DNA of 56,447 nt from Rhodoferax sp. Its GTDB lineage: Bacteria > Pseudomonadota > Gammaproteobacteria > Burkholderiales > Burkholderiaceae_C. A program made the position numbers and the translations under genes. The DNA is taken from NCBI RefSeq assembly GCF_025356155.1, contig NZ_JANXUQ010000118.1:1-56447 (forward strand). Direction: 5' to 3'. Positions 1-56,447 of this stretch are shown here, in pieces. The notes under the pieces are model-generated. The model did not search any database, was not told the DNA's origin, and saw only the letters and a program-made list of their open reading frames with translations. The number at the start of each line of letters is the position of its first letter. Positions within the stretch are counted from its first letter, which is position 1.

Positions 1-148
1 AAGAAGTGTGCGGCGCCATGGTGGGCCTGGTGCGCACGGTCAAGGCGCAGGGCATGGACCTGCATGCCGTGTCGGCGGGCGGTGGCTTGTCCATACCCTG
101 CGCCTTGACCGTGCGCACCAGGCCCACCATAGCGCCGCACACCTCTTG
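1..148. repeat. Fold-back inverted repeat inside lysA
   Basis: Bases 2-58 and 90-148 are inverted copies of the same lysA segment, separated by about 31 bases. The plus-strand arm reads lysA codons VCGAMVGLVRTVKAQGMD and continues into LHAVSAGGGLSIP, which is the expected downstream LysA sequence but on the wrong strand. The arms differ at three places I could see (GAA/GAG, GCC/GCT, GGC/GGT), all synonymous. The switch point lies in about 10 bases of microhomology (gtccataccc), because the LSIP codons resemble the reverse complement of the GMD codons. This looks like a template-switch or chimeric-read artefact at a contig end, or a real inverted partial duplication. Confidence 0.85.
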
Positions 149-733
149 CAAATGGCCGTAGTCCACACCTGAACCAATGTGCATATGCAGACCCTGCAGC
201 GCCAGCCCATTGCTGCGCACCTTGGCAAGCGCGGCGATCAAATCGCCATGCCAGATGCCATGTTTGCTGTGTTCACCACCCGTGTTGGTCTTGTTGCTGT
301 GGCCATGGCCAAAGCCGGGGTTGATACGCAGCCACACCGGGTGGCCGGGGCTGACCGCACCCAACTGGTCCAGCATGTCGATGGAGCCGCAATTGACGGG
401 AATACCCAGCGCTACCAAGCGTGGCAGTGTTGTGCGGTCCAGCAGGTCGGCCGTGAAGACGATTTCGGCATGTCCGGTGTGCAGGCCGGGCACATACCCC
501 GCGGCCAGTGCGCGCTCCACTTCACCCAGCGACACCGCGTCCACCATGACGCCTTCGCTTTTCAGCAGCCGCAGGATGTGGGTGTTGGAATTGGCCTTTT
601 GCGCAAACCGCACGACGTCAAAACGCCGCAGCGCTTGCACGCGGGCAGCAATGGTGGCAGCGTCATACACCCACAGCGGCGTGCCGTGTTGTTGGGCTAA
701 AGATGCGAGGGTAGAAGGAGTAAATGGATTCAT
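90..733 (-). CDS. lysA: Diaminopimelate decarboxylase, 3'-truncated
   Basis: LysA decarboxylates meso-diaminopimelate to L-lysine, the last step of lysine biosynthesis, using pyridoxal phosphate in the cytoplasm. About 214 N-terminal residues are present. They match the E. coli-type enzyme closely: WVYDAATI, FDVVRFAQKANSN with the PLP lysine at K46, VSLGEVERALAAGY, GHGHSNKTNTGGEHSKHGIW and HMHIGSGVDY. The start ATG is at 731-733. The gene is cut where the fold-back repeat begins, so the C-terminal half, with the catalytic cysteine and substrate loop, is missing from the correct strand. lysR is divergent across an 81-bp gap, as in E. coli, which supports both calls. Confidence 0.93.
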
Positions 734-782
734 GGACGAGATGATCTCAGTCCCAGTCCATTCAATCAATGCCATTTTTGTT

Positions 783-807
783 CTATATCTATTCAATATG
801 GATATAG
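783..807. promoter_or_regulatory. Probable LysR operator dyad
   Basis: The arms CTATATC and GATATAG are exact inverted copies separated by 11 bases, in the gap between divergent lysA and lysR. The T-N11-A geometry is typical of LysR-type operators. The site ends 7 bases before the lysR ATG, so it would also be placed for autoregulation. Seen directly; its function is inferred from position. Confidence 0.55.
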
Positions 808-814
808 TTAACAT

Positions 815-1885
815 ATGCCCCGCTCCACCAAGCCCCCAGCGACAACACCCCCAGGAGACTGGGCGCCTGGGCGTTCTGCGCAGCTCAAGGAGGAGCCCGC
901 ACAGCGGGCGGGGGACACGGAGCAGAACGCCCAGGTGCCCAGGCTCCGAGCGCGGACAGAACAAGCTCCGCAGCTAACCCACCGCCAGTTAGCCCTGTTC
1001 CGCGCCATCATGCTACACAGCAACCTCAGCCGCGCCGCGGACGTCACCAACTCCAGCCAGCCCACACTCAGCCGCGAACTGGCCAGACTGGAATACCTAC
1101 TGGGCTTTGCATTGTTCGACCGCGTACGCGGCCGTCTGCGCCCAACGGCCAGAGCCTTGGCCCTGATGCAGGAGGTGGAACGCTCCTTCATCGGCCTGGA
1201 GCAGATAGCAGCCCGCGCGCAAGAGTTGCGCACCCTCTCCACCGGCCGCCTGCGCCTGGCCTGTCTGCCCGCGTTAGCCCACGCGCTGGTGCCCCAAGCC
1301 CTGATGCACTTCAGCAAAACCCAGCCCGAGGCCAGCGTCAGCGTAGTGCCGCTGGAGTCACCCTGGCTGGAACAGGCTTTGAGCGAACAACGCTTCGATA
1401 TCGGCCTGGGCGAAACCACAGAAGCGCCCACCGGCGTGGAATTGCGTGGCCTGCTCAAAGCCAACGAGGTAGCAGTGCTGCCCCCTGGCCACCGCCTGTG
1501 CAGCCGCACCGTGCTGCAACCAAAAGACTTTGAGGGCGAACGATTTGTCAGCCTTGCTGAGGGAGATACCTACCGCCAGGCCATAGACGCGATGTTTTCA
1601 AAAGCCGGCGTGCAGCGCGCCCTGCTTTTGGAAACGGTCAGCGCTGTAGCGGTCTGCGCCATGGTGCAACAGCGTTTGGGCGTGGCCATCGTCAATCCGC
1701 TGACAGCAGCAGCCATGGCTGGCCCCACGCTGATAGTGAAGCCTTTGGCGATGGCCATTCCGTTCAGCGTGGGCTTGCTGTTGCCGCAGGTAGCCACGCC
1801 GCACCCGCTAAGGGATGCGCTGGTGGAGGCTATCCTGCAAAGTGCAGGGGGGACTATCATTGGAGCGACGCTTCCAGCACACTGA
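815..1885 (+). CDS. lysR: LysR regulator of lysA
   Basis: A transcriptional regulator of 356 residues. It should activate lysA in response to diaminopimelate and repress itself, by analogy with E. coli LysR. The winged helix-turn-helix begins near residue 55 (LTHRQLALFRAIM, SSQPTLSRELARLE, FDRVRGRLRPT). The effector domain carries E. coli LysR-like stretches such as RLACLP, ESPWLEQ, VCAMVQQRLGVAIVNPLTA and IPFSVGLLLPQ. About 50 extra N-terminal residues precede the HTH; they are encoded mainly by a nested inverted repeat and no family member is expected to need them. No ATG lies closer to the HTH and the Shine-Dalgarno at 815 is weak, so the true start is uncertain. Confidence 0.88.
   Translation: MPRSTKPPATTPPGDWAPGRSAQLKEEPAQRAGDTEQNAQVPRLRARTEQAPQLTHRQLALFRAIMLHSNLSRAADVTNSSQPTLSRELARLEYLLGFALFDRVRGRLRPTARALALMQEVERSFIGLEQIAARAQELRTLSTGRLRLACLPALAHALVPQALMHFSKTQPEASVSVVPLESPWLEQALSEQRFDIGLGETTEAPTGVELRGLLKANEVAVLPPGHRLCSRTVLQPKDFEGERFVSLAEGDTYRQAIDAMFSKAGVQRALLLETVSAVAVCAMVQQRLGVAIVNPLTAAAMAGPTLIVKPLAMAIPFSVGLLLPQVATPHPLRDALVEAILQSAGGTIIGATLPAH
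854..947. repeat. Nested palindromic element in lysR 5' end
   Basis: Arms at 854-880 and 921-947 pair over 27 positions with about three mismatches; the core cctgggcgttctgc / gcagaacgcccagg is exact. The loop holds a second hairpin (gcccgc-aca-gcgggc, 895-909). The element lies in frame within the N-terminal extension of LysR. Its size and nested stems resemble REP/BIME-type interspersed palindromes, which is an inference; no second copy was found in this window. Confidence 0.6.
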
Positions 1886-1895
1886 CTTTGACCCA

Positions 1896-2735
1896 ATGGC
1901 AACCACCACCACCCACCCCTCTTTCGTTGAATTCCGCAGCCTAAGCTTCAGTTACGGCGACCACACAGTCCTGGACAATGTCTCGCTGCACATTCCCAAA
2001 GGCAAGGTCACCGCCGTGATCGGCCCCATGGGGGCAGGCAAAACGACCACCTTGCGGCTGATGGGCGGCGAGCAAAAGGCGCAATCCGGCGAGATGCTGT
2101 TTGATGGCCAGGATGTAGGCCGCATGGAGCAACAGCAGCTCTACGCCGCGCGCCGGCGCATGGGCATGCTGTTCCAGTTTGGCGCGCTGTTTGCCGACTC
2201 CACCGTGTTCGAAAACGTGGCCTTTCCGCTGCGCGAGCACACGGATCTGCCAGAAGCCTTGATACGCGACATCGTGCTGATGAAGCTCAACGCAGTGGGC
2301 TTGCGCGGTGCACGCGATTTGTTTCCGAGCGAAGTGTCGGGCGGCATGGCGCGGCGCATTGCGCTGGCCCGCGCGATTGCGCTGGACCCTGAACTGGTGA
2401 TGTATGACGAGCCGTTTTCCGGCCTCGACCCCATCTCCCTGAAGACCGCAGCCAAGCTGATTCGCCAGTTGAATGACTCCATGGGGTTGACCAGCGTGTT
2501 TGTATCGCATGAACTCAAACAGACACTGGCGATCGCCGACCACGTCATCGTGCTGGCCAATGGCAAAGTCGCCATGGAAGGCACACCCGATGACGTGCGC
2601 AACAGCAGCGATGCGTTGGTCTATCAATATGTGAACGCCAAGCCCGACGGGCCTGTGCGTTTTCACTTCCCTGGGCGGGCAGTGGACGAGGACTTTGCGC
2701 TGGCGGGCGTCTCCGGTGCAGCCGAGGTGCGTTAA
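1896..2735 (+). CDS. mlaF: MlaF-type phospholipid transport ATPase, orphan
   Basis: ABC ATPase of 279 residues of the Mla/Mce lipid-transport type, which powers phospholipid movement between the membranes. Walker A is GPMGAGKT (S replaced by M after GP), signature SEVSGGMARR, Walker B ELVMYDEPFSGLDP. The C-terminal extension (YQYVNAKPDGPVRFHFPG) is characteristic of betaproteobacterial MlaF. The ATG at 1896 is preferred over an upstream frame that overlaps lysR; it lies 10 bases after the lysR stop. No MlaE, MlaD, MlaC or MlaB gene is adjacent, so this copy must work with subunits encoded elsewhere or is a duplicate. A separate Mla-like operon with its own ATPase is at 34.8-38.2 kb. Confidence 0.85.
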   Translation: MATTTTHPSFVEFRSLSFSYGDHTVLDNVSLHIPKGKVTAVIGPMGAGKTTTLRLMGGEQKAQSGEMLFDGQDVGRMEQQQLYAARRRMGMLFQFGALFADSTVFENVAFPLREHTDLPEALIRDIVLMKLNAVGLRGARDLFPSEVSGGMARRIALARAIALDPELVMYDEPFSGLDPISLKTAAKLIRQLNDSMGLTSVFVSHELKQTLAIADHVIVLANGKVAMEGTPDDVRNSSDALVYQYVNAKPDGPVRFHFPGRAVDEDFALAGVSGAAEVR

Positions 2736-2777
2736 ATCCGGCGTTTGCGACGCCACCCATTGTTACAAAACATCCAT

Positions 2778-2799
2778 ATACCATCCGCCTGGATGGTAT
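2778..2799. promoter_or_regulatory. Probable RHH operator
   Basis: A perfect dyad, ATACCATCC-GCCT-GGATGGTAT (9-bp arms, 4-bp spacer), sits 12 bases before the start of the ribbon-helix-helix gene. Position and symmetry suggest an autoregulatory operator overlapping the promoter. Inference from context. Confidence 0.5.
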
Positions 2800-2811
2800 T
2801 AAGATGGCGGA

Positions 2812-3237
2812 ATGTTAAAAACACCCGCCCCTCTGGCCGACGTGCCCAAACTGGCTGAGTCCGAAAAAATCACCATCAACCTCGGTTTTGTCGATTTGGG
2901 ACAGATCGATTTGCTCGTCGCTGAGCGCTTTTACAGCAACCGCACAGACTTCATCCGCACCGCAATCCGCAACCAGTTGGGCACCCACGCAGACGCTGTC
3001 CGCCAAGTGGTAACGCGCAAGACGCTGGTGCTGGGCTTGCAGCATTTCAGTGTGGACGACCTCACCAAACTGCAACGGGCGCAAGAGCAACTGCACATCC
3101 GCGTGCTCGGCCTGGCCAGCATTGCCCATGACGTGACACCGGAACTGGCCCTGGCCACGATTGCGTCCCTGCACGTGCTCGGCGCGCTGCATGCAAGCCC
3201 GGCGGTCAAGGCGGCTTTGGCGGGTCGCATCACCTGA
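2812..3237 (+). CDS. CopG/RHH-type transcriptional regulator
   Basis: A 141-residue protein. The N-terminal part (ITINLGFVDLGQIDLLVAERFYSNRTDFIRTAIRNQL, in pieces) has the beta-strand plus two-helix pattern of ribbon-helix-helix DNA-binding proteins, including the NRTDFIRTAIR helix. The remaining 90 residues (VTRKTLVLGL...HDVTPELALATIASLHVLGALHAS) are a family-specific tail. Such genes commonly precede PHB-depolymerase-type esterases in Burkholderiales, as here, 34 bases upstream. The perfect dyad upstream suggests autoregulation. Likely role is control of the esterase; target and signal are unknown. Confidence 0.7.
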   Translation: MLKTPAPLADVPKLAESEKITINLGFVDLGQIDLLVAERFYSNRTDFIRTAIRNQLGTHADAVRQVVTRKTLVLGLQHFSVDDLTKLQRAQEQLHIRVLGLASIAHDVTPELALATIASLHVLGALHASPAVKAALAGRIT

Positions 3238-3271
3238 TGCGTCTCACCCCCAACCATCCAAGAAAGACTAC

Positions 3272-4393
3272 ATGAACACCCAGACCCCATTCCAAACGAT
3301 GATGCGCGAAGCCACGCGGTTGACACAAGCCGGCCAGTTGCAAGCGGCCACACAGGCCCTGCAACGCGCACTGGGTGGCGGGGTGCAGCCGTCCCCGGAG
3401 GATACCCCCGCGATGCAAGCCACCCGGGCAGATGATCAGTCCCTGATTCTGGATGGTTGCGTGTTTGAAACCGGTGAACGCACCACGGCCCGCACGCACA
3501 CAGGTGTTGACCAAGACACCTTCACCACGGCCAGCTACACCCACGCGGGCATCACACGGCGATACAAGCTCTACACACCGCCGTGCACCGCGGGGCAAGC
3601 GTCGGCGCTGGTTGTCATGCTGCACGGTTGCACCCAGAATCCCGACGACTTTGCCGCAGGCACTGGCATGAACGCACTGGCCCGCGAGCAGGGCTTCATG
3701 GTGCTCTACCCCGAACAGGCGCAAGACGCCAACCCCCAACGCTGCTGGAACTGGTTCAAGCACAACCACCAAAAACGCGGCAGTGGTGAACCGGCCTTGA
3801 TCGCCAGCCTGGCCCAGACGCTCGCGCAGCAGCATGGCATCAACCCGCGCCGGGTGTATGTCGCCGGTCTGTCCGCCGGTGGCGCCATGGCGGCCATCGT
3901 TGCGGCGGCGTATCCCGATGTGTTTGCGGCGGCAGGCGTGCACTCGGGCCTGCCCAGCGGTGCCGCTGGAAATGTGGCCGAAGCGCTGATGGCGATGAAA
4001 AACGGCAGTGCGCGTAGCGGTGTCGTGGTACAGCAAGCCGTGCCGACCATTGTTTTCCACGGAGACAAGGACCCAACCGTTCATCCCCGCAATGGAGAGC
4101 AAGTGTTGGCTGCCGTACTCGCCAGCCAGACAAACGGCACCGGATCGACGGCTGAAGCCAAGGCTGCCTCCAGTGTCGAGCGCGGCATATCGCCACGCGG
4201 GCGGCGCTTTACACAGACCACGTATCGCGATGCTACGGGAGCCCCTTTGGCCGAACACTGGGTTCTGCACGGAGCAGGGCACGCATGGTCGGGTGGATCG
4301 GCCAGCGGCTCCTACACCGACGCGACGGGGCCGGACGCGACGCGCGAGATGGTGCGCTTCTTTTTCTCCCAGCCCCGTGCAAGCACACACTGA
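3272..4393 (+). CDS. PHB depolymerase family esterase
   Basis: An alpha/beta hydrolase of 373 residues of the esterase PHB-depolymerase (LpqC-like) family, expected to cleave polyhydroxybutyrate or other polyester or acyl esters. Visible motifs are the oxyanion segment VVMLHGCTQNPDDFA (about 114-128), the lipase box GLSAGG with nucleophile S201, an acidic region FHGDKDPTVH and the histidine segment HGAGHAWSGG. No clear signal peptide is present, which points to a cytoplasmic or non-classically located enzyme. The ATG at 3272 was chosen because it follows AAGAAAGA and leaves no overlap with the RHH gene; an upstream frame extension would overlap that gene. Confidence 0.85.
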   Translation: MNTQTPFQTMMREATRLTQAGQLQAATQALQRALGGGVQPSPEDTPAMQATRADDQSLILDGCVFETGERTTARTHTGVDQDTFTTASYTHAGITRRYKLYTPPCTAGQASALVVMLHGCTQNPDDFAAGTGMNALAREQGFMVLYPEQAQDANPQRCWNWFKHNHQKRGSGEPALIASLAQTLAQQHGINPRRVYVAGLSAGGAMAAIVAAAYPDVFAAAGVHSGLPSGAAGNVAEALMAMKNGSARSGVVVQQAVPTIVFHGDKDPTVHPRNGEQVLAAVLASQTNGTGSTAEAKAASSVERGISPRGRRFTQTTYRDATGAPLAEHWVLHGAGHAWSGGSASGSYTDATGPDATREMVRFFFSQPRASTH

Positions 4394-4424
4394 GGGTGCT
4401 TGTCCTCCGCTGCTACCGGGGGCG

Positions 4425-4910
4425 TTAGACCGCTTGGCGCACGCGGTCCCACGAATCGCGTGAAGCATCACGCGCATGTTCCCACGACAGGCTGGATGTG
4501 CCGCGCACCGTGTCCCAGTCGCGCGCCATATCGGGCTCGATGTCATCAAAGCCGCGGTCACCGTATTTGGCTGCCGAATGGATGCCAAACACATAGGCCG
4601 GACCGTAATCGTCGAAACTTGACCCGCTACTGACATAGGGGCGACCCGCATAGTTGTCGCGCCAGTAGGCGTATTCAACGGTGGGATCTATAGACTCGGC
4701 GACGCCCTTTCCCGCCAAGCCGCCAACAATGGCACCCACAGCGGCGCCAATAATGGTCCCCACAGGGCCGACCACGGTACCGGCGGCTGCACCAGCGGCT
4801 GCGCCACCCAGTGCAGCGCCCACTCCCGTGCCAACGGGATGCGCGCCCGGTTCGTCGGTAATCGGATCGCGATTGGCGTTTTTCCGTTCAATTGTTTCTG
4901 TGTTTTGCAT
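4425..4910 (-). CDS. Glycine-zipper membrane protein
   Basis: A 161-residue protein of unknown function. Residues 28-72 form a glycine-zipper membrane segment (GTGVGAALGGAAAGAAAG, VGTIIGAAVGAIVGGLAG). The acidic, aromatic C-terminal half has YAYWRDNYAGRPY, FDDYGPAYVFG and WEHARDASRDSWDRVRQ motifs seen in small stress proteins of Comamonadaceae. The ATG at 4910 follows a GTGAG-like ribosome site; a longer frame would add 14 residues. A copy of the Crp/Fnr-type dyad lies 126 bases upstream with a -10, so expression is probably tied to the stress-island regulon although the gene lies 14 kb away. It converges on the esterase. Confidence 0.75.
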   Translation of the reverse strand: MQNTETIERKNANRDPITDEPGAHPVGTGVGAALGGAAAGAAAGTVVGPVGTIIGAAVGAIVGGLAGKGVAESIDPTVEYAYWRDNYAGRPYVSSGSSFDDYGPAYVFGIHSAAKYGDRGFDDIEPDMARDWDTVRGTSSLSWEHARDASRDSWDRVRQAV

Positions 4911-5001
4911 GGTCGACTCACTTTTAAAAGTAGATGGATGAACACGCCACATTCAACAAGCCTTCGTGCGACTGCACCGTTGTTGTTGTTGCGGCTGCCA
5001 C

Positions 5002-5043
5002 ATAGTCGTCCAGTGCACCGCAGCCATCTGTGCGTCAACACAC
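5002..5043 (-). promoter_or_regulatory. Stress-regulon promoter S1 (glycine-zipper gene)
   Basis: On the minus strand: GTGTG-TTGA-CGCAC (5030-5043) followed by AGA. The -10 candidate GACTAT (5002-5007) begins 22 bp after the dyad. It faces the glycine-zipper gene starting at 4910. Confidence 0.6.
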
Positions 5044-5154
5044 GACCTGATGAAATGGCGCGGTATTTATATTCAGGCCCTCCGAGGGACACCGCACAGA
5101 TGGGGGCAGTTTTCCTAACTTTTTGTCAGTTCGCTTGCCTTAACCAGCCGGTTC

Positions 5155-5930
5155 GCGTGCGCCAGTCAGACACCGTCAGTCGCCAAGGCGGGGACGAATT
5201 TGTACGGCGGCAAAGAGCTCCCTGTCGGCGTGAGCATTGGAGCGGCGGGAATTCGTGTTGCATTGCCAGCCCAAGATCGGGCTACGCGGCGGTGCCATTG
5301 TGGGTGTAGAGGCACTCATCCGCTGGCAGCATCCCAAGCACGGCCTGCTCCAGCCCAGGGACTTCGTGCCCACTGCCGAAGACTGCGGACTGATCCGCCC
5401 GATTGGCCGCTGGGTCTTGCAGGAAGCCTGTCGGCACGCCCAAGCGTGGCTGCCGGCTGGCCTGCCACCCATCATCATGGCCGTCTCAACGCATCGGCTC
5501 TGGAGTTTCGCGATGAAGACTTTCTGGAAAGCCTGCACGCCACACTGGAAGAAACACGGCTTGGTCCACACTTCCTGGAGATTGAACTCACCGAGAGCGT
5601 GTTGATTCGAAACGCAGAGGCCGCAAGGTCCGTAGTGCATGCCATCGCCACAATGGGGGTCAAGCTGGCCATAGACGATTTTGGAACCGGATACTCCAGC
5701 CTGAGTTATCTGCAACGGTTTCCCATCCATACGCTGAAGATCGACAAGTCGTTTGTGAACCAGATGACCAGCAATGCGGACGACGCCAGTATTGTCAACG
5801 CCATCATCAGCATGGGCAAAAGCCCGAGGCAGCGCCTGATCGCAGAAGGCGTGGAAACGCCGGAACAACACGCCAGCCTGCTGGCGCAGCGCACGCCCAT
5901 CCTGTTGCCTGACTCGGGGGGCATGGTGCA
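5155..5930 (+). pseudogene. Decayed GGDEF-EAL gene
   Basis: A remnant of a c-di-GMP turnover protein in at least three frames. It starts with a GGDEF signature (SDTVSRQGGDEFV, near 5163-5201), jumps to the end of a GGDEF domain (ELPVGVSIGA, near 5218-5247), then to an EAL start (REFVLHCQPKIGLRGG, EALIRWQHP) in another frame. That frame shifts near 5490 into NASALEFRDEDF, IELTESVLI and DDFGTGYSSLSYL, and runs to IAEGVETPEQHASLL. The expected end (AQGYLFSRP) is missing. Most of GGDEF and the inter-domain link are deleted. It cannot make a working enzyme. An intact homologue lies at 25759-27519. Confidence 0.85.
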
Positions 5931-6136
5931 AACAATGGCACTACCAAATATATAGCAAACTATTCAATAAAGACGAGGGCTAGAGGCACTTTTTCCTCTG
6001 ATGCCGCTAAAACAAACCTGAATTGGGTGTTACTTCATGCTGCGAGGAGTACCAAAGGTTACAAAATGGGTGCGGAGGCGTCGAATAATCCGCCATCCAC
6101 CGGCGAAGATATGCCGATTGATCGCAGAGGTAACCA

Positions 6137-7414
6137 ATGAAGCCAAAAAACACCGCATTTGCCAGCACCGCCATGGCGGCCGCCATTCTGCATCTGTGCA
6201 CGCCGTTCCAGGCGCACGCCATGGACTCGTTTGATGCGGGCAGCAAGCTGCTGTTGCTGGACGCAGTGTCCTTGGGCGGCGCCACCTACAACCAGGTGCA
6301 GGCGACCGTCAATGCGTATACGCTGCTGGGCGTGGATGGCGGCACGCCAAGCGCGGACACGTTTGATGCGGTCACCAATCTGCTCACGCTGGGGGCGGTC
6401 ACGTTCCAGGGAAACACCTACAACAACGTGCGCGTGAGGATCACGTCTTACAGCCTGCTCAGCGTGGGCGCCACACCCGGCACAGGTGCCGTCTACGCCA
6501 CCATGGCCGGTGCCAGCCTTGGTGCGGGTGCCAGCCTGAATGGGGCCATCCCCTTCCCGGCCAACAACGCGTGGAACACCGATGTGTCTGGCGCTGCGGT
6601 AGACCCCAACTCCGACGCGTTGATTTCCAGCATCGGCCTGACCCGCGGCCTGCACCCGGACTTTGGCTCCGGCCTGTATGAGGGTGCGCCGATTGGCATT
6701 CCGTATGTGGTGGTGTCTTCAGCGCAGCCCAAGGTGGCTATCACGTTCACCGACTATGGTGATGAAAGCGACCCTGGCCCTTACCCCGTGCCAGCGAACG
6801 CGCCCATCGAAGGCCAGCAGTCCAACGGCGGCGCTTTTGGCGGCGACCGCCACGTGCTGGTGGTGGACCGCGATGCCAACCTGTTGTACGAGATGGGCAA
6901 TTCCTACCCACAAGGCAACGGCAGCTGGAAGGCCAGTGGTGGCGCCGTATTCCACCTGAACTCCAACACCGTGCGCCCCGGCGGACGGCCGGGCTGGACC
7001 AGCGCCGATGCGGCCGGCCTGCCCATCTTCCCCGGCTTGGCGCGTTATGACGAAGCGGCCACCGGTGTGATCCGCCATGCGCTGCGCTTCACGGTCAGCA
7101 CCACCCGCAAGGCCTATGTTCCGCCGGCCACCCACTGGGCATCGAGCAACACCAGCGCCAATGTGCCGCCCATGGGCATGCGGGTCCGGCTTAAGGCAAG
7201 TTATGTGATACCTGCCAGCTTCAGCACCGAGAGCCGGGCCATTCTGCAAAGCATGAAGACCTACGGCATGCTGCTGGCAGACAACGGCTCCAACTGGTAT
7301 GTCAGCGGCGCTCCCGATCCGCGCTGGAACAATGACAAGCTGAACTCCGAGCTGGGCAGTGTCAAAGGCGCGAGTTTTGAAGTAGTGCGCATGGACGGCA
7401 TGGTGACACCGTAA
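6137..7414 (+). CDS. Exported protein with duplicated N-terminal module
   Basis: A 425-residue protein of unknown function. A signal peptide ends near residue 28 (PFQAHA). Two tandem modules of about 40 residues follow: F-DAGSKLLLLDAVSLGGATYNQV and TFDAVTNLLTLGAVTFQGNTYNNV, each ending in a YxLL(G/S)V motif. From about residue 130 comes a conserved-looking domain with NNAWNTDVSGAAVDPNSDALI, GIPYVVV, FGGDRHVLVVDRDANLLYEM, PGLARYDEA and WNNDKLNSELG. It would be periplasmic or secreted. The start at 6137 has a good GAGGT ribosome site. No enzyme motif was recognised. It converges on the next gene with only 34 bases between. Confidence 0.75.
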   Translation: MKPKNTAFASTAMAAAILHLCTPFQAHAMDSFDAGSKLLLLDAVSLGGATYNQVQATVNAYTLLGVDGGTPSADTFDAVTNLLTLGAVTFQGNTYNNVRVRITSYSLLSVGATPGTGAVYATMAGASLGAGASLNGAIPFPANNAWNTDVSGAAVDPNSDALISSIGLTRGLHPDFGSGLYEGAPIGIPYVVVSSAQPKVAITFTDYGDESDPGPYPVPANAPIEGQQSNGGAFGGDRHVLVVDRDANLLYEMGNSYPQGNGSWKASGGAVFHLNSNTVRPGGRPGWTSADAAGLPIFPGLARYDEAATGVIRHALRFTVSTTRKAYVPPATHWASSNTSANVPPMGMRVRLKASYVIPASFSTESRAILQSMKTYGMLLADNGSNWYVSGAPDPRWNNDKLNSELGSVKGASFEVVRMDGMVTP

Positions 7415-7448
7415 CCCCGCGTAAACCCACATAACCCCCAGGTAATTC

Positions 7449-8360
7449 CTAGTGCGAGGCTGATGGCGGGTGGGCCAGGTCTTCGTGCTTCTGCGCCAGG
7501 TACTCGTCCAGGGTGAGCTCATGCAATTGCGGTGCGTGCCGCTCGGTCAGCGCAAACCAAGCGCGCAGTCGGGCGTCCATGGGGGCTTGCCCAGTGGCGC
7601 CGGACACGCCGGTGTAGGCCTGCAGCGCCAGGTAGTTGCGCATGACATTGCGCTCGATGGAGCCGCGTTCGCCCTGCACATACTGGGGTTTGCCGTCCTT
7701 GTCGGTGCCGACCACCGTAAAGCCAATCTTGCTGCGCCCGGCCGTGGCCAGGTAAACGCCCAAAGCCATGCGGGCCATCGTGCCGTAGGAGTAGCCGTAG
7801 CCAAAGTGCAGGAAAGTGCGCTGGCCTTCCAGCGGTGTGAGCTCAAAGACGATCCGGTAGTCTGATGTGGACAGCGGGCCACTGGCTGCCGTCAATGTCA
7901 CCCGCAAATAGTCTGCACTGGTGGTATCGACATGCATGGTGTAGTTGACCGTGTAGATCGATCCAGCGGTCACGCCCTGCTTGGGGCCAGCGGTTAGCAC
8001 CAGCCCATCGCCATCGGCTCCGTTCGTGGCCTGGCAGGCACGCACATTGAGGTGCAGGAACATGACACCACACACCGTGTCTGCAGTGCTGAGCATGCCG
8101 CTGACTTGTGCGAAAGGCAGGGGCAGCTCGGTGTAGACATCGGCCTGCAACCGCTTGCCTGTGTCTTGCGACAGCAGGTGCAGCGGCTCCCCCAGGGCCT
8201 TGGCCTGGAGTTGGGGCAAAAACTCGGTGCGCTTGGCCAGCAAGCTGGCGGCATTGCCTGCCACCAAGGGGGAAGCCGCCGTAGTCGCCGCCCATGCGGT
8301 TGACACGCAGGCAAGCGCCAGTAGCAGCGCGGGAGCCATCAGGAAAGAAGTACGGGCCAT
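7449..8360 (-). CDS. Exported protein, possible START/SRPBCC-like fold
   Basis: A 303-residue protein. A signal peptide (MARTSFLMAPALLLALACVSTAWA) precedes a mature domain with ELPLPFAQVSGMLSTAD, CGVMFLHLNVRACQA, YRIVFELTPLEGQRTFLHFGY and a long C-terminal helix region. The pattern of strands and the phrase order recall lipid-binding START-like domains, but I am not certain. It is probably periplasmic. ATG 8360 is preferred because it begins directly with the signal peptide; a longer frame adds 61 residues without a signal. It is divergent from the sigma-54-controlled transporter, so the 285-bp gap holds promoters for both. Confidence 0.65.
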   Translation of the reverse strand: MARTSFLMAPALLLALACVSTAWAATTAASPLVAGNAASLLAKRTEFLPQLQAKALGEPLHLLSQDTGKRLQADVYTELPLPFAQVSGMLSTADTVCGVMFLHLNVRACQATNGADGDGLVLTAGPKQGVTAGSIYTVNYTMHVDTTSADYLRVTLTAASGPLSTSDYRIVFELTPLEGQRTFLHFGYGYSYGTMARMALGVYLATAGRSKIGFTVVGTDKDGKPQYVQGERGSIERNVMRNYLALQAYTGVSGATGQAPMDARLRAWFALTERHAPQLHELTLDEYLAQKHEDLAHPPSASH

Positions 8361-8477
8361 GGTGGTAGGTGTGTGTCCGTTTCGTTGATACGCAATTGCC
8401 CAGAGATGGTGCCATTCTCCTGGTGATTGGTCAGTGCGCCATCTCACATCCAGATTCTGGCACCACTTTGTTTCAAC

Positions 8478-8518
8478 GCGGAAAGCCGGAATTGGATCTA
8501 GCCGTTCCGGTTTTTCGC
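8478..8518. promoter_or_regulatory. Putative upstream activator site
   Basis: An imperfect dyad has 14-bp arms (gcggaaagccggaa / ttccggtttttcgc, 12 of 14 paired) with a 13-bp spacer. It lies about 70-105 bp upstream of the sigma-54 promoter at 8585. The half-site (CGRAARCC) resembles that of the 14452 dyad, CGAAACCC. Probably bound by the NtrC/DctD-like regulator at 13076. Confidence 0.55.
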
Positions 8519-8584
8519 ACACAACAGCCTGAGAGCCATCCACAGGAACCTTTTGAAATCAAGTACTTAGCCGCGTCGCACGAC

Positions 8585-8599
8585 TGGCACGAAGCATGC
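8585..8599 (+). promoter_or_regulatory. Sigma-54 promoter of ABC operon
   Basis: TGGCACGAAGCATGC differs from the TGGCACG-N4-TTGC consensus at one position and has exact -24/-12 spacing. It lies 47 bp before the binding-protein start at 8646. Confidence 0.8.
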
Positions 8600-8645
8600 G
8601 AAACCATGACCGGTCTTAGCTCACCGTACTTTTACTGGAGACAAC

Positions 8646-9620
8646 ATGAAGATAAAAAATTGGATGATGGGCGCTGTGGCGCTGTCGGCTCTGTACATTT
8701 TCCCTGTCCACGCGCAAGAGGTGGTCCGCCTGGGTAACCTGAAGTTTGCACACTACGGTGCCATCTCGTACATCAAGGAGATTGCGCCCAAGTGCGGCAT
8801 CAAGGTTGAAGAGCATGTCTTTGCCAAAGGCCCCGATGTGATGCAAGCCATACTGGCCGGCGAGCTTGATGTAGGCGCCACCGCATCGGAAGGCGCTATC
8901 TCCGGCCGCGCCAATGGCGCACCTATCTATGTCGTGGCTGGCTTTGCCAAGGGCGGTGCGCGCTTGGTAGCTCGCCCGGACGCGAGCATCAAATCGATCA
9001 AAGACCTCAAGGGCAAACGCGTGGGCGTGACCCGCGGTGGCATACACGAGGTGCTGCTGGCCGCTGAGCTGGGTCAAAACGGATTGACCATGTCGGACCA
9101 GCCAGGCAAGGACGTACAGGTGGTCTACCTGGCCTTTGCCGACCTGAACCAGGCGCTGCTGGGTAAGAACCTGGATGCCATCATGCAAAGCGAACCCCAG
9201 TCCTCACAGGCCATCAACAAGGGTTACGGCGTGGAGGTCATGAAACCCTACAACACACCCATTGGCGAGCCGGTGCGCACGCTGGTCATGACCGAAAAGT
9301 TCTACACTGAGCGTCGCGCGGTGGCCGAGAAATTCATGCGCTGCTTTGTCGAATCCACCAAGGGCTTCATCGAGACCAAGGGCTTGGCCGAGAAGTATGT
9401 GCGCGAGACCATCTTCAAGGGCCAGATCACGTCCGAAGATTTTCAGGATGCGATTGCCAATTCGCCCTACTCGTTTGACGTGACAGCCGCCCATATCCAG
9501 ATCACCACCGACACCATGGCCAAGTACGGCGTGGGCAAGATGGCCAAGCCGCCGGTGGCTGGGGACTGGGTGCGCACCGATCTGCTCGACCAGGCCAAGA
9601 AAAACCTGTCCATCAAATAG
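8646..9620 (+). CDS. ABC substrate-binding protein, NMT1/SsuA type
   Basis: A periplasmic binding protein of 324 residues. The signal peptide ends near residue 23 (FPVHA-QE). The fold markers are those of the NitT/TauT/SsuA and NMT1/THI5 class: VRLGNLKFAHYG, GELDVGATASEGAI, SIKDLKGKRVGVTRGG, FADLNQALLGKNLDAIMQSEPQSSQA. Such proteins bind nitrate, sulfonates, taurine, thiamine precursors, phthalates and others, so the ligand cannot be read from sequence. First gene of a sigma-54-controlled operon with permease, ATPase, sensor kinase and response regulator; the permease starts 13 bp later. Co-transcription with its own sensing system suggests that a scarce, specific substrate is sensed. Confidence 0.85.
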   Translation: MKIKNWMMGAVALSALYIFPVHAQEVVRLGNLKFAHYGAISYIKEIAPKCGIKVEEHVFAKGPDVMQAILAGELDVGATASEGAISGRANGAPIYVVAGFAKGGARLVARPDASIKSIKDLKGKRVGVTRGGIHEVLLAAELGQNGLTMSDQPGKDVQVVYLAFADLNQALLGKNLDAIMQSEPQSSQAINKGYGVEVMKPYNTPIGEPVRTLVMTEKFYTERRAVAEKFMRCFVESTKGFIETKGLAEKYVRETIFKGQITSEDFQDAIANSPYSFDVTAAHIQITTDTMAKYGVGKMAKPPVAGDWVRTDLLDQAKKNLSIK

Positions 9621-9632
9621 GGAGCGGCGGAC

Positions 9633-10454
9633 ATGAAAACCTTCAATTGGCGCCCAGTGGCGTCAGGACTCATCGTGCCCGTGGCTCTGGTCGCCATATG
9701 GCAACTGGTGTGTGTGCTGGGCTGGGTCAGCCCGCTGAAATTGCCATCGCCGTGGGCCGTGGCGCAGCGTTGGGTGCAATACATCAGCCCTGTTGAACCC
9801 TATACGCCCGAGGCTGGCAGCTGGATAGCCTGGGCCGTATCGGGCGAGCTGCTGCGCGATGCCATGGGCAGCATGGTCCGCGTCGCCATCGGGTTTTTGA
9901 TTGGCGGGGGATTGGCTCTGCCCATCGGCATTTTGATGGGTGCGAACCAGCGCATCTACGACAAGCTTTACATCCTGGTGCAGGTGCTGCGGCCCATTCC
10001 GCCCAGCGCCTACACGCCGTTGGCCATGCTGTGGTTTGGCCTGGGCAACCCACCGGCGGTGTTCATGATTGCCATTGCAGCCTTCTTCCCGGTGCTGATC
10101 AACACCATCGTGGGTGTGCGCCAGGTGGACAGCATTTACCTGCGGGCCGCACGCAACCTGGGCGCGAGCCAGAGCACCTTGTTCCTGCGGGTAATGCTGC
10201 CGGCCGCAACGCCCTACATTTTGGCAGGTGTGCGCATTGCGATTGGTGCGGCCTTCATGATCGTCATCGTGTCCGAGCTGATTGCGGTGCCCGACGGCCT
10301 GGGCTTTCGCATCAACAAAGCCCGCGAATATTCGTGGACCGACAAGGTCATGGCCGGCATGTTCACGATTGGACTGATCGGTCTGGCGCTGGACATCGGC
10401 ATGAACACACTCAACAACTATTTGCTGCGCTGGCACCGCGGCCTGGAGAGCTGA
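9633..10454 (+). CDS. ABC transporter permease, SsuC/TauC type
   Basis: An inner-membrane permease of 273 residues with about six hydrophobic segments. The cytoplasmic EAA loop (RNLGASQSTLFLRVMLPAATPYILAGVRIAIGAAF, near 175-210, in pieces) docks on the ATPase. The sequence belongs to the BPD_transp_1 family that serves NitT/TauT-type binding proteins. The start follows GGGAGCGGCGGAC. It ends 1 bp before the ATPase start (TGATATG), indicating translational coupling. Confidence 0.88.
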   Translation: MKTFNWRPVASGLIVPVALVAIWQLVCVLGWVSPLKLPSPWAVAQRWVQYISPVEPYTPEAGSWIAWAVSGELLRDAMGSMVRVAIGFLIGGGLALPIGILMGANQRIYDKLYILVQVLRPIPPSAYTPLAMLWFGLGNPPAVFMIAIAAFFPVLINTIVGVRQVDSIYLRAARNLGASQSTLFLRVMLPAATPYILAGVRIAIGAAFMIVIVSELIAVPDGLGFRINKAREYSWTDKVMAGMFTIGLIGLALDIGMNTLNNYLLRWHRGLES

Positions 10455-10455
10455 T

Positions 10456-11253
10456 ATGAACCCCACACACATCCAAGTCCAAGCCGTCAACAAGGTCTTC
10501 AAGACTGCGGACAAAGAAGTTGTCGCCCTGCGCGACATCAATCTGGATATTCCCGAAGGGCAGTTCGTCTGCCTGCTGGGGCCTTCGGGCTGCGGCAAAT
10601 CGACACTGCTCAATGCCGTTGCAGGCTTTGCGCTGCCCAGCTCGGGCGCTATCACCGTCCACGGTGTGACGGTGACCGGCCCTGGCCCGGACCGCGGCAT
10701 GGTGTTCCAGGAATACGCGTTGTTCCCGTGGATGACGGTGGAGCAGAACATTGGCTTTGGGCTGGAGATCAAGAACATGGACAAGGCAGAGATCCAGCAC
10801 CGCGTGGGCGGCTTGTTGGCCATGTTGGGCTTGACCGATTTTCGCCAGCGTTTCCCCAAGGACCTGTCGGGCGGCATGCGCCAACGCGTCGCCATCGCCC
10901 GCGTGCTGGCGCTGGACTCGCCCACCATGCTGATGGATGAGCCCTTCGGCGCGCTGGACGCGCTGACGCGGCGCAACCTGCAGGACGAGTTGCTGCGCAT
11001 CTGGTCCGAGCTGAAGAAGACCATCATCTTCGTGACACACAGCATCGAAGAAGCCATCTACCTGGCCGACCGCATTGTGGTGATGACCTACCGGCCGGGC
11101 ACCGTCAAACGTGATTTGCTGATCGACCTGCCGCGCCTGCGCGATCCGTCGTCTGCGGCCTTCAATGCGCTCAAGCGCGAGCTGGGCCAATTGGTGATGG
11201 AAGAGCAACAGCGCCACCATAACGACGAACTGAAGATGGCGGCAGTAGACTAG
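10456..11253 (+). CDS. ABC transporter ATPase, SsuB/TauB type
   Basis: An ATPase of 265 residues energising the importer. Walker A GPSGCGKST, Q-loop VFQEYALFPWMTV, signature LSGGMRQR, Walker B TMLMDEPFGALD, switch histidine in IIFVTHSIEEA, then the VMTYRPGTV strand typical of the NitT/TauT ATPase subgroup. Third gene of the operon; the sensor kinase starts 5 bp after its stop, so transport and sensing genes share a transcript. Confidence 0.9.
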   Translation: MNPTHIQVQAVNKVFKTADKEVVALRDINLDIPEGQFVCLLGPSGCGKSTLLNAVAGFALPSSGAITVHGVTVTGPGPDRGMVFQEYALFPWMTVEQNIGFGLEIKNMDKAEIQHRVGGLLAMLGLTDFRQRFPKDLSGGMRQRVAIARVLALDSPTMLMDEPFGALDALTRRNLQDELLRIWSELKKTIIFVTHSIEEAIYLADRIVVMTYRPGTVKRDLLIDLPRLRDPSSAAFNALKRELGQLVMEEQQRHHNDELKMAAVD

Positions 11254-11258
11254 CACCC

Positions 11259-13064
11259 ATGTACGCCGCGCGACGCCTTGTCAGCTTGTCCAGCGCCTTG
11301 GCGCTCGCGGCGGGCTTGGTCTTGGCGGCGTACTGGTTTGGCGCACGCAATGCCCTGGACACCATCCACGCGGCGGGTGAGCGGCAATTGCAAATCATTG
11401 CGCTGGATCTGGAGGCGGTGCTGGACCGCTTTGACACCCTGCCCTACTCGGTTGCCCATTTGCCACTGGCTTCGCAGTTGCTGGTGACGCCGGACAAGGC
11501 CGCACTGCAAACCGAGTTGAACACTACGCTGCAAGACCTGGCGCAACAGGCCAAAGTGGCGGCCATCTACCTGATGGACAACAAAGGCAAGACCATTGCC
11601 GCAAGCAACTGGGATACGCCCCAAAGTTATATGGGCCAGAATTTTGGCTTCCGGCCTTATTTTTACGACGCCATCCACGGCAAACCTGGCTATTTTTACG
11701 CGATTGGAAATACCACCAGCATTCCCGGCTACTTCATCTCGCAGCCGGTGTACCCGGCGGGCGTCAAACGCGGCTCGGTCCCGCCTATCGGCGTGATTGC
11801 GGTCAAGATCACGCTCGAGACCTTCGAGCAGACATGGCGCAGCAATGAGGACCCCATCGCATTGGCTGACAGCCATGGTGTGGTGTTCCTCAGCAACCGC
11901 GGCGCATGGAACTACCACAGCCTGCGCCCGCTGGAGCCAGCCGTGCAGCGCAACATCGAGCAAACACTGCAATACATGGGCAAGAACATAGAGCCCATCG
12001 CGAGCCTGGTCAAAGCAGAGCGCATGGGGTTTGGCGACTTTGAGGTGCGGCCCGTCGGTCGTCTGGGCTGGCAGTTGATGTTGTTCCCGGCGCAGGCCAA
12101 GGTGGTGCGGGCGGGCATGCAGGCCGCCGGTGTGATGCTGCTGCTGTTGGCAGTGGCTGCTGCCATGGCCGCCGTCTACCACCAGCGCAGGCGCCGTCTG
12201 GAGGAACGCACTGCGGCCCAACAGGCACTGAAGCTGGCAGCCGAAGGCCTGGAGGACAAGATTGCGCTGCGCACGCGGGAGCTGCTGTCAGCCAATGAAC
12301 AATTGGCTGCCAAGTACGACAAGTTGCAGCAAACCGAGAACCTGTTGCGCACCACCCGCAATGAGATGGTGCAGGCCGGCAAGCTGGCCATGCTGGGCCA
12401 GATGGCGGCGGGCATTACCCACGAGCTGAACCAGCCCCTCACAGCGATACGCGCCTTTGCCGACAACGCCAGCATCTTTTTGTCACGCGGCAATGTGCCC
12501 CAGGCGGACGACAACCTGCGCCACATCAGCGCGGCCGGTGCGCGCATGGGCAACATCGTGGCCCAGCTCAAGGGCTTTGCCCGAAAGAGCCCTGAGGCGG
12601 TTGCCGTGGTGGAGGTCAACCAGGCCGTACAGGCCGCGGCGCTGCTATTGCACAGCGAATTCATACGCCAGGGAGTGCAACTGGTCCTGCAAATGCCCAC
12701 CGTTGTGCGCGTGCTGGGCGACACCGTGCGGGTAGAGCAGGTGCTGATCAACCTGATGCGCAATGCACTGGATGCCGTGGAACACGCCTCCGAGAAAAAA
12801 GTGCAGGTGCTGCTGGAGGCCGATGCGCAGCAGGTCATCGTCCGCATACTGGACTCGGGCAGTGGTCTGCCCGAAGAGGTCATCAAACATTTGTTTGAGC
12901 CCTTCTTCACGACCAAGGCCACGGGCCAGGGCCTGGGCCTGGGCCTCGCCATTTCTTCGTCCATTGTGCAGGCGATGAATGGTCAGTTGAGCGCCCACAA
13001 CCGCTCGCCTTGTGGCGCAGAATTTGTGGTTACGATACCGCGCTGCGCTGCGGCCAAAACCTGA
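11259..13064 (+). CDS. DctB-like sensor histidine kinase
   Basis: A membrane sensor kinase of 601 residues. TM1 is near 8-28, the periplasmic double-Cache-like sensor about 35-285 (with FRPYFYDAIHGKPGYFYAIG and YFISQPV, as in DctB), and TM2 near 288-306. A coiled coil (about 310-370) leads to the HisKA box GITHELNQPL with H388, then the HATPase motifs NLMRNALDAV, DSGSGLP, LFEPFFTTK and GLGLGLAI. DctB proteins sense C4-dicarboxylates; here the ligand may be another carboxylate linked to the adjacent transporters. It overlaps the ribosome site of the response regulator gene. Confidence 0.88.
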   Translation: MYAARRLVSLSSALALAAGLVLAAYWFGARNALDTIHAAGERQLQIIALDLEAVLDRFDTLPYSVAHLPLASQLLVTPDKAALQTELNTTLQDLAQQAKVAAIYLMDNKGKTIAASNWDTPQSYMGQNFGFRPYFYDAIHGKPGYFYAIGNTTSIPGYFISQPVYPAGVKRGSVPPIGVIAVKITLETFEQTWRSNEDPIALADSHGVVFLSNRGAWNYHSLRPLEPAVQRNIEQTLQYMGKNIEPIASLVKAERMGFGDFEVRPVGRLGWQLMLFPAQAKVVRAGMQAAGVMLLLLAVAAAMAAVYHQRRRRLEERTAAQQALKLAAEGLEDKIALRTRELLSANEQLAAKYDKLQQTENLLRTTRNEMVQAGKLAMLGQMAAGITHELNQPLTAIRAFADNASIFLSRGNVPQADDNLRHISAAGARMGNIVAQLKGFARKSPEAVAVVEVNQAVQAAALLLHSEFIRQGVQLVLQMPTVVRVLGDTVRVEQVLINLMRNALDAVEHASEKKVQVLLEADAQQVIVRILDSGSGLPEEVIKHLFEPFFTTKATGQGLGLGLAISSSIVQAMNGQLSAHNRSPCGAEFVVTIPRCAAAKT

Positions 13065-13075
13065 GGAATACCGTC

Positions 13076-14419
13076 TTGTCCAAGCTCCATGCCATCCTGG
13101 TTGAAGACGAACACGCGGTTCGCCTGGCCACTACACAAACCCTGGAGCTCGGCGGCTTCAAGGTGCATGCCTGCTCCAGCGCCGAGCAGGCATTCGCCTT
13201 GTTGGCCGCTGACTATGTGGGCATTCTGGTGACCGACGTGCGGCTGCCCATGGCTTCAGGCCTGGATCTGCTGGCCCACACCATGCAGATCGATGCCGAC
13301 CTGCCCGTCATCCTCGTCACCGGCCATGGGGATGTGGTCATGGCGGTGCAAGCCATGCGCAATGGCGCGTACGACTTCATTGAGAAACCGTTTGCAGCGG
13401 ACCGCCTGCTGGAGAGCTGCCTGCGGGCGCAAGAAAAACGCCGCCTGGTGCTGGAGAACCGGCAGCTCAAAAAAGCCTGGGCAGCCCACCCCAGCATGCC
13501 CGAGCTGGTGGGCCAGTCTGCGGTGGTGGAGAAGCTGCGCAAGTTCATCCAGAACATTGGCCCCACGCAGGCCGACGTGTTGATCCACGGTGCCACCGGT
13601 TGTGGCAAAGAGGTGGTCGCCCGCCAGTTGCACCTGGCCAGCGCCCGCAAGGGGGAGTTTGTGGCCATCAACTGCGGCGCACTGCCCGAGTCCATGTTTG
13701 AGAGCGAGATATTTGGCAATGAGGCGGGCGCGTTTACCGGCGCACAGAAGCGGCGCATTGGCAAGCTGGAATATGCCCACGGGGGCACGGTGTTCCTGGA
13801 CGAGATCGAGAGCATGCCCATGGCCTTGCAGGTCAAGCTGCTGCGCGTGCTGCAAGAGCGCCAACTGGAGCGCTTGGGCGGCAACACCACCATTGCACTG
13901 GATTGCCGCGTGATTGCCGCAACCAAGGTTGATCTGCGCCAACTGAGCAACGAAGGCAAGTTCCGTGAAGACTTGTACTACCGCCTGGGTGTTGTCAGTG
14001 TGGACCTGCCCCGGCTAAACGCCCGGCGCGAAGACATCCCGCTGTTGCTGGCCCACTTTGTCGACCGTGCGGCTCTGCGCTACCAAAAGCCCGTGCCTGC
14101 GTGGACGGCGCAGGAGATGGCGCAATGGCAGCAGCGCGATTGGCCGGGAAATGTGCGCGAGCTGCGCAACTTCGCCGACCAGTTGGTGTTGGGTGTAGCC
14201 GATATGGGCTTGGGCAGTGTTTCAGCGGAGCACGGTATCGCAGCTTGCGACCTTGATGGGCTTCCGCGCCGTGTAGACGCTTACGAAGCCTCGCTGATCG
14301 CCGCGGCCTTGCGCGCCAGCGCCTTCAATGTGGCCGTGGCGGCTGAGGGCCTGGGCATACCCAAGAAAACGCTGTACGACAAATTGAAGAAACACAATAT
14401 TCCGGTAGGCCGCCAGTAG
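13076..14419 (+). CDS. DctD/NtrC-like sigma-54 response regulator
   Basis: A bacterial enhancer-binding protein of 447 residues. The receiver has phosphorylatable D54 (GILVTDVRLP) and lysine in EKPFAADR. The AAA+ domain has Walker A GATGCGKE (172-179), the sigma-54 contact loop GAFTGA (218-223), LDEIESMP and the arginine-finger region. The C-terminal Fis-type HTH is SAFNVAVAAEGLGIPKKTLYDKLKK. A TTG at 13076 preceded by GAGGAA is the likely start; upstream in-frame ATG codons lie inside the kinase gene. It probably activates the two sigma-54 promoters at 8585 and 14558, giving autoregulation of its own operon and control of the binding-protein gene downstream. Confidence 0.9.
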   Translation: MSKLHAILVEDEHAVRLATTQTLELGGFKVHACSSAEQAFALLAADYVGILVTDVRLPMASGLDLLAHTMQIDADLPVILVTGHGDVVMAVQAMRNGAYDFIEKPFAADRLLESCLRAQEKRRLVLENRQLKKAWAAHPSMPELVGQSAVVEKLRKFIQNIGPTQADVLIHGATGCGKEVVARQLHLASARKGEFVAINCGALPESMFESEIFGNEAGAFTGAQKRRIGKLEYAHGGTVFLDEIESMPMALQVKLLRVLQERQLERLGGNTTIALDCRVIAATKVDLRQLSNEGKFREDLYYRLGVVSVDLPRLNARREDIPLLLAHFVDRAALRYQKPVPAWTAQEMAQWQQRDWPGNVRELRNFADQLVLGVADMGLGSVSAEHGIAACDLDGLPRRVDAYEASLIAAALRASAFNVAVAAEGLGIPKKTLYDKLKKHNIPVGRQ

Positions 14420-14451
14420 ACAAGCGGTAGACAGAGGCGGGCTTTGCGTGC

Positions 14452-14493
14452 GGGTTTCGTAAATCCGAAACCCTGATATTCCGATCAATCGGA
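14452..14493. promoter_or_regulatory. Two dyads upstream of sigma-54 promoter
   Basis: Dyad one is a perfect GGGTTTCG-N6-CGAAACCC (14452-14473). Dyad two is TCCGAT-CA-ATCGGA (14480-14493). They lie about 65-105 bp upstream of the -24/-12 element, the usual range for enhancer-binding proteins. Dyad one could also be a weak terminator of the regulator gene, but no U-run follows. Confidence 0.6.
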
Positions 14494-14557
14494 CTGAGCC
14501 CACTGCGCGCCGCACAGAAGCCTGAGCAAAAACAAGCACTTACGCCACAACCGTCCG

Positions 14558-14572
14558 TGGCACAGAACATGC
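14558..14572 (+). promoter_or_regulatory. Sigma-54 promoter of second binding protein
   Basis: TGGCACAGAACATGC differs from the TGGCACG-N4-TTGC consensus at two positions and has exact spacing. It lies 46 bp before the start at 14618, almost the same distance as in the 8585 promoter. Confidence 0.7.
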
Positions 14573-14617
14573 GCAGTAGCACGGCGACGAAAAGCCAAAC
14601 TACAAGGAGACACGCAC

Positions 14618-15730
14618 ATGTTGAAACCACACGGCATCGCCCCGCTATTGCTGGCAACCCTGGGCTTTATGACCCACCACACCCACGCCCAAATTTTGGT
14701 CGGGCAGACCACCGGCGTAACCGGGCCGGTAGCCGCTGCAGTCAAAGAGACCGGCATCGGTGCCCGTCTCTACATCGACGCCACGAATGCCAAGGGCGGT
14801 GTGGCTGGAGAAAAGATTGAGCTCATCACGCTGGACGACCAGTTCGACCCCAAACTCTCGGCAAGTAACACCCGCGAGTTGGTAGAAAATCGCAAGGTGG
14901 TCGCTCTGTTCATGACGCGTGGCACGCCGCACACCGAAGCCGTCATCTCCATCCTCGAACAATACGGCGTACCCCTGATCGCGCCGTCTACCGGCGCCAT
15001 GGTCTTGCACGCACCGGTCAGAAAATATGTGTTTAATGTCCGCGCGACCTATCAGCGTGAAGCCGAAAAGGCCATCACCCACCTGGCCTCCATCGGCATC
15101 CAGCGCATCGCCATCCTGCATGTGGACGACAGCTTTGGACGCGATGGACTGGAGGGTGCGCAAAAGGGCCTGGCGGCGGCGCACCTGAGCGCAGCGCTGG
15201 TGGCGAAGTTTGACCGCAGCGCGCCAGACTTTTCCGGCATCACACCGCTGCTCAGCCAGACGCAGACGCAGGCCGCCATGATCATCGGTACGGGGCCAGC
15301 CGTGGCGGCTGGCATACGGGCCATCAAAACGACGGGCAACAAGATGCAGTTCGTAACTCTGTCCAATAACGCATCTGACGGATTCATGCAGTTGCTTGGG
15401 GCTGATGGGCAGGGGGTCATTGTGAGTCAGGTGTTGCCCAGTTCGCCGAACTTCCCGCTGGTACGCGAAGCCACCCGTCTGGCCCGCGCGCGCAACATCG
15501 CCGACCTGAGCCCCGCCATGCTGGAGGGCTTTGCGTCCGCCAAGGTATTGGTAGAGGCCCTGCGCCGCAGCGGTAGCAAACCCAGCCGCGAACGCATCCA
15601 GGCGGCATTGGAGGGCATGCAAAATTTCGATCTGGGTGGCATGACAATCAACTACAGCCCCGGCAACCATACCGGGCTGGATTTTGCTGATCTATCCATC
15701 GTCAGTGCGTCCCAGAAGTTCAGGCGGTGA
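14618..15730 (+). CDS. Branched-chain amino acid-type binding protein
   Basis: A periplasmic binding protein of 370 residues of the LivJ/Peripla_BP_6 family. The signal peptide ends near THAQ. Typical features are GQTTGVTGPVAAAVKET, LYIDATNAKGGVAGEKIELITLDDQFDP, GVPLIAPSTGAM, HVDDSFGRDGLEGA and ALRRSGSKPSRERIQAAL. Members bind amino acids, amides, urea or aromatic acids. No permease or ATPase of its own type follows, so it must feed a transporter encoded elsewhere or serve as a sensor co-receptor. It has a separate sigma-54 promoter and is likely in the same regulon as the 8646 operon. Confidence 0.87.
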   Translation: MLKPHGIAPLLLATLGFMTHHTHAQILVGQTTGVTGPVAAAVKETGIGARLYIDATNAKGGVAGEKIELITLDDQFDPKLSASNTRELVENRKVVALFMTRGTPHTEAVISILEQYGVPLIAPSTGAMVLHAPVRKYVFNVRATYQREAEKAITHLASIGIQRIAILHVDDSFGRDGLEGAQKGLAAAHLSAALVAKFDRSAPDFSGITPLLSQTQTQAAMIIGTGPAVAAGIRAIKTTGNKMQFVTLSNNASDGFMQLLGADGQGVIVSQVLPSSPNFPLVREATRLARARNIADLSPAMLEGFASAKVLVEALRRSGSKPSRERIQAALEGMQNFDLGGMTINYSPGNHTGLDFADLSIVSASQKFRR

Positions 15731-15775
15731 CAATACGGCCCAACACCGCCAACCAACCACAGAACCCACTACAGC

Positions 15776-16261
15776 ATGACACACACGCCCAACCACGAAC
15801 TCAGCATGACCGTGCTGATGACACCCGATATGGCCAACTTTGCTGGCAACGTGCATGGCGGCACGGTGCTCAAATTTTTGGACCAAGTGGCCTACGCCTG
15901 TGCCAGCCGCTATGCCGCGCGTTATGTGGTGACAGTCAGCGTGGACCAGGTCATGTTTCTGCAACCCATTCATGTGGGCGAGCTGGTCACCTTTCTGGCC
16001 AGCATCAACTACACCGGAACCTCGTCAATGGAGGTGGGTGTCAAGGTGCTGGCCGAGAATATTCGTAGCCAGCAAAAGCGCCATGTCAACAGCTGCTTCT
16101 TCACGATGGTCGCCGTAGACGATGACCGCCATCCGGTTGCGGTCCCCGTATTACAGCCCGCCAACGAGCGCGCCAAACGCCGCTACGAGCAAGCGCTGCT
16201 GCGCAAACAGTTGCGTCTGGAGTTGTCAAGCCGCTTAAAGGCGATCAAAGCCATGAATTAG
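15776..16261 (+). CDS. Acyl-CoA thioesterase, YciA/BACH-like hotdog
   Basis: A hotdog-fold thioesterase of 161 residues hydrolysing acyl-CoA to free acid and CoA. Diagnostic segments are LMTPDMANFAGNVHGGTVLKFLDQVAY (in pieces; the active-site region contains N and HGG), VDQVMFLQPIHVGELVTF and NSCFFTMVAVD. Length and order match cytosolic YciA-type enzymes. It follows the binding protein by 45 bp and may share the sigma-54 transcript. It converges on the alkylsulfatase with 4 bp between stops. Confidence 0.88.
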   Translation: MTHTPNHELSMTVLMTPDMANFAGNVHGGTVLKFLDQVAYACASRYAARYVVTVSVDQVMFLQPIHVGELVTFLASINYTGTSSMEVGVKVLAENIRSQQKRHVNSCFFTMVAVDDDRHPVAVPVLQPANERAKRRYEQALLRKQLRLELSSRLKAIKAMN

Positions 16262-16265
16262 TTTT

Positions 16266-18242
16266 TTACTTGGTAACGATGGCGAACGTGCCGGGCGCCT
16301 TATCGATCAGGCCAAAGAATCGCGCCAGGTCGATCTTGCTGCCGGTGACCTTGAGGTCATCGCTGAGCAGCGTATCCTTCACACCGGCGGTACCGGCAAT
16401 CATCTTGACAAAGATGTCCTTGGTCAGTGTCAGCGTCGCATTGGCGTCGGGCGCCGCCTCACCGCGTTTGAAATGCAGCACCGCGTTTTCTACCCACAGC
16501 ACGTAGGTTTCCTTGAGGTCGGTGAGCACCAGGTTGACCTTCAGGTTCTTGCCTTCGGCGTCTGGCCCGTTCAGGCCTGCGGCCATGGCTTCCAGAAAAC
16601 GCTCGATGGGCGTTTGCAGCAACATCTCGATCAGCATGGCTTTGGACGCACCTTTGGTGGGCGGACCACTGCGCAACTCCTGGGCGCCCGTGAGGTAGGT
16701 ATTGCGCCAGGTAGAAGCCTCGGCCATGTAGCCCATCTGTTCATAGGTCTCGGCCAACAGTTCCTTGGCGGCCTTGCTCGACGGGTCCCCAAACACCGCA
16801 TGGTTGAGTAGCTCGGCGGCCCAGCGGTAATCGCCTCTGTCATACGCAGTTTGCGCCGCAGCCACGGCCTTATCGGCACCGCCCAATAGCGCCAAGTAGC
16901 GCTTGGCTGACTCTTGCGGTGGCAACGGGTTCAGGTTGGCCGGGTTGCCATCGTAGGCGCCAATGTAGAACTGGTACACCGCCTTCACGTTGTGGCGCAA
17001 GTCACCGTAGTAGCCTCGGGCACCAAAGAATTCGGACAGCGACTGGGGCAGCTTGATGGTGTCGGCAATTTCACGCGGCGTGTAGCCCGCGTTGATCAAG
17101 CGCACGGTCTGGTCGTGGGTGTATTTGTACACATCACGGTGCATGGTGATGAACTTCTGGATATTGGCATGGCCCCACACCGGCCAGTTGTGCGAACCGA
17201 TGTAAATGTCTGCGTCCTGCACCTGCTCCAGCGCCTGGTCCATGTAGTTGGACCAGCGTAGTGCATCACGTACCTTGGCGCCGCGTATCGGCAACAGGTT
17301 GTGCATGGTTTGCGACAGGTTCTCGGCACCGTCGTACAGCTTTTTGCTGGGGATGCTGAAGGTCAGCTCGGCCGGACACTCGGCACCGGGCACGTTGTGG
17401 AAGACAAACTCCACCCCGTCGAGTTGCACGGCCTGCGTGGGCTGCTCAATCAACAGATTGGGCGCCAAAATGCCAATGGTGCCGTAGGCCACGTCCTTGC
17501 CCAGGCCGGTGTCGACATTACCCTTGGCCGACCGCGGCAGGTCGCGCCCAAACTGGTACAACGAGCGGCGCGCCATGCCGGTGCCCACCAAAACGTTTTC
17601 GCTGGTGGCCTCTTCCAGAAACCCGGCGGAAGCCACGACAGGCAGTTTGCGCTCGGCCACTTCCTGCGGCGCGACGATGCCCAGCACACCACCAAAATGG
17701 TCGGCATGTGCATGGGTCAGCACGATGGCAGACACGGGCTTGTTACCCAGATGTTGGCGTGCAAAAGCCAGCGCGGCGCTGGAAGTTTCCCGCGCAGTCA
17801 GTGGGTCCACCACAATCCAGCCGGTCTTGCCCTCGATCAACGTCATGTTGGCAATGTCAAAGCCGCGCACCTGATAGACACCATCGGTCACCTTGAACAG
17901 GCCAATATTGGCATTGAGCTGGGCGTGGCGCCACAGGCTGGGGTTCACCGTGTCGGGCGCCTTGCCATCCAGAAAGTTATAGGCCTCAAAGTCCTTGAGC
18001 ACCGTGCCATCGCCCAGCGTAATCTTGCCCGTGGGCTTGGCCATGAAACCGCGCCTGGCATCTTCAAAGTCCTGTGGGTCGTCCAGCTTCAATGCCTTGG
18101 CAAACTGTGCATTCACCTTCAACGTCTCCGCACTGGCGTCACCTGCCGTGCCCCCCATCCCCGTGGTCTTGCTACAGCCACTTGCCAGCGAAAGCAAGGC
18201 CATGGCAAGGGTCAATGGCGGTAAGAATTGGTACTGTGTCAT
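16266..18242 (-). CDS. Alkyl sulfatase, SdsA1/BDS1 family lipoprotein
   Basis: A 658-residue metallo-beta-lactamase-fold sulfatase that hydrolyses alkyl sulfates such as SDS to alcohol and sulfate. The lipobox LASGC (C23) suggests a lipid-anchored periplasmic enzyme. The zinc motif is THAHADHFGG (176-185), followed by metal-site segments GAECPAELTF, YIGSHNWPVWG and H in HNVPGAE. The dimerisation region (YGDLRHNVKAVYQFYIGAYDG) and the C-terminal SCP-2-like domain (ETYVLWVENAVLHF, LTLTKDIFVKMIAG) complete the family architecture. The ATG at 18242 has an AGGAGA ribosome site. A dyad and a broken LysR gene lie upstream, divergently. Confidence 0.92.
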   Translation of the reverse strand: MTQYQFLPPLTLAMALLSLASGCSKTTGMGGTAGDASAETLKVNAQFAKALKLDDPQDFEDARRGFMAKPTGKITLGDGTVLKDFEAYNFLDGKAPDTVNPSLWRHAQLNANIGLFKVTDGVYQVRGFDIANMTLIEGKTGWIVVDPLTARETSSAALAFARQHLGNKPVSAIVLTHAHADHFGGVLGIVAPQEVAERKLPVVASAGFLEEATSENVLVGTGMARRSLYQFGRDLPRSAKGNVDTGLGKDVAYGTIGILAPNLLIEQPTQAVQLDGVEFVFHNVPGAECPAELTFSIPSKKLYDGAENLSQTMHNLLPIRGAKVRDALRWSNYMDQALEQVQDADIYIGSHNWPVWGHANIQKFITMHRDVYKYTHDQTVRLINAGYTPREIADTIKLPQSLSEFFGARGYYGDLRHNVKAVYQFYIGAYDGNPANLNPLPPQESAKRYLALLGGADKAVAAAQTAYDRGDYRWAAELLNHAVFGDPSSKAAKELLAETYEQMGYMAEASTWRNTYLTGAQELRSGPPTKGASKAMLIEMLLQTPIERFLEAMAAGLNGPDAEGKNLKVNLVLTDLKETYVLWVENAVLHFKRGEAAPDANATLTLTKDIFVKMIAGTAGVKDTLLSDDLKVTGSKIDLARFFGLIDKAPGTFAIVTK

Positions 18243-18299
18243 TCGGCGGGTCTCCTCTTTCTGAGCAGCAGATTGTGGGATGGGCACTAGAATCCGTCC

Positions 18300-18329
18300 A
18301 ATGCATTTGATTGACAAAATCAATGCATT
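18300..18329. promoter_or_regulatory. LysR-type operator dyad
   Basis: Outer arms AATGCATT at 18300-18307 and 18322-18329 enclose TTGATT-N5-AATCAA (18307-18312 and 18318-18323). The T-N11-A layout between a sulfatase and a divergent LysR gene fits an operator of that regulator. It is intact although the regulator gene is broken. Confidence 0.6.
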
Positions 18330-18358
18330 AGACGCATTAAAAATCAAGGCAAGTCCGC

Positions 18359-19101
18359 ATGGAAATTCGACGACTCAAACATCTGGTGGCGCTGGACGAC
18401 ACCCGCAACTTTGGCCGTGCGGCACTGCAGTGCCACCTCAGCCAACCGGCCTTTAGCCGCAGCATCCAGGCCGCCGAAGAAGAATTAGGCCTGCAGTTGT
18501 TTGATAGGGGCTCGCTGGAAGTGCGCTGCACCGATGCGGGCGCCTTTGTAGTAGAACGGGCGCGCAAACTGGTGTTTGACAGCCGCTGCCTGGAGCGCGA
18601 TGTCAGCCTGTACCGGGAGCGCTTGATTGGCGACCTTGCGATAGGCGTGGGGCCGTATCCAGCCGCCACCCTGGTGCCCGCATTGCTGATCGACATGCGC
18701 CAGCGTTTCCCTGGTGTCAACGCACGGGTGGAATAGAAGGTAGGGCCTTGTTGCCCTATGGGATGGCCAGCGTCCGTATACCGGAAAAGATTATGTTGTT
18801 GCTCGCGCCCTTGTAAAGGCTGCCTGAAGGTGTGCACCTTCCATTGGCCATCCAGTGTGACGACCTGAATCTGCTCAAGCGTGTTGCCGTGGACACCGAC
18901 ACGGTGCTGGCATGCGCCGATGTTGGCACAAAGGACGAGGAAGTCGGAGGTCAGCTAGTGCGGTTGACGACCTCCGACCTCCCCATACATTCTTCTGACA
19001 CGGGAGTCGTGTCACTCAAAGGGCGCAGCTACTCGCCGATGGCGCAGTACGCGGTGGACTTTCTGGCGCTGCTGGGGCTACAGCAGAGCAAGCCATCCTA
19101 G
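18359..19101 (+). pseudogene. LysR-type regulator with internal deletion
   Basis: The first 125 codons (18359-18736) form a good LysR N-terminus: MEIRRLKHLVALDDTRNFGRAA, CHLSQPAFSRSIQAAEEELG, LFDRGSLEVRCT and the start of the effector domain (GDLAIGVGPYPAATLVPALL), ending in a stop after RFPGVNARVE. A second piece (18832-19101) supplies only the effector C-terminus (LLKRVAVDTDTVLACADVG, LPIHSSDTGVVSLKGR, YAVDFLALLGL). About 100 codons of the effector domain are missing, with unmatched sequence between. The short protein could still bind DNA, but normal ligand control of the sulfatase is unlikely. Confidence 0.85.
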
Positions 19102-19121
19102 CGAGTAGCCTTGCAAACTAC

Positions 19122-19328
19122 TTAACGGTTTTTGATGACGTCATCAGCCAACTCTTTGGCGCTCTTCACGATTTCCTTGACATCACCGGCGCGCTTTTCA
19201 GCTTTGCCTTCTTGCTGCTTTTGCAAGCCCTTCAGTTGTTGTGTGGTGCTGCCTACCAGCTTGCCAGCTTCTTCTTGCACCTTACCGGCGATGTTCTTGG
19301 CGGTGCCTTCGATTTGGTCTTTATTCAT
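19122..19328 (-). CDS. CsbD family stress protein
   Basis: A 68-residue hydrophilic protein of the CsbD family. It starts with MNKDQIEGTAKNIAGKVQEEAGKLVGS, the family hallmark, and is rich in K, E and Q. CsbD-like proteins are induced by general or osmotic stress in many bacteria; their molecular role is unknown. A stress-regulon promoter (S2) lies 101 bp upstream with a TACTAT -10. A second CsbD-like gene lies at 53096. Confidence 0.88.
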   Translation of the reverse strand: MNKDQIEGTAKNIAGKVQEEAGKLVGSTTQQLKGLQKQQEGKAEKRAGDVKEIVKSAKELADDVIKNR

Positions 19329-19394
19329 GGTGTGATTCCTTTAAGAAGATTGAACGGTTTGAACCTGTGTAAGCCGCAACTGGGCCACGGGTCA

Positions 19395-19436
19395 ATAGTA
19401 AGAAAAAGCTGGAGCGCCATCTGTGCGACGGCGCAC
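19395..19436 (-). promoter_or_regulatory. Stress-regulon promoter S2 (csbD-like)
   Basis: Minus strand GTGCG-CCGT-CGCAC (19423-19436), a perfect dyad, then AGA. The -10 TACTAT (19395-19400) begins 22 bp later. Confidence 0.75.
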
Positions 19437-19468
19437 ACTGCTGCGTTTTTTCAATGCGCTGGCAGTTC

Positions 19469-19485
19469 GTTCGCTTGCGCACCGA
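19469..19485 (+). promoter_or_regulatory. Stress-regulon-like dyad S8
   Basis: GTTCG-CTTG-CGCAC followed by CGA on the plus strand. No -10 is found 22 bp downstream, and the next gene starts about 195 bp away. The weakest member of the set; it may be an accessory site. Confidence 0.35.
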
Positions 19486-19677
19486 CATACAAATACGTGC
19501 GGGAGCGTCCTCGGGGAGCCATCAACCAGCCGGAGTTCAACATGCAAAATGAAGCAGACCTTTGTGCTGTGCTGGTGGTGTCGTTGCTCTCAACACCGTT
19601 CGCCATGACTCGGGGCGATTCGCAATACCCGCACAAAAACTAACGGTAACGGTCGCTACTTTTCGAACGGATTCACC

Positions 19678-20748
19678 ATGATTGAAATACGCAAGGGACA
19701 GGCCCCGCCGCCACAAGAACGCGCACCGTTTAGCGTCAGATTCAGGGCTTCTTTCACCGACCCCGCATTCCGCGGCGAAGACTCAGCCATCTCGCGTCTT
19801 GAAGACATCGCTTGGGCTGCGTATACCGAAGGCCGCAAGTCCCCCGTCACACAAAAAGCCGGGCCCGGTTATGCGGACCCAGACTACGAACTATCCGCCG
19901 AATGGGTTGCAACCAAACACAGTATCGACCAAGCTCAGGTGCGCTGGGCAGATCCAGCGACGCAGTCCCGGGTGCTGCTCATCTGTGGCTCTGCCCGCAA
20001 CGACGGCACCTGCCCCGGCGAGATGTCCAAGTCGTTCCGTTTGCTGAACCTTGCGCGCCAGGAGCTGAAGCAAGTTGGCATCGAAGTCGATGTGCTGGAC
20101 CTGAGTTTGCTCACGTCCGAATACGCGCTACATATTCACCCTTGCAAAGGCTGTGCGTCCACTGCCATGCCGTTATGCCATTGGCCTTGCAGTTGTTACC
20201 CCAACCACGCGCTTAACCAGACCAACGACTGGATGGCGGACATCTATCCCCGCTGGGTCGCAGCACATGCCGTCATTATTGTTTCGCCGGTGTACTGGTA
20301 CCAAAGCCCCAGCCCGCTCAAACTGATGATTGACCGCCTGGTCTGCGCAGATGGCGGCAACGCGGACCCAACCTCCACCTCCGGCAAGAAAGCCGTTCAG
20401 GCCAAAGCGCTGGAGTTAGGCGGTTGGGACTATCCCCAGCACTTGGCTGGGCGGGCCTATGGCCTCGTCATCCATGGTGATGTTGCCGGGCTCGATGATT
20501 CGCGCCGCGCCTTGACGGACTGGCTCGACTGGATCGGTTTTATCGATGCGGGAGCGCAGGCGCGTTTGGGACGCTACATCGGCTATTACGAACCCTACGC
20601 CACCAGCCACGACGCCCTGGACCAAGACCAAGCCATGCAGGAAGAAACCCGCAATGTGGCGCGCGCCGTTGCGCATACCGTAGCGGAGTTGCGGGTTGGA
20701 CGGCTGCAGGCCGTGCAGCCCGCGTTGGTGCGCCCACGCCCGAAGTAG
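19678..20748 (+). CDS. Flavodoxin-fold NAD(P)H-dependent oxidoreductase
   Basis: A 356-residue protein with an NADPH-dependent FMN reductase/flavodoxin core (about 105-300): VLLICGSARNDGTCPGEMSKSFRLLNLARQEL (in pieces; an FMN-phosphate loop), VDVLDLSLLTSEY, AVIIVSPVYWYQSPSPLKLMIDRLVCADGG and YGLVIHGDVAGLDDSRRAL. An insert HPCKGCASTAMPLCHWPCSCYP carries five cysteines and two histidines, a possible iron-sulfur or metal site. About 100 extra N-terminal residues precede the core. It probably transfers electrons to a quinone, metal or organic acceptor. Followed 32 bp later by the next gene. Confidence 0.75.
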   Translation: MIEIRKGQAPPPQERAPFSVRFRASFTDPAFRGEDSAISRLEDIAWAAYTEGRKSPVTQKAGPGYADPDYELSAEWVATKHSIDQAQVRWADPATQSRVLLICGSARNDGTCPGEMSKSFRLLNLARQELKQVGIEVDVLDLSLLTSEYALHIHPCKGCASTAMPLCHWPCSCYPNHALNQTNDWMADIYPRWVAAHAVIIVSPVYWYQSPSPLKLMIDRLVCADGGNADPTSTSGKKAVQAKALELGGWDYPQHLAGRAYGLVIHGDVAGLDDSRRALTDWLDWIGFIDAGAQARLGRYIGYYEPYATSHDALDQDQAMQEETRNVARAVAHTVAELRVGRLQAVQPALVRPRPK

Positions 20749-20780
20749 CTTTCAGCAACCACTTTCAACAGGAGAACAAC

Positions 20781-21221
20781 ATGGATAAGAGCAATCCCCC
20801 GGAAACATTTGGCGTATTTAAACCCGTGGGGCATACGGTCATGGCCTTGCGCTCGACCACGGATCTGGAGTCTGCCATCGTAGCGCTTGCACAGCAGGGC
20901 TTTGCACCCGCAGAGATTGTCACCTATTCGCCACTGGAGATGGCACAACTGGCCCGCTCTGAACGCAAAGCAGCCAGCCCGCTCGCGGCCTTCGGTTATG
21001 AACTCGAATTGCTGGACACACACCTGGCACTGGCCGAAAGCGGTTGCAGTTTTCTCGTCGTGCCTGCGCCTGATGAGGCACTGGTCACGCGGGTCGCCGA
21101 GGTAGCGCTTTTACACAACGCCGCTTCCGCACAGCACTACGGCCGGTTCATGATTGAGGACTTGATCAATAGCACCGCGCCCAATGCGCCTACGCTGGAC
21201 ACCCCAACGCCCGTCCGGTAA
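20781..21221 (+). CDS. Conserved hypothetical protein
   Basis: A 146-residue cytoplasmic-looking protein without signal peptide or membrane segment. Notable segments are GVFKPVGHTVMALRSTTDLESAIVALAQQGF, EIVTYSPLEMAQLA and GCSFLVVPAPDEALVTRVAEVA, an alternating pattern that suggests an ACT-like or ferredoxin-like alpha/beta fold. This is similar to small stress-associated proteins that sense or shift conformation, but no function can be assigned. The ribosome site AGGAGA is strong. Probably co-transcribed with the flavoprotein. Confidence 0.7.
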   Translation: MDKSNPPETFGVFKPVGHTVMALRSTTDLESAIVALAQQGFAPAEIVTYSPLEMAQLARSERKAASPLAAFGYELELLDTHLALAESGCSFLVVPAPDEALVTRVAEVALLHNAASAQHYGRFMIEDLINSTAPNAPTLDTPTPVR

Positions 21222-21231
21222 CCAGGGGGCG

Positions 21232-22605
21232 TTACAACCAATACTCCATTCTGCGGGCGGCCCATTCTTTCCAGCGGTTTGAGAATGGGCGTTGCGCCCA
21301 GCGATCAGCGGTAATCTCAAGGGAAAACCGCAAATCCTCGTCAAACGCAGATTCCAAAGCTTGGCCAAATTCATTGTCCAAGACCACGGCATTGAGCTCA
21401 TAGTTGTGCAAGAAACTGCGCGTGTCGATATTGGTTGAACCGACCGTGGACCACAGCCGGTCAATCACCGCAGTCTTGGCATGCAAAACGGATATTTGAA
21501 GCTCATACACGCGTATTCCGCTGCTCAGCATCTCGTCATAAAAAGAGCGCCCTGCGTGGAATACCAAGCCACTGTCTGTAACACTGGGCAGGATTATCTT
21601 GACGTCTACACCGCGCCGCGCCGCGCCAGTCAGGGCCTTCAATATCTGAACGTCCGGCACAAAATATGCGCAAGTAATATGCACCGATTTCACAGCTGAA
21701 TCGATGGCCAGAATATAGGCCGCGTAAATGTCATGGTCGCCATCGGGCGTACTGGCCAGCACACGCACCAGCTTGTCACCCGCATTGGCGAGCGGGGGAA
21801 AGAAGTTGCCGTCGCTCAACTCAGGCGCCAACTGGGTCGCCCAATTGGTCAAAAACTCCCATTGCAGGGCAGCTACTGCAGGGCCTTCAATGCGTATGTG
21901 CGTGTCACGCCATCCGACTGTGTCTGCGCTCGCGGCCTTAGACCGAAAAAAAGAGCTGTTGGCGTAGGCGCTGCTGATATTGACACCACCGGTAAAAGCC
22001 ACCTGCCCATCGACCACCAAAAGCTTTCTATGGTCGCGGTTATTGGGCTCCCAAGGGCCTACCAGCTTCAGCGGATTGACGGGATTGAATGCCACCAAAC
22101 GGATGCCGGCGTCGCGCATCTTGTCAAAAAAGGCCTGCGGCGTACCAATAGTGCCGATCGCGTCGTACATGACATGCACCTGCACACCAGCGCGTTGGCG
22201 CTCCATCAGCAGAGCCGCGAACTGGAGGCCAATTTCGTCTTGGTCAAATATATAGGTCTCCAAATTGACATGGTCTTTGGCCTTGCCAATCGCCTCCATC
22301 ATGGACGCCATGGTTTGGGGGCCGTCATACAACAGCGTCACCTTATTGCCTGCAATCAAGGGCTTGCCGGTCGCCAGTTCCTCCAGCGAGGCCAAGGCCT
22401 TGGCGTCTGCATAAGAATTTTTCCACCGCTTTGCCAGCAACGCCCTGCTGGCTTTCTTGCTCATCGTGCCTTGGGAATTGGTGACCGTAGGCCCGGCCGT
22501 CGATGGTGCCACGTCTTTGAGGTAGCTGACATCCTGCAGCGTCGCGCAGCCAGAAAAGAGCAGACACAGGGCCACCAGCCAAGGCAGACAAAATTTGATT
22601 TTCAT
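21232..22605 (-). CDS. Phospholipase D-family lipoprotein, cardiolipin synthase-like
   Basis: A 457-residue protein with a lipobox (LLFSGC) and two HKD phospholipase D motifs: HRKLLVVDGQVAFTGGVN and HAKTAVIDRLWSTVGSTN. This is the arrangement of cardiolipin synthase, which condenses two phosphatidylglycerols, but the lipoprotein anchor in place of N-terminal membrane helices suggests a periplasmic phospholipid-processing enzyme. ATG 22605 is chosen because it starts the signal peptide. Promoter S7 upstream is bidirectional, with a TATGCT -10 on this side, so it should be co-regulated with the divergent coiled-coil gene. Confidence 0.85.
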   Translation of the reverse strand: MKIKFCLPWLVALCLLFSGCATLQDVSYLKDVAPSTAGPTVTNSQGTMSKKASRALLAKRWKNSYADAKALASLEELATGKPLIAGNKVTLLYDGPQTMASMMEAIGKAKDHVNLETYIFDQDEIGLQFAALLMERQRAGVQVHVMYDAIGTIGTPQAFFDKMRDAGIRLVAFNPVNPLKLVGPWEPNNRDHRKLLVVDGQVAFTGGVNISSAYANSSFFRSKAASADTVGWRDTHIRIEGPAVAALQWEFLTNWATQLAPELSDGNFFPPLANAGDKLVRVLASTPDGDHDIYAAYILAIDSAVKSVHITCAYFVPDVQILKALTGAARRGVDVKIILPSVTDSGLVFHAGRSFYDEMLSSGIRVYELQISVLHAKTAVIDRLWSTVGSTNIDTRSFLHNYELNAVVLDNEFGQALESAFDEDLRFSLEITADRWAQRPFSNRWKEWAARRMEYWL

Positions 22606-22671
22606 AACGCGTTCAATAATACGCTGCGGACAACACTGAGCCAACGGGCCGCAGCTGGTTCACTGGGGATA

Positions 22672-22741
22672 AGCATAACCAGTGCCAAAACCACCGTCCG
22701 TGCGCAAGCGAACAGACTTTACAGGGCTGTCTGACTATGCT
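22672..22741. promoter_or_regulatory. Bidirectional stress-regulon promoter S7
   Basis: Dyad GTGCG-CAAG-CGAAC at 22700-22713, flanked by AGA on one side and, on the other strand, GGA. A TATGCT hexamer begins exactly 22 bp away in both directions (22736-22741 plus; 22672-22677 minus). It serves the coiled-coil gene (plus) and the phospholipase D lipoprotein (minus). Confidence 0.8.
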
Positions 22742-22830
22742 AAGAATGTAGGTTGCATACCTGCAAGGGCGCACAAGCCCCCGACCAGTAGCTCTGGCGG
22801 CCCACTATTTACCCACAAGGAATCACCACC

Positions 22831-23115
22831 ATGAATAAACAATCCATCTATATCGAAAAAATGAAATCCCAGCTCGATGAGCTCAACTCCAACATGAACA
22901 AACTGCAAGCCAAGGCAGAAGAAGCCAAGGAAGACGCCCGCGACATGTACAAGGCTGAAATGGTCAAGCTGCAAGACCAATCCAAACTCGCAGTGGCCAA
23001 GCTGGGTGAAATGAAAACCGCCAGCGAAGAGACCTGGGAAACCATGGTGACCGAGATGGAAAAAGTGCGTGATGCCTTCACCCATTCCTTCCACTACTTC
23101 AAGTCCCAGATCTGA
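22831..23115 (+). CDS. Small coiled-coil protein
   Basis: A 94-residue, highly charged and mostly helical protein (MNKQSIYIEKMKSQLDELNSN, KLQAKAEEAKEDARDMYKAEM, then KLGEMKTASEETWETMVTEMEKV). Heptad-like spacing predicts one long coiled coil. It ends in HSFHYFKSQI. It resembles small apolipoprotein-like or phasin-like proteins, but the function is unknown. The start has AAGGAATCACC upstream. It is driven by S7 and ended by a strong terminator shared with the crystallin gene. Confidence 0.8.
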   Translation: MNKQSIYIEKMKSQLDELNSNMNKLQAKAEEAKEDARDMYKAEMVKLQDQSKLAVAKLGEMKTASEETWETMVTEMEKVRDAFTHSFHYFKSQI

Positions 23116-23129
23116 TTTTCAGACCCCCC

Positions 23130-23167
23130 AACGACAAAACGCCCGGCTTGCCGGGCGTTTTGTCGTT
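23130..23167. terminator. Bidirectional rho-independent terminator
   Basis: A perfect 17-bp stem (aacgacaaaacgcccgg) with a 4-base loop CTTG. T-rich and A-rich flanks within the stem let it act for both convergent genes. Confidence 0.9.
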
Positions 23168-23184
23168 ATCCAATCAATTGCAAC

Positions 23185-24303
23185 TTAGCTACGGGGCTCG
23201 CCCTGCGCATTGACCGGAATGGTCGCACCGGGGGGCGCCGTCATTTGCAGGCGGTGCTCTACACCGCGGAAGTTGTAGGACACGTCCCAAAAAGCCGGTG
23301 CGGCATTGCTGGGCCGGTTTTCGCATTTCTGCACGTCGCGCGTCGTCGCAGGGGTGCCGTTTTTGTCGCGGCCCACATTGGCACCGATAGCTGCGCCAGC
23401 GGCTAATCCACCCACGGTAGCAATGTCTTTACCAACACCACCACCCACCTGATGACCCAGCACACCGCCGACAAGCGCACCCAGAACGGCACCACCTACG
23501 TTGGCCTCGCCACGGGTCGCTGCAACCTCTTCACGCTCCATCCAGCAGCGTTGCTCAGGTGGGCCCACCACGGCACGCGCCGACGTCACGTTGGCGTTGA
23601 AAATCTGCTCTTGCTCGCGGCGGCGGTTGTCGTACACCGCAACAGGGGCGGGTGCAAAACGGCGCTCCTCGACGCGTACATTCCAGTCCAGTGCGCGCAC
23701 GGACGAAATGCGGTCATTCATACCCATGGCAGCAAGGGAAGGGTAACGACCGGGGTTGAGCACCATACACTGACCGTTGAAGCGGCTGTTCACACACACC
23801 TCCCAACGCTGACCCAAGACCACAACCGACGAGGCGCGGTCATTAAAGCCCGTGCGCGAAAAATCTTCGACCTGCTTGTCCACGCTGAAGGTGCGACCTT
23901 GGAAACCTTCGTCCTCATAAAAGATCACTTGCGAAGGCAGTGGCGCCGGTGCCATGCGGTCATTGATATCGCGGCCATCGCGGTCCACCGGTTTGGTCGA
24001 TGAGACGCGGTCATTCAAACCCATTGCACCCAGGGAAGAATATTGTCCGGGGCGCAAAATCATGCAACGCCCACCGAAGCGCACGTCATCGCAAACTTCC
24101 CAACGGGAATCCCGGTTGCCACCCACAATGACAGACGATGCACGGTCATTGAACCCAAAACGCTCCAGGTTGCCAACTTGCCGGTCGCTCGTAAACGATC
24201 GACCCTGGAAATTTTCGTGTTCGAAGAAAGTAACTTCTGCAATTGCATGGCCTGCAATCAAAGCCGCAGCCGCAGTCAGCGTCAGTCGTAGAACGGGTTT
24301 CAT
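23185..24303 (-). CDS. Beta/gamma-crystallin and glycine-zipper fusion protein
   Basis: A 372-residue exported protein. A signal peptide ends near HAIA-E. Two pairs of beta/gamma-crystallin motifs follow: VTFFEHENFQGRSF...FNDRASSVIV...RFGGRCMILRPGQY, and VIFYEDEGFQGRTF...FNDRASSVVV...RFNGQCMVLNPGRY. The N-D-R-(A/I)-S-S repeats are the usual calcium-binding loops. A glycine-zipper membrane segment (GGAVLGALVGGVLGHQVGGG, GGLAAGAAIGANVG) and a C-terminal domain (WDVSYNFRGVEHRLQMTAPPG) complete it. It is probably an envelope stress protein with calcium-stabilised domains tethered to the outer membrane. Promoter S6 lies upstream. Confidence 0.85.
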   Translation of the reverse strand: MKPVLRLTLTAAAALIAGHAIAEVTFFEHENFQGRSFTSDRQVGNLERFGFNDRASSVIVGGNRDSRWEVCDDVRFGGRCMILRPGQYSSLGAMGLNDRVSSTKPVDRDGRDINDRMAPAPLPSQVIFYEDEGFQGRTFSVDKQVEDFSRTGFNDRASSVVVLGQRWEVCVNSRFNGQCMVLNPGRYPSLAAMGMNDRISSVRALDWNVRVEERRFAPAPVAVYDNRRREQEQIFNANVTSARAVVGPPEQRCWMEREEVAATRGEANVGGAVLGALVGGVLGHQVGGGVGKDIATVGGLAAGAAIGANVGRDKNGTPATTRDVQKCENRPSNAAPAFWDVSYNFRGVEHRLQMTAPPGATIPVNAQGEPRS

Positions 24304-24332
24304 GGATATCTCCTATGGATTTCAAAACCCTG

Positions 24333-24374
24333 AGCGTACGCATGGCCCGCCCAACCGTCCGTTCGATAGCGAAC
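24333..24374 (-). promoter_or_regulatory. Stress-regulon promoter S6 (crystallin fusion)
   Basis: Minus strand GTTCG-CTAT-CGAAC (24361-24374), a perfect dyad, followed by GGA. The -10 TACGCT (24333-24338) begins 22 bp after it. Confidence 0.75.
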
Positions 24375-24403
24375 ACAGGGAGCCATAGCCAATTGGACTT
24401 TAT

Positions 24404-24445
24404 GTGTGACAACACACGGATTGTGCTGCGGTCACTCCCTACCAT
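24404..24445 (+). promoter_or_regulatory. Stress-regulon promoter S14 (nucleotidyltransferase)
   Basis: GTGTG-ACAA-CACAC (24404-24417), a perfect dyad, then GGA. The -10 TACCAT (24440-24445) begins 22 bp later. It faces the gene at 24512. Confidence 0.75.
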
Positions 24446-24511
24446 GGTGCTTAGACCTCGCTGGGCACCATGTCTGGACGGGCAGACCACTCACTACTTG
24501 GAAGCAACACA

Positions 24512-25762
24512 ATGGCTAAAGGAATGATTCTGGCTGCGGGCCAAGGCACCCGCGTACGACCACTAACCCAAGACTTGCCCAAGCCCATGGTGCCCATATT
24601 GGGCAAGCCATTGATGGAATACCTCATCGAGCACCTGGCCCGCCACGGCATTACCGAGATCATGGTGAACGTCGCCTTTCACCACCAGCGGATCGAAGAG
24701 TATTTTGGCGATGGCCACCGCTGGGGTGTGCAGCTCGGTTATGCCTATGAGGGCATTCGCGACCATGGCGACATACTGCCCCGCCCCATGGGCTCGGCTG
24801 GTGGCATGCGTCGCATCCAGGATTTTGGTGGCTTCTTTGACGAAACCACGCTTGTGCTGTGCGGCGATGCATTGATCGACCTGGACATCACCGCCGCATT
24901 GGCAGAACACCGCGAGAAACGGGCGATGGCCAGCGTAATCGCACTTGACGTGCCCCGTACCGACGTGCAGGCCTATGGCATTGTGGTGGCCGACGGCGAT
25001 GGCCGCATTCGGTCATTCCAGGAAAAGCCCACGCCACACGAGGCCAAGTCCACCTTGGCCAGCACCGGCATCTACCTGTTCGAGCCCGAGGTGCTGAACA
25101 AGATCCCGTCAGACACCGTGTACGACATTGGCTCGCAGCTCTTCCCCCAACTGGTTGCAGAAGAAGTGCCGTTTTATGTGCAAGACCGCCCCTTCAACTG
25201 GCTGGACATTGGACGGGTCAGTGACTATTGGTCAGTGTTGCAACGCGTCTTGAAGGGCGAGATCGACTACATGAAGATGCCTGGACAGCAAATAAAGCCG
25301 GGCATCTGGGTGGGGCTTAACACCTCTATCGCGTGGGACGACGTCAAGATCGAAGGCCCCGTCTACATTGGCTCCAACGTGCGCATCGAACCAGGCGCCA
25401 GCATCGTAGGGCCTGCCTGGATTGGGCATGGTAGCCTGGTGCGCGCGGGCGCCCGCATCACCCGAAGTGTGCTGTTTGAGTACACCCGCATCGCCGCCGA
25501 CATGCACTTCAGCGAGATGATTGTGTCGCGCCACTACTGCGTGAACCGCCGCGGCGAAACCCTGTACCAGGGGGATGAGGCCACACAACTGCGCTGGGGC
25601 GATGCGCGTGCCGAGGCGTTGAGCCCCAAGTCTGTCGTCCGGCCCAAACCCCGCACATTGCGTCTGGCTAGCTCCCGGGCTGCAGAAGCCATTGAGGATC
25701 TCGCACCCTTTGAAACCTCCAATGACCTGGTGGCGACGTCTAACGCGCTTACACGGGGGTGA
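24512..25762 (+). CDS. Sugar-1-phosphate nucleotidyltransferase
   Basis: A 416-residue enzyme of the mannose-1-phosphate guanylyltransferase or glucose-1-phosphate nucleotidyltransferase family, which makes nucleotide sugars for polysaccharides. The N-terminal Rossmann-like domain begins MAKGMILAAGQGTRVRPLT with the GxGxRxxPLT nucleotide loop, then PKPMVPILGKPLMEY, CGDALID and STGIYLFEPEVL. The C-terminal half (IGSNVRIEPGASIVGPAWIGHGSLV) has left-handed beta-helix hexapeptides. A tail of about 60 residues is unusual. The start follows GGAAG. It ends overlapping the GTG start of a GGDEF-EAL gene, so polysaccharide supply and c-di-GMP control are coupled. Confidence 0.85.
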   Translation: MAKGMILAAGQGTRVRPLTQDLPKPMVPILGKPLMEYLIEHLARHGITEIMVNVAFHHQRIEEYFGDGHRWGVQLGYAYEGIRDHGDILPRPMGSAGGMRRIQDFGGFFDETTLVLCGDALIDLDITAALAEHREKRAMASVIALDVPRTDVQAYGIVVADGDGRIRSFQEKPTPHEAKSTLASTGIYLFEPEVLNKIPSDTVYDIGSQLFPQLVAEEVPFYVQDRPFNWLDIGRVSDYWSVLQRVLKGEIDYMKMPGQQIKPGIWVGLNTSIAWDDVKIEGPVYIGSNVRIEPGASIVGPAWIGHGSLVRAGARITRSVLFEYTRIAADMHFSEMIVSRHYCVNRRGETLYQGDEATQLRWGDARAEALSPKSVVRPKPRTLRLASSRAAEAIEDLAPFETSNDLVATSNALTRG

Positions 25763-27519
25763 CCGCCGCCACGTGCAGGGGTTCGCCACTGCGCCACTCA
25801 GATGCTGGGGAGGCGCTGCGCGTGTCCGAGATGCGTTACCGCAGGCTATTCGAAACCGCGAGAGACGGCATTCTGTTGCTGAATGCCATCACCGCAGAGA
25901 TTGAAGATGCCAACCCCTTTTTAACTGAGTTGCTGGGCTATTCACACGCGGAGCTGCTGGGCAAGAAGCTGTGGGAAGTGGGTGCCTTTGCCGACGTCGC
26001 CGAGAGCCGGGAGAAGTTTTCCGAATTGCAAACCCGCGGTTACGTTCGCTACGACGACCTACCGCTGCGCACGAGGAGCGGTGCCAAAATCCCCGTCGAA
26101 TTTGTCAGCAACACCTACGATTGCGCGGGCGTCACGGTCATCCAGTGCAATATCCGCGACATCAGCGCCCGCAAGCGGGCCGATGAAAAAATCAACGAGC
26201 TCGCCTTCTTCGACCCCCTGACCCGTTTACCCAACCGCACCCTGTTGCTGGACCGCTTGCAGCAGGCATTGATTGTTGGCTCGCGCAGCGCAAGTTATGG
26301 CGCAGTGCTGTTTCTGGACCTGGACCACTTCAAGACGCTCAACGACACCCTGGGTCACGACATGGGCGACCTGCAGTTGCAGCAAGTAGCGCAACGGCTG
26401 ACCGATTGCGTGCGCGAGGGTGACACCGTGGCCCGCCTGGGCGGTGACGAATTTGTGGTGGTGCTGGAGAGCCTGCACACCCACCCCCGCGAGGCCGCCA
26501 ACCAGGCCCAGGATGTGGGCGAAAAAATACTGGCCTCCCTTAACCAGCCCTACACACTGGGCGCTGCAGAGTACCGCAGCACCGCCAGCATAGGGGCAAC
26601 CTTGTTCTGTGGCGCGTCCTTGTCTATTGAAGACTTGCTCAAACAAGCCGACCTGGCCATGTACAAGACCAAGGAGCTAGGCCGCAACGGACTGCAATTT
26701 TTTGACCCCGCCATGCAGACCGCCATCATCGAGCGGGCAGCGCTGGAGAATGAGTTGCGCCTGGCTATTGCAGAGGGTCAGTTTGTATTGCACTACCAGG
26801 CGCAGGTGGTAGGAGATGGCCGCACCATGGGCGCCGAAGTGCTGGTGCGTTGGCAGCACCCAGTGCGCGGCCTGATGGCGCCCGGCGACTTCGTTCCGTT
26901 GGCAGAGGAAGCCGGGCTGATCCTGTCATTGGGTCAATGGGTTTTGCAGGCCGCGTGTGCGCAACTGGCGCAGTGGGCTGATTCGCCCAAGTTCCAGCAC
27001 CTGAAACTGGCAGTCAATGTCAGCGCCCACCAGTTTCGCCGTCCCGATTTTGTGGAGCAGGTTTTGGCCGCGCTCGAACGCTCAGGTGCCAATCCACACC
27101 GTCTGCGCCTGGAGTTGACCGAAAGCCTGTTGATCGACAACGTGCCGTCTGTGATTGAGAAAATGTTCACCCTCAAGGCCAAAGGCGTTTGCTTCTCGCT
27201 GGATGACTTTGGCACGGGATACTCGTCACTGTCGTACCTCAAACGCATGCCATTGGACGAGCTCAAGATCGACCGCTCTTTTGTACGCGACATTCTGAGC
27301 GACCACCAAGACGCCTCCATTGCCAAGACCATCATTGCGCTGACCCAAAGCCTGGGCTTGAACGTGATTGCCGAGGGTGTGGAAATTGAAGCCCAGCGCG
27401 ATTTCCTGACTGCCGCGGGCTGCCATGCCTACCAGGGCTTCCTATTCAGCCGACCCCTGCCGTTGGCAAGCTTCGAGCGCTATGCGCACCGGGCTCTTGA
27501 ATGCGATACCCTGCAATAG
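25759..27519 (+). CDS. PAS-GGDEF-EAL c-di-GMP enzyme
   Basis: A 586-residue cytoplasmic signalling protein. A PAS domain (about 24-140: YRRLFETARDGILLLNA, DISARKRADEKIN) is followed by GGDEF (about 145-315: FFDPLTRLPNRTLLLDRL, VARLGGDEFVVVLE, intact active site) and EAL (about 330-580: GAEVLVRWQHP, NVSAHQFRR, LELTESLLID, DDFGTGYSSLSYLKRMPLDELKID, AEGVEIEAQ). EVL replaces EAL at the signature, a known tolerated variant. Both cyclase and phosphodiesterase activities are plausible. The GTG start at 25759 overlaps the previous stop (GTGA). A hairpin terminator follows. It probably tunes exopolysaccharide in response to the PAS signal. Confidence 0.88.
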   Translation: MTAATCRGSPLRHSDAGEALRVSEMRYRRLFETARDGILLLNAITAEIEDANPFLTELLGYSHAELLGKKLWEVGAFADVAESREKFSELQTRGYVRYDDLPLRTRSGAKIPVEFVSNTYDCAGVTVIQCNIRDISARKRADEKINELAFFDPLTRLPNRTLLLDRLQQALIVGSRSASYGAVLFLDLDHFKTLNDTLGHDMGDLQLQQVAQRLTDCVREGDTVARLGGDEFVVVLESLHTHPREAANQAQDVGEKILASLNQPYTLGAAEYRSTASIGATLFCGASLSIEDLLKQADLAMYKTKELGRNGLQFFDPAMQTAIIERAALENELRLAIAEGQFVLHYQAQVVGDGRTMGAEVLVRWQHPVRGLMAPGDFVPLAEEAGLILSLGQWVLQAACAQLAQWADSPKFQHLKLAVNVSAHQFRRPDFVEQVLAALERSGANPHRLRLELTESLLIDNVPSVIEKMFTLKAKGVCFSLDDFGTGYSSLSYLKRMPLDELKIDRSFVRDILSDHQDASIAKTIIALTQSLGLNVIAEGVEIEAQRDFLTAAGCHAYQGFLFSRPLPLASFERYAHRALECDTLQ

Positions 27520-27522
27520 GAA

Positions 27523-27542
27523 GGGGCGCCTGCCAGCGCCCC
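27523..27542. terminator. Hairpin after GGDEF-EAL gene
   Basis: Stem ggggcgc / gcgcccc with a 6-base loop, followed by ctcttccctt. A moderate rho-independent terminator for the gene ending at 27519. Confidence 0.55.
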
Positions 27543-27595
27543 CTCTTCCCTTCTCTTAACCTCTGCTAACCGCAGTTGCCACTGACATTGTTTCT

Positions 27596-27811
27596 TTATT
27601 TTGGTTTGTTCACTTCGTGGCCAATCACGCCACCCACGACAGCACCAGCCGCTGCGCCGCCGACCCCACCGCCCAGCACGGCACCTGCGGCGCCACCTAT
27701 TACTGCGCCAGTGGCGGTACTGCGCTCTTGCGTGTTCATGCCTGCGCAGCCACCCAGCGCCAGGGCTGATGCCAGCAACACGGCTGGCACTACTGAAAAA
27801 TTGATGTTCAT
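27596..27811 (-). CDS. Glycine-zipper lipoprotein, OsmB-like
   Basis: A 71-residue lipoprotein. The signal peptide MNINFSVVPAVLLASALALGGC ends in lipobox ALGGC, and the mature part is a glycine-zipper (TGAVIGGAAGAVLGGGVGGAAAGAVVGGVIGHEV). This is the layout of the osmotically induced OsmB family. It is likely outer-membrane anchored. Start 27811 was chosen for the signal peptide. Promoter S3 lies 107 bp upstream. Confidence 0.88.
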   Translation of the reverse strand: MNINFSVVPAVLLASALALGGCAGMNTQERSTATGAVIGGAAGAVLGGGVGGAAAGAVVGGVIGHEVNKPK

Positions 27812-27883
27812 GGTGAAACTCCGAAATAAGAGGACTACAACAAACCGTGAAATGCAGTGTGTGTGCCCCACGGATGAAACTTC

Positions 27884-27925
27884 ATTGTGCTGAAGTGCAG
27901 CGCACGCTTCTGTGCGTCGGCGTAC
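27884..27925 (-). promoter_or_regulatory. Stress-regulon promoter S3 (OsmB-like)
   Basis: Minus strand GTACG-CCGA-CGCAC (27912-27925) then AGA. The -10 CACAAT (27884-27889) begins 22 bp after it. Confidence 0.65.
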
Positions 27926-28022
27926 TCACACACAAAATTTCACGATTTACTATCAATTAAATAGCGGCATGTACTTATTTCACGGGGGCTAGCGGCCCAT
28001 TTCTCATATGCGGCGGCTGAAA

Positions 28023-28064
28023 GTGCGCCACCGAACGGAGCAGGCGCCAGCGCCTCATTACGAT
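28023..28064 (+). promoter_or_regulatory. Stress-regulon promoter S15 (signalling operon)
   Basis: GTGCG-CCAC-CGAAC (28023-28036) followed by GGA. The -10 TACGAT (28059-28064) begins 22 bp later. It faces the hybrid kinase and the operon that ends in the Crp/Fnr-type gene. Confidence 0.75.
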
Positions 28065-28169
28065 GGCTGCACTGCCACGTATTGCGCCCATTGGTAGAGC
28101 AGGCGCTTTTTAGCCAGCGGATGCCGTATAAGGGTCCGAACAACTCGCTGAATTTGAGAGAACGTACCT

Positions 28170-31100
28170 TTGAAAACCACCCAAAAAACCTTTGTTTGGC
28201 TGTCCGCCGTGTTACTGCTCATGGCGATGGGCTTGGGCTTTACGTTCTGGTCTTACCACCAGATTGAGCAGGCCTCCGACCACCGCCGCGACTCCCGCGT
28301 CATCATCACCTACGCCGACGATCTGTTGTTGGACCTGACCGTGGCTGAGACCAGCCAACGTGGCTATGCCCTCACCGGGAGTGAAGCGTACCTGGAGCCC
28401 TACCAAGGCGTACGTGACAACATCAAAGCCCATTTGGTCGTGCTGCGTGAACTGACCACCAGTGCACCCGCCCAGCAGCATGTGGACACCATTACCCCCC
28501 TACTGGACGCCAAATTGGCAGAAATGGACAAAACCATTGCCATGCGGCGCGACCACGACGCGGTGGGCGCGCTGGCACTGATCAACAACGACGAGGGCAA
28601 GCGCCTGATGGACGCCATTCGCCAGCAGATGCGGAGCATCGTCCAGATCGAGACCGATATCCAAACCCAGCACAACGCAGCGTTCGACAGGAGCATGCGC
28701 CGCCTGTTTACCATCATCATTGGCATCAGCGCGCTGGCTCTGCTGATGGCAATGTACTTCGCTTATTCAACCTATCGCGCGGCTCAGCAACGCCTGAAGA
28801 ACCTTGTATTCGAGAAAACCCAACACCTGCTAGAGGAGCAATTGGGCACCAACGCCTTGCTGCAAACCAGCAACGACGCGCTACAAGACAGTACGCAAAA
28901 ACTCACCGTCACCCTCAACTCCATTGGTGATGCTGTCATTGCTACCGATGCACAGGGCTGCGTGACGCTACTGAACCCCGTGGCTGAGAACCTGACCGGA
29001 TGGACGCAGGGGCAAGCGCATGGCCGCCCTATTGCCGAGGTGTTCCACATCATCAACAAGGTGGACCGCCATGTAACAACTATTCCGGTAGTAGAAGTGC
29101 TTGCGCATGGCACGATCCAGGGCTTGGCCAATCACACGGTGTTGATTGCACGCGATGGGCGTGAGTTCGACATCGCCGACAGCTGCGCTCCGGTACGCGA
29201 CCTGACCGGCGATGTGGTCGGCGCCGTGTTGGTGTTCCGCAATGTGACCGCCGAACACGCCGCCCAGCAAACCCTGCGTGACAGTGCGGCCCGGGTACAG
29301 ACCATTTTGAACACGGTCGGCGATGGCATTGTGACGCTACATGCCCAAGGTGGCATCATCGAATCTGCCAACCCTGCTATTGAGCACATGTTTGGCTACG
29401 GCGCTGCCGAGCTCAAGGGTAAGGCCTTTGGATTTTTGATACCCGAGCTGGACCAAGAGCAACACAATGTGGCGCTTGAGCACTACGGCGTCAGCGACGC
29501 AGCCCGCGCCATAGGCCGGGGCCGCGAGGTCATGGGTTTTCGCAAGGACGGCAGCTTCTTCCCGCTGGAAATTGCCGTCAGCGATATGTTGCTGGGCCAA
29601 CAGCGCTATTTCACCGGCATTTTGCGCGACATCAGCGCCCGCAAGCAGGCCGAAGAGGCTTTGCGTGAAGCGGGTGCCTTGCAAAGCGCCATTTTCAATA
29701 GCGCCAATTTTTCTTGCATCGCCACCGACACCCAAGGCCTGATTCAGATTTTCAGCGTAGGCGCGGAACGCATGCTGGGCTACGAAGCCGTAGAGGTTGT
29801 GAACCTGGTCACGCCGGCCGATATAGCGGACCCCAAACAGGTTGTCGCACGGGCTCAGGCCCTTAGCGTGGAACTGACAACCCCCATTGCGCCCGGGTTT
29901 GAGGCCCTGGTGTTCAAGGCCTCACGCGGCATGGAAGACATTTACGAACTCAGCTTTATACGAAAAGACGGTTCCCGTCTGCCTGCCATGGTGTCGGTCT
30001 TCGCGCTGCGGGGTGATGACAGCGCCGCCATTGGCTACCTGCTGATTGGAACCGACAACACCCAGCGCGAGTTGGTGGAGTCTGACCGCGCCCTGCTCGA
30101 ACGCACCTTGCAACAGAAAAACGCGGAGTTGGAGTCCGCCCGCTCCACGGCCGACAAGGCCAACATGGCCAAGTCCGAGTTTCTGTCCAGCATGAGCCAC
30201 GAGCTGCGCTCACCGCTCAACGCCATTCTGGGATTTGCGCAACTGATGGACTCCGGCGTGCCACCGCCCACGACTACACAACGCAAAAGCATTGAGCAGA
30301 TTCTGAAGGCGGGTTGGTATCTGCTGGAGTTGATCAACGAGATACTGGATCTGGCGCTGATTGAATCGGGCAAGTTATCCCTATCCATGGAGCCGGTGTC
30401 GCTACAAGACGTGCTGCGCGATTGCCAAACCATGATGGAACCCCAGGCCAGCCGGCGTGGTATTCAGATGCGTTTTCCCAACTTCAAGGCACCGTGCTAC
30501 ATACAGGCAGACCGTACCCGTGTGAAACAGGTGTTTGTAAACCTGCTGACCAATGCCATCAAATACAACCGGCAGGATGGCTCGGTCGATGTGACCTTTC
30601 GGCCCGCCGGCAAGACGCGCATGCACATCAGCGTGCGCGACACCGGTGAGGGCTTGTCGGCGAGGAAGCTGATGCAGCTGTTCGAGCCCTTCAACCGCCT
30701 GGGCCAGGAGAGCAGCGCTGAAGAAGGCACCGGTATCGGCTTGGTGGTCAGCAAACGACTGGTGGAGCTAATGAACGGGGACATCGGCGCACACAGTACG
30801 GTGGGGGTAGGTAGCGATTTTTGGATTGAGCTGAACTTGGCAGACCCCCATTCCCTGGTTCTGGATGCAGCCGAGGAGCTGGCGTTACTGCCCAAACTTG
30901 CGCCCAACGAAACCAGGGTTCGCACCCTGTTGTATGTGGAAGACAACGAAGCCAACATGGAGCTGGTCGCGCAGCTAATCGCCCGCCGGACCGATATACG
31001 CCTGCTGTGCGCCCAGGATGGCGTGCGTGGCATCGCCATGGCGCGCACCTACCTCCCCGATCTGATCCTTATGGATATCAACTTGCCCGGCATTAGCGGC

Positions 31101-31316
31101 TTGCAGGCGCTGGAACTATTGCGAGATGACCCGTTGACGACGAACATACCCGTGCTGGCGCTGAGCGCCAACGCCATGCCACGCGACGTGGAGAAGGGCC
31201 TGGAGGCGGGATTTTTCCGCTACCTGACCAAACCCATCAATATTGCTGAATTCATGCTGGCGCTGGACCTGGGTCTGGAGAAGGCGCAGCCTGATACAGA
31301 GTCGGCAAGTTTGTAG
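28170..31316 (+). CDS. CHASE3-PAS hybrid histidine kinase
   Basis: A 1048-residue membrane sensor. TM1 (near 8-28) and TM2 (near 170-195) flank a CHASE3-type helical sensor (LDLTVAETSQRGYALTGSEAYLEPY). Three PAS modules (about 240-360, 370-495, 500-640) lead to the HisKA box MSHELRSPLNA with H677. The HATPase domain follows (NLLTNAIKYN, DTGEGLS, GTGIGLVVSKRLVEL), then a C-terminal receiver with D969 (LILMDINLPG) and TKPINIAEF. The TTG start at 28170 is preceded by GAGAG. First gene of a signalling cluster with a CheB-type protein, a receiver-PAS protein and a Crp/Fnr regulator. Signal unknown. Confidence 0.88.
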   Translation: MKTTQKTFVWLSAVLLLMAMGLGFTFWSYHQIEQASDHRRDSRVIITYADDLLLDLTVAETSQRGYALTGSEAYLEPYQGVRDNIKAHLVVLRELTTSAPAQQHVDTITPLLDAKLAEMDKTIAMRRDHDAVGALALINNDEGKRLMDAIRQQMRSIVQIETDIQTQHNAAFDRSMRRLFTIIIGISALALLMAMYFAYSTYRAAQQRLKNLVFEKTQHLLEEQLGTNALLQTSNDALQDSTQKLTVTLNSIGDAVIATDAQGCVTLLNPVAENLTGWTQGQAHGRPIAEVFHIINKVDRHVTTIPVVEVLAHGTIQGLANHTVLIARDGREFDIADSCAPVRDLTGDVVGAVLVFRNVTAEHAAQQTLRDSAARVQTILNTVGDGIVTLHAQGGIIESANPAIEHMFGYGAAELKGKAFGFLIPELDQEQHNVALEHYGVSDAARAIGRGREVMGFRKDGSFFPLEIAVSDMLLGQQRYFTGILRDISARKQAEEALREAGALQSAIFNSANFSCIATDTQGLIQIFSVGAERMLGYEAVEVVNLVTPADIADPKQVVARAQALSVELTTPIAPGFEALVFKASRGMEDIYELSFIRKDGSRLPAMVSVFALRGDDSAAIGYLLIGTDNTQRELVESDRALLERTLQQKNAELESARSTADKANMAKSEFLSSMSHELRSPLNAILGFAQLMDSGVPPPTTTQRKSIEQILKAGWYLLELINEILDLALIESGKLSLSMEPVSLQDVLRDCQTMMEPQASRRGIQMRFPNFKAPCYIQADRTRVKQVFVNLLTNAIKYNRQDGSVDVTFRPAGKTRMHISVRDTGEGLSARKLMQLFEPFNRLGQESSAEEGTGIGLVVSKRLVELMNGDIGAHSTVGVGSDFWIELNLADPHSLVLDAAEELALLPKLAPNETRVRTLLYVEDNEANMELVAQLIARRTDIRLLCAQDGVRGIAMARTYLPDLILMDINLPGISGLQALELLRDDPLTTNIPVLALSANAMPRDVEKGLEAGFFRYLTKPINIAEFMLALDLGLEKAQPDTESASL

Positions 31317-31377
31317 AATTATGCCGCTAGCCCTCGTCCACACGGCGTATGCAGCTATTAATTCAGGAGCAATTTAG

Positions 31378-31847
31378 TTGACAGCAACAGCCACACAACA
31401 AGCAACCGACGCCGCAGGCTTCCCGATCGTGGGCATAGGCGCTTCCACCGGGGGGCTGGAAGCATTCGCCGTGTTCTTTTCCGGCATAAGCGCACGCGGT
31501 TGCAACAAGTGATGGCGCACTTGTTGTCCAACGCTATCAAGTACAACCGAATGGGTGGCTCGGTAGACGTCATTTGCAGGGTGGAGCCCCAGCAGCGCCT
31601 GCGCATTTGCGTGCGCGACACTGGCTACGGCCTGTCCGACGACAAGATTGCCCATCTATTCCAGCCCTTTAACCGCCTGGGGCGCGAGACCAGTGCCGAA
31701 GAAGGAACCGGCGTGGGCCTGGCACTCAGCAAACGGCTGGTTGAACTGATGGGTGGCAGCATAGGTGCGCGCAGCACGGTGGGTGTGGGCAGTGAATTCT
31801 GGATAGAGCTGGGGCTCTCAGTCGACTCCCAAAAAGGCCCGCCATGA
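31378..31847 (+). pseudogene. Remnant of CheB/CheR-type hybrid kinase
   Basis: A TTG with GGAG ribosome site at 31378 starts FPIVGIGASTGGLEAFAVFFSGI, the N-terminus of a large CheB-CheR-PAS-kinase protein. The frame stops after about 42 codons. Near 31488 the sequence changes to the far C-terminus of the same protein type in another frame: LQQVMAHLLSNAIKYNRMGG, VRDTGYGLSDDKIAHLFQPFNRLG, EEGTGVGLALSKRLVELMGG, FWIELGLS. Everything between was deleted. The stop overlaps the cheB start. The second piece resembles the HATPase of the upstream kinase, so recombination between similar genes could have caused the loss. Confidence 0.85.
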
Positions 31848-32449
31848 AGAGCTTCCCGATCGTCTGTGTAGGTGGATCGGCCGGTGGGTTAGATGCCTAC
31901 ATACGGTTGCTGCAAAATCTGCCGCCCGACATGGGGGTGGCCATCGTCATCGTGAACCACATCACTATGTTTCCGACCCAGCTCCATGACATCTTGCCGC
32001 GCTATACCAGCATGCCGGTGACGCTGATAACCGACCATTTGAGCATCGTGCCCAACCGGGTCTATATCATCCCTTCCAACCGCGATTTGCATGTGGATGG
32101 CGAAAATTTTCGGCTCGCCCCCATCTCCAAGCCACGCGGCTGGCCCGATGTGATTACTGTTTTTCTCAATTCGTTGCGCCAGTGCTGGCGCGGAAAATTG
32201 GTCGCCGTCATCGTCTCCGGCCTGGACGGAGACGGGGCCGCCGCCATGTGTGCGATCAAAGACATCGGTGGCACCACAATTGCGCAAAAGCCCAGCACCG
32301 CCAGCGAACCCGACATGCCAGAGAGTGCCATGGCCAGTGGCTGCATCGACTTTGTTTTATCACCTGAACACATCGCCCAAGAAATCATTCTGATCGCACG
32401 TGCCGAACAACACCTCAACACAACAACATCCCAAGGAGTAACCCCATGA
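31844..32449 (+). CDS. Stand-alone CheB methylesterase domain
   Basis: A 201-residue CheB catalytic domain without a receiver. The triad is visible: S12 in GGSAGG, H39 in IVNHITMF and D129 in SGLDGDGAAAM. It would remove methyl groups from, or deamidate, a chemoreceptor-like target. The ATG at 31844 overlaps the stop of the upstream remnant, and the gene overlaps the next start by 4 bp, which shows translational coupling. With no CheR or receptor nearby, its target may be a partner in the same phosphorelay. The preceding fused CheB gene is broken, so this could be a functional replacement. Confidence 0.85.
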   Translation: MKSFPIVCVGGSAGGLDAYIRLLQNLPPDMGVAIVIVNHITMFPTQLHDILPRYTSMPVTLITDHLSIVPNRVYIIPSNRDLHVDGENFRLAPISKPRGWPDVITVFLNSLRQCWRGKLVAVIVSGLDGDGAAAMCAIKDIGGTTIAQKPSTASEPDMPESAMASGCIDFVLSPEHIAQEIILIARAEQHLNTTTSQGVTP

Positions 32450-33267
32450 TCCAGACCGCCGATATTCTCAACGCCAAGATATTGATCGTTGACGACCAAG
32501 AGTCCAATGTCCAGTTGCTGGAGCAATTGCTGCAGGCGGCCGGCTACACCGGTGTGACGTCCACCATGGAGCCCGAACAGGTGTGCGCGTTGCACCGCAA
32601 AAATGCGTACGACCTGATCTTGCTGGATTTGCAAATGCCGGTCATGGATGGTTTTCAGGTGATGGAAGGCCTAAAGACGAACACGGTAGACCCCTACTTG
32701 CCCGTGATCGTGCTCACGGCCCAGCCGGGCCATAAGCTGCGCGCACTGCAGTCGGGTGCCAAAGATTTTGTCAGCAAGCCGTTTGACCTGATCGAAGTCA
32801 AAACCCGCATCCACAATATGCTGGAGGTGCGCCTGCTGTACAAGAAACTGGCCGACTTCAACAAAGTGTTGGAGCAGACCGTGCTGGAGCGCACGGCCGA
32901 GCTGCGCGAGAGCGAGGCGCGTTACCGCAGCCTGACCGAGCTGGCGTCGGACTGGTACTGGGAGCAGGACGAAAACGGCAGCTTCACCAAGGTGTCGGGC
33001 CCGGTGCTGGAAATGCTGGGCATTCGCGTGGATGGCTTGCGCGGCAGCCCACAAGACGGCAAGGCCGACTACTGGGATGCGTCAGAACGCGAGGCGCTGC
33101 ATGCCACTATCGCGGCACGCCAGCCATTTTTGGATTTTGTCTTTCACCGCCTTAACCCCGATGGTTCGCAACAGCAATTCAAGGTGAGCGGTGAGCCCAT
33201 GTTCAGCCAGAGCAGCCGCTTCCTGGGCTACCGCGGCATTGGGGTCGAAGTTTTCGCTGCGGCGTGA
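32446..33267 (+). CDS. Receiver-PAS response regulator
   Basis: A 273-residue protein. The receiver (about 10-130) has the acid cluster IVDDQE, phosphorylatable D61 (LILLDLQMPVMDGF), T/K residues VIVLTA and FVSKPF. A coiled linker (LEQTVLERTAELRESEARYR) leads to a PAS domain (SLTELASDWYWEQDENGSFTKVSG, through FKVSGEPMFS). No output domain follows PAS, so it probably relays a signal by protein contact, or serves as a phosphate sink. Coupled to cheB by a 4-bp overlap; the Crp/Fnr gene follows after 25 bp. Confidence 0.85.
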   Translation: MIQTADILNAKILIVDDQESNVQLLEQLLQAAGYTGVTSTMEPEQVCALHRKNAYDLILLDLQMPVMDGFQVMEGLKTNTVDPYLPVIVLTAQPGHKLRALQSGAKDFVSKPFDLIEVKTRIHNMLEVRLLYKKLADFNKVLEQTVLERTAELRESEARYRSLTELASDWYWEQDENGSFTKVSGPVLEMLGIRVDGLRGSPQDGKADYWDASEREALHATIAARQPFLDFVFHRLNPDGSQQQFKVSGEPMFSQSSRFLGYRGIGVEVFAAA

Positions 33268-33292
33268 AATCGCACACGTACGGAACCCCAAC

Positions 33293-34027
33293 ATGACCGC
33301 ATTAGCCGCAATCCACAGCCCCCAACAAAACCATCTGCTGGCGGCCTTGCCACAAGCAGACTTCGAACTCTTTGCACAACAACTGGAACTGGTGCCTATG
33401 CCACTGGGCCAAATGTTGTATGAACCTGGCACACAGTTACGCCATGCCTACTTTCCCACGACATCCATCGTTTCACTGCACTATGTCACCGAGACGGGCG
33501 CTTCAGCCGAGACGGCAGGTGTAGGCAATGAGGGTGTCGTCGGTATTTCGCTCTTTATGGGCGGTGACACAACACCCAGCTCGGCCGTGGTGCAAACGGC
33601 AGGCCACGCCTACCGGCTGGACCGCCATGTGTTGCAAAGCGAATTTACCCGTGCGGGTGCAATGCAGCGCTTGTTGCTGCGCTATACACAGGCTCTAATG
33701 ACACAGATGGCGCAGTCCGCCGTATGCAACCGCCACCACTCGGTAGTGCAGCAGCTATGCCGCTGGCTGCTGCTCACCATGGACCGTGTGCCCGCACGCG
33801 AATTGGTGATGACACAAGAGCTGGTGGCCAGCATGCTGGGTGTGCGCCGCGAAAGCGTGACCGAAGCGGCTGGCATTTTGCAAACTGCAGGCTACATACG
33901 GTACCGCCGAGGCCACATTGCGGTGCTGGAACGCGCGGGCCTGGAGGCGCGCGCCTGCGAATGCTATGGCGTGGTCAAGAAGGAGCTGGATCGCCTGCTC
34001 AGCGACGTGCACAAGAGCGACCAATAA
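33293..34027 (+). CDS. Crp/Fnr-family transcriptional regulator
   Basis: A 244-residue regulator with an N-terminal cyclic-nucleotide-binding-like beta-roll (about 25-130: GQMLYEPGTQLRHAYFPTTSIVSLHY, GNEGVVGISLFMGGD), a long dimerisation helix and a C-terminal HTH (MTQELVASMLGVRRESVTEAAGILQTAGYIRYRRGHI, in pieces). No N-terminal cysteine cluster, so it is not an Fnr-type oxygen sensor, and the cAMP-contact RS motif is not evident. The recognition helix has RESVTE, where Crp has RETVGR. Last gene of the signalling operon that S15 starts. Its family binds 14-16 bp dyads with class II spacing, exactly the design of the stress-regulon sites, which makes it the leading candidate regulator (inference). 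Confidence 0.85.
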   Translation: MTALAAIHSPQQNHLLAALPQADFELFAQQLELVPMPLGQMLYEPGTQLRHAYFPTTSIVSLHYVTETGASAETAGVGNEGVVGISLFMGGDTTPSSAVVQTAGHAYRLDRHVLQSEFTRAGAMQRLLLRYTQALMTQMAQSAVCNRHHSVVQQLCRWLLLTMDRVPARELVMTQELVASMLGVRRESVTEAAGILQTAGYIRYRRGHIAVLERAGLEARACECYGVVKKELDRLLSDVHKSDQ

Positions 34028-34045
34028 GCACCCGCCGGGCCCAGA

Positions 34046-34624
34046 TTACTTCTTGATGCTCATCTCGTTGCGCACCAGGCGCACACCCTCGATGCCACGG
34101 GCCACTGCCATGGCCCGCTCCACTTGGGTCAGGTTGTCCACGAAGCCGGTGAGCAGCACTTCGTCATCACGCGTAACCACCGCGATGTCAAAACTCTTGA
34201 TGCTGGGGTCACCCAGCAACGCAGCCTTGACCTTGCTGGTGATGATGCCGGCGTCCACCTTCTTACCCACGGTGGTGGGAGCGCCCTTCAAGACCACGTT
34301 GTTCTGAATGCCCTTGACCCCAGCCACCGCACGGGTTGCGGTGGTTGCGCGGTCTACTTGTGACTGGTTGTCGACAAAACCGCTGAGCAACACTTCGCCC
34401 TTGCGGGTTTCGACCTTGAAGTCGAAACTTTTGACGTCGGCATCGGCTAACAAAGCCGATTTCACGCTGCTGGTGATCACGCTGTCATCAATATCGGTGC
34501 CAACGGTGGTGCTGGGCACGGGCAGGCCGACGCTGTCTACCGGCTTGTTGCAGCCGATGACGGAAGCGGTTAAAACGCTGGCCAACGCGGCGCCGAATAC
34601 CAAGGTTTGAATGCGTGTTTTCAT
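34046..34624 (-). CDS. Two-BON-domain lipoprotein, OsmY-like
   Basis: A 192-residue exported protein. The signal/lipobox region is MKTRIQTLVFGAALASVLTASVIGC. Two BON domains follow (about 45-115 and 125-190), each with the pattern DD/DA-xI-T-S-VK-A-LL, V-T-GEVLLSGFVD and QVDRA...VAGVKGIQN. BON proteins such as OsmY stabilise or bind membranes and respond to osmotic stress. ATG 34624 begins the signal peptide. Promoter S5 lies 81 bp upstream. A 5'-leader hairpin (34643-34660) precedes the start. Confidence 0.88.
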   Translation of the reverse strand: MKTRIQTLVFGAALASVLTASVIGCNKPVDSVGLPVPSTTVGTDIDDSVITSSVKSALLADADVKSFDFKVETRKGEVLLSGFVDNQSQVDRATTATRAVAGVKGIQNNVVLKGAPTTVGKKVDAGIITSKVKAALLGDPSIKSFDIAVVTRDDEVLLTGFVDNLTQVERAMAVARGIEGVRLVRNEMSIKK

Positions 34625-34642
34625 ACGATTACTCCAAAAACC

Positions 34643-34660
34643 AGCCACAGATGTGTGGCT
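34643..34660. promoter_or_regulatory. Leader hairpin of BON gene
   Basis: Perfect AGCCACA-GATG-TGTGGCT dyad, 18 bp upstream of the BON gene start and downstream of its -10. It may stabilise the mRNA leader or be a second protein-binding dyad. Confidence 0.4.
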
Positions 34661-34670
34661 GTATGTTCCT

Positions 34671-34740
34671 ACATTGCACCGATTCTTCACATTCTTCTGT
34701 TCGTTTGCGAACAAACAAGACAGCGGGCCGTCCCTACGCT
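34671..34740. promoter_or_regulatory. Bidirectional stress-regulon promoter S5
   Basis: Perfect dyad GTTCG-N4-CGAAC at 34699-34712. On the minus strand it is followed by AGA and CAATGT (34671-34676) at 22 bp, towards the BON gene. On the plus strand TACGCT (34735-34740) lies at 22 bp, towards the Mla-like operon. Confidence 0.7.
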
Positions 34741-34799
34741 CGAGACCACGTAGGAATGGCGAATCGCGCGCCAGCGCCACCCAGCCAAGCCCCAGCACC

Positions 34800-35876
34800 T
34801 TGATTCTGGCGAGAGGTTGGACGGCACGCGATCTTGGCACTATTGCTGCGCGGTTGGACTCGCTTCAGGTTGCCGCCAATACGGCGGGTCAGGTGGACGC
34901 CAACGGCATTGATGCGCTAGATACCGCAGGTGCATGGGTACTGCACAAACTGTTGCCCCGCCTGCGCGCCCAAGGCGCCAAGATAACGCTGCAAGGCTTG
35001 AACCCGGACCATGCGTGCCTGTTGCAGGTCGTTACCCAGCATGCACTAGAGCAGGCCCGAGGGCCAGCGGCAATTCCGGCAGTACCAAACATGCTTGAAC
35101 GCATGGGCCGCAATGCCGCCTCTGCCTGGGAGCAGTTCTACGCCATGCTGGGCTTTGTGGGCGAAACCGCGCGGGCCTTTGCGGGCTGCTTGGTCCACCC
35201 GACCCGGATGCGCTGGCGGCCTATATTTTTCAATATCAGAAGAGCGGGCTTCGATGCGCTGCCTATCGTCGGCCTGCTGTCGCTGTTGCTGGGCGTTGTG
35301 GTGGCCTACCAAGGGGCCGACCAACTGCGGCAGTACGGCGCCAATATTTTTGTGGCCGACTTGGTGGGCGTGTCCATGCTGCGCGAATTTGCGCCGCTGA
35401 TTACCGCCATCACGATTGCCGGGCGGTCCGGCTCCGCCTTTGCCGCGCAGATTGGCACCATGTCAGTCACAGAAGAGATCGACGCCATGCGTACGCTGGG
35501 CATTGCCCCCCTGGAACTCTCGGTCATACCCAAAGTCATCGCCCTGGTCATCGCCCTGCCCTTGCTCACGGTGTTTGCCGATGTGCTGGGTGTGGCCGGT
35601 GGCATGGTCATGGCACGCACCCAACTGGATGTGGGGTATGTTGAATTTCTGGACCGCATGGGCAAGGCGGTCAGCGTGACGTCTTATATGGTGGGCATTG
35701 CCAAAGCGCCGGTGTTTGCCATCATCAGCGTGGTGGGGTGCTTCCAGGGTTTTCGTACCCGCGGCGGTGCCGACAGCGTGGGCCTGCAGACCACCCGCAG
35801 CGTGGTGCAGTCGATCTTTCTGGTGATCGTTGCGGACGCTCTATTCTCCATCGCGTTCAGCATTCTGGACCTGTGA
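34800..35876 (+). CDS. MlaE-like lipid permease with N-terminal STAS-like domain
   Basis: An inner-membrane permease of the MlaE/YrbE family (about 358 residues). The first 100 residues (LARGWTARDLGTIAARL, VDANGIDALDTAGAWVLHKLLPRLRAQGAKITLQGL) look like an MlaB/STAS domain fused to the permease. The permease core has FFNIRRAGFDALPIVGLLSLLLG, YQGADQLRQYGANIFVADLVG, MLREFAPLITAITIAGRSGSAFAAQIGTM and EEIDAMRTLGI. The start is uncertain: the frame runs upstream through the S5 promoter, and TTG 34800 is the first plausible codon after the predicted transcription start near 34747. The ATPase gene starts 1 bp after its stop. Confidence 0.8.
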   Translation: MILARGWTARDLGTIAARLDSLQVAANTAGQVDANGIDALDTAGAWVLHKLLPRLRAQGAKITLQGLNPDHACLLQVVTQHALEQARGPAAIPAVPNMLERMGRNAASAWEQFYAMLGFVGETARAFAGCLVHPTRMRWRPIFFNIRRAGFDALPIVGLLSLLLGVVVAYQGADQLRQYGANIFVADLVGVSMLREFAPLITAITIAGRSGSAFAAQIGTMSVTEEIDAMRTLGIAPLELSVIPKVIALVIALPLLTVFADVLGVAGGMVMARTQLDVGYVEFLDRMGKAVSVTSYMVGIAKAPVFAIISVVGCFQGFRTRGGADSVGLQTTRSVVQSIFLVIVADALFSIAFSILDL

Positions 35877-35877
35877 C

Positions 35878-36705
35878 ATGCAAGCTGCACCACACGCCAG
35901 CGATGCTGTCATAGAGATGGATAAGGTGGTGACCCGTTTTGGTGAACACGTGGTGCACAACGGGGTAGATCTGGTGGTGCGCCGCGCCGAGATATTCGCC
36001 GTGATTGGTGGCAGTGGCTCGGGAAAATCGACGCTGCTGCGCGAGATGATTCTCTTGCAAAAACCTACACAAGGGACGGTACGCATACTAGGCGTTCCGC
36101 TGGAGGGTATTGACGATGCCGCAGCACTGGCCTTGCGCCAACGCTGGGGTGTGATGTTTCAGCACGGCGGTTTGTTCGGTTCGCTAACGGTGCTGGAGAA
36201 CATTGGTTTGCCGCTGCGAGAACACACCGACCTTGGCAGCGCTTTGATTGACGAGATCGCCCGTTGGAAGTTGTCCACGGCGGGCCTGAAGCCGGAAGTG
36301 GCAGACCAATACCCGTCCGAGCTCAGCGGCGGCATGATGAAGCGCGCATCCCTGGCCCGGGCCTTGGCGCTGGACCCCGAGCTGCTGTTTTTGGATGAGC
36401 CCACGGCTGGCCTTGACCCGACCATCGCTGCGGGCGTGGACGACCTGGTACGCACCCTGCGCGACTTGTACGGCCTGACTATTGTGATGATCACCCATGA
36501 CCTGGATTTGCTATGGCAGGTGGCGGACCGTGTGGCCGTGCTGGGCGACGGCACCGTCCAGGCCGTCGGCTCCATGCAAGAGCTCGCAAACACCGACAAC
36601 CCTTTGATCAAGCCGTTCTTTGACGGACCCCGTGGCCGTGGTGCGCAGCAACAAGCCCAACAATCCAAAGATTCGAACCAGGAGACACCATGGAAACCAA
36701 AGTGA
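35878..36705 (+). CDS. MlaF-like ATPase
   Basis: A 275-residue ABC ATPase of the lipid-transport operon. Walker A GGSGSGKST, Q-loop VMFQHGGLFGSLTV, signature SELSGGMMKRASLARA, Walker B LLFLDEPTAGLDP, switch histidine MITHDLDLLW. It has a long, low-complexity tail (GRGAQQQAQQSKDSNQETPW). ATG 35878 follows the MlaE stop by 1 bp, and the MlaD gene overlaps its 3' end by 16 bp, so the genes are translationally coupled. It is distinct from the orphan MlaF at 1896. Confidence 0.88.
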   Translation: MQAAPHASDAVIEMDKVVTRFGEHVVHNGVDLVVRRAEIFAVIGGSGSGKSTLLREMILLQKPTQGTVRILGVPLEGIDDAAALALRQRWGVMFQHGGLFGSLTVLENIGLPLREHTDLGSALIDEIARWKLSTAGLKPEVADQYPSELSGGMMKRASLARALALDPELLFLDEPTAGLDPTIAAGVDDLVRTLRDLYGLTIVMITHDLDLLWQVADRVAVLGDGTVQAVGSMQELANTDNPLIKPFFDGPRGRGAQQQAQQSKDSNQETPWKPK

Positions 36706-37547
36706 GCTTTTCCATTGTGGGAGCCTTCGTACTGGTACTGGGCGCCATATTGATTGCCATTGCGCTTTGGCTCGCAGCAGGCGGGGCCTGGCAGAAAGAC
36801 TACGACACATTTTGGGCCATAGAGAATGAATCCGTAGCCGGCCTTAACCTGAATGCACCGGTCAAATACAACGGCGTCGATGTGGGCAAGGTGAGCCGCA
36901 TCGACTTGGACCGCGCCAACCCCGAACGCGTCATTTTGTCTTTCGCCATTGAGCGGGGAGCGCCGGTCAAAGAAGACACCATTGCGGTCCTGAAGACACA
37001 GGGGCTGACGGGCATTACCTATGTGGAGCTAAGCGGCGGTGCACTCAACTCACCACCGCTGCGCACCATTGCGCCCAACCTGTACCCTGTCATTCAGACC
37101 AAGCCCTCTCTGAGCGCCCGACTGGAGAACGTGCTGACCAGTGTGCTGGGCAAGCTGGACAGCACATCGAACAACATCAACGCGATTTTGAGCCCGGACA
37201 ACCAGGCCGCGTTTAAAAACATCCTGAGCAATACGGCGCAGGCCACAGCAAAGATGGGGCCTCTGATAGACCGCGTGGGCCGCAGTGCGGACTCGGTCGG
37301 CAAGATGGGCGTTGACCTGTCCAAGGCTGGGGCCAGTGCATCCAAGGCTGCTGACGGTCTGGGTGCCGGCGTCAAGCGCATGGGCACGGAAACGCTGCCC
37401 GAGATTGAACACTTGCTGGGCGAGTTGGGCAGCCTGAGCAATTCGCTCAAGCGCCTGAGCGACCAAACCACCCGAGACCCCAGCGGACTCTTATTCGGCC
37501 GCACACCGGTGCCCAATCGCCCCGGAGAACAGGAAGCCAAACCATGA
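36690..37547 (+). CDS. MlaD/MCE-domain protein
   Basis: A 285-residue protein with one N-terminal membrane helix (VSFSIVGAFVLVLGAILIAIALWL) and an MCE domain (about 40-115: YDTFWAIENESVAGLNLNAPVKYNGVDVGKVSRIDL, TQGLTGITYVELSGG). A long helical and flexible tail contains NNINAILSPDNQAAFKNIL and ends in a proline-rich segment. MCE proteins form hexameric rings that bind lipid in the periplasm. The start overlaps the ATPase gene by 16 bp; the stop overlaps the next start (ATGA). Confidence 0.88.
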   Translation: METKVSFSIVGAFVLVLGAILIAIALWLAAGGAWQKDYDTFWAIENESVAGLNLNAPVKYNGVDVGKVSRIDLDRANPERVILSFAIERGAPVKEDTIAVLKTQGLTGITYVELSGGALNSPPLRTIAPNLYPVIQTKPSLSARLENVLTSVLGKLDSTSNNINAILSPDNQAAFKNILSNTAQATAKMGPLIDRVGRSADSVGKMGVDLSKAGASASKAADGLGAGVKRMGTETLPEIEHLLGELGSLSNSLKRLSDQTTRDPSGLLFGRTPVPNRPGEQEAKP

Positions 37548-38191
37548 AAACCCCGCACCTGAAAATCACCACCCACCGCATGCGTCTGCTGGGCGTTTGC
37601 ACGGCCGTTGCAGCGCTGAGCGCGTGCGGTGTGCTGCAGCCCAAATCGTCAACCCCGCCGAGCTATTACGCGCTGGAGTATGCGCGCCCCAGCGCGCCCA
37701 CCACCACACCCCGCGCTCCGCTGGCCAACGCCCCCACGCTGATCATCAGCCCGGTGCGTGCCGCGTCGGGCTTTGACAGCCAGCGCATCATCTATGTGCG
37801 GGAGCCGCACAAGCTGGAATACTTTTCGCACAGTGAGTGGATCGACGCCCCGGCCCGCATGTTGGGGCCACTGATGGTGGCATCCATTGAACAGACTGGC
37901 GCATTCCGCGCAGTGGTGATGACACCGGCATCGGCCGGTGGTGACCTGCGCCTGGATACTGAAATTGTCCGCTTGCAGCACGATTTTCAAACCAAGCCCA
38001 GCACCGTTCAATTCACACTTCGGGCCTATCTGGTGGACGAGAAAACACGCAAGGTGGTTGCATGGCGGACGTTTGACAACCAGGCTGCCGCGAGTAGTGA
38101 CGACCCACGTGCGGGTGTGGTTGCAGCCAACCGCGCGGTGCAAAGTGTGCTGGAAGAGTTGTCGCAGTTTCTGATACAACGGGCCCAGTAA
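37544..38191 (+). CDS. ABC-type transport auxiliary lipoprotein, PqiC-like
   Basis: A 215-residue lipoprotein (lipobox VAALSAC) of the ABC-type transport auxiliary family found in MCE operons. Segments include YYALEYARP, PTLIISPVRAASGFDSQRIIYVREPHKLEYFSHSEWIDAPARML (in pieces), RLDTEIVRLQHDF and VLEELSQFLI. It should anchor in the outer membrane and connect the MCE tunnel. Overlaps mlaD-like gene by 4 bp. A terminator follows. Confidence 0.85.
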   Translation: MKTPHLKITTHRMRLLGVCTAVAALSACGVLQPKSSTPPSYYALEYARPSAPTTTPRAPLANAPTLIISPVRAASGFDSQRIIYVREPHKLEYFSHSEWIDAPARMLGPLMVASIEQTGAFRAVVMTPASAGGDLRLDTEIVRLQHDFQTKPSTVQFTLRAYLVDEKTRKVVAWRTFDNQAAASSDDPRAGVVAANRAVQSVLEELSQFLIQRAQ

Positions 38192-38214
38192 AACTAGCCA
38201 ACCACAAAAAAAGC

Positions 38215-38240
38215 CCCTGTGCTCCGCAAAGCGCACAGGG
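38215..38240. terminator. Bidirectional terminator after Mla-like operon
   Basis: Stem ccctgtgc / gcacaggg with a 10-base loop, preceded by an A-run and followed by acttttc. It serves the plus-strand operon and the convergent BON gene. Confidence 0.75.
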
Positions 38241-38257
38241 ACTTTTCAATATGGAGA

Positions 38258-38572
38258 TTAAGGACGGACAGCGATCTCGTTACGAACGGCAACTACACCT
38301 TTGACACCGCGGGCGATGGCTTCAGCTGTGTTGCGCTCAGCGCCGTTCTTTGCAAACCCGGACAACATGACGGTACCGTTCAAAGTCTCGACTTTGATCG
38401 ATGCGGCGTCAACCTGCTTGTTTTCGACAAAGCGGGTCTTCACTACTGTAGTGATGCCAGCGTCATCGACATAGGCGCCCACTGTTTCCTGTCCACGCTG
38501 AACAGCGCAGCCGGTGGCGGTGAGCAGAACGATGGCGGAAATGGCGATAGCGAGTGTTTGACGGATCTGCAT
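38258..38572 (-). CDS. Single-BON-domain lipoprotein
   Basis: A 104-residue protein. The signal/lipobox is MQIRQTLAIAISAIVLLTATGC. One BON domain (about 35-104): VDDAGITTVVKTRFVENKQVD, IKVETLNGTVMLSGFAKNGAERNTAEAIARGVKGV. It ends in VRNEIAVRP, almost the same ending as in the 34046 protein. Probably an envelope stress protein. Promoter S4 lies 78 bp upstream with a strong -10. Confidence 0.88.
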   Translation of the reverse strand: MQIRQTLAIAISAIVLLTATGCAVQRGQETVGAYVDDAGITTVVKTRFVENKQVDAASIKVETLNGTVMLSGFAKNGAERNTAEAIARGVKGVVAVRNEIAVRP

Positions 38573-38614
38573 AGTAAATCTCCAATATATTAAAAATAAC
38601 GAACGAACGACCTG

Positions 38615-38656
38615 ACTATAAAAATGTCCAGCGAATTCGTCCGTGTGGTAGCGCAC
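38615..38656 (-). promoter_or_regulatory. Stress-regulon promoter S4 (BON lipoprotein)
   Basis: Minus strand GTGCG-CTAC-CACAC (38643-38656) then GGA. The -10 TATAGT (38615-38620) begins 22 bp later. Confidence 0.75.
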
Positions 38657-38684
38657 TGAGTCAAAAAAGTACCCTTTGCGCTAG

Positions 38685-41600
38685 TTACCCTGCTTGCAGA
38701 GGAATGACGAAACAGGCATCTCCCGCCAAGTCCGCCCATTGCAGCGCCTGCCCAGGGCGCAGCGCATGCGCACCCAAGGCCGTGGTCGCCTCCAGCGCAT
38801 CACCCAAATTGGCCCGCATAAAGATGAAGCGCATATTGCGCGTGCCGCGCACCAGCGTCATCTCCGCCCGGTCCCAATGCGACGGCAGGCAGGGCTGGAA
38901 TGCCAGCTCGCGCGCACCCAGTTGCAAGCCAAAGATGGATTCGATGGCGGCGCGGTGCATCCACGCCGCAGCACCGGTGTACCAACTCCAGCCACCGCGT
39001 CCGACATAGGGCGGCTGGGTGTAGACATCGCCGGCCATGGCATACGGTTCGACTGCGTAGGCGGTACCCCGTGTGAGATGGTTGGCACGGTGCGCGGGGC
39101 TTAAATAGGTGAAGTAGCGGTAGGGGTCGTCACCCCCGCCCGTGGGGTGCTGCGCATCTTTGGCGCGGGCCGCTTGCGCCATCAGTGCCCACACGCCCGC
39201 GTGTGAATACTGCCCACCGTTTTCGCGGATGCCTGGTGGATAGGCCTGTATATAACCCGCGCTGGGTACAGCCTGGCTGAACGGTGGGTCCAGCAGTTTG
39301 ATCAAGCCCGTCTCAGCGTCTACCAATTGCGCGTCCATCGCAGTGAGTGCCATGCTTTGCATATCAACCGGGACCGCATCGGACAGTACCGACCAGGCCT
39401 GTGCGATGAGGTCGATACGCGCCTCCGCATTGGCACTGGAGCCCAGCGGCTGACCATCGTCGAAGAAGGCACGCTTAAACCATCGGCCATCCCATGCGGG
39501 CCCTTGCAGAGCGGCTTTCCAGCCCTGGATGGCAGTCTCCCAAGACTTAACACGTTCACCTTCCCCGCGCTCCCTCGCCAGTGGTACAAAGTCGGCCACC
39601 AGGCGGCATAAAAACCAGGCAAGCCAGACCGATTCGCCACGGCCTTCAATACCCACGCGGTTCATGCCGTCATTCCAGTCACCACTGCCCATCAGCGGCA
39701 AACCGTGCACACCCACCCGAAGGCTGCGGTCGATGGCGCGCGCGGCATGGTCGTAGACCGAAGCAGCGTGCGGGCTGACGCCGGGTGTGTAGTAGGCGTC
39801 TTCCGCACCTTCTGGAATAGTGGCACCCTCCAGAAACGGAACCTGTTGGTCCAGCAGGGCCATGTCTCCGGTCGCGTTGACATAACGTGTGCAGGCGTAA
39901 GCCAGCCACAACAAATCATCCGAAAAATGGGTACGCACGCCGGCACCCAACGGGGCGTGCCACCAGTGCTGCACATCGCCCTGCTCAAACTGGCGGGACG
40001 CGCACAGGACGATTTGCTCGCGCAGCATCTGCGGCGCAGCCCAGGCGAGCGCCATGGCGTCTTGCAATTGGTCGCGAAACCCGGTGGCACCACCCGCCTG
40101 GTAGAAGCCAGCCTTGGCCCACAAGCGGCAGGTCACGGTTTGGTACAGCAACCAGCGGTTGACCATGGCATCAAACAGGGGATCGGGCGTCTGGACCGTC
40201 GTGGCACCCAGCAACTGGTTCCACCAGTCATGCACAGCCTGCAGGCGCCGCTCAGCCGACTGCGCAGCTGCCGAGGTGGCCAAGGCCAAGGCGGCGTCGG
40301 CATTTTCTGCATAGCCGAGCAGGAAGATGCGCTCACCCGACGCGCCCACGCCCACATCCATGCGCGAAGACAGCGCAGCGCAGGGGTCCAGACCTATGCC
40401 ACTGCAGCGCCCAAATTGGGCGGGAAGCTCGAAATGTCCACGTGCATCAAAACATTCGCGCCGGTCACAGGTCCAGTCGTTTATCTCGTCAGTCCCACCG
40501 GCAAGACTCAAGAACGCCGTGCCGTCCCCAAAACCGGCGGAGCGCTCCCGCTGCGTGCAGAGCAGTACCGCGAGGCTGCCTTCCGGCGTGGGCTGACGGC
40601 AAAAGTCCGTTTGCACCGTACCGCGGTCTGCCCGGTTGGCGCCCATCATCCATTCGGCCATGCCAATGACACGCAAGTGCGCAGTCTTGGGACCGTGGTT
40701 GATGATTGACAGCCTGATTTGTTTGACGGAGGTCTGTGTATCCACGCACCAGCTTGCAGCGATCTCCAGACCGCCATGGTTGTGGCTGATCACGGTATAA
40801 CCCTGGCCGTGGCGTATCTGGTATTGGCTGGCGTCCGCACCCCATGCGTTGGGTGTCACGCTCCAGACCTTCAGGGTTTTGAGGTCTTGCAGCAAAAACC
40901 ACTCAGCGGGCGGGTCAGCCACCGGATCGTTGGACCAGGCGGTCAACTGGTTCAAGCGGCTGTTCAGCGCCCAGGTGTATCCGCTGCCGGCCTCCGACAC
41001 CTGTGCACCGAAGCGCGGGTTGGACAGCACATTGATCCATGGCTTCAGGGGCCTCACGCCGGTTGCAACCGCAAACGCAAACTCTCCGGTGTCCTGCAAA
41101 AAAACACCCTTGGGCGCGGTTACCGTGAGGCCGATGCGGGCACTCGCCAGCAAGCCCGTGCCAGACGTCGCCATGCGTTCTTCCTGAGCTTGGTCATGCA
41201 GGGCCATCCATTCCTTGACATGGTGGGCCAAGGGGCGACCGTCCGCATAGAGGCGTACACGTGCATGGGCTTTGAGCGTACTCAGTTCGTCTGCCATCAA
41301 TTCATTCGCCCGCAAGAGCACAAAGCCCGTAATGGCGGGCCGCGAGGGCGCGCCGGTGTCGAAAGCATGGCGGTCACGCAGAGCGACAATCTCGCGCTGC
41401 AAAGCCATGTCGTATGACGCTGGCTCAGAGTTCACAACCACCAGGTCGCACGCGATGCCACCCCAGGCCCACAAGTTCAGTGCCTGCGCCATCACGCGCA
41501 ACAGACCCAGGCCTTGCAGCACACCTGCAGATACCAGAATCAGTGGGCGATCTCCCGAGATGCCAAAACGCCACAACAAGCGGCGATCACACACCCCGGA

Positions 41601-44600
41601 TTTGAGCCCGCTGGCCGTAGGTACACGCTGGGATGGCCGGGTCAGTGTCAACACCATGGCCGTGGTCAGTGTTTGCATGGCCGCGAAATTTTCGGCACTG
41701 ATGCGCAGGCCACGCAGGCGAATCCCCATCAAGGTGGCAGACATCAACGATGCGCGTTTGACGTTGTTGATCTGGCGGTATTTGTCGATCACCGCACGCA
41801 AGGTGGCTCCGTTGTCGGACACCGCCGTGGCAAAGGTCAACTGGATACGCGCTTTCGGTGCTATGTGCACCTGCACCGCCAATGCACACATCGGGTCCAG
41901 TCCGGTGACCAGCTCCTTGCTAGTCTCGCTTGTCGTTTCAGGCAACGGGTCTAACGAAGCCAATGGGTTGGCCGTGCAATGGTTGCGGCCCAACCAGCGT
42001 TGTCGGTCGGTCTGGATCGCCACGCCTTGTATACGCGGATCAGACGTGGTCAGGAAGTGCGCCACTTGCAGACTTTGCTCAGTCGGCAGGCGCGGCTTTC
42101 GCTCGAATAGCAAAGACTGGTGGGTAATCAACCATCCGGCACGCACAAAGAGATTGGTAAACGCCGGGTGCGCCTCATCAGCGAGGCGGTCGGCCAATGT
42201 GGGCTCGAAGGCTGAGATGATTTCCAAGTCGAGGGTCTTGTCGCTGTCGTTGCGGAGCTCGACCATGCGAAACTCGATGTCATCTTCCGGGCTGACCCAT
42301 ACGGTGGTTCGCGCATGCAGGTCGGCCCACGTGGTGTCAAAACACACACGGTCTGCGTGGTAGACGCTGCTGTAGATGGCACTCGAGTCCGGCGCGGGGT
42401 GCTGCGTCAACGATACAGGTTCGCGTTGACGATCCCGTCGCAGGTACAAGAAGCTGCCGCGATCGTCCCGCAGGGCATCATCACGCTGGCGCGTGATACC
42501 AGTCTGACCCCAACGACTCCACCCCGCGCCATTGGCCCGCAAGGATACGCTGTAGCGGCCGTTGGAAAGCAAGTGTGTAGGCTCCACCGCCGACATGCCC
42601 GGCAACACTTCACGCAGCAAACTGGGCACACGCCGACGTTGTTGCGCCACGGGCCTGGAGACGGCTGGAGGTGCATACAGCAATGACACCGCCCGTGGGA
42701 CCGGTTCGTGCAGCAGTGAGGCCACTGACTCAACCGATGCATTGGCCATGCCCCAGCGCTGGGCCGGTCCGTTCAGCAACGCGTGGGCTAGGGCGACGAT
42801 GCTCATGCCCTGGTGGTGGGCCATAACGGTATCTACTGCGGAGAACGGTCTACCGTCCACACGGCGCGCCGCAGTGTAGTCCAGGGCGTCGACAAAGCCA
42901 TAGCGGCCGCGCGCACCCAAGCCTTCGAGCACACGGAAATTTTCCGCGGCGCAGCGCGGTGCAATCAACGCGGCCAGGGCGGTGGCATAGGGCGCAATCA
43001 CAAGGTCATCGGGCGGCGTGCGCCTCAGAGCCAATCGCGGCACGCCTTGTGGCGCATATTGGTAGGCCAGCGTGTGGTCGCTGGCAGCATAGGCCGATTC
43101 TGATACGCCCCAGGGCAGGCCCTGGGATCGGGTAAACAATATCTGCTCATGCAAGGCTGCATGGCATGCTGCCTGTAAGACGCTGCCCTTGGGTTCGGCA
43201 AGCACTAGGCTGGGCATCAGGTATTCGAACATGGAACCCGTCCAGGACCGCAAGCCCACACGGGTGCCGACGGCAAAGAACGGACGCCCCAACGAGGCCC
43301 AGTGGCGGACCGGCACGTCGCCTTTTGCAATGGCAAGCAGGCTGGTCAAGCGGGACTCGGACGCCAGCAAATCGTAGAACGCGGCATCGCGTTGGTGTTC
43401 AGCCACGCGGTAGCCAATATGGAACAACCGCCGCTTGCTGTGGTACAGGAATGTGAAGTCGGCCTGCCACGCCAGATCGGCATAGGCGTTGGCCAATTCG
43501 CGCAAGCGCTGGGCGGCGTGGGCTGCAACTGCATCCTGGTCCAGCGCTACGGAATTCAGCGTTGCCCGGTGGTCGGCCAGCATCCACCGCAATTGCTCAC
43601 GCTGGGTCGGCGGCAATTGCAGCCGCTGTGCCAGCAGCGGCGCCATGCGTGCACGCGACATGGCTATGGCCCTCAGCCCTGCGGCATTGTCCAAAGGCGC
43701 TTTGGCCAACTCCATGCACGCCTGCGCAACTGCCAGCAAGTGACCTGAGAGATTGCCGCTGTCCACCGTTGACACGTACATGGGCAGCAGCGGTGCACAG
43801 CTTTGTGTGTCGTACCAGTTCAAGAAATGGCCTCGGTGCCGCTGCAGCTTCAACAGGGTTGCCAGTGTTGCATCCAGGCGACCCAACAGGTCCTGCGTAC
43901 CGATCCAGCCGAACTGCCGCGCGCAAGCGGCGCTCAACAAATAAAGACCAATGTTGGTGGGCGAGGTGCGGTGCGCCACCATATCGTGCGGCGCAAGCTG
44001 CAGATTGTCTGGTGGCAAGTAGTTGTCATCAGCGCCCACACAGCGCTCAAAAAGGCGCCAGGTATCGCGCGCAATACCATCCAGGTATACGGCATCAAAT
44101 GCAGAGAGCATTGCATCCGTAGCCGGCGGTTGCGGACGACTGGCCCACCAGATCCAGATGGGCGATCCCGCCCACACGGCACACAGCAACGACGCGAACA
44201 CGGGGTGGGGTGTGCCCGCCAACAGCAACATGGCGAGCAAGGCCAAAGCGACCACCGGCTCTACCCCATGCAGGCGGGCAATGGCCGCCAGCGAGGTCCT
44301 GGCCCTGGCCTGCGCTACCGCAGCGGTGGTCCATTGCAACAACTGGCGGCGACTAACAAAGCTGCGGTGCAGCGCGCGTGCAATGGCGTCCACCGCCAGC
44401 AGCGACTGCTGCAACAACTGCGCGACATGCCAGACCCCACCCGCCAAGGCGCGCCCCAAAACAACGGCAGCCTCTACAAAAAAACGCCGCTTGGCGAGAT
44501 CCACCTGCCGAGGCGAAAACCCGGCGAGCGCACCCATCAGAGGGCCAGCGGAAAACGCTAAAAACACCAAGGCTAATGCGGCCACCGGCGACACGGCGCC

Positions 44601-47135
44601 GCCCGCCAATGACGCCAACAAGAAGACCAGCGACAGCGGCGCCACCAACGATCGGCGCAAGTTGTCCAACATTTTCCACAGATTGACGGCACGTATCCCG
44701 TACTGCCGGGGTCGCAATAGAGAGGCAACGACGATCGGCAACAACTGCCAGTCGCCGCGCGTCCATCGGTGCACACGCGCGGACGCAACGTCGGCGTGGA
44801 ACGGTGCGTCTTCAATAACGGAGATGTCCGTCACTGCCGCACAGCGCGCAATCGACCCTTCCAATAAATCGTGGCTCAGTACCTGGCCTTCCGGCAAACG
44901 GCCTGCAAGCACTGCGTGCAATGTCTTGACATGGAGCAGTCCTTTGCCGGTAAACGTGCCTTCGCAAAATAGGTCTTGGTACACCTCGGAGCTGGCCGCG
45001 CTATAGGGGTCGATGCCGCACTGGCCAGCGAACAACCAATGGAACGGCGTGACCTGCTCAGTCGTAGGCAGCGGTGTCACGATGCGGGGTTGCAATATTC
45101 CGTAGCCGCTGACAACCCTGCTCCCACTGGCATCAAGCTGGGGTTGGTTCTGCGGGTGTGCTGCGACGCTGACCAGCTCGCGCAGGCGACCGGGAGGTAG
45201 CAGGGTATCACTGTCCAGAGTAACGATATATTGGATGTTGCTGGCCACACGCGATGCAAGACCAAGGTCAAAAAAAACGTCGCTGGAGCCCGTGGCCAAC
45301 GCCGACACCAATTGCTCCAATTTGCCGCGTTTGCGCTCCCAACCTATCCAACACTGTTCAGTTTCGCTAAATTTCCTACCGCGGTGCAGAAGGATGAAAC
45401 GCGGAGCCACGTTGGAATCGGACTCGACCTGAGCCCGAGGGTGGCGACTGTTGAGGTCCTCCACCTGCTGCTGCGTTAGCGTCAGCAAAGCGCCGTCGCT
45501 GGCAACTTGTGCGCTATCTGCATCCGCCCAATCGGTCAGCAGCGCGAACTGCGCCTCGTTTTCCGGGTTGGCGAGATAATGCAACTCCAGGTGGTGGACC
45601 AGCTCATGGGTCGATGCGGCAGACGTCAGCATGCCGGGAATCACGACGAGCACACGATGCTCCGCCGGAATGCCATCGACCAGGGCCAAGCGAGGCAGAT
45701 GGTGTGGACGGGCAGACTCGCTGATCAACCGGTTGATGACGGCCACCACAGCTTCGGATGCGGGGAACAGCATCGCCAGCACACAGACAACGGTCAACCA
45801 GGTGTGCTCCGCTGGTCCGACCACCTTCAGTCCGTGGTGCAACAGCAACCAGACCAGCAGGGACAATACACCCGCCATCACCAATAGATAGGTCGGCAAG
45901 GCAATGCGACGGACACAGTTTTGCCAGAAATATCCGGCTCTGTCGGGCAAGCCTAGGGCCCGCATCAACGCTGACTGGCCTCCACCACCAAGCCAGTGGT
46001 GGGCCACTTCGGTCGAGCCATCCGCGCTGTCCGTGGGGTGCATCAGCTTCAGCAGTGCCTGCGCGACGGATATCTCGCTCAAACCACTGCGCCGGGCGAG
46101 CTTTTCGATCGCGTGCAGGGTCTGGTCGCGCGTGGCATCGTCCTCCGCGCAAAAAAGTTTGGAGGTCAACATCAGTTGCATAAGGGCGCTGGTGCGCGCA
46201 ATGATGCCCGACCAATCGGCATCGCCAATGGCGCGCAGTGACATGACGGCGTTACTGACACTTAAATTGTCTTGGGCCTGGTCAGCACTTTGCTGGATCT
46301 GCATGGCCCCCAGATCAGGCAGTGCATGGCGCAACCAGGCTTGGACGGGACTCTGCCCGTTGTCTTCACCGGCCGTGCGCCGGTCTTGCAGGCGCTGTGC
46401 CATTTGCGCAAGAAACACACGCCCCACACCCCGCATAGTCAACAGCGCCAGCAGTCTGTCCAATGCGTCGCCATCGTAACTTTCGATGCGGTCGAAGCAC
46501 AGATTGGCAACCTCACGGGCAGCCTTGTTGGTCGCCACACGTTCCGCCAGCCGACGCAGGTTCTCGATCAAGACCACACGCAGGGTGGTGGGCAAAGCCC
46601 ACACCTCGCTGAGCTTGAGTTCACGTACTTCCTGGTAAGCCTTCAGAAAATGCGCCAACAGTTCTTCGTCGAAAGCCCCATCGGTATGGGCAACGAATGC
46701 CCACGCGACGCCATAAACACGCGGAAGACCCGCCAAGGGCTCGTCTTGCAGCACGGGTAAGCTGCGAAAGTAGCTGCGCGGAAGCCCTTCATGGATTTCT
46801 TTGAGCTGCGCTTCTATCGTGTGAAAGTTATCCAACAGCCATTCAGCGGCGGGACTGATGTCATATCCAGTACTGGCTTGTACCCCAATGTATTGGTGCG
46901 CCTCGCGCAGGACTTTGATGTTGCTTTTGAGACGGGGAAAGAAGGTCGCCGCAAAGACAGAGACCTGCGCTGCCCTATGGGTGGCGCCCAAGCTTTGACC
47001 GTGCTGGTTGAACCGCTGCGCGCCAAAAATTTCAGCGCGTATGGGCGGGGGAATCACTCCACGCGACGGATCCAATATTTCGCACAATGCAGCCGGTGCA
47101 CCGGGAATCAGGCCGGTCAAGGCAAATCGAGCCAT
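38685..47135 (-). CDS. ndvB: Cyclic beta-1,2-glucan synthase, NdvB/ChvB-like
   Basis: A giant membrane enzyme of 2816 residues. It has an N-terminal region with a GT84 glucosyltransferase domain (about 430-860: ALVDGIPAEHRVLVVIPGMLTS, YIVTLDSDTLLPPGRLREL, ARVHRWTRGDWQLLPI, and membrane helices), a middle glucan-processing region, and a C-terminal GH94 glycoside phosphorylase-like domain (about 2000-2800: FRDQLQDAMALAWAAP, MGSGDWNDGMNRVG with catalytic Asp, YVGRGGWSWYTGAAAWMHRAA). Such enzymes build and cyclise periplasmic beta-glucans for osmoadaptation and host contact. Start ATG 47135 is 3 bp from the stop of a small membrane gene. Its size matches Rhizobium NdvB (about 2830). Confidence 0.92.
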   Translation of the reverse strand: MARFALTGLIPGAPAALCEILDPSRGVIPPPIRAEIFGAQRFNQHGQSLGATHRAAQVSVFAATFFPRLKSNIKVLREAHQYIGVQASTGYDISPAAEWLLDNFHTIEAQLKEIHEGLPRSYFRSLPVLQDEPLAGLPRVYGVAWAFVAHTDGAFDEELLAHFLKAYQEVRELKLSEVWALPTTLRVVLIENLRRLAERVATNKAAREVANLCFDRIESYDGDALDRLLALLTMRGVGRVFLAQMAQRLQDRRTAGEDNGQSPVQAWLRHALPDLGAMQIQQSADQAQDNLSVSNAVMSLRAIGDADWSGIIARTSALMQLMLTSKLFCAEDDATRDQTLHAIEKLARRSGLSEISVAQALLKLMHPTDSADGSTEVAHHWLGGGGQSALMRALGLPDRAGYFWQNCVRRIALPTYLLVMAGVLSLLVWLLLHHGLKVVGPAEHTWLTVVCVLAMLFPASEAVVAVINRLISESARPHHLPRLALVDGIPAEHRVLVVIPGMLTSAASTHELVHHLELHYLANPENEAQFALLTDWADADSAQVASDGALLTLTQQQVEDLNSRHPRAQVESDSNVAPRFILLHRGRKFSETEQCWIGWERKRGKLEQLVSALATGSSDVFFDLGLASRVASNIQYIVTLDSDTLLPPGRLRELVSVAAHPQNQPQLDASGSRVVSGYGILQPRIVTPLPTTEQVTPFHWLFAGQCGIDPYSAASSEVYQDLFCEGTFTGKGLLHVKTLHAVLAGRLPEGQVLSHDLLEGSIARCAAVTDISVIEDAPFHADVASARVHRWTRGDWQLLPIVVASLLRPRQYGIRAVNLWKMLDNLRRSLVAPLSLVFLLASLAGGAVSPVAALALVFLAFSAGPLMGALAGFSPRQVDLAKRRFFVEAAVVLGRALAGGVWHVAQLLQQSLLAVDAIARALHRSFVSRRQLLQWTTAAVAQARARTSLAAIARLHGVEPVVALALLAMLLLAGTPHPVFASLLCAVWAGSPIWIWWASRPQPPATDAMLSAFDAVYLDGIARDTWRLFERCVGADDNYLPPDNLQLAPHDMVAHRTSPTNIGLYLLSAACARQFGWIGTQDLLGRLDATLATLLKLQRHRGHFLNWYDTQSCAPLLPMYVSTVDSGNLSGHLLAVAQACMELAKAPLDNAAGLRAIAMSRARMAPLLAQRLQLPPTQREQLRWMLADHRATLNSVALDQDAVAAHAAQRLRELANAYADLAWQADFTFLYHSKRRLFHIGYRVAEHQRDAAFYDLLASESRLTSLLAIAKGDVPVRHWASLGRPFFAVGTRVGLRSWTGSMFEYLMPSLVLAEPKGSVLQAACHAALHEQILFTRSQGLPWGVSESAYAASDHTLAYQYAPQGVPRLALRRTPPDDLVIAPYATALAALIAPRCAAENFRVLEGLGARGRYGFVDALDYTAARRVDGRPFSAVDTVMAHHQGMSIVALAHALLNGPAQRWGMANASVESVASLLHEPVPRAVSLLYAPPAVSRPVAQQRRRVPSLLREVLPGMSAVEPTHLLSNGRYSVSLRANGAGWSRWGQTGITRQRDDALRDDRGSFLYLRRDRQREPVSLTQHPAPDSSAIYSSVYHADRVCFDTTWADLHARTTVWVSPEDDIEFRMVELRNDSDKTLDLEIISAFEPTLADRLADEAHPAFTNLFVRAGWLITHQSLLFERKPRLPTEQSLQVAHFLTTSDPRIQGVAIQTDRQRWLGRNHCTANPLASLDPLPETTSETSKELVTGLDPMCALAVQVHIAPKARIQLTFATAVSDNGATLRAVIDKYRQINNVKRASLMSATLMGIRLRGLRISAENFAAMQTLTTAMVLTLTRPSQRVPTASGLKSGVCDRRLLWRFGISGDRPLILVSAGVLQGLGLLRVMAQALNLWAWGGIACDLVVVNSEPASYDMALQREIVALRDRHAFDTGAPSRPAITGFVLLRANELMADELSTLKAHARVRLYADGRPLAHHVKEWMALHDQAQEERMATSGTGLLASARIGLTVTAPKGVFLQDTGEFAFAVATGVRPLKPWINVLSNPRFGAQVSEAGSGYTWALNSRLNQLTAWSNDPVADPPAEWFLLQDLKTLKVWSVTPNAWGADASQYQIRHGQGYTVISHNHGGLEIAASWCVDTQTSVKQIRLSIINHGPKTAHLRVIGMAEWMMGANRADRGTVQTDFCRQPTPEGSLAVLLCTQRERSAGFGDGTAFLSLAGGTDEINDWTCDRRECFDARGHFELPAQFGRCSGIGLDPCAALSSRMDVGVGASGERIFLLGYAENADAALALATSAAAQSAERRLQAVHDWWNQLLGATTVQTPDPLFDAMVNRWLLYQTVTCRLWAKAGFYQAGGATGFRDQLQDAMALAWAAPQMLREQIVLCASRQFEQGDVQHWWHAPLGAGVRTHFSDDLLWLAYACTRYVNATGDMALLDQQVPFLEGATIPEGAEDAYYTPGVSPHAASVYDHAARAIDRSLRVGVHGLPLMGSGDWNDGMNRVGIEGRGESVWLAWFLCRLVADFVPLARERGEGERVKSWETAIQGWKAALQGPAWDGRWFKRAFFDDGQPLGSSANAEARIDLIAQAWSVLSDAVPVDMQSMALTAMDAQLVDAETGLIKLLDPPFSQAVPSAGYIQAYPPGIRENGGQYSHAGVWALMAQAARAKDAQHPTGGGDDPYRYFTYLSPAHRANHLTRGTAYAVEPYAMAGDVYTQPPYVGRGGWSWYTGAAAWMHRAAIESIFGLQLGARELAFQPCLPSHWDRAEMTLVRGTRNMRFIFMRANLGDALEATTALGAHALRPGQALQWADLAGDACFVIPLQAG

Positions 47136-47138
47136 AAA

Positions 47139-47381
47139 TTACGACGCCAGCGCTGCTATGCCAATCAATAGCGCCACGAACACCAACGTCGTTACGAACC
47201 GGGTTGCCATAAATCCGCGAACACTTTCCACTACGCAGTGCAGTGCAAATAAATGTCCATTGGGGCTCTTGCATACGCCCAGATGGTCCCCTAGAGACAA
47301 CAGCTCTAAAGAGGATGTATCTGTATTACCTCCGAACGAAGCAGTGCTCCAGAAGCGCGCGGTGTTTGTATTGGTTTTCAT
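47139..47381 (-). CDS. Small membrane-tail protein upstream of ndvB
   Basis: An 80-residue protein of unknown function. The N-terminal 55 residues are polar; the C-terminus (MATRFVTTLVFVALLIGIAALAS) is one membrane helix, as in tail-anchored proteins. The start follows GGGAA. Its stop is 3 bp before the ndvB start, so ndvB is probably translated from the same mRNA. The S11 promoter upstream and the coupling are the main support. Confidence 0.6.
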   Translation of the reverse strand: MKTNTNTARFWSTASFGGNTDTSSLELLSLGDHLGVCKSPNGHLFALHCVVESVRGFMATRFVTTLVFVALLIGIAALAS

Positions 47382-47413
47382 TGGGAGTTCCCTGTGTTGG
47401 TCGGTGAACTTGT

Positions 47414-47455
47414 AGTATTGGCGTTGCGCGCCAAATGCTCTGTTCGCTGTACAAC
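47414..47455 (-). promoter_or_regulatory. Stress-regulon promoter S11 (ndvB operon)
   Basis: Minus strand GTTGT-ACAG-CGAAC (47442-47455) then AGA. The -10 candidate AATACT (47414-47419) begins 22 bp later. The left half-site is weaker than in other copies. Confidence 0.55.
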
Positions 47456-47479
47456 ATAGATGGTCCCAATCGTCTGTAT

Positions 47480-48412
47480 CTACCGTGGAGTGATCACGCC
47501 GCGCTCGTCGGAAAGGACAACCTCCACCCGCCGATTCAATTGGCGATTCATGGCAGTATCATTCGGCGCAGCCGGGTAGGCCTGTCCGTAGCCACGTACG
47601 GCGATTTGGCTGCGGGCTACGCCCAGGTCCTGCAGTGCGTCGCGAACCGCCATGGAGCGCCGTTCCGACAACTCCTGGTTGTGTGCACTGGTGCCCGTGC
47701 TGTCGGTAAATCCCTCTACCAGTACGGCACGCTTGGGATTCTGCTGGAGTACTGCCGCCAGACGCTGCACCATGCGAGCGCCGTCCGCGTTCAGCTTGGC
47801 CTGGTCAACCGAAAACAGCACATCGCCCAGCGTGATGATGAGGCCACGCTCGGTCTTTTTGGCGGAGAGCTCTGCGAGCTGGGCTTCAAGTTGCTGGTTT
47901 CTGGCATTGGCTTCTGCTGCCAACCGCTGCGCTTCGGATTCGTTGGCTTGCGCCTGATTTTTCTGCTGTGTGGCAGTAGCAGCGGCATCGCGCGCGGCCT
48001 GCGCTGCGCGTTCAGCATCTTCTGCCTTCATGCGGGCCTGGTTGGCTTCCAAGGTGCGCTGATCCAGTCGCACCTGGTCGCGCGTAGTCGCAGCGCTGGC
48101 GATCTCCGCTTCGGACGACTTTCTGCTGGCCACCTGGGTAGCCAATGCAATTTTTTGCTTGGTCAGATAGGCCAGCTTGTCCACAGTCTCCAGACTCTCG
48201 CGGCTATTGGCGGCTGCGTCCGCCTTGGCTAGCGCCTCAGTGGCCGATTGCATTTCCAGTGCGGCATAAGTAGCAACTTTGGGGTTGTTTTGGGCCTGCG
48301 AGTATTCGGAGTGGACTTGGTCCAGCAGGCTGGTGGATTTGGGGCCACTGGCGCATGCACTGAGCAGCAGCACGGTGCTGGCCAGCAGGATATGGATACG
48401 GTTTGTTTTCAT
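47480..48412 (-). CDS. OmpA-domain lipoprotein with coiled coil
   Basis: A 310-residue lipoprotein (lipobox LLSAC). It has a DUF4398-like N-terminal helix pair (SEYSQAQNNPKVATYAALEM, ATEALAKADAAANSRE), a long coiled coil (about 95-195) and a C-terminal OmpA peptidoglycan-binding domain (GDVLFSVDQAKLNADGARMVQRLAAVL, VEGFTDSTGTSAHNQELSERRSMAVRDAL). It should link the outer membrane to peptidoglycan. ATG 48412 is preferred over a GTG 9 bases upstream because AGGTGA lies 6 bases before it. Sits 18 bp after a smaller DUF4398 lipoprotein, same operon. Confidence 0.88.
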   Translation of the reverse strand: MKTNRIHILLASTVLLLSACASGPKSTSLLDQVHSEYSQAQNNPKVATYAALEMQSATEALAKADAAANSRESLETVDKLAYLTKQKIALATQVASRKSSEAEIASAATTRDQVRLDQRTLEANQARMKAEDAERAAQAARDAAATATQQKNQAQANESEAQRLAAEANARNQQLEAQLAELSAKKTERGLIITLGDVLFSVDQAKLNADGARMVQRLAAVLQQNPKRAVLVEGFTDSTGTSAHNQELSERRSMAVRDALQDLGVARSQIAVRGYGQAYPAAPNDTAMNRQLNRRVEVVLSDERGVITPR

Positions 48413-48430
48413 GGTGATCACCTAGGGAAA

Positions 48431-48814
48431 TTATTGGGTTGCTGCGCGGTCAAGTTCCGCGCGCAGAACGCGGATGTCTTCTTGCAGAGTGGCCGAAACA
48501 GCCTGGGCTTTGGCGGAGCCAGCTTTGGCCTGCGCCAGCTTGGCATCGGCCTGTGCCTGGTTGGCGTAATCGGTGGCGGCTTTGTAGTCTTTGGCAGCCA
48601 GGGCTTGCTTGGACAAAGCCAGTTTTTCCCGGGCCTTGCGCATATCTTCAGGCGCGAACTCCGTTCCATCGGCGCTGCTGGCGTTTTCCACTGCCGCTTG
48701 AGACACTGCAACGTCGGCCGTAGCCGGCGCTTTCAAGCTGCTCGTGCACGCTGCAAGGGTCATCCCTCCAAACACGCACGCGCCCAATAGCCAGGATTTG
48801 GATATTTGTTTCAT
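48431..48814 (-). CDS. DUF4398-type lipoprotein
   Basis: A 127-residue lipoprotein (lipobox MTLAAC). The mature part is helical (DMRKAREKLALSKQALAAKDYKAATDYANQAQADAKLAQ), a TPR-like DUF4398 unit. The same fold is found in the N-terminus of the downstream OmpA lipoprotein. It probably interacts with that protein. Promoter S12 lies 91 bp upstream. Confidence 0.82.
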   Translation of the reverse strand: MKQISKSWLLGACVFGGMTLAACTSSLKAPATADVAVSQAAVENASSADGTEFAPEDMRKAREKLALSKQALAAKDYKAATDYANQAQADAKLAQAKAGSAKAQAVSATLQEDIRVLRAELDRAATQ

Positions 48815-48869
48815 ATTTCGCCTTCTTGATAAAAAGATTTGTCATCCGCTTAAACGTCTTGACTTTCAG

Positions 48870-48911
48870 TTTGTAAAGCGTCTGGTTGATCCCGTCTGTG
48901 TCTTGCCGCAC
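48870..48911 (-). promoter_or_regulatory. Stress-regulon promoter S12 (DUF4398-OmpA operon)
   Basis: Minus strand GTGCG-GCAA-GACAC (48898-48911) then AGA. The -10 candidate TACAAA (48870-48875) begins 22 bp later. Confidence 0.6.
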
Positions 48912-48986
48912 ACAAACATACCAAATGCTCTCAGGTGGTTATCACGCAACACGCGGCCCCGTTAGTGGGGCTGAGTCTGCGTTTAT

Positions 48987-49028
48987 GTGCAATGGCGCAC
49001 GGACCGAAAGGGAGTGACCCGCAAACAT
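48987..49028 (+). promoter_or_regulatory. Stress-regulon promoter S13 (OmpA barrel gene)
   Basis: GTGCA-ATGG-CGCAC (48987-49000) then GGA. The -10 candidate AAACAT (49023-49028) begins 22 bp later; it is weak. Faces the gene at 49081. Confidence 0.6.
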
Positions 49029-49080
49029 AGAGGGTGTACGCAAGGTACTCACTGACACATACTAAACACGAAGGAAAGAT

Positions 49081-50223
49081 ATGAAAAACTTTAAACCACT
49101 CTATTGGGTTGGCATTGCAGGGTTAGGCTCCATCCTGGCAACATCTGCGCTGGCGCAAGACAGCAAGTACTATTACTGGGGCCTGGGGGTTGGTCAATCA
49201 CAATCCCAGCTAGATGACCGGCAGACAACCAACAGTCTGCTGCGTTCGTCCACTAGCCCGGGATCGTTTACCAGCGAACGCCAGGATACGGCTTACAAAC
49301 TGTTCGGCGGCTACCAATTCAACAGAAATATCGGTTTGGAATTTGGCTATTTCAATCTTGGCAAATTCACCTACGGCACCTCCCTGCCGGGCGGCACCTT
49401 GAATGGCCGCTATGAAAACGAAGGCGTGAATTTGGATCTGGTTGGCACCATGCCCTTGAGCGACAAGTGGTCCGCATTGGCCCGTATCGGTGCACAGTAC
49501 TCCAACACCCGAGATGCATTCGGTGGCCCCGGCCTTCCAGCCACTGCATCCAACGACAACAGCCAGCGCGACACCAACGTCAAGGTCGGTTTGGGCTTGC
49601 AGTATGAACTGACACCTTCTATCTTTGTGCGTGCAGAAGCCGAGCGCTTCCGCATCAAGGACGGCGTTGGCAGCAATGGCGATGTGAACTACTACTCGAT
49701 GTCCTTGGTGTTTCCTATCGGTCGCCATGCAGCAACACCAGTCGCTGCACCCGCCGTGTATGTGGCACCGCCCCCCCCTCCTCCACCTGCGCCCGTGATG
49801 GCACCTCCTCCTCCACCACCGCCCGCTCCTGTTGCGATGCCGAAGAGGGTGCAATTCTCGGCTGACTCGCTATTTGCCTTTGACAAGGCCGTGATTCGCC
49901 CGGATGGCAAGACTGCGCTGGACACGTTTGCCCGTAACTTGCAAGGTTCTCGCTACAGCATGATTTCTGTGGAAGGCAACACTGATCGACTCGGCTCCGA
50001 TGCCTACAACCAGAAGCTATCGCAGGAACGTGCCGATGCCGTCAAAGCGTATTTGACCGCCAGCGCGGGGATTGATGCACGCAAGATCACATCCAAGGGT
50101 CGCGGGGAAACCAACCCAGTGACCAAGCCAGGTGATTGCAAAGGTAACAAGCCCTCGCCTAGCCTGATTGCTTGCCTGCAACCTGATCGCCGTGTGGACG
50201 TTGAAGTCACCGGTGAACGTTAA
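49081..50223 (+). CDS. OmpA-family outer membrane protein
   Basis: A 380-residue porin-like structural protein. The signal peptide ends ALA-Q (residue 25). An eight-stranded barrel of the OmpA type (about 26-220: YYYWGLGVGQSQSQLDD, YKLFGGYQFNRNIGLEFGYF, WSALARIGAQYSNT) is followed by a proline-rich linker (APPPPPPPAPV repeats, about 227-255) and a peptidoglycan-binding OmpA domain (about 258-378: QFSADSLFAFDKAVIRPDGK, VEGNTDRLGSDAYNQKLSQERADAVKAYL, CLQPDRRVDVEV). It carries a pair of cysteines in the C-terminal domain. The start follows GAAGGAAAG. Confidence 0.9.
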   Translation: MKNFKPLYWVGIAGLGSILATSALAQDSKYYYWGLGVGQSQSQLDDRQTTNSLLRSSTSPGSFTSERQDTAYKLFGGYQFNRNIGLEFGYFNLGKFTYGTSLPGGTLNGRYENEGVNLDLVGTMPLSDKWSALARIGAQYSNTRDAFGGPGLPATASNDNSQRDTNVKVGLGLQYELTPSIFVRAEAERFRIKDGVGSNGDVNYYSMSLVFPIGRHAATPVAAPAVYVAPPPPPPPAPVMAPPPPPPPAPVAMPKRVQFSADSLFAFDKAVIRPDGKTALDTFARNLQGSRYSMISVEGNTDRLGSDAYNQKLSQERADAVKAYLTASAGIDARKITSKGRGETNPVTKPGDCKGNKPSPSLIACLQPDRRVDVEVTGER

Positions 50224-50255
50224 GCCTTACCACTTCTAACCTCTAAGGAAATACC

Positions 50256-50867
50256 ATGAAATCAAATACTCTGAACTACGCTGTTATCGCACTTTGCTTG
50301 TCTTTTGGTGTTGCAGCACACGCCGAAACCATGTCCAAAGCAGAATTCAAAAGTGCCAAGGAAAAGGTCGAAGCCGAATACAAGGCCGCTCTCGTTCCGT
50401 GCGATGCGTTGGCCAGCAATCCCAAGAAAATTTGTGTAACGGAGGCAAAGGGCAACAAAAAGGTCGCCCTGGCCAACTTGGACGCCAGCAACGAACCATC
50501 TGCCAAGACTCAGAACAAAGCCAGCAACGCAAAAGCAGAAGCGGCCTACGACTTGGCACACCAAAAGTGCCAGGACATGGCTGGCAACGCCAAAGATGTT
50601 TGCATCAAGGAAGCCAAGGCAGCCAATGTAGCCGCCAAGGCAGATGCAAAGGCTTTGATGAAGACCAAGGAAGCCAACACCGACGCGCGCAAGACGATAA
50701 ACCAGGCCGCCACCAAGGCCGGTGAAAAAGCCAGTGACGCACGCAGCGAGGCAGCGAGCGACAAGACCGACGCACAGTACAAGGTGGAAAAAGAAAAGTG
50801 CGACGCGATGGCTGGCGCAGCAAAAGACAATTGTCTGAACCAAGCCAAGATGCGTTTCGGCAAGTAA
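50256..50867 (+). CDS. Periplasmic protein with three Cys-pair repeats
   Basis: A 203-residue exported helical protein. The signal peptide ends near AAHA. Three repeats carry two cysteines each: C-DALASNPKKI-C, C-QDMAGNAKDV-C and C-DAMAGAAKDN-C, each followed by xxEAK- or NQAK-type helices. The spacing C-x10-C suggests one disulfide-closed loop per repeat. The rest is Lys/Ala/Glu-rich helix. It may be annotated elsewhere as TolA-like only because of its composition. It follows the OmpA gene by 32 bp and precedes a DUF883-like gene by 40 bp, so the three likely share S13. Confidence 0.8.
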   Translation: MKSNTLNYAVIALCLSFGVAAHAETMSKAEFKSAKEKVEAEYKAALVPCDALASNPKKICVTEAKGNKKVALANLDASNEPSAKTQNKASNAKAEAAYDLAHQKCQDMAGNAKDVCIKEAKAANVAAKADAKALMKTKEANTDARKTINQAATKAGEKASDARSEAASDKTDAQYKVEKEKCDAMAGAAKDNCLNQAKMRFGK

Positions 50868-50907
50868 GTCATCCAAAGTCATTCCCACTCATATTTAGGA
50901 GAGCACG

Positions 50908-51198
50908 ATGTCCAACACAATAACTGACGCATCCAATAGCCTGATGGAGCACGCAGCCAATTCTGCAGATGCAGCCATCCACGGCACCCAACGACTGGCA
51001 AATCAAGCCATGGAAGGCGTATCGCATTCCATGCAAGTAGCCAGCAAACAAGTGCGCGAAAGCGCCAACCTTGCGTCCGACAAGACAATTGCCTACATTC
51101 GCGATGAACCTGTCAAGGCATTACTGATTGCTGCGGCAACCGGTGCGGCTTTGGTTGCCTTGGCGCGCTTGATAGGTCGCCCCAACAGTTCGTATTGA
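50908..51198 (+). CDS. DUF883-like (ElaB/YqjD) membrane-anchored protein
   Basis: A 96-residue protein with an amphipathic helical N-terminus (NSLMEHAANSADAAIHGTQRLANQAMEGVSHSMQVAS, in pieces) and one C-terminal membrane helix (DEPVKALLIAAATGAALVALARLIGRP). The DEPVKALLIAAATGAAL tail is the DUF883 signature. YqjD/ElaB in E. coli bind ribosomes at the membrane in stationary phase. Strong ribosome site AGGAGAG. A 15-bp terminator follows. Confidence 0.85.
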   Translation: MSNTITDASNSLMEHAANSADAAIHGTQRLANQAMEGVSHSMQVASKQVRESANLASDKTIAYIRDEPVKALLIAAATGAALVALARLIGRPNSSY

Positions 51199-51211
51199 TC
51201 AAGCCCAATTA

Positions 51212-51246
51212 AAAAGGGGCAGTGCCTGAATGGCACTGCCCCTTTT
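51212..51246. terminator. Bidirectional rho-independent terminator
   Basis: Perfect 15-bp stem (aaaaggggcagtgcc) with a 5-base loop and T-run. It lies between the convergent DUF883-like and DUF3309 genes. Confidence 0.9.
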
Positions 51247-51268
51247 CTTATGTGCTTTCGCTACGGTG

Positions 51269-51427
51269 TCAGATCCGTCCCATCAGCAGCAATATCAGGA
51301 CAATGACGACGATCAGACCCAAACCACCGCTAGGTCCGTAACCCCAACTCCGGCTATGGGACCAACTCGGCAGGGCGCCCAACAACATCAGCACCAGCAC
51401 AATCAGCAAAATGGTTCCTAAGCTCAT
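51269..51427 (-). CDS. DUF3309 small membrane protein
   Basis: A 52-residue protein MSLGTILLIVLVLMLLGALP, then WSHSRSWGYGPSGGLGLIVVIV and LILLLMGRI. Two membrane helices flank a WGYGPSGG turn, the DUF3309 hallmark. Function unknown; common among stress-linked genes in Proteobacteria. Promoter S10 lies 107 bp upstream. The ribosome site AGGAG is 6 bases from the ATG. Confidence 0.88.
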   Translation of the reverse strand: MSLGTILLIVLVLMLLGALPSWSHSRSWGYGPSGGLGLIVVIVLILLLMGRI

Positions 51428-51498
51428 ATCGTTCTCCTAAAATTATGAAACGTGTTAAAAAATTGGTCTGGATCTGTAGACCCAGTCACCACGCACTA

Positions 51499-51540
51499 AG
51501 AATAAATATGTTGCGTACATCCATCTGTTCGATAGACCAC
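51499..51540 (-). promoter_or_regulatory. Stress-regulon promoter S10 (DUF3309)
   Basis: Minus strand GTGGT-CTAT-CGAAC (51527-51540) then AGA. The -10 TATTCT (51499-51504) begins 22 bp later. Confidence 0.7.
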
Positions 51541-51595
51541 TCTCGGGCGGAATAACCAGTTGACCCGGTGGCCATGTGCGATAGATGCAAACTTT

Positions 51596-51637
51596 GTACG
51601 CCCTCACACAGACTTCAACCATATGCGGTGCAGAATG
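51596..51637 (+). promoter_or_regulatory. Stress-regulon promoter S16 (DUF3096)
   Basis: GTACG-CCCT-CACAC (51596-51609) then AGA. The -10 candidate CAGAAT (51631-51636) begins 21 bp later, one base off the usual spacing. Confidence 0.55.
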
Positions 51638-51684
51638 CTGGAATCTGAACCGTTTGGTGTTCAGCAGCTTTGGAAATACTACCC

Positions 51685-51840
51685 ATGAATATTCACCTCG
51701 GTCTCACACCCCTGATCTCGCTGCTTGCCGGCATACTTATCCTAATGGTGCCTAGGCTGTTGAACTTTATTGTTGCGATCTACCTGATTGTGATTGGGCT
51801 ACTGGGCATCTTTGGTGCCGGAGCTTTCCGCCTCAATTAG
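51685..51840 (+). CDS. DUF3096 small membrane protein
   Basis: A 51-residue protein with two hydrophobic helices (LISLLAGILILMVP and LNFIVAIYLIVIGLLGIFG) joined by a short RL turn. The PRLLNFIVAIYLIVIGLLG segment is the DUF3096 signature. Function unknown. Driven by S16. It converges on the AI-2E transporter gene. Confidence 0.85.
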   Translation: MNIHLGLTPLISLLAGILILMVPRLLNFIVAIYLIVIGLLGIFGAGAFRLN

Positions 51841-51890
51841 CGCTTGGCAGGGATTTGGCGGGTTGCGCCCTCCCGGGCGCCGTCGACTCC

Positions 51891-53075
51891 TCAGTTGCCC
51901 AATAGTTCGCCGATGGATTCAAAGTCGTCAATGCTGTCGCAGACGACTTTGATGACAACCAAAATTGGCACCCCCAGCAATAGGCCCCATATACCCCAGA
52001 GCCAACCCCACGCCAGTACCCCAATGAAGATGCCCAAGGGGTTCATCTTGCTAGCGCGGCTGGTGAGCCAGGGGGTCAGCAAAAAGGCCTCGATCGAATG
52101 GATGAGCAGGGAAACGCCGCTAACTAACAGCGCCATCTCCAGCGTGCCGAACTGCAGAAAACCCACCATGGCAGAGCCCGTGGCGATGACGACGCTACCG
52201 ATGTAGGGCACCAGGTCCAGCACACCGGCGGCCACACCCCATACGGCCGCATTCTCCAGGCCTATCGCCAAAAATGCCAGCCATGTTGCGACGCCCACCA
52301 CTGCGCTGGTGAACAGCTGCACCAGCAGGTAACGCTGGATCTGGTCGTGGATTTGGTTCAAGGCTTGCAAGGTCACTTTCTTCTTGCTTAAGGTGGGCCC
52401 CGCGAGCTTGACCAGTTTGCGTCGGAACTGGTCTCCCGACGCGAGCAGGAAGAAGGTGATTAGTGCCACCATACCCATCTGCCCCAGGCTAGCCAGCAAT
52501 CCCATGGTTCCGGTCCACAGGTGGTCTTTGATATCAAACTTGGACTTGACGACCTGTACCTGCTGCACACCACGGCGCAGTGGTGCGTCCTGAGCAGTCT
52601 CGTCTGCAACCTGTTCAATTTGGGCGGCGGCCTTTTGCATGGTAGTCAGGGCGCTATCCGGCCGACCCAATGGGGTACGCACGGAGTCATGCAGTTTACG
52701 TGCTGCGGTGGGCAGCAGTTCTACCAGCTTGTTGGCTTCATCCGCCAATGAATAGGCCGCCACACCCAAGCCACTGGCGATGCCCAAAATGAGCACAGCG
52801 GCGGAAATGCCACGTGGAATACGGAATGCATGCATCCAGTTCACAACCGGAGACAGCGCATAACTGAAGAGCACGCCCACCAGCACGGGAATGAATACGG
52901 CACTGGCCCAATGCAAGGTATACAAGCTGGCTAATGTAGCCAACAGCACCAGCGATACGCTGCGTACGTCAACGGGCATGTGCAATAGCACCCGCGCCGA
53001 CTCCGCCGGCTCCAATGTTGCGTCAGACACACTGTCCACCACGCCCGCGCTTGTCGCGCCCTTTGGATTGACCAT
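51891..53075 (-). CDS. AI-2E/PerM family transporter
   Basis: A 394-residue inner-membrane protein with about eight helices. It belongs to the AI-2E transporter (PerM/TqsA) family. Segments include FIPVLVGVLFSYALSPVVNWM, RGISAAVLILGIASGLG, ITFFLLASGDQFRRKLVKL, LENAAVWGVAAGVLDLVPYIGS and the C-terminal PILVVIKVVCDSI. Members export autoinducer-2 or peptides, or act as Na+/H+ antiporters, so the substrate is unknown. A CsbD-like gene is 20 bp upstream in the same direction, and S9 probably drives both. Confidence 0.88.
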   Translation of the reverse strand: MVNPKGATSAGVVDSVSDATLEPAESARVLLHMPVDVRSVSLVLLATLASLYTLHWASAVFIPVLVGVLFSYALSPVVNWMHAFRIPRGISAAVLILGIASGLGVAAYSLADEANKLVELLPTAARKLHDSVRTPLGRPDSALTTMQKAAAQIEQVADETAQDAPLRRGVQQVQVVKSKFDIKDHLWTGTMGLLASLGQMGMVALITFFLLASGDQFRRKLVKLAGPTLSKKKVTLQALNQIHDQIQRYLLVQLFTSAVVGVATWLAFLAIGLENAAVWGVAAGVLDLVPYIGSVVIATGSAMVGFLQFGTLEMALLVSGVSLLIHSIEAFLLTPWLTSRASKMNPLGIFIGVLAWGWLWGIWGLLLGVPILVVIKVVCDSIDDFESIGELLGN

Positions 53076-53095
53076 GAAAACCTTCTCTTCAGAAC

Positions 53096-53296
53096 TTACA
53101 GATGCAAACCTCTGCCGTGACCCATAGTACGCCGCGCGGCTTCCTGGAAGTCGCCCAGCCGCCTTTCGGCAGCACCTAGCACCTGGCGCTGCAGACCGCG
53201 CAGTACCTGTTTCCGGTTCCCCAGAATGTGGCCCGTCTGTTCTTGAACCTTGCCAACGAGGCTCCTGACGGTACCGTGGATGTGGTTTGCGTTCAT
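53096..53296 (-). CDS. CsbD-like protein
   Basis: A 66-residue CsbD-like protein (MNANHIHGTVRSLVGKVQEQTGHILGNRKQVLRGLQ, in pieces). It keeps the family's I-x-G-T-x-x-x-x-V-G-K-V-Q-E-x-x-G core but is more basic and arginine-rich than the 19122 copy. It is the second CsbD gene of the island. Promoter S9 lies 97 bp upstream. Confidence 0.78.
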   Translation of the reverse strand: MNANHIHGTVRSLVGKVQEQTGHILGNRKQVLRGLQRQVLGAAERRLGDFQEAARRTMGHGRGLHL

Positions 53297-53357
53297 GCTG
53301 GTCTTTCGTTAGAGCAATGGAGGGTCGGCCGTCAGACAGTAGAAGGCTCGCAGCTGG

Positions 53358-53399
53358 ATCGTAAAAAGTTCTGCGCTTTCGCTCCGTTCGCTGGCATAC
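53358..53399 (-). promoter_or_regulatory. Stress-regulon promoter S9 (CsbD-like, AI-2E)
   Basis: Minus strand GTATG-CCAG-CGAAC (53386-53399) then GGA. The -10 TACGAT (53358-53363) begins 22 bp later. Confidence 0.72.
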
Positions 53400-53417
53400 A
53401 TAGACCCAACAAAAGCA

Positions 53418-54335
53418 CTAGGGTTTGCCCAGGCGCATGACCGTTTCCGCCGTTTGGCGTATGAGTTGCAATGTGGCGTGCTGGGTCAACGTACTCGGGC
53501 GTAACGCGCTTGTGGCCAGCGATACCCTGGTGCGCAACAGCGGCTCATGGATAGCCCGCATCGTGTAGACCGAGGGTCGCACCGAGTTGGCAACCGCGTG
53601 ACGCGACAGCACCGCACTACCCGCGCCATCGGCCACCAAATCCAGGATCGCAGACACGCCGTCGATCTCCAGCGCAATCTTGGGGCGGCAGCCGATGTTG
53701 GCCATCTCAGACTCCACCTGCATGCGGATGGCGTTGGGCCGGCTGGGGATCACCAGCGGCAAGCTAGCCACATCCCGCAGAGCAATAGGCCCCGGCGCCG
53801 GTTCTTCGTACAAGCCCGTCAGGCGCAGTTGCACCAGGAACAGGTCTTCGTCCTGCAGCGGGCTGGTCTCGATTTCCGGGCTGGACTGGGCGTTGTACAG
53901 CACGGCAATGTCCAGCCGCCCATTGACCAGTGATTCCTGCATGGCCACCGACAGCCCTTCGCTGATGGAAATGGTCGCGTCTGGCATCTGCTGGCGAAAA
54001 GCGCGGGTCAACGGCACGGTCAGCAGACGCGCCAAGCTGGGCGGCATGCCCACGGCCACACGCCCGGCCAGCGATCCACGCACGCGGCCCAGCTCTTCCC
54101 GGGCCCGCTGGACCTGGTGCAGGATGCCGCGGCCATGGGCCAGCAGCAGCTTGCCGGCCTCAGTGGGCACGGCGCCACGGCCATTGCGCGTCAGCAGGCT
54201 TTGCCGCAGCTCCACCTCCAGCAGGCGCACCTGGCGGCTCAGCGCGGGCTGCGCCACCTCCAGCGCGACGGCCGCGCGGGTGAAGCTGCCCATCTCCGCG
54301 ACACGCACGAAATATTCGAGTTGCTTGAGGTCCAT
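53418..54335 (-). CDS. LysR-type regulator of the lig locus
   Basis: A 305-residue LysR regulator. HTH: MDLKQLEYFVRVAEMGSFTRAAVALEVAQPALSRQVRLLEVEL (in pieces). The effector domain has GRVAVGMPPSLARLLTVPL, SEGLSVAMQESLVNGRLDIAVLYN and DGAGSAVLSRHAV. It is divergent from a binding-protein/ligJ/ligK set, so it probably senses a protocatechuate-pathway intermediate. Start 54335 begins the HTH; a longer frame adds 24 residues. Confidence 0.87.
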   Translation of the reverse strand: MDLKQLEYFVRVAEMGSFTRAAVALEVAQPALSRQVRLLEVELRQSLLTRNGRGAVPTEAGKLLLAHGRGILHQVQRAREELGRVRGSLAGRVAVGMPPSLARLLTVPLTRAFRQQMPDATISISEGLSVAMQESLVNGRLDIAVLYNAQSSPEIETSPLQDEDLFLVQLRLTGLYEEPAPGPIALRDVASLPLVIPSRPNAIRMQVESEMANIGCRPKIALEIDGVSAILDLVADGAGSAVLSRHAVANSVRPSVYTMRAIHEPLLRTRVSLATSALRPSTLTQHATLQLIRQTAETVMRLGKP

Positions 54336-54352
54336 CGGTCTAGTTAAGAAAT

Positions 54353-54411
54353 TTGCGGACAGACCGCAAGCTCTGCCCCCACTACTTTGGAGATAACTTG
54401 GTTTCAATTAT
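54353..54411. promoter_or_regulatory. Divergent LysR operator region
   Basis: Two dyads lie between the LysR gene and the binding-protein gene. TTGCGG-N5-CCGCAA is at 54353-54369. ATAA-N11-TTAT, a T-N11-A LysR box, is at 54393-54411. Confidence 0.5.
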
Positions 54412-54473
54412 GCCGATTTGGGATAGCTGCTAGTAAAAGCGTGGGCTTACCAAAAGCCGCGCCCGGGCACAGA

Positions 54474-55193
54474 ATGGCGTCCATGCACAGCTCTGCCCCC
54501 TCTTCTCTGGCGCCCCTTACCGGCATTTCATCGATGGCCACACGCCTGTTGCTGGGCGAGTTGACGGCCGCCTACACGCAGCACAGCGGCCTGGCCATCC
54601 ACATCGCGTCAGTCGGTGGGGTGGATGCGGCCAAGCGCGTGCGAACGGGTGAGGCTTTCGACATCGCCATCCTGGCATCTGACGCCATAGACAAACTCAT
54701 CGCCTCCGACCATTTGCGCGCCGACAGCAAGGTGGACCTGGTGCACTCCGGCGTGGCAGTGGCCGTGCGCGCGGGCACACAACCACCCGACATCAGCAGC
54801 GAGGACGCCGTGCGCCAGGCCGTGCTGAATGCCAGTACGCTGAGCTACTCCACCGGACCAAGCGGCGTGGCACTGGCCAAATTGTTTGCGCACTGGGGCA
54901 TTGCCGAACAGATCAAGCCACGCACCATCACCGCACCGCCGGGCGTACCGGTGGGCGGTCTGGTTGCATCGGGCGCGGTGGCGCTGGGTTTTCAGCAGCT
55001 CAGCGAGTTGCTGCATGTAGAAGGCATTGCCATCGTAGGCCCGTTGCCGCCTGCCATTGAGATCACGACGACGTTTTCCGCCGCCATCATGACTGCTTGC
55101 ATACGGCATGCGGACGCGCGTGCCCTGCTGGCTTATATGGCCTCCAGCGACACGGCGCCTGCCAAACGCCGCCAGGGCATGGTGCCCGCTTGA
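54474..55193 (+). CDS. ModA-like substrate-binding protein without signal peptide
   Basis: A 239-residue protein of the molybdate-type (ModA-like) type 2 binding fold: LTGISSMATRLLLGELTAAYTQHSGL, SVGGVDAAKRVRTGEAFDIAILASDAI, YSTGPSGVALAKLFAHWG, GVPVGGLVASGAVALGFQQLSEL. No signal peptide is visible, so it may act in the cytoplasm or lack an export tag because the start is misjudged. Such genes recur next to protocatechuate 4,5-cleavage genes in Comamonadaceae (from memory). Starts at 54474 and 54483 are equally possible. Confidence 0.7.
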   Translation: MASMHSSAPSSLAPLTGISSMATRLLLGELTAAYTQHSGLAIHIASVGGVDAAKRVRTGEAFDIAILASDAIDKLIASDHLRADSKVDLVHSGVAVAVRAGTQPPDISSEDAVRQAVLNASTLSYSTGPSGVALAKLFAHWGIAEQIKPRTITAPPGVPVGGLVASGAVALGFQQLSELLHVEGIAIVGPLPPAIEITTTFSAAIMTACIRHADARALLAYMASSDTAPAKRRQGMVPA

Positions 55194-55266
55194 TATGGAT
55201 TTGATAGCAGACTAACCATATTTGACGAGGGCTATCGACTGAAAACACCAATAGGAGAACTGCAAG

Positions 55267-56340
55267 ATGATTATCGACTGCCACGGCCACTACACCACCG
55301 CCCCCAAGGCGCTGGAGACCTGGCGCAACCAGCAGATTGCCGGCATCAAGGACTTTGCAGTGATGCCCAAAGTGTCGGACCTGAAGATCAGCGATGACGC
55401 GTTGCGCGAGTCCATCGAGACTAACCAGCTGCGCCTGATGCGCGAACGCGGCTCGGACCTGACGCTGTTCAGCCCACGCGCCAGTTTCATGGCCCACCAT
55501 ATTGGCGACTTCCATGTGTCGAGCAGCTGGGCGGCCATATGCAATGAGCTGTGCTACCGCGTGAGCCAGCTCTTCCCCGACCATTTTGTGCCCGTGGCAA
55601 TGCTGCCACAAAGCCCGGGCGTGGACCCCGCGACGTGTATTCCCGAGCTGGAGAAATGCGTCAAGGAATTCGGCAATGTCGGTATCAACCTGAACCCCGA
55701 TCCGTCGGGCGGGCATTGGACTTCGCCTCCCCTGAGCGACAAGGCCTGGTTCCCCATCTACGAGAAGATGGTGGAGTACGACATCCCGGCGATGATCCAC
55801 GTGTCCACCAGCTGCAACCATGCGTTTCACACCACGGGGGCGCATTACCTGAATGCGGACACGACCGCTTTCATGCAGTGCCTGACGAGTGATTTGTTCA
55901 AGGAGTTTCCGACGCTGAAGTTTTTGATTCCACATGGCGGCGGTGCCGTGCCCTACCACTGGGGGCGCTTTCGCGGGTTGGCGCAGGAGCTGAAGAAACC
56001 GCTGCTGCAAGACCATTTGCTGAACAACATTTTCTTCGACACCTGCGTGTACCACCAGCCGGGTATTGATTTGCTGAACACCGTCATCCCGGTGAAAAAC
56101 GTGTTGTTCGCCAGCGAGATGATTGGCGCCGTGCGCGGCATCGACCCCGAGACTGGCAACTATTACGACGACACGAAGCGGTACATCGAAGCATCCAAAA
56201 TTTTGAGCGATGCAGACCGCCACCAGATCTACGAAGGCAATGCAAGGCGAGTGTTCCCGCGCGTGGATGCTCTCTTAACTGCCAAAAACCAACAAGCCTT
56301 TTTTGGGGTCGGGTTCGAGAGCGAAGCGAAACAGACCTGA
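55267..56340 (+). CDS. ligJ: 4-oxalomesaconate hydratase
   Basis: A 357-residue amidohydrolase-fold hydratase. It adds water to 4-oxalomesaconate to give 4-carboxy-4-hydroxy-2-oxoadipate in protocatechuate 4,5-cleavage. LigJ-like segments: MIIDCHGHYTTAPKA (metal His6 and His8), NQLRLMRERGSDLTLFSPRASFMAHH, GINLNPDPSGGHW, PAMIHVSTSCN, FLIPHGGGAVPYHWGRFRGLA, FFDTCVYHQPGIDLL and ASEMIGAVRGIDPETG. About 14 C-terminal residues (AFFGVGFESEAKQT) are encoded by a palindromic element, beyond the usual end. The start follows AGGAGA. Confidence 0.93.
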   Translation: MIIDCHGHYTTAPKALETWRNQQIAGIKDFAVMPKVSDLKISDDALRESIETNQLRLMRERGSDLTLFSPRASFMAHHIGDFHVSSSWAAICNELCYRVSQLFPDHFVPVAMLPQSPGVDPATCIPELEKCVKEFGNVGINLNPDPSGGHWTSPPLSDKAWFPIYEKMVEYDIPAMIHVSTSCNHAFHTTGAHYLNADTTAFMQCLTSDLFKEFPTLKFLIPHGGGAVPYHWGRFRGLAQELKKPLLQDHLLNNIFFDTCVYHQPGIDLLNTVIPVKNVLFASEMIGAVRGIDPETGNYYDDTKRYIEASKILSDADRHQIYEGNARRVFPRVDALLTAKNQQAFFGVGFESEAKQT

Positions 56341-56346
56341 CCCCAA
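56303..56346. repeat. Palindromic element at ligJ 3' end
   Basis: Arms ttggggtcgggt (56303-56314) and acctgaccccaa (56335-56346) pair at 11 of 12 positions. A short inner stem (ttcg / cgaa) lies within. The element supplies the ligJ stop codon and its extra C-terminal residues. It could be a REP-like interspersed element or a terminator; no other copy is in the window. Confidence 0.6.
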
Positions 56347-56373
56347 TAAAGGCGTCTACCCGAGGAGCAAAGA

Positions 56374-56447
56374 ATGACCCAACTAGGCATAGTCCACCGC
56401 AACATCCCCCGCGCCGACAAAGCAGCCGTCGCCAAACTCTCCCGCTT
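56374..56447 (+). CDS. ligK: 4-carboxy-4-hydroxy-2-oxoadipate aldolase, 5' end only
   Basis: Only 24 codons are present (MTQLGIVHRNIPRADKAAVA...), after a strong GAGGAG ribosome site. The LGIV-RNI-RAD pattern and position after ligJ match LigK/PmdF, which cleaves 4-carboxy-4-hydroxy-2-oxoadipate to pyruvate and oxaloacetate. The gene runs off the window. Confidence 0.75.
   Translation, partial: MTQLGIVHRNIPRADKAAVAKLSR

Follow-up and report, generated by a model that had tools for sequence, protein, structure and literature searches.

Among the described regulators of the Crp/Fnr family, FNR of E. coli recognizes the site TTGAT-N4-ATCAA, and CRP, GlxR and the Mycobacterium CRP recognize TGTGA-N6-TCACA. 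In CRP, one G of the operator is contacted by R180, and the canonical cAMP phosphate cassette consists of E72 and R82. OsmY, OsmB and CsbD are encoded by general-stress genes, which are controlled by RpoS or sigmaB in E. coli and B. subtilis. In this work we analysed a stretch of 56,447 nucleotides from Rhodoferax sp. (the window), in which a 5-N4-5 dyad recurs upstream of genes; the half-site geometry of this dyad and its position at -41.5 are traits of the Crp/Fnr family. We propose, with a probability of roughly 0.86 judged from sequence, that the Crp/Fnr regulator encoded at 33293-34027 has this dyad as its operator and would act as a class II activator of sigma70 promoters. No published description of the regulon or its operator was found in the literature searched, which lies mostly outside subscription journals.

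Sixteen dyads and the genes next to them

A preliminary description had listed sixteen copies of GTKCG-N4-CGMAC. All 16 positions are correct and 16 dyads are present, but the strict consensus is too strict, being exact in only 6 of them (0.61 expected from shuffles, and 0/100 shuffles reach 6), with one mismatch in four and two mismatches in six. A 22-column matrix was counted on 224 sites from other genomes, which had themselves been found with the window's own matrix and are hence window-seeded. At 14 bits or more it finds 14 positions in the window, compared with a mean of 0.21 and at most 3 for 100 column-permuted matrices. All 14 are intergenic and none is coding, judged by gene coordinates in which a few starts were placed manually (the STAS/MlaE gene and both BON genes, whose automatic calls overlapped dyads). 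Lowering the cut-off to 10 bits gains one listed site (5030, 12.7 bits) and one coding position (8434, 13.1 bits); the weakest listed site is 51527 (8.6 bits). No known RNA family reaches its gathering score in the window.

The sites lie mostly upstream of envelope and osmotic-stress genes. Dyad 5030-5043 (-), with a -10 hexamer GACTAT at 5002-5007 and a G at -33, precedes a glycine-zipper-like protein (4425-4952, -), whose Gly-zipper match is under the Pfam cut-off. The CsbD gene (19122-19328, -; Pfam) follows dyad 19423-19436 (-; exact core, 20.6 bits, -33 G, -10 TACTAT at 19395-19400); a second site 46 bp away, 19469-19482 (exact core, 18.7 bits), has no -10 at 22 bp. Dyad 22700-22713 (24.7 bits) carries TATGCT at 22 bp (22672-22677 and 22736-22741) and a -33 G on both sides, and its predicted targets are a PLD-domain protein (21232-22644, -) and an sll1863-family protein (22831-23115, +). 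Two neighbouring sites follow: 24361-24374 (-; 22.3 bits, -33 G, -10 TACGCT at 24333-24338), before a beta/gamma-crystallin protein (23185-24303, -; Pfam), and 24404-24417 (+; 18.5 bits, -33 G, -10 TACCAT at 24440-24445), before a nucleotidyltransferase (24470-25762) and a PAS-GGDEF-EAL protein (25759-27519; both Pfam). Dyad 27912-27925 (20.9 bits) has CACAAT at 27884-27889 on the minus side, towards an OsmB-like glycine zipper (27596-27811, -; OsmB match below cut-off), and TACTAT at 27948-27953 on the plus side, there without the -33 G. Dyad 28023-28036 (+; 15.9 bits, -33 G, -10 TACGAT at 28059-28064) stands before the kinase operon that ends in the regulator gene.

In the right half of the window, dyad 34699-34712 (22.1 bits) has CAATGT at 34671-34676 (-), towards a gene with two BON domains (ATG near 34624, -), and TACGCT at 34735-34740 (+, without the -33 G), towards a STAS/MlaE operon of approximate start (34611-38191; Pfam). 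A BON/OsmY-like protein (ATG near 38572, -) is preceded by dyad 38643-38656 (-; 20.9 bits, -33 G, -10 TATAGT at 38615-38620), and an NdvB/ChvB-like protein of 2816 aa (38685-47135, -; GH94 domains of 363.6 and 333.5 bits) by dyad 47442-47455 (-; 14.3 bits, -33 G, -10 AATACT at 47414-47419). Dyad 48898-48911 (-; 16.7 bits, -33 G), where TACAAA at 48870-48875 lacks the final T, precedes a DUF4398 gene (48431-48814, -; Pfam), and dyad 48987-49000 (+; 16.3 bits, -33 G, -10 AAACAT at 49023-49028) an OmpA-family gene (49081-50223, +; Pfam). The DUF3309 gene (51269-51427, -; Pfam) follows dyad 51527-51540 (-; -33 G, -10 TATTCT at 51499-51504), and the DUF3096 gene (51670-51840, +; Pfam) follows dyad 51596-51609 (+; 16.5 bits, -33 G), with CAGAAT at 21 bp (51631-51636). 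The last site, 53386-53399 (-; 20.8 bits, -33 G, -10 TACGAT at 53358-53363), faces a CsbD-like gene (53096-53296, -; just below the Pfam cut-off) and an AI-2E-family transporter (51891-53075, -).

The regulator and the distribution of the dyad

The proposed reader of the dyad is a divergent Crp/Fnr-family protein of 244 aa (33293-34027, +; longest ORF from 33191) with two domains over cut-off, PF00027 (31.3 bits, cut-off 27.5) and PF13545 HTH_Crp_2 (48.2 bits, cut-off 27). Its gene, which lies inside the window, was not named in the preliminary description. No NCBIfam model matches it at E 0.001, and the best 120 of at least 8000 relatives are called, where a name is given, only 'Crp/Fnr family transcriptional regulator' or 'CRP-like cAMP-binding protein'. 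Directly upstream lies the gene of a REC-PAS protein (32446-33267, +; Pfam), whose cluster occupies gene position -1 relative to the regulator in 61 cases; a hybrid histidine kinase CHASE3-PAS-HisKA-HATPase-REC (28170-31316, +; Pfam), whose cluster occupies position -2 in 43 cases, probably opens the operon in which the regulator gene comes last.

The dyad recurs, with the same spacing, in 73 of 80 named ortholog loci (regulator identity 73-91%). These loci, which were selected by the regulator and come partly from related, not independent species, hold 246 sites of at least 14 bits (average 10, maximum 41, for 20 column-permuted matrices), and 211 of the 246 are intergenic, though about 81% of that DNA is coding. 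Around 18 loci where the own genome encodes other PF00027 proteins (excluding the paralog locus L027 and the regulator's own, L028), only one site was found in 55.5 kb. When 6-base palindromes were ranked in the 80 loci without bias towards any motif, the dyad came out as one of the most frequent, with other palindromes equal to it or above it.

In a survey of 229 genomes from the class, 20 encode a strong homolog of the regulator (E 1.2e-74 or better) and carry 57 sites, 2.85 per genome (2.63 without the own genome; reversed control 0.50), and the 209 others carry 74, 0.35 per genome (reversed control 0.45); three or more sites occur in 11/20 regulator genomes vs 2/209 others. At one mismatch, five of the 20 yield no site. 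In two of these, G140 and G150, sites scoring 20-23 bits lie next to the regulator gene; the regulator loci of the remaining three, G017, G026 and G174, contain none. The own genome is an assembly of 5.09 Mb in 318 contigs with 6.2% contamination. The exact 17-mer GTKCGN4CGMACRGA has 10 matches there over the two strands together (reversed control 3), six of the ten falling in this 56-kb contig and one dyad being counted on both strands. With two mismatches over 20 bases the genome-wide excess is weak (36 sites vs 24, the window holding 8 of the 36). At fully readable own-genome sites outside the window, excluding the incomplete loci L117 and L121, xAnnnT stands at 22 bp in 6/10.

The pairing extends to more distant regulators. 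Where the regulators are 39-79% identical, 15 of 23 loci have a site of at least 16 bits no farther than 1.5 kb away, and where they are 21-26% identical, 0 of 7 do (the fragment L148 excluded from these counts), and no site of at least 9 bits lies near the own-genome paralogs L110 and L111 (51-53% identity). One beta relative at 53% identity has one site of at least 13 bits. Three alphaproteobacterial loci (34-44% identity) have 1, 0 and 0 such sites, so the operator code seems not to extend there.

That another DNA-binding protein reads the dyad, the Crp/Fnr gene being one more target or a neighbour, is improbable. Binding by the regulator is itself a prediction, and the conservation of the neighbourhood extends to the REC-PAS and kinase genes; against this, no DNA-binding domain was recognised by Pfam in the REC-PAS protein, the half-site geometry and the -41.5 position are typical of the Crp/Fnr family, and three plasmid regulators with Glu187 (64-66% identity) are surrounded by 6, 3 and 4 sites of at least 13 bits, vs 0, 0 and 1 for three with Ser or Ala at 187 (63-65% identity). 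For two of the three Glu187 plasmid regulators there is a second paralog as well. These plasmids suggest that Glu187 alone sets the specificity; this is contradicted by L147, where sites lie beside a regulator carrying Val at 187, and by the Methylomagnum plasmid L160, where Arg186-Glu187 is present with no site in 21.8 kb, and Glu187 is therefore kept as a hypothetical determinant. The motif is nearly identical for the ES and EG helix types, so the G/T difference is not accounted for by residue 188.

Promoter geometry

In the window, TAnnnT begins exactly 22 bp past the dyad in 11 of 32 flanks, and in 0-2 flanks at every other spacing from 0 to 59. The claim of a hexamer 22 bp after almost every dyad holds in 13 of the 16 sites, which have xAnnnT there on at least one side, the exceptions being 19469, 48898 and 51596. 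Because the window sites had been selected visually and the -10 may have guided that selection, the cleaner test is given by sites of other genomes chosen by dyad score alone: there TAnnnT stands at 22 bp in 94/447 flanks and at 23 bp in 17/447, over a background of about 2.8 flanks per spacing (highest other value 14, at spacing 1, within the operator's own edge). In the 80 ortholog loci xAnnnT is found at 22 or 23 bp before 196 of 245 downstream genes, with about 20/447 flanks at other spacings. A -10 at 22 bp centres the operator at -41.5 relative to the predicted starts, the class II position, both in the window and in the 80 loci. The suggestion that the dyad is a 5-N4-5 site of Crp/Fnr type, placed at -41.5 but with distinct bases, gains support from the spacing in other genomes, from the Crp/Fnr gene in the window, from the way the dyad tracks that gene, and from the dyads beside related regulators.

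It is very improbable that an alternative sigma factor reads the downstream arm CGMACRGA as a -35 and that the upstream arm is incidental. Such a factor would need the 17-bp spacer observed, and in oriented logos of 155 sites the G at -33 is far more conserved on the promoter side (89%) than its mirror base on the far side (18%), as it is in the window (14/16 flanks having a -10 vs 4/16 without). Against it, the distal arm in the same 155 sites is conserved about as well as the proximal core (G 99%, T 95%, C 75%, G 95%, outer T 85%), the -10 is TAnnnT, of sigma70 type, the dyad tracks a Crp/Fnr gene across genomes, and Pfam recognised no sigma-factor gene among the scanned proteins (window genes between 18359 and 54407, that at 4425-4952, and 10 cluster representatives, which cover a minority of the neighbour genes in the 80 loci). 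As the G at -33, a residual -35, is confined to the promoter-proximal flank, a class II activator working with sigma70 from -41.5 is a better fit than an alternative sigma factor; conserved arms, a sigma70-type -10 and a promoter-side feature reduced to this G bear out the earlier ranking of the Crp/Fnr site over a sigma -35. That the dyads are copies of a repeat or of a mobile palindrome dispersed among the genes, as many similar palindromes in one 56-kb region might suggest, is hardly credible given the fixed spacing to the -10 and the near absence of shared sequence outside the core and its edges, except at the -10 and -35 region.

What was computed comprises the sites with their spacing and -33 G, their pairing with the regulator across genomes, and the conserved neighbours; binding, activation, autoregulation, signal input and transcription starts are inferred, as follows. 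At -41.5, a dimer of the Crp/Fnr regulator would bind T-N-T-GTGCG-N4-CGCAC-A-N-A and, acting in class II mode, would activate sigma70 promoters whose TAnnnT -10 is weak and whose residual -35 (xxGACx) overlaps the operator's downstream arm, 17 bp from the -10. It would thereby switch on a largely clustered set of genes for the envelope and for osmotic stress, and probably also its own operon, from dyad 28023 (predicted autoregulation); the hybrid kinase and the REC-PAS protein of that operon likely bring in the signal.

Contact residues, possible signal and known systems

The predicted model of the regulator (mean pLDDT 73.5, residues 65-93 under 50) has the Crp/Fnr fold, with GlxR, the Mycobacterium CRP and FNR as best PDB matches in Foldseek (E from 5.9e-10). 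Its R186 and E187 align with R180 and E181 of CRP, and the position of CRP R185 is taken by Glu191, which is Glu or Asp in 39/43 orthologs; base-contact roles of R180, E181 and R185 are given in PMC12531629. The only cysteines in the 244 aa are at 145, 156, 222 and 224, FNR-type N-terminal Fe-S cysteines being absent, and Cys145, His149, Cys222 and Cys224 are invariant. Sensing of cAMP was considered and set aside, as an alignment with GlxR read by eye shows no Glu or Arg at the places of the canonical cassette. Arg occurs at the neighbouring column 97 in 20/31 sequences of a diverse set (without L136:2513-3241 and two readings of L146) and in 3/43 orthologs, so that the protein may still bind a nucleotide-like ligand and the metal/redox reading becomes somewhat less likely.

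A broader proposal, which we regard as rather doubtful, is that a large Crp/Fnr subfamily senses metal or redox state, not cAMP, through Cys145/His149/Cys222-X-Cys224 at the hinge and C-terminal helix, that it reads a distinct operator code, GTGCG-N4-CGCAC, determined by Glu187 and by the loss of Arg185, and that with the hybrid kinase and REC-PAS protein it forms a portable envelope-stress unit on chromosomes, and on plasmids with putative partners. The invariant Cys/His set offers a concrete hypothesis for the signal. For an abundant Crp/Fnr group this would supply the operator, the geometry of its promoters and a list of targets; many envelope genes whose function is unknown (BON, DUF3309, DUF3096, DUF4398, CsbD) fall into one predicted regulon with testable promoters, and the stress regulon becomes directly testable.

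The regulator resembles FNR in fold family (Foldseek E 1.5e-9 to 1.9e-9 vs FNR of A. fischeri), in the 5-N4-5 dyad and in the -41.5 position, but differs in its operator bases and in lacking the N-terminal cysteine cluster. It resembles CRP and GlxR in fold (best match GlxR 3r6s, E 5.9e-10, TM 0.63), and it keeps the equivalents of CRP R180 and E181, the operator keeping the G at the base contacted by R180; in contrast to CRP, it has Glu at the R185 position and the inner operator bases are CG instead of GA, and in the GlxR alignment it lacks the canonical cAMP cassette residues. The target families overlap with those of OsmY, OsmB and CsbD (BON/OsmY-like, OsmB-like glycine zipper and CsbD proteins), whereas the promoters here carry a Crp/Fnr-type operator at -41.5.

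The dyad and its promoters

The repeated dyad GTKCG-N4-CGMAC is confirmed in the window, where the preliminary description had counted 16 copies. The exact pattern is elevated (6 occurrences against 0.61 expected), while the other ten listed sites carry one or two mismatches; the element is therefore a degenerate operator, for which the most fitting notation is TCTGTGCG-N4-CGCACAGA. With a scoring matrix counted on sites of other genomes, but seeded by the window's own matrix, 14 window positions scored at least 14 bits, all 14 of them between genes and none within coding DNA, with 89% of the window coding according to the gene list; 100 column-permuted matrices gave a mean of 0.21 positions (maximum 3). 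The sole unlisted position above 10 bits (8434-8447, 13.1 bits) lies in coding DNA and is probably due to chance.

A -10 hexamer exactly 22 bp after the dyad had been described for almost all copies, and xAnnnT was indeed found there on at least one side of 13 of the 16 sites; TAnnnT occurs at 22 bp in 11/32 window flanks and 0 to 2 times at every other distance from 0 to 59. This spacing puts the dyad centre at -41.5, a placement borne out by the same peak among other-genome sites picked by dyad score alone (TAnnnT at 22 bp in 94/447 flanks, at 23 bp in 17, and about 2.8 per spacing elsewhere). Among 224 sites, xAnnnT at 22 bp is present on one side in 155, on both sides in 30 and on neither in 39. 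In the 155 oriented sites conservation is confined to both arms, the -10 and the -35 region, and is found almost nowhere else. Their promoter side carries G at -33 (89%), A at -32 (95%) and C at -31 (51%), whereas the base mirroring the -33 G is present on the far side in 18%; the residual -35 element, xxGACx, agrees with TTGACA at three bases, is correctly in register and lies 17 bp from the -10. Within the window the -33 G is found in 14/16 flanks with a -10 versus 4/16 flanks without (Fisher p 0.001). We read these promoters as sigma70 type, with a weak -35 element overlapped by the activator.

A candidate Crp/Fnr regulator and its pairing with the dyad

The reading of the dyad as the site of a Crp/Fnr-like activator is supported, and a candidate regulator gene has been identified at 33293-34027(+); the earlier gene list named kinases and envelope genes, but no DNA-binding protein was among them. 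A search of the genome for cyclic-nucleotide-binding domains gave 22 matches, one of them inside the window (33401-33643). The protein of 244 residues matches PF00027 and HTH_Crp_2 above cut-off and no NCBIfam model at E 0.001. The best PDB matches of its predicted structure (43 sequences, mean pLDDT 73.5, residues 65-93 poor) are GlxR, Mycobacterium CRP and FNR, and from domains and fold it belongs to the Crp/Fnr family.

The best 80 ortholog loci among matches from named genomes (73-91% identity) came from Rhodoferax, Polaromonas, Rhodocyclales, Nitrosomonas, Methylotenera, Hydrogenophilales and others. With the window matrix, 246 sites scored at least 14 bits, spread over 73/80 of these loci, where 20 permuted matrices averaged 10 (maximum 41); a rough gene call placed 211 of the 246 between genes. 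Around other PF00027 proteins of our own genome, 18 loci (55.5 kb) contained 1 site at that threshold. Of 229 genomes sampled from the class, 20 encode a strong homolog (E at most 1.2e-74; next best 4.4e-53) and contain 57 sites with at most one mismatch (2.85 per genome; reversed control 0.50), versus 74 sites in the remaining 209 (0.35 per genome; reversed control 0.45). The difference gives a Mann-Whitney p of 7.7e-9, or 4.0e-8 with our own genome left out, both of which overstate independence as the genomes are related by descent; three or more sites were found in 11/20 versus 2/209 genomes. A site of at least 16 bits lies within 1.5 kb of the homolog in 15/23 loci whose proteins are 39-79% identical, and in 0/7 loci of Crp/Fnr-like proteins of 21-26% identity, the fragment locus L148 being counted in neither set. 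Two paralogs of our own genome (G000 contigs C205 and C143, loci L110 and L111; 51-53% identity) have no dyad of at least 9 bits within 1.5 kb.

The predicted regulon

Across the window and the 80 loci, 245 genes follow a site, and for 196 of them xAnnnT stands 22 or 23 bp from the dyad. Counted as loci in which a family has such a promoter, the recurrent predicted targets are BON/OsmY-like proteins (30 loci), the hybrid kinase (21), the REC-PAS gene and OmpA-family proteins (10 each), a 71-aa membrane protein with no Pfam match (9), STAS/MlaE (8), OsmB-like glycine zippers and sll1863-family proteins (7 each), AsmA (6), a WXXGXW-repeat protein (5), crystallins (4) and DUF3309 (3). Elsewhere in our own genome xAnnnT stands at 22 bp in 6/10 sites readable in full, and the genes downstream include those for an AsmA protein (contig C309), a Ysc84-domain protein (C13) and a ferritin-like protein (C15).

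The conserved core consists of the regulator, the REC-PAS gene (32446-33267(+) in the window; position -1 in 61 cases) and the kinase (28170-31316(+); position -2 in 43 cases). Dyad 28023 stands upstream of the window operon of these three genes, a location that makes positive feedback of the regulator on its own operon likely. Between the hybrid kinase and a CheB gene, the stretch 31240-31847 resembles the start of CheB in one reading frame and the end of a kinase ATPase in a different one, and is probably the remnant of a larger gene.

Plasmid pKLC102 (locus L156, 11112-17379) carries, over 21.7 kb, 6 dyads of at least 13 bits, where a permuted control gives 0.1; one of these dyads precedes a fatty-acid desaturase gene and has xAnnnT 22 bp away. 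The plasmid's regulator homolog (66% identity) is near a very large GH94 gene. Very large genes of the GH94 or glucoamylase family recur: one lies in the window cluster (38685-47135), and three plasmids (L156, L159 and L165) have one next to or close to the regulator, with domains determined for those of the window and pKLC102.

Recognition helix, signal sensing and known systems

Alignment of the helix GVRRESVTEAAG places Arg186 and Glu187 at CRP R180 and E181 and Glu191 at the position of CRP R185, where Glu or Asp is found in 39/43 orthologs. In a diverse set of 31 sequences (the window regulator and 30 homologs from loci in the range L111-L160), Arg186 is present in 31/31, Glu187 in 22/31 and Arg at position 191 in 2/31. 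Plasmid regulators with Glu187 from pKLC102, Variovorax and Acidovorax (64-66% identity) have 6, 3 and 4 nearby sites of at least 13 bits, and three regulators of 63-65% identity with Ser or Ala at 187 have 0, 0 and 1. Against a simple residue-187 rule, the Methylomagnum regulator has Glu187 and no site, and that of locus L147 has Val187 and two sites above 20 bits. A second Crp/Fnr paralog, with Val or Ser at 187, is found nearby in L130, L131, L132, L135, L136, L140, L157 and L159; in those aligned, Cys156 is replaced by Ala.

No canonical cAMP cassette was seen in the regulator; Arg at column 97, adjoining the cassette position, is present in 20/31 diverse-set sequences. Its four cysteines and His149 are invariant across the 43 orthologs, and in the diverse set Cys145, His149, Cys222, Cys224 and Tyr225 are invariant (31/31), with Cys156 in 22/31. 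This invariant set is a possible metal, Fe-S or thiol site, and our best guess is that the signal is read by a metal, Fe-S or thiol sensor close to the hinge.

No description of the dyad operator or its regulon was found in searches of open-access literature. According to a 2025 survey (PMC12531629), base-contact residues are broadly conserved across the Crp/Fnr family, a pattern from which the loss of R185 departs. The regulator differs from CRP in the missing canonical cAMP cassette and from FNR in the missing N-terminal cysteines, and is proposed to act like both at class II promoters. New here are the operator code, the subfamily and the regulon, all within an already known kind of regulation.
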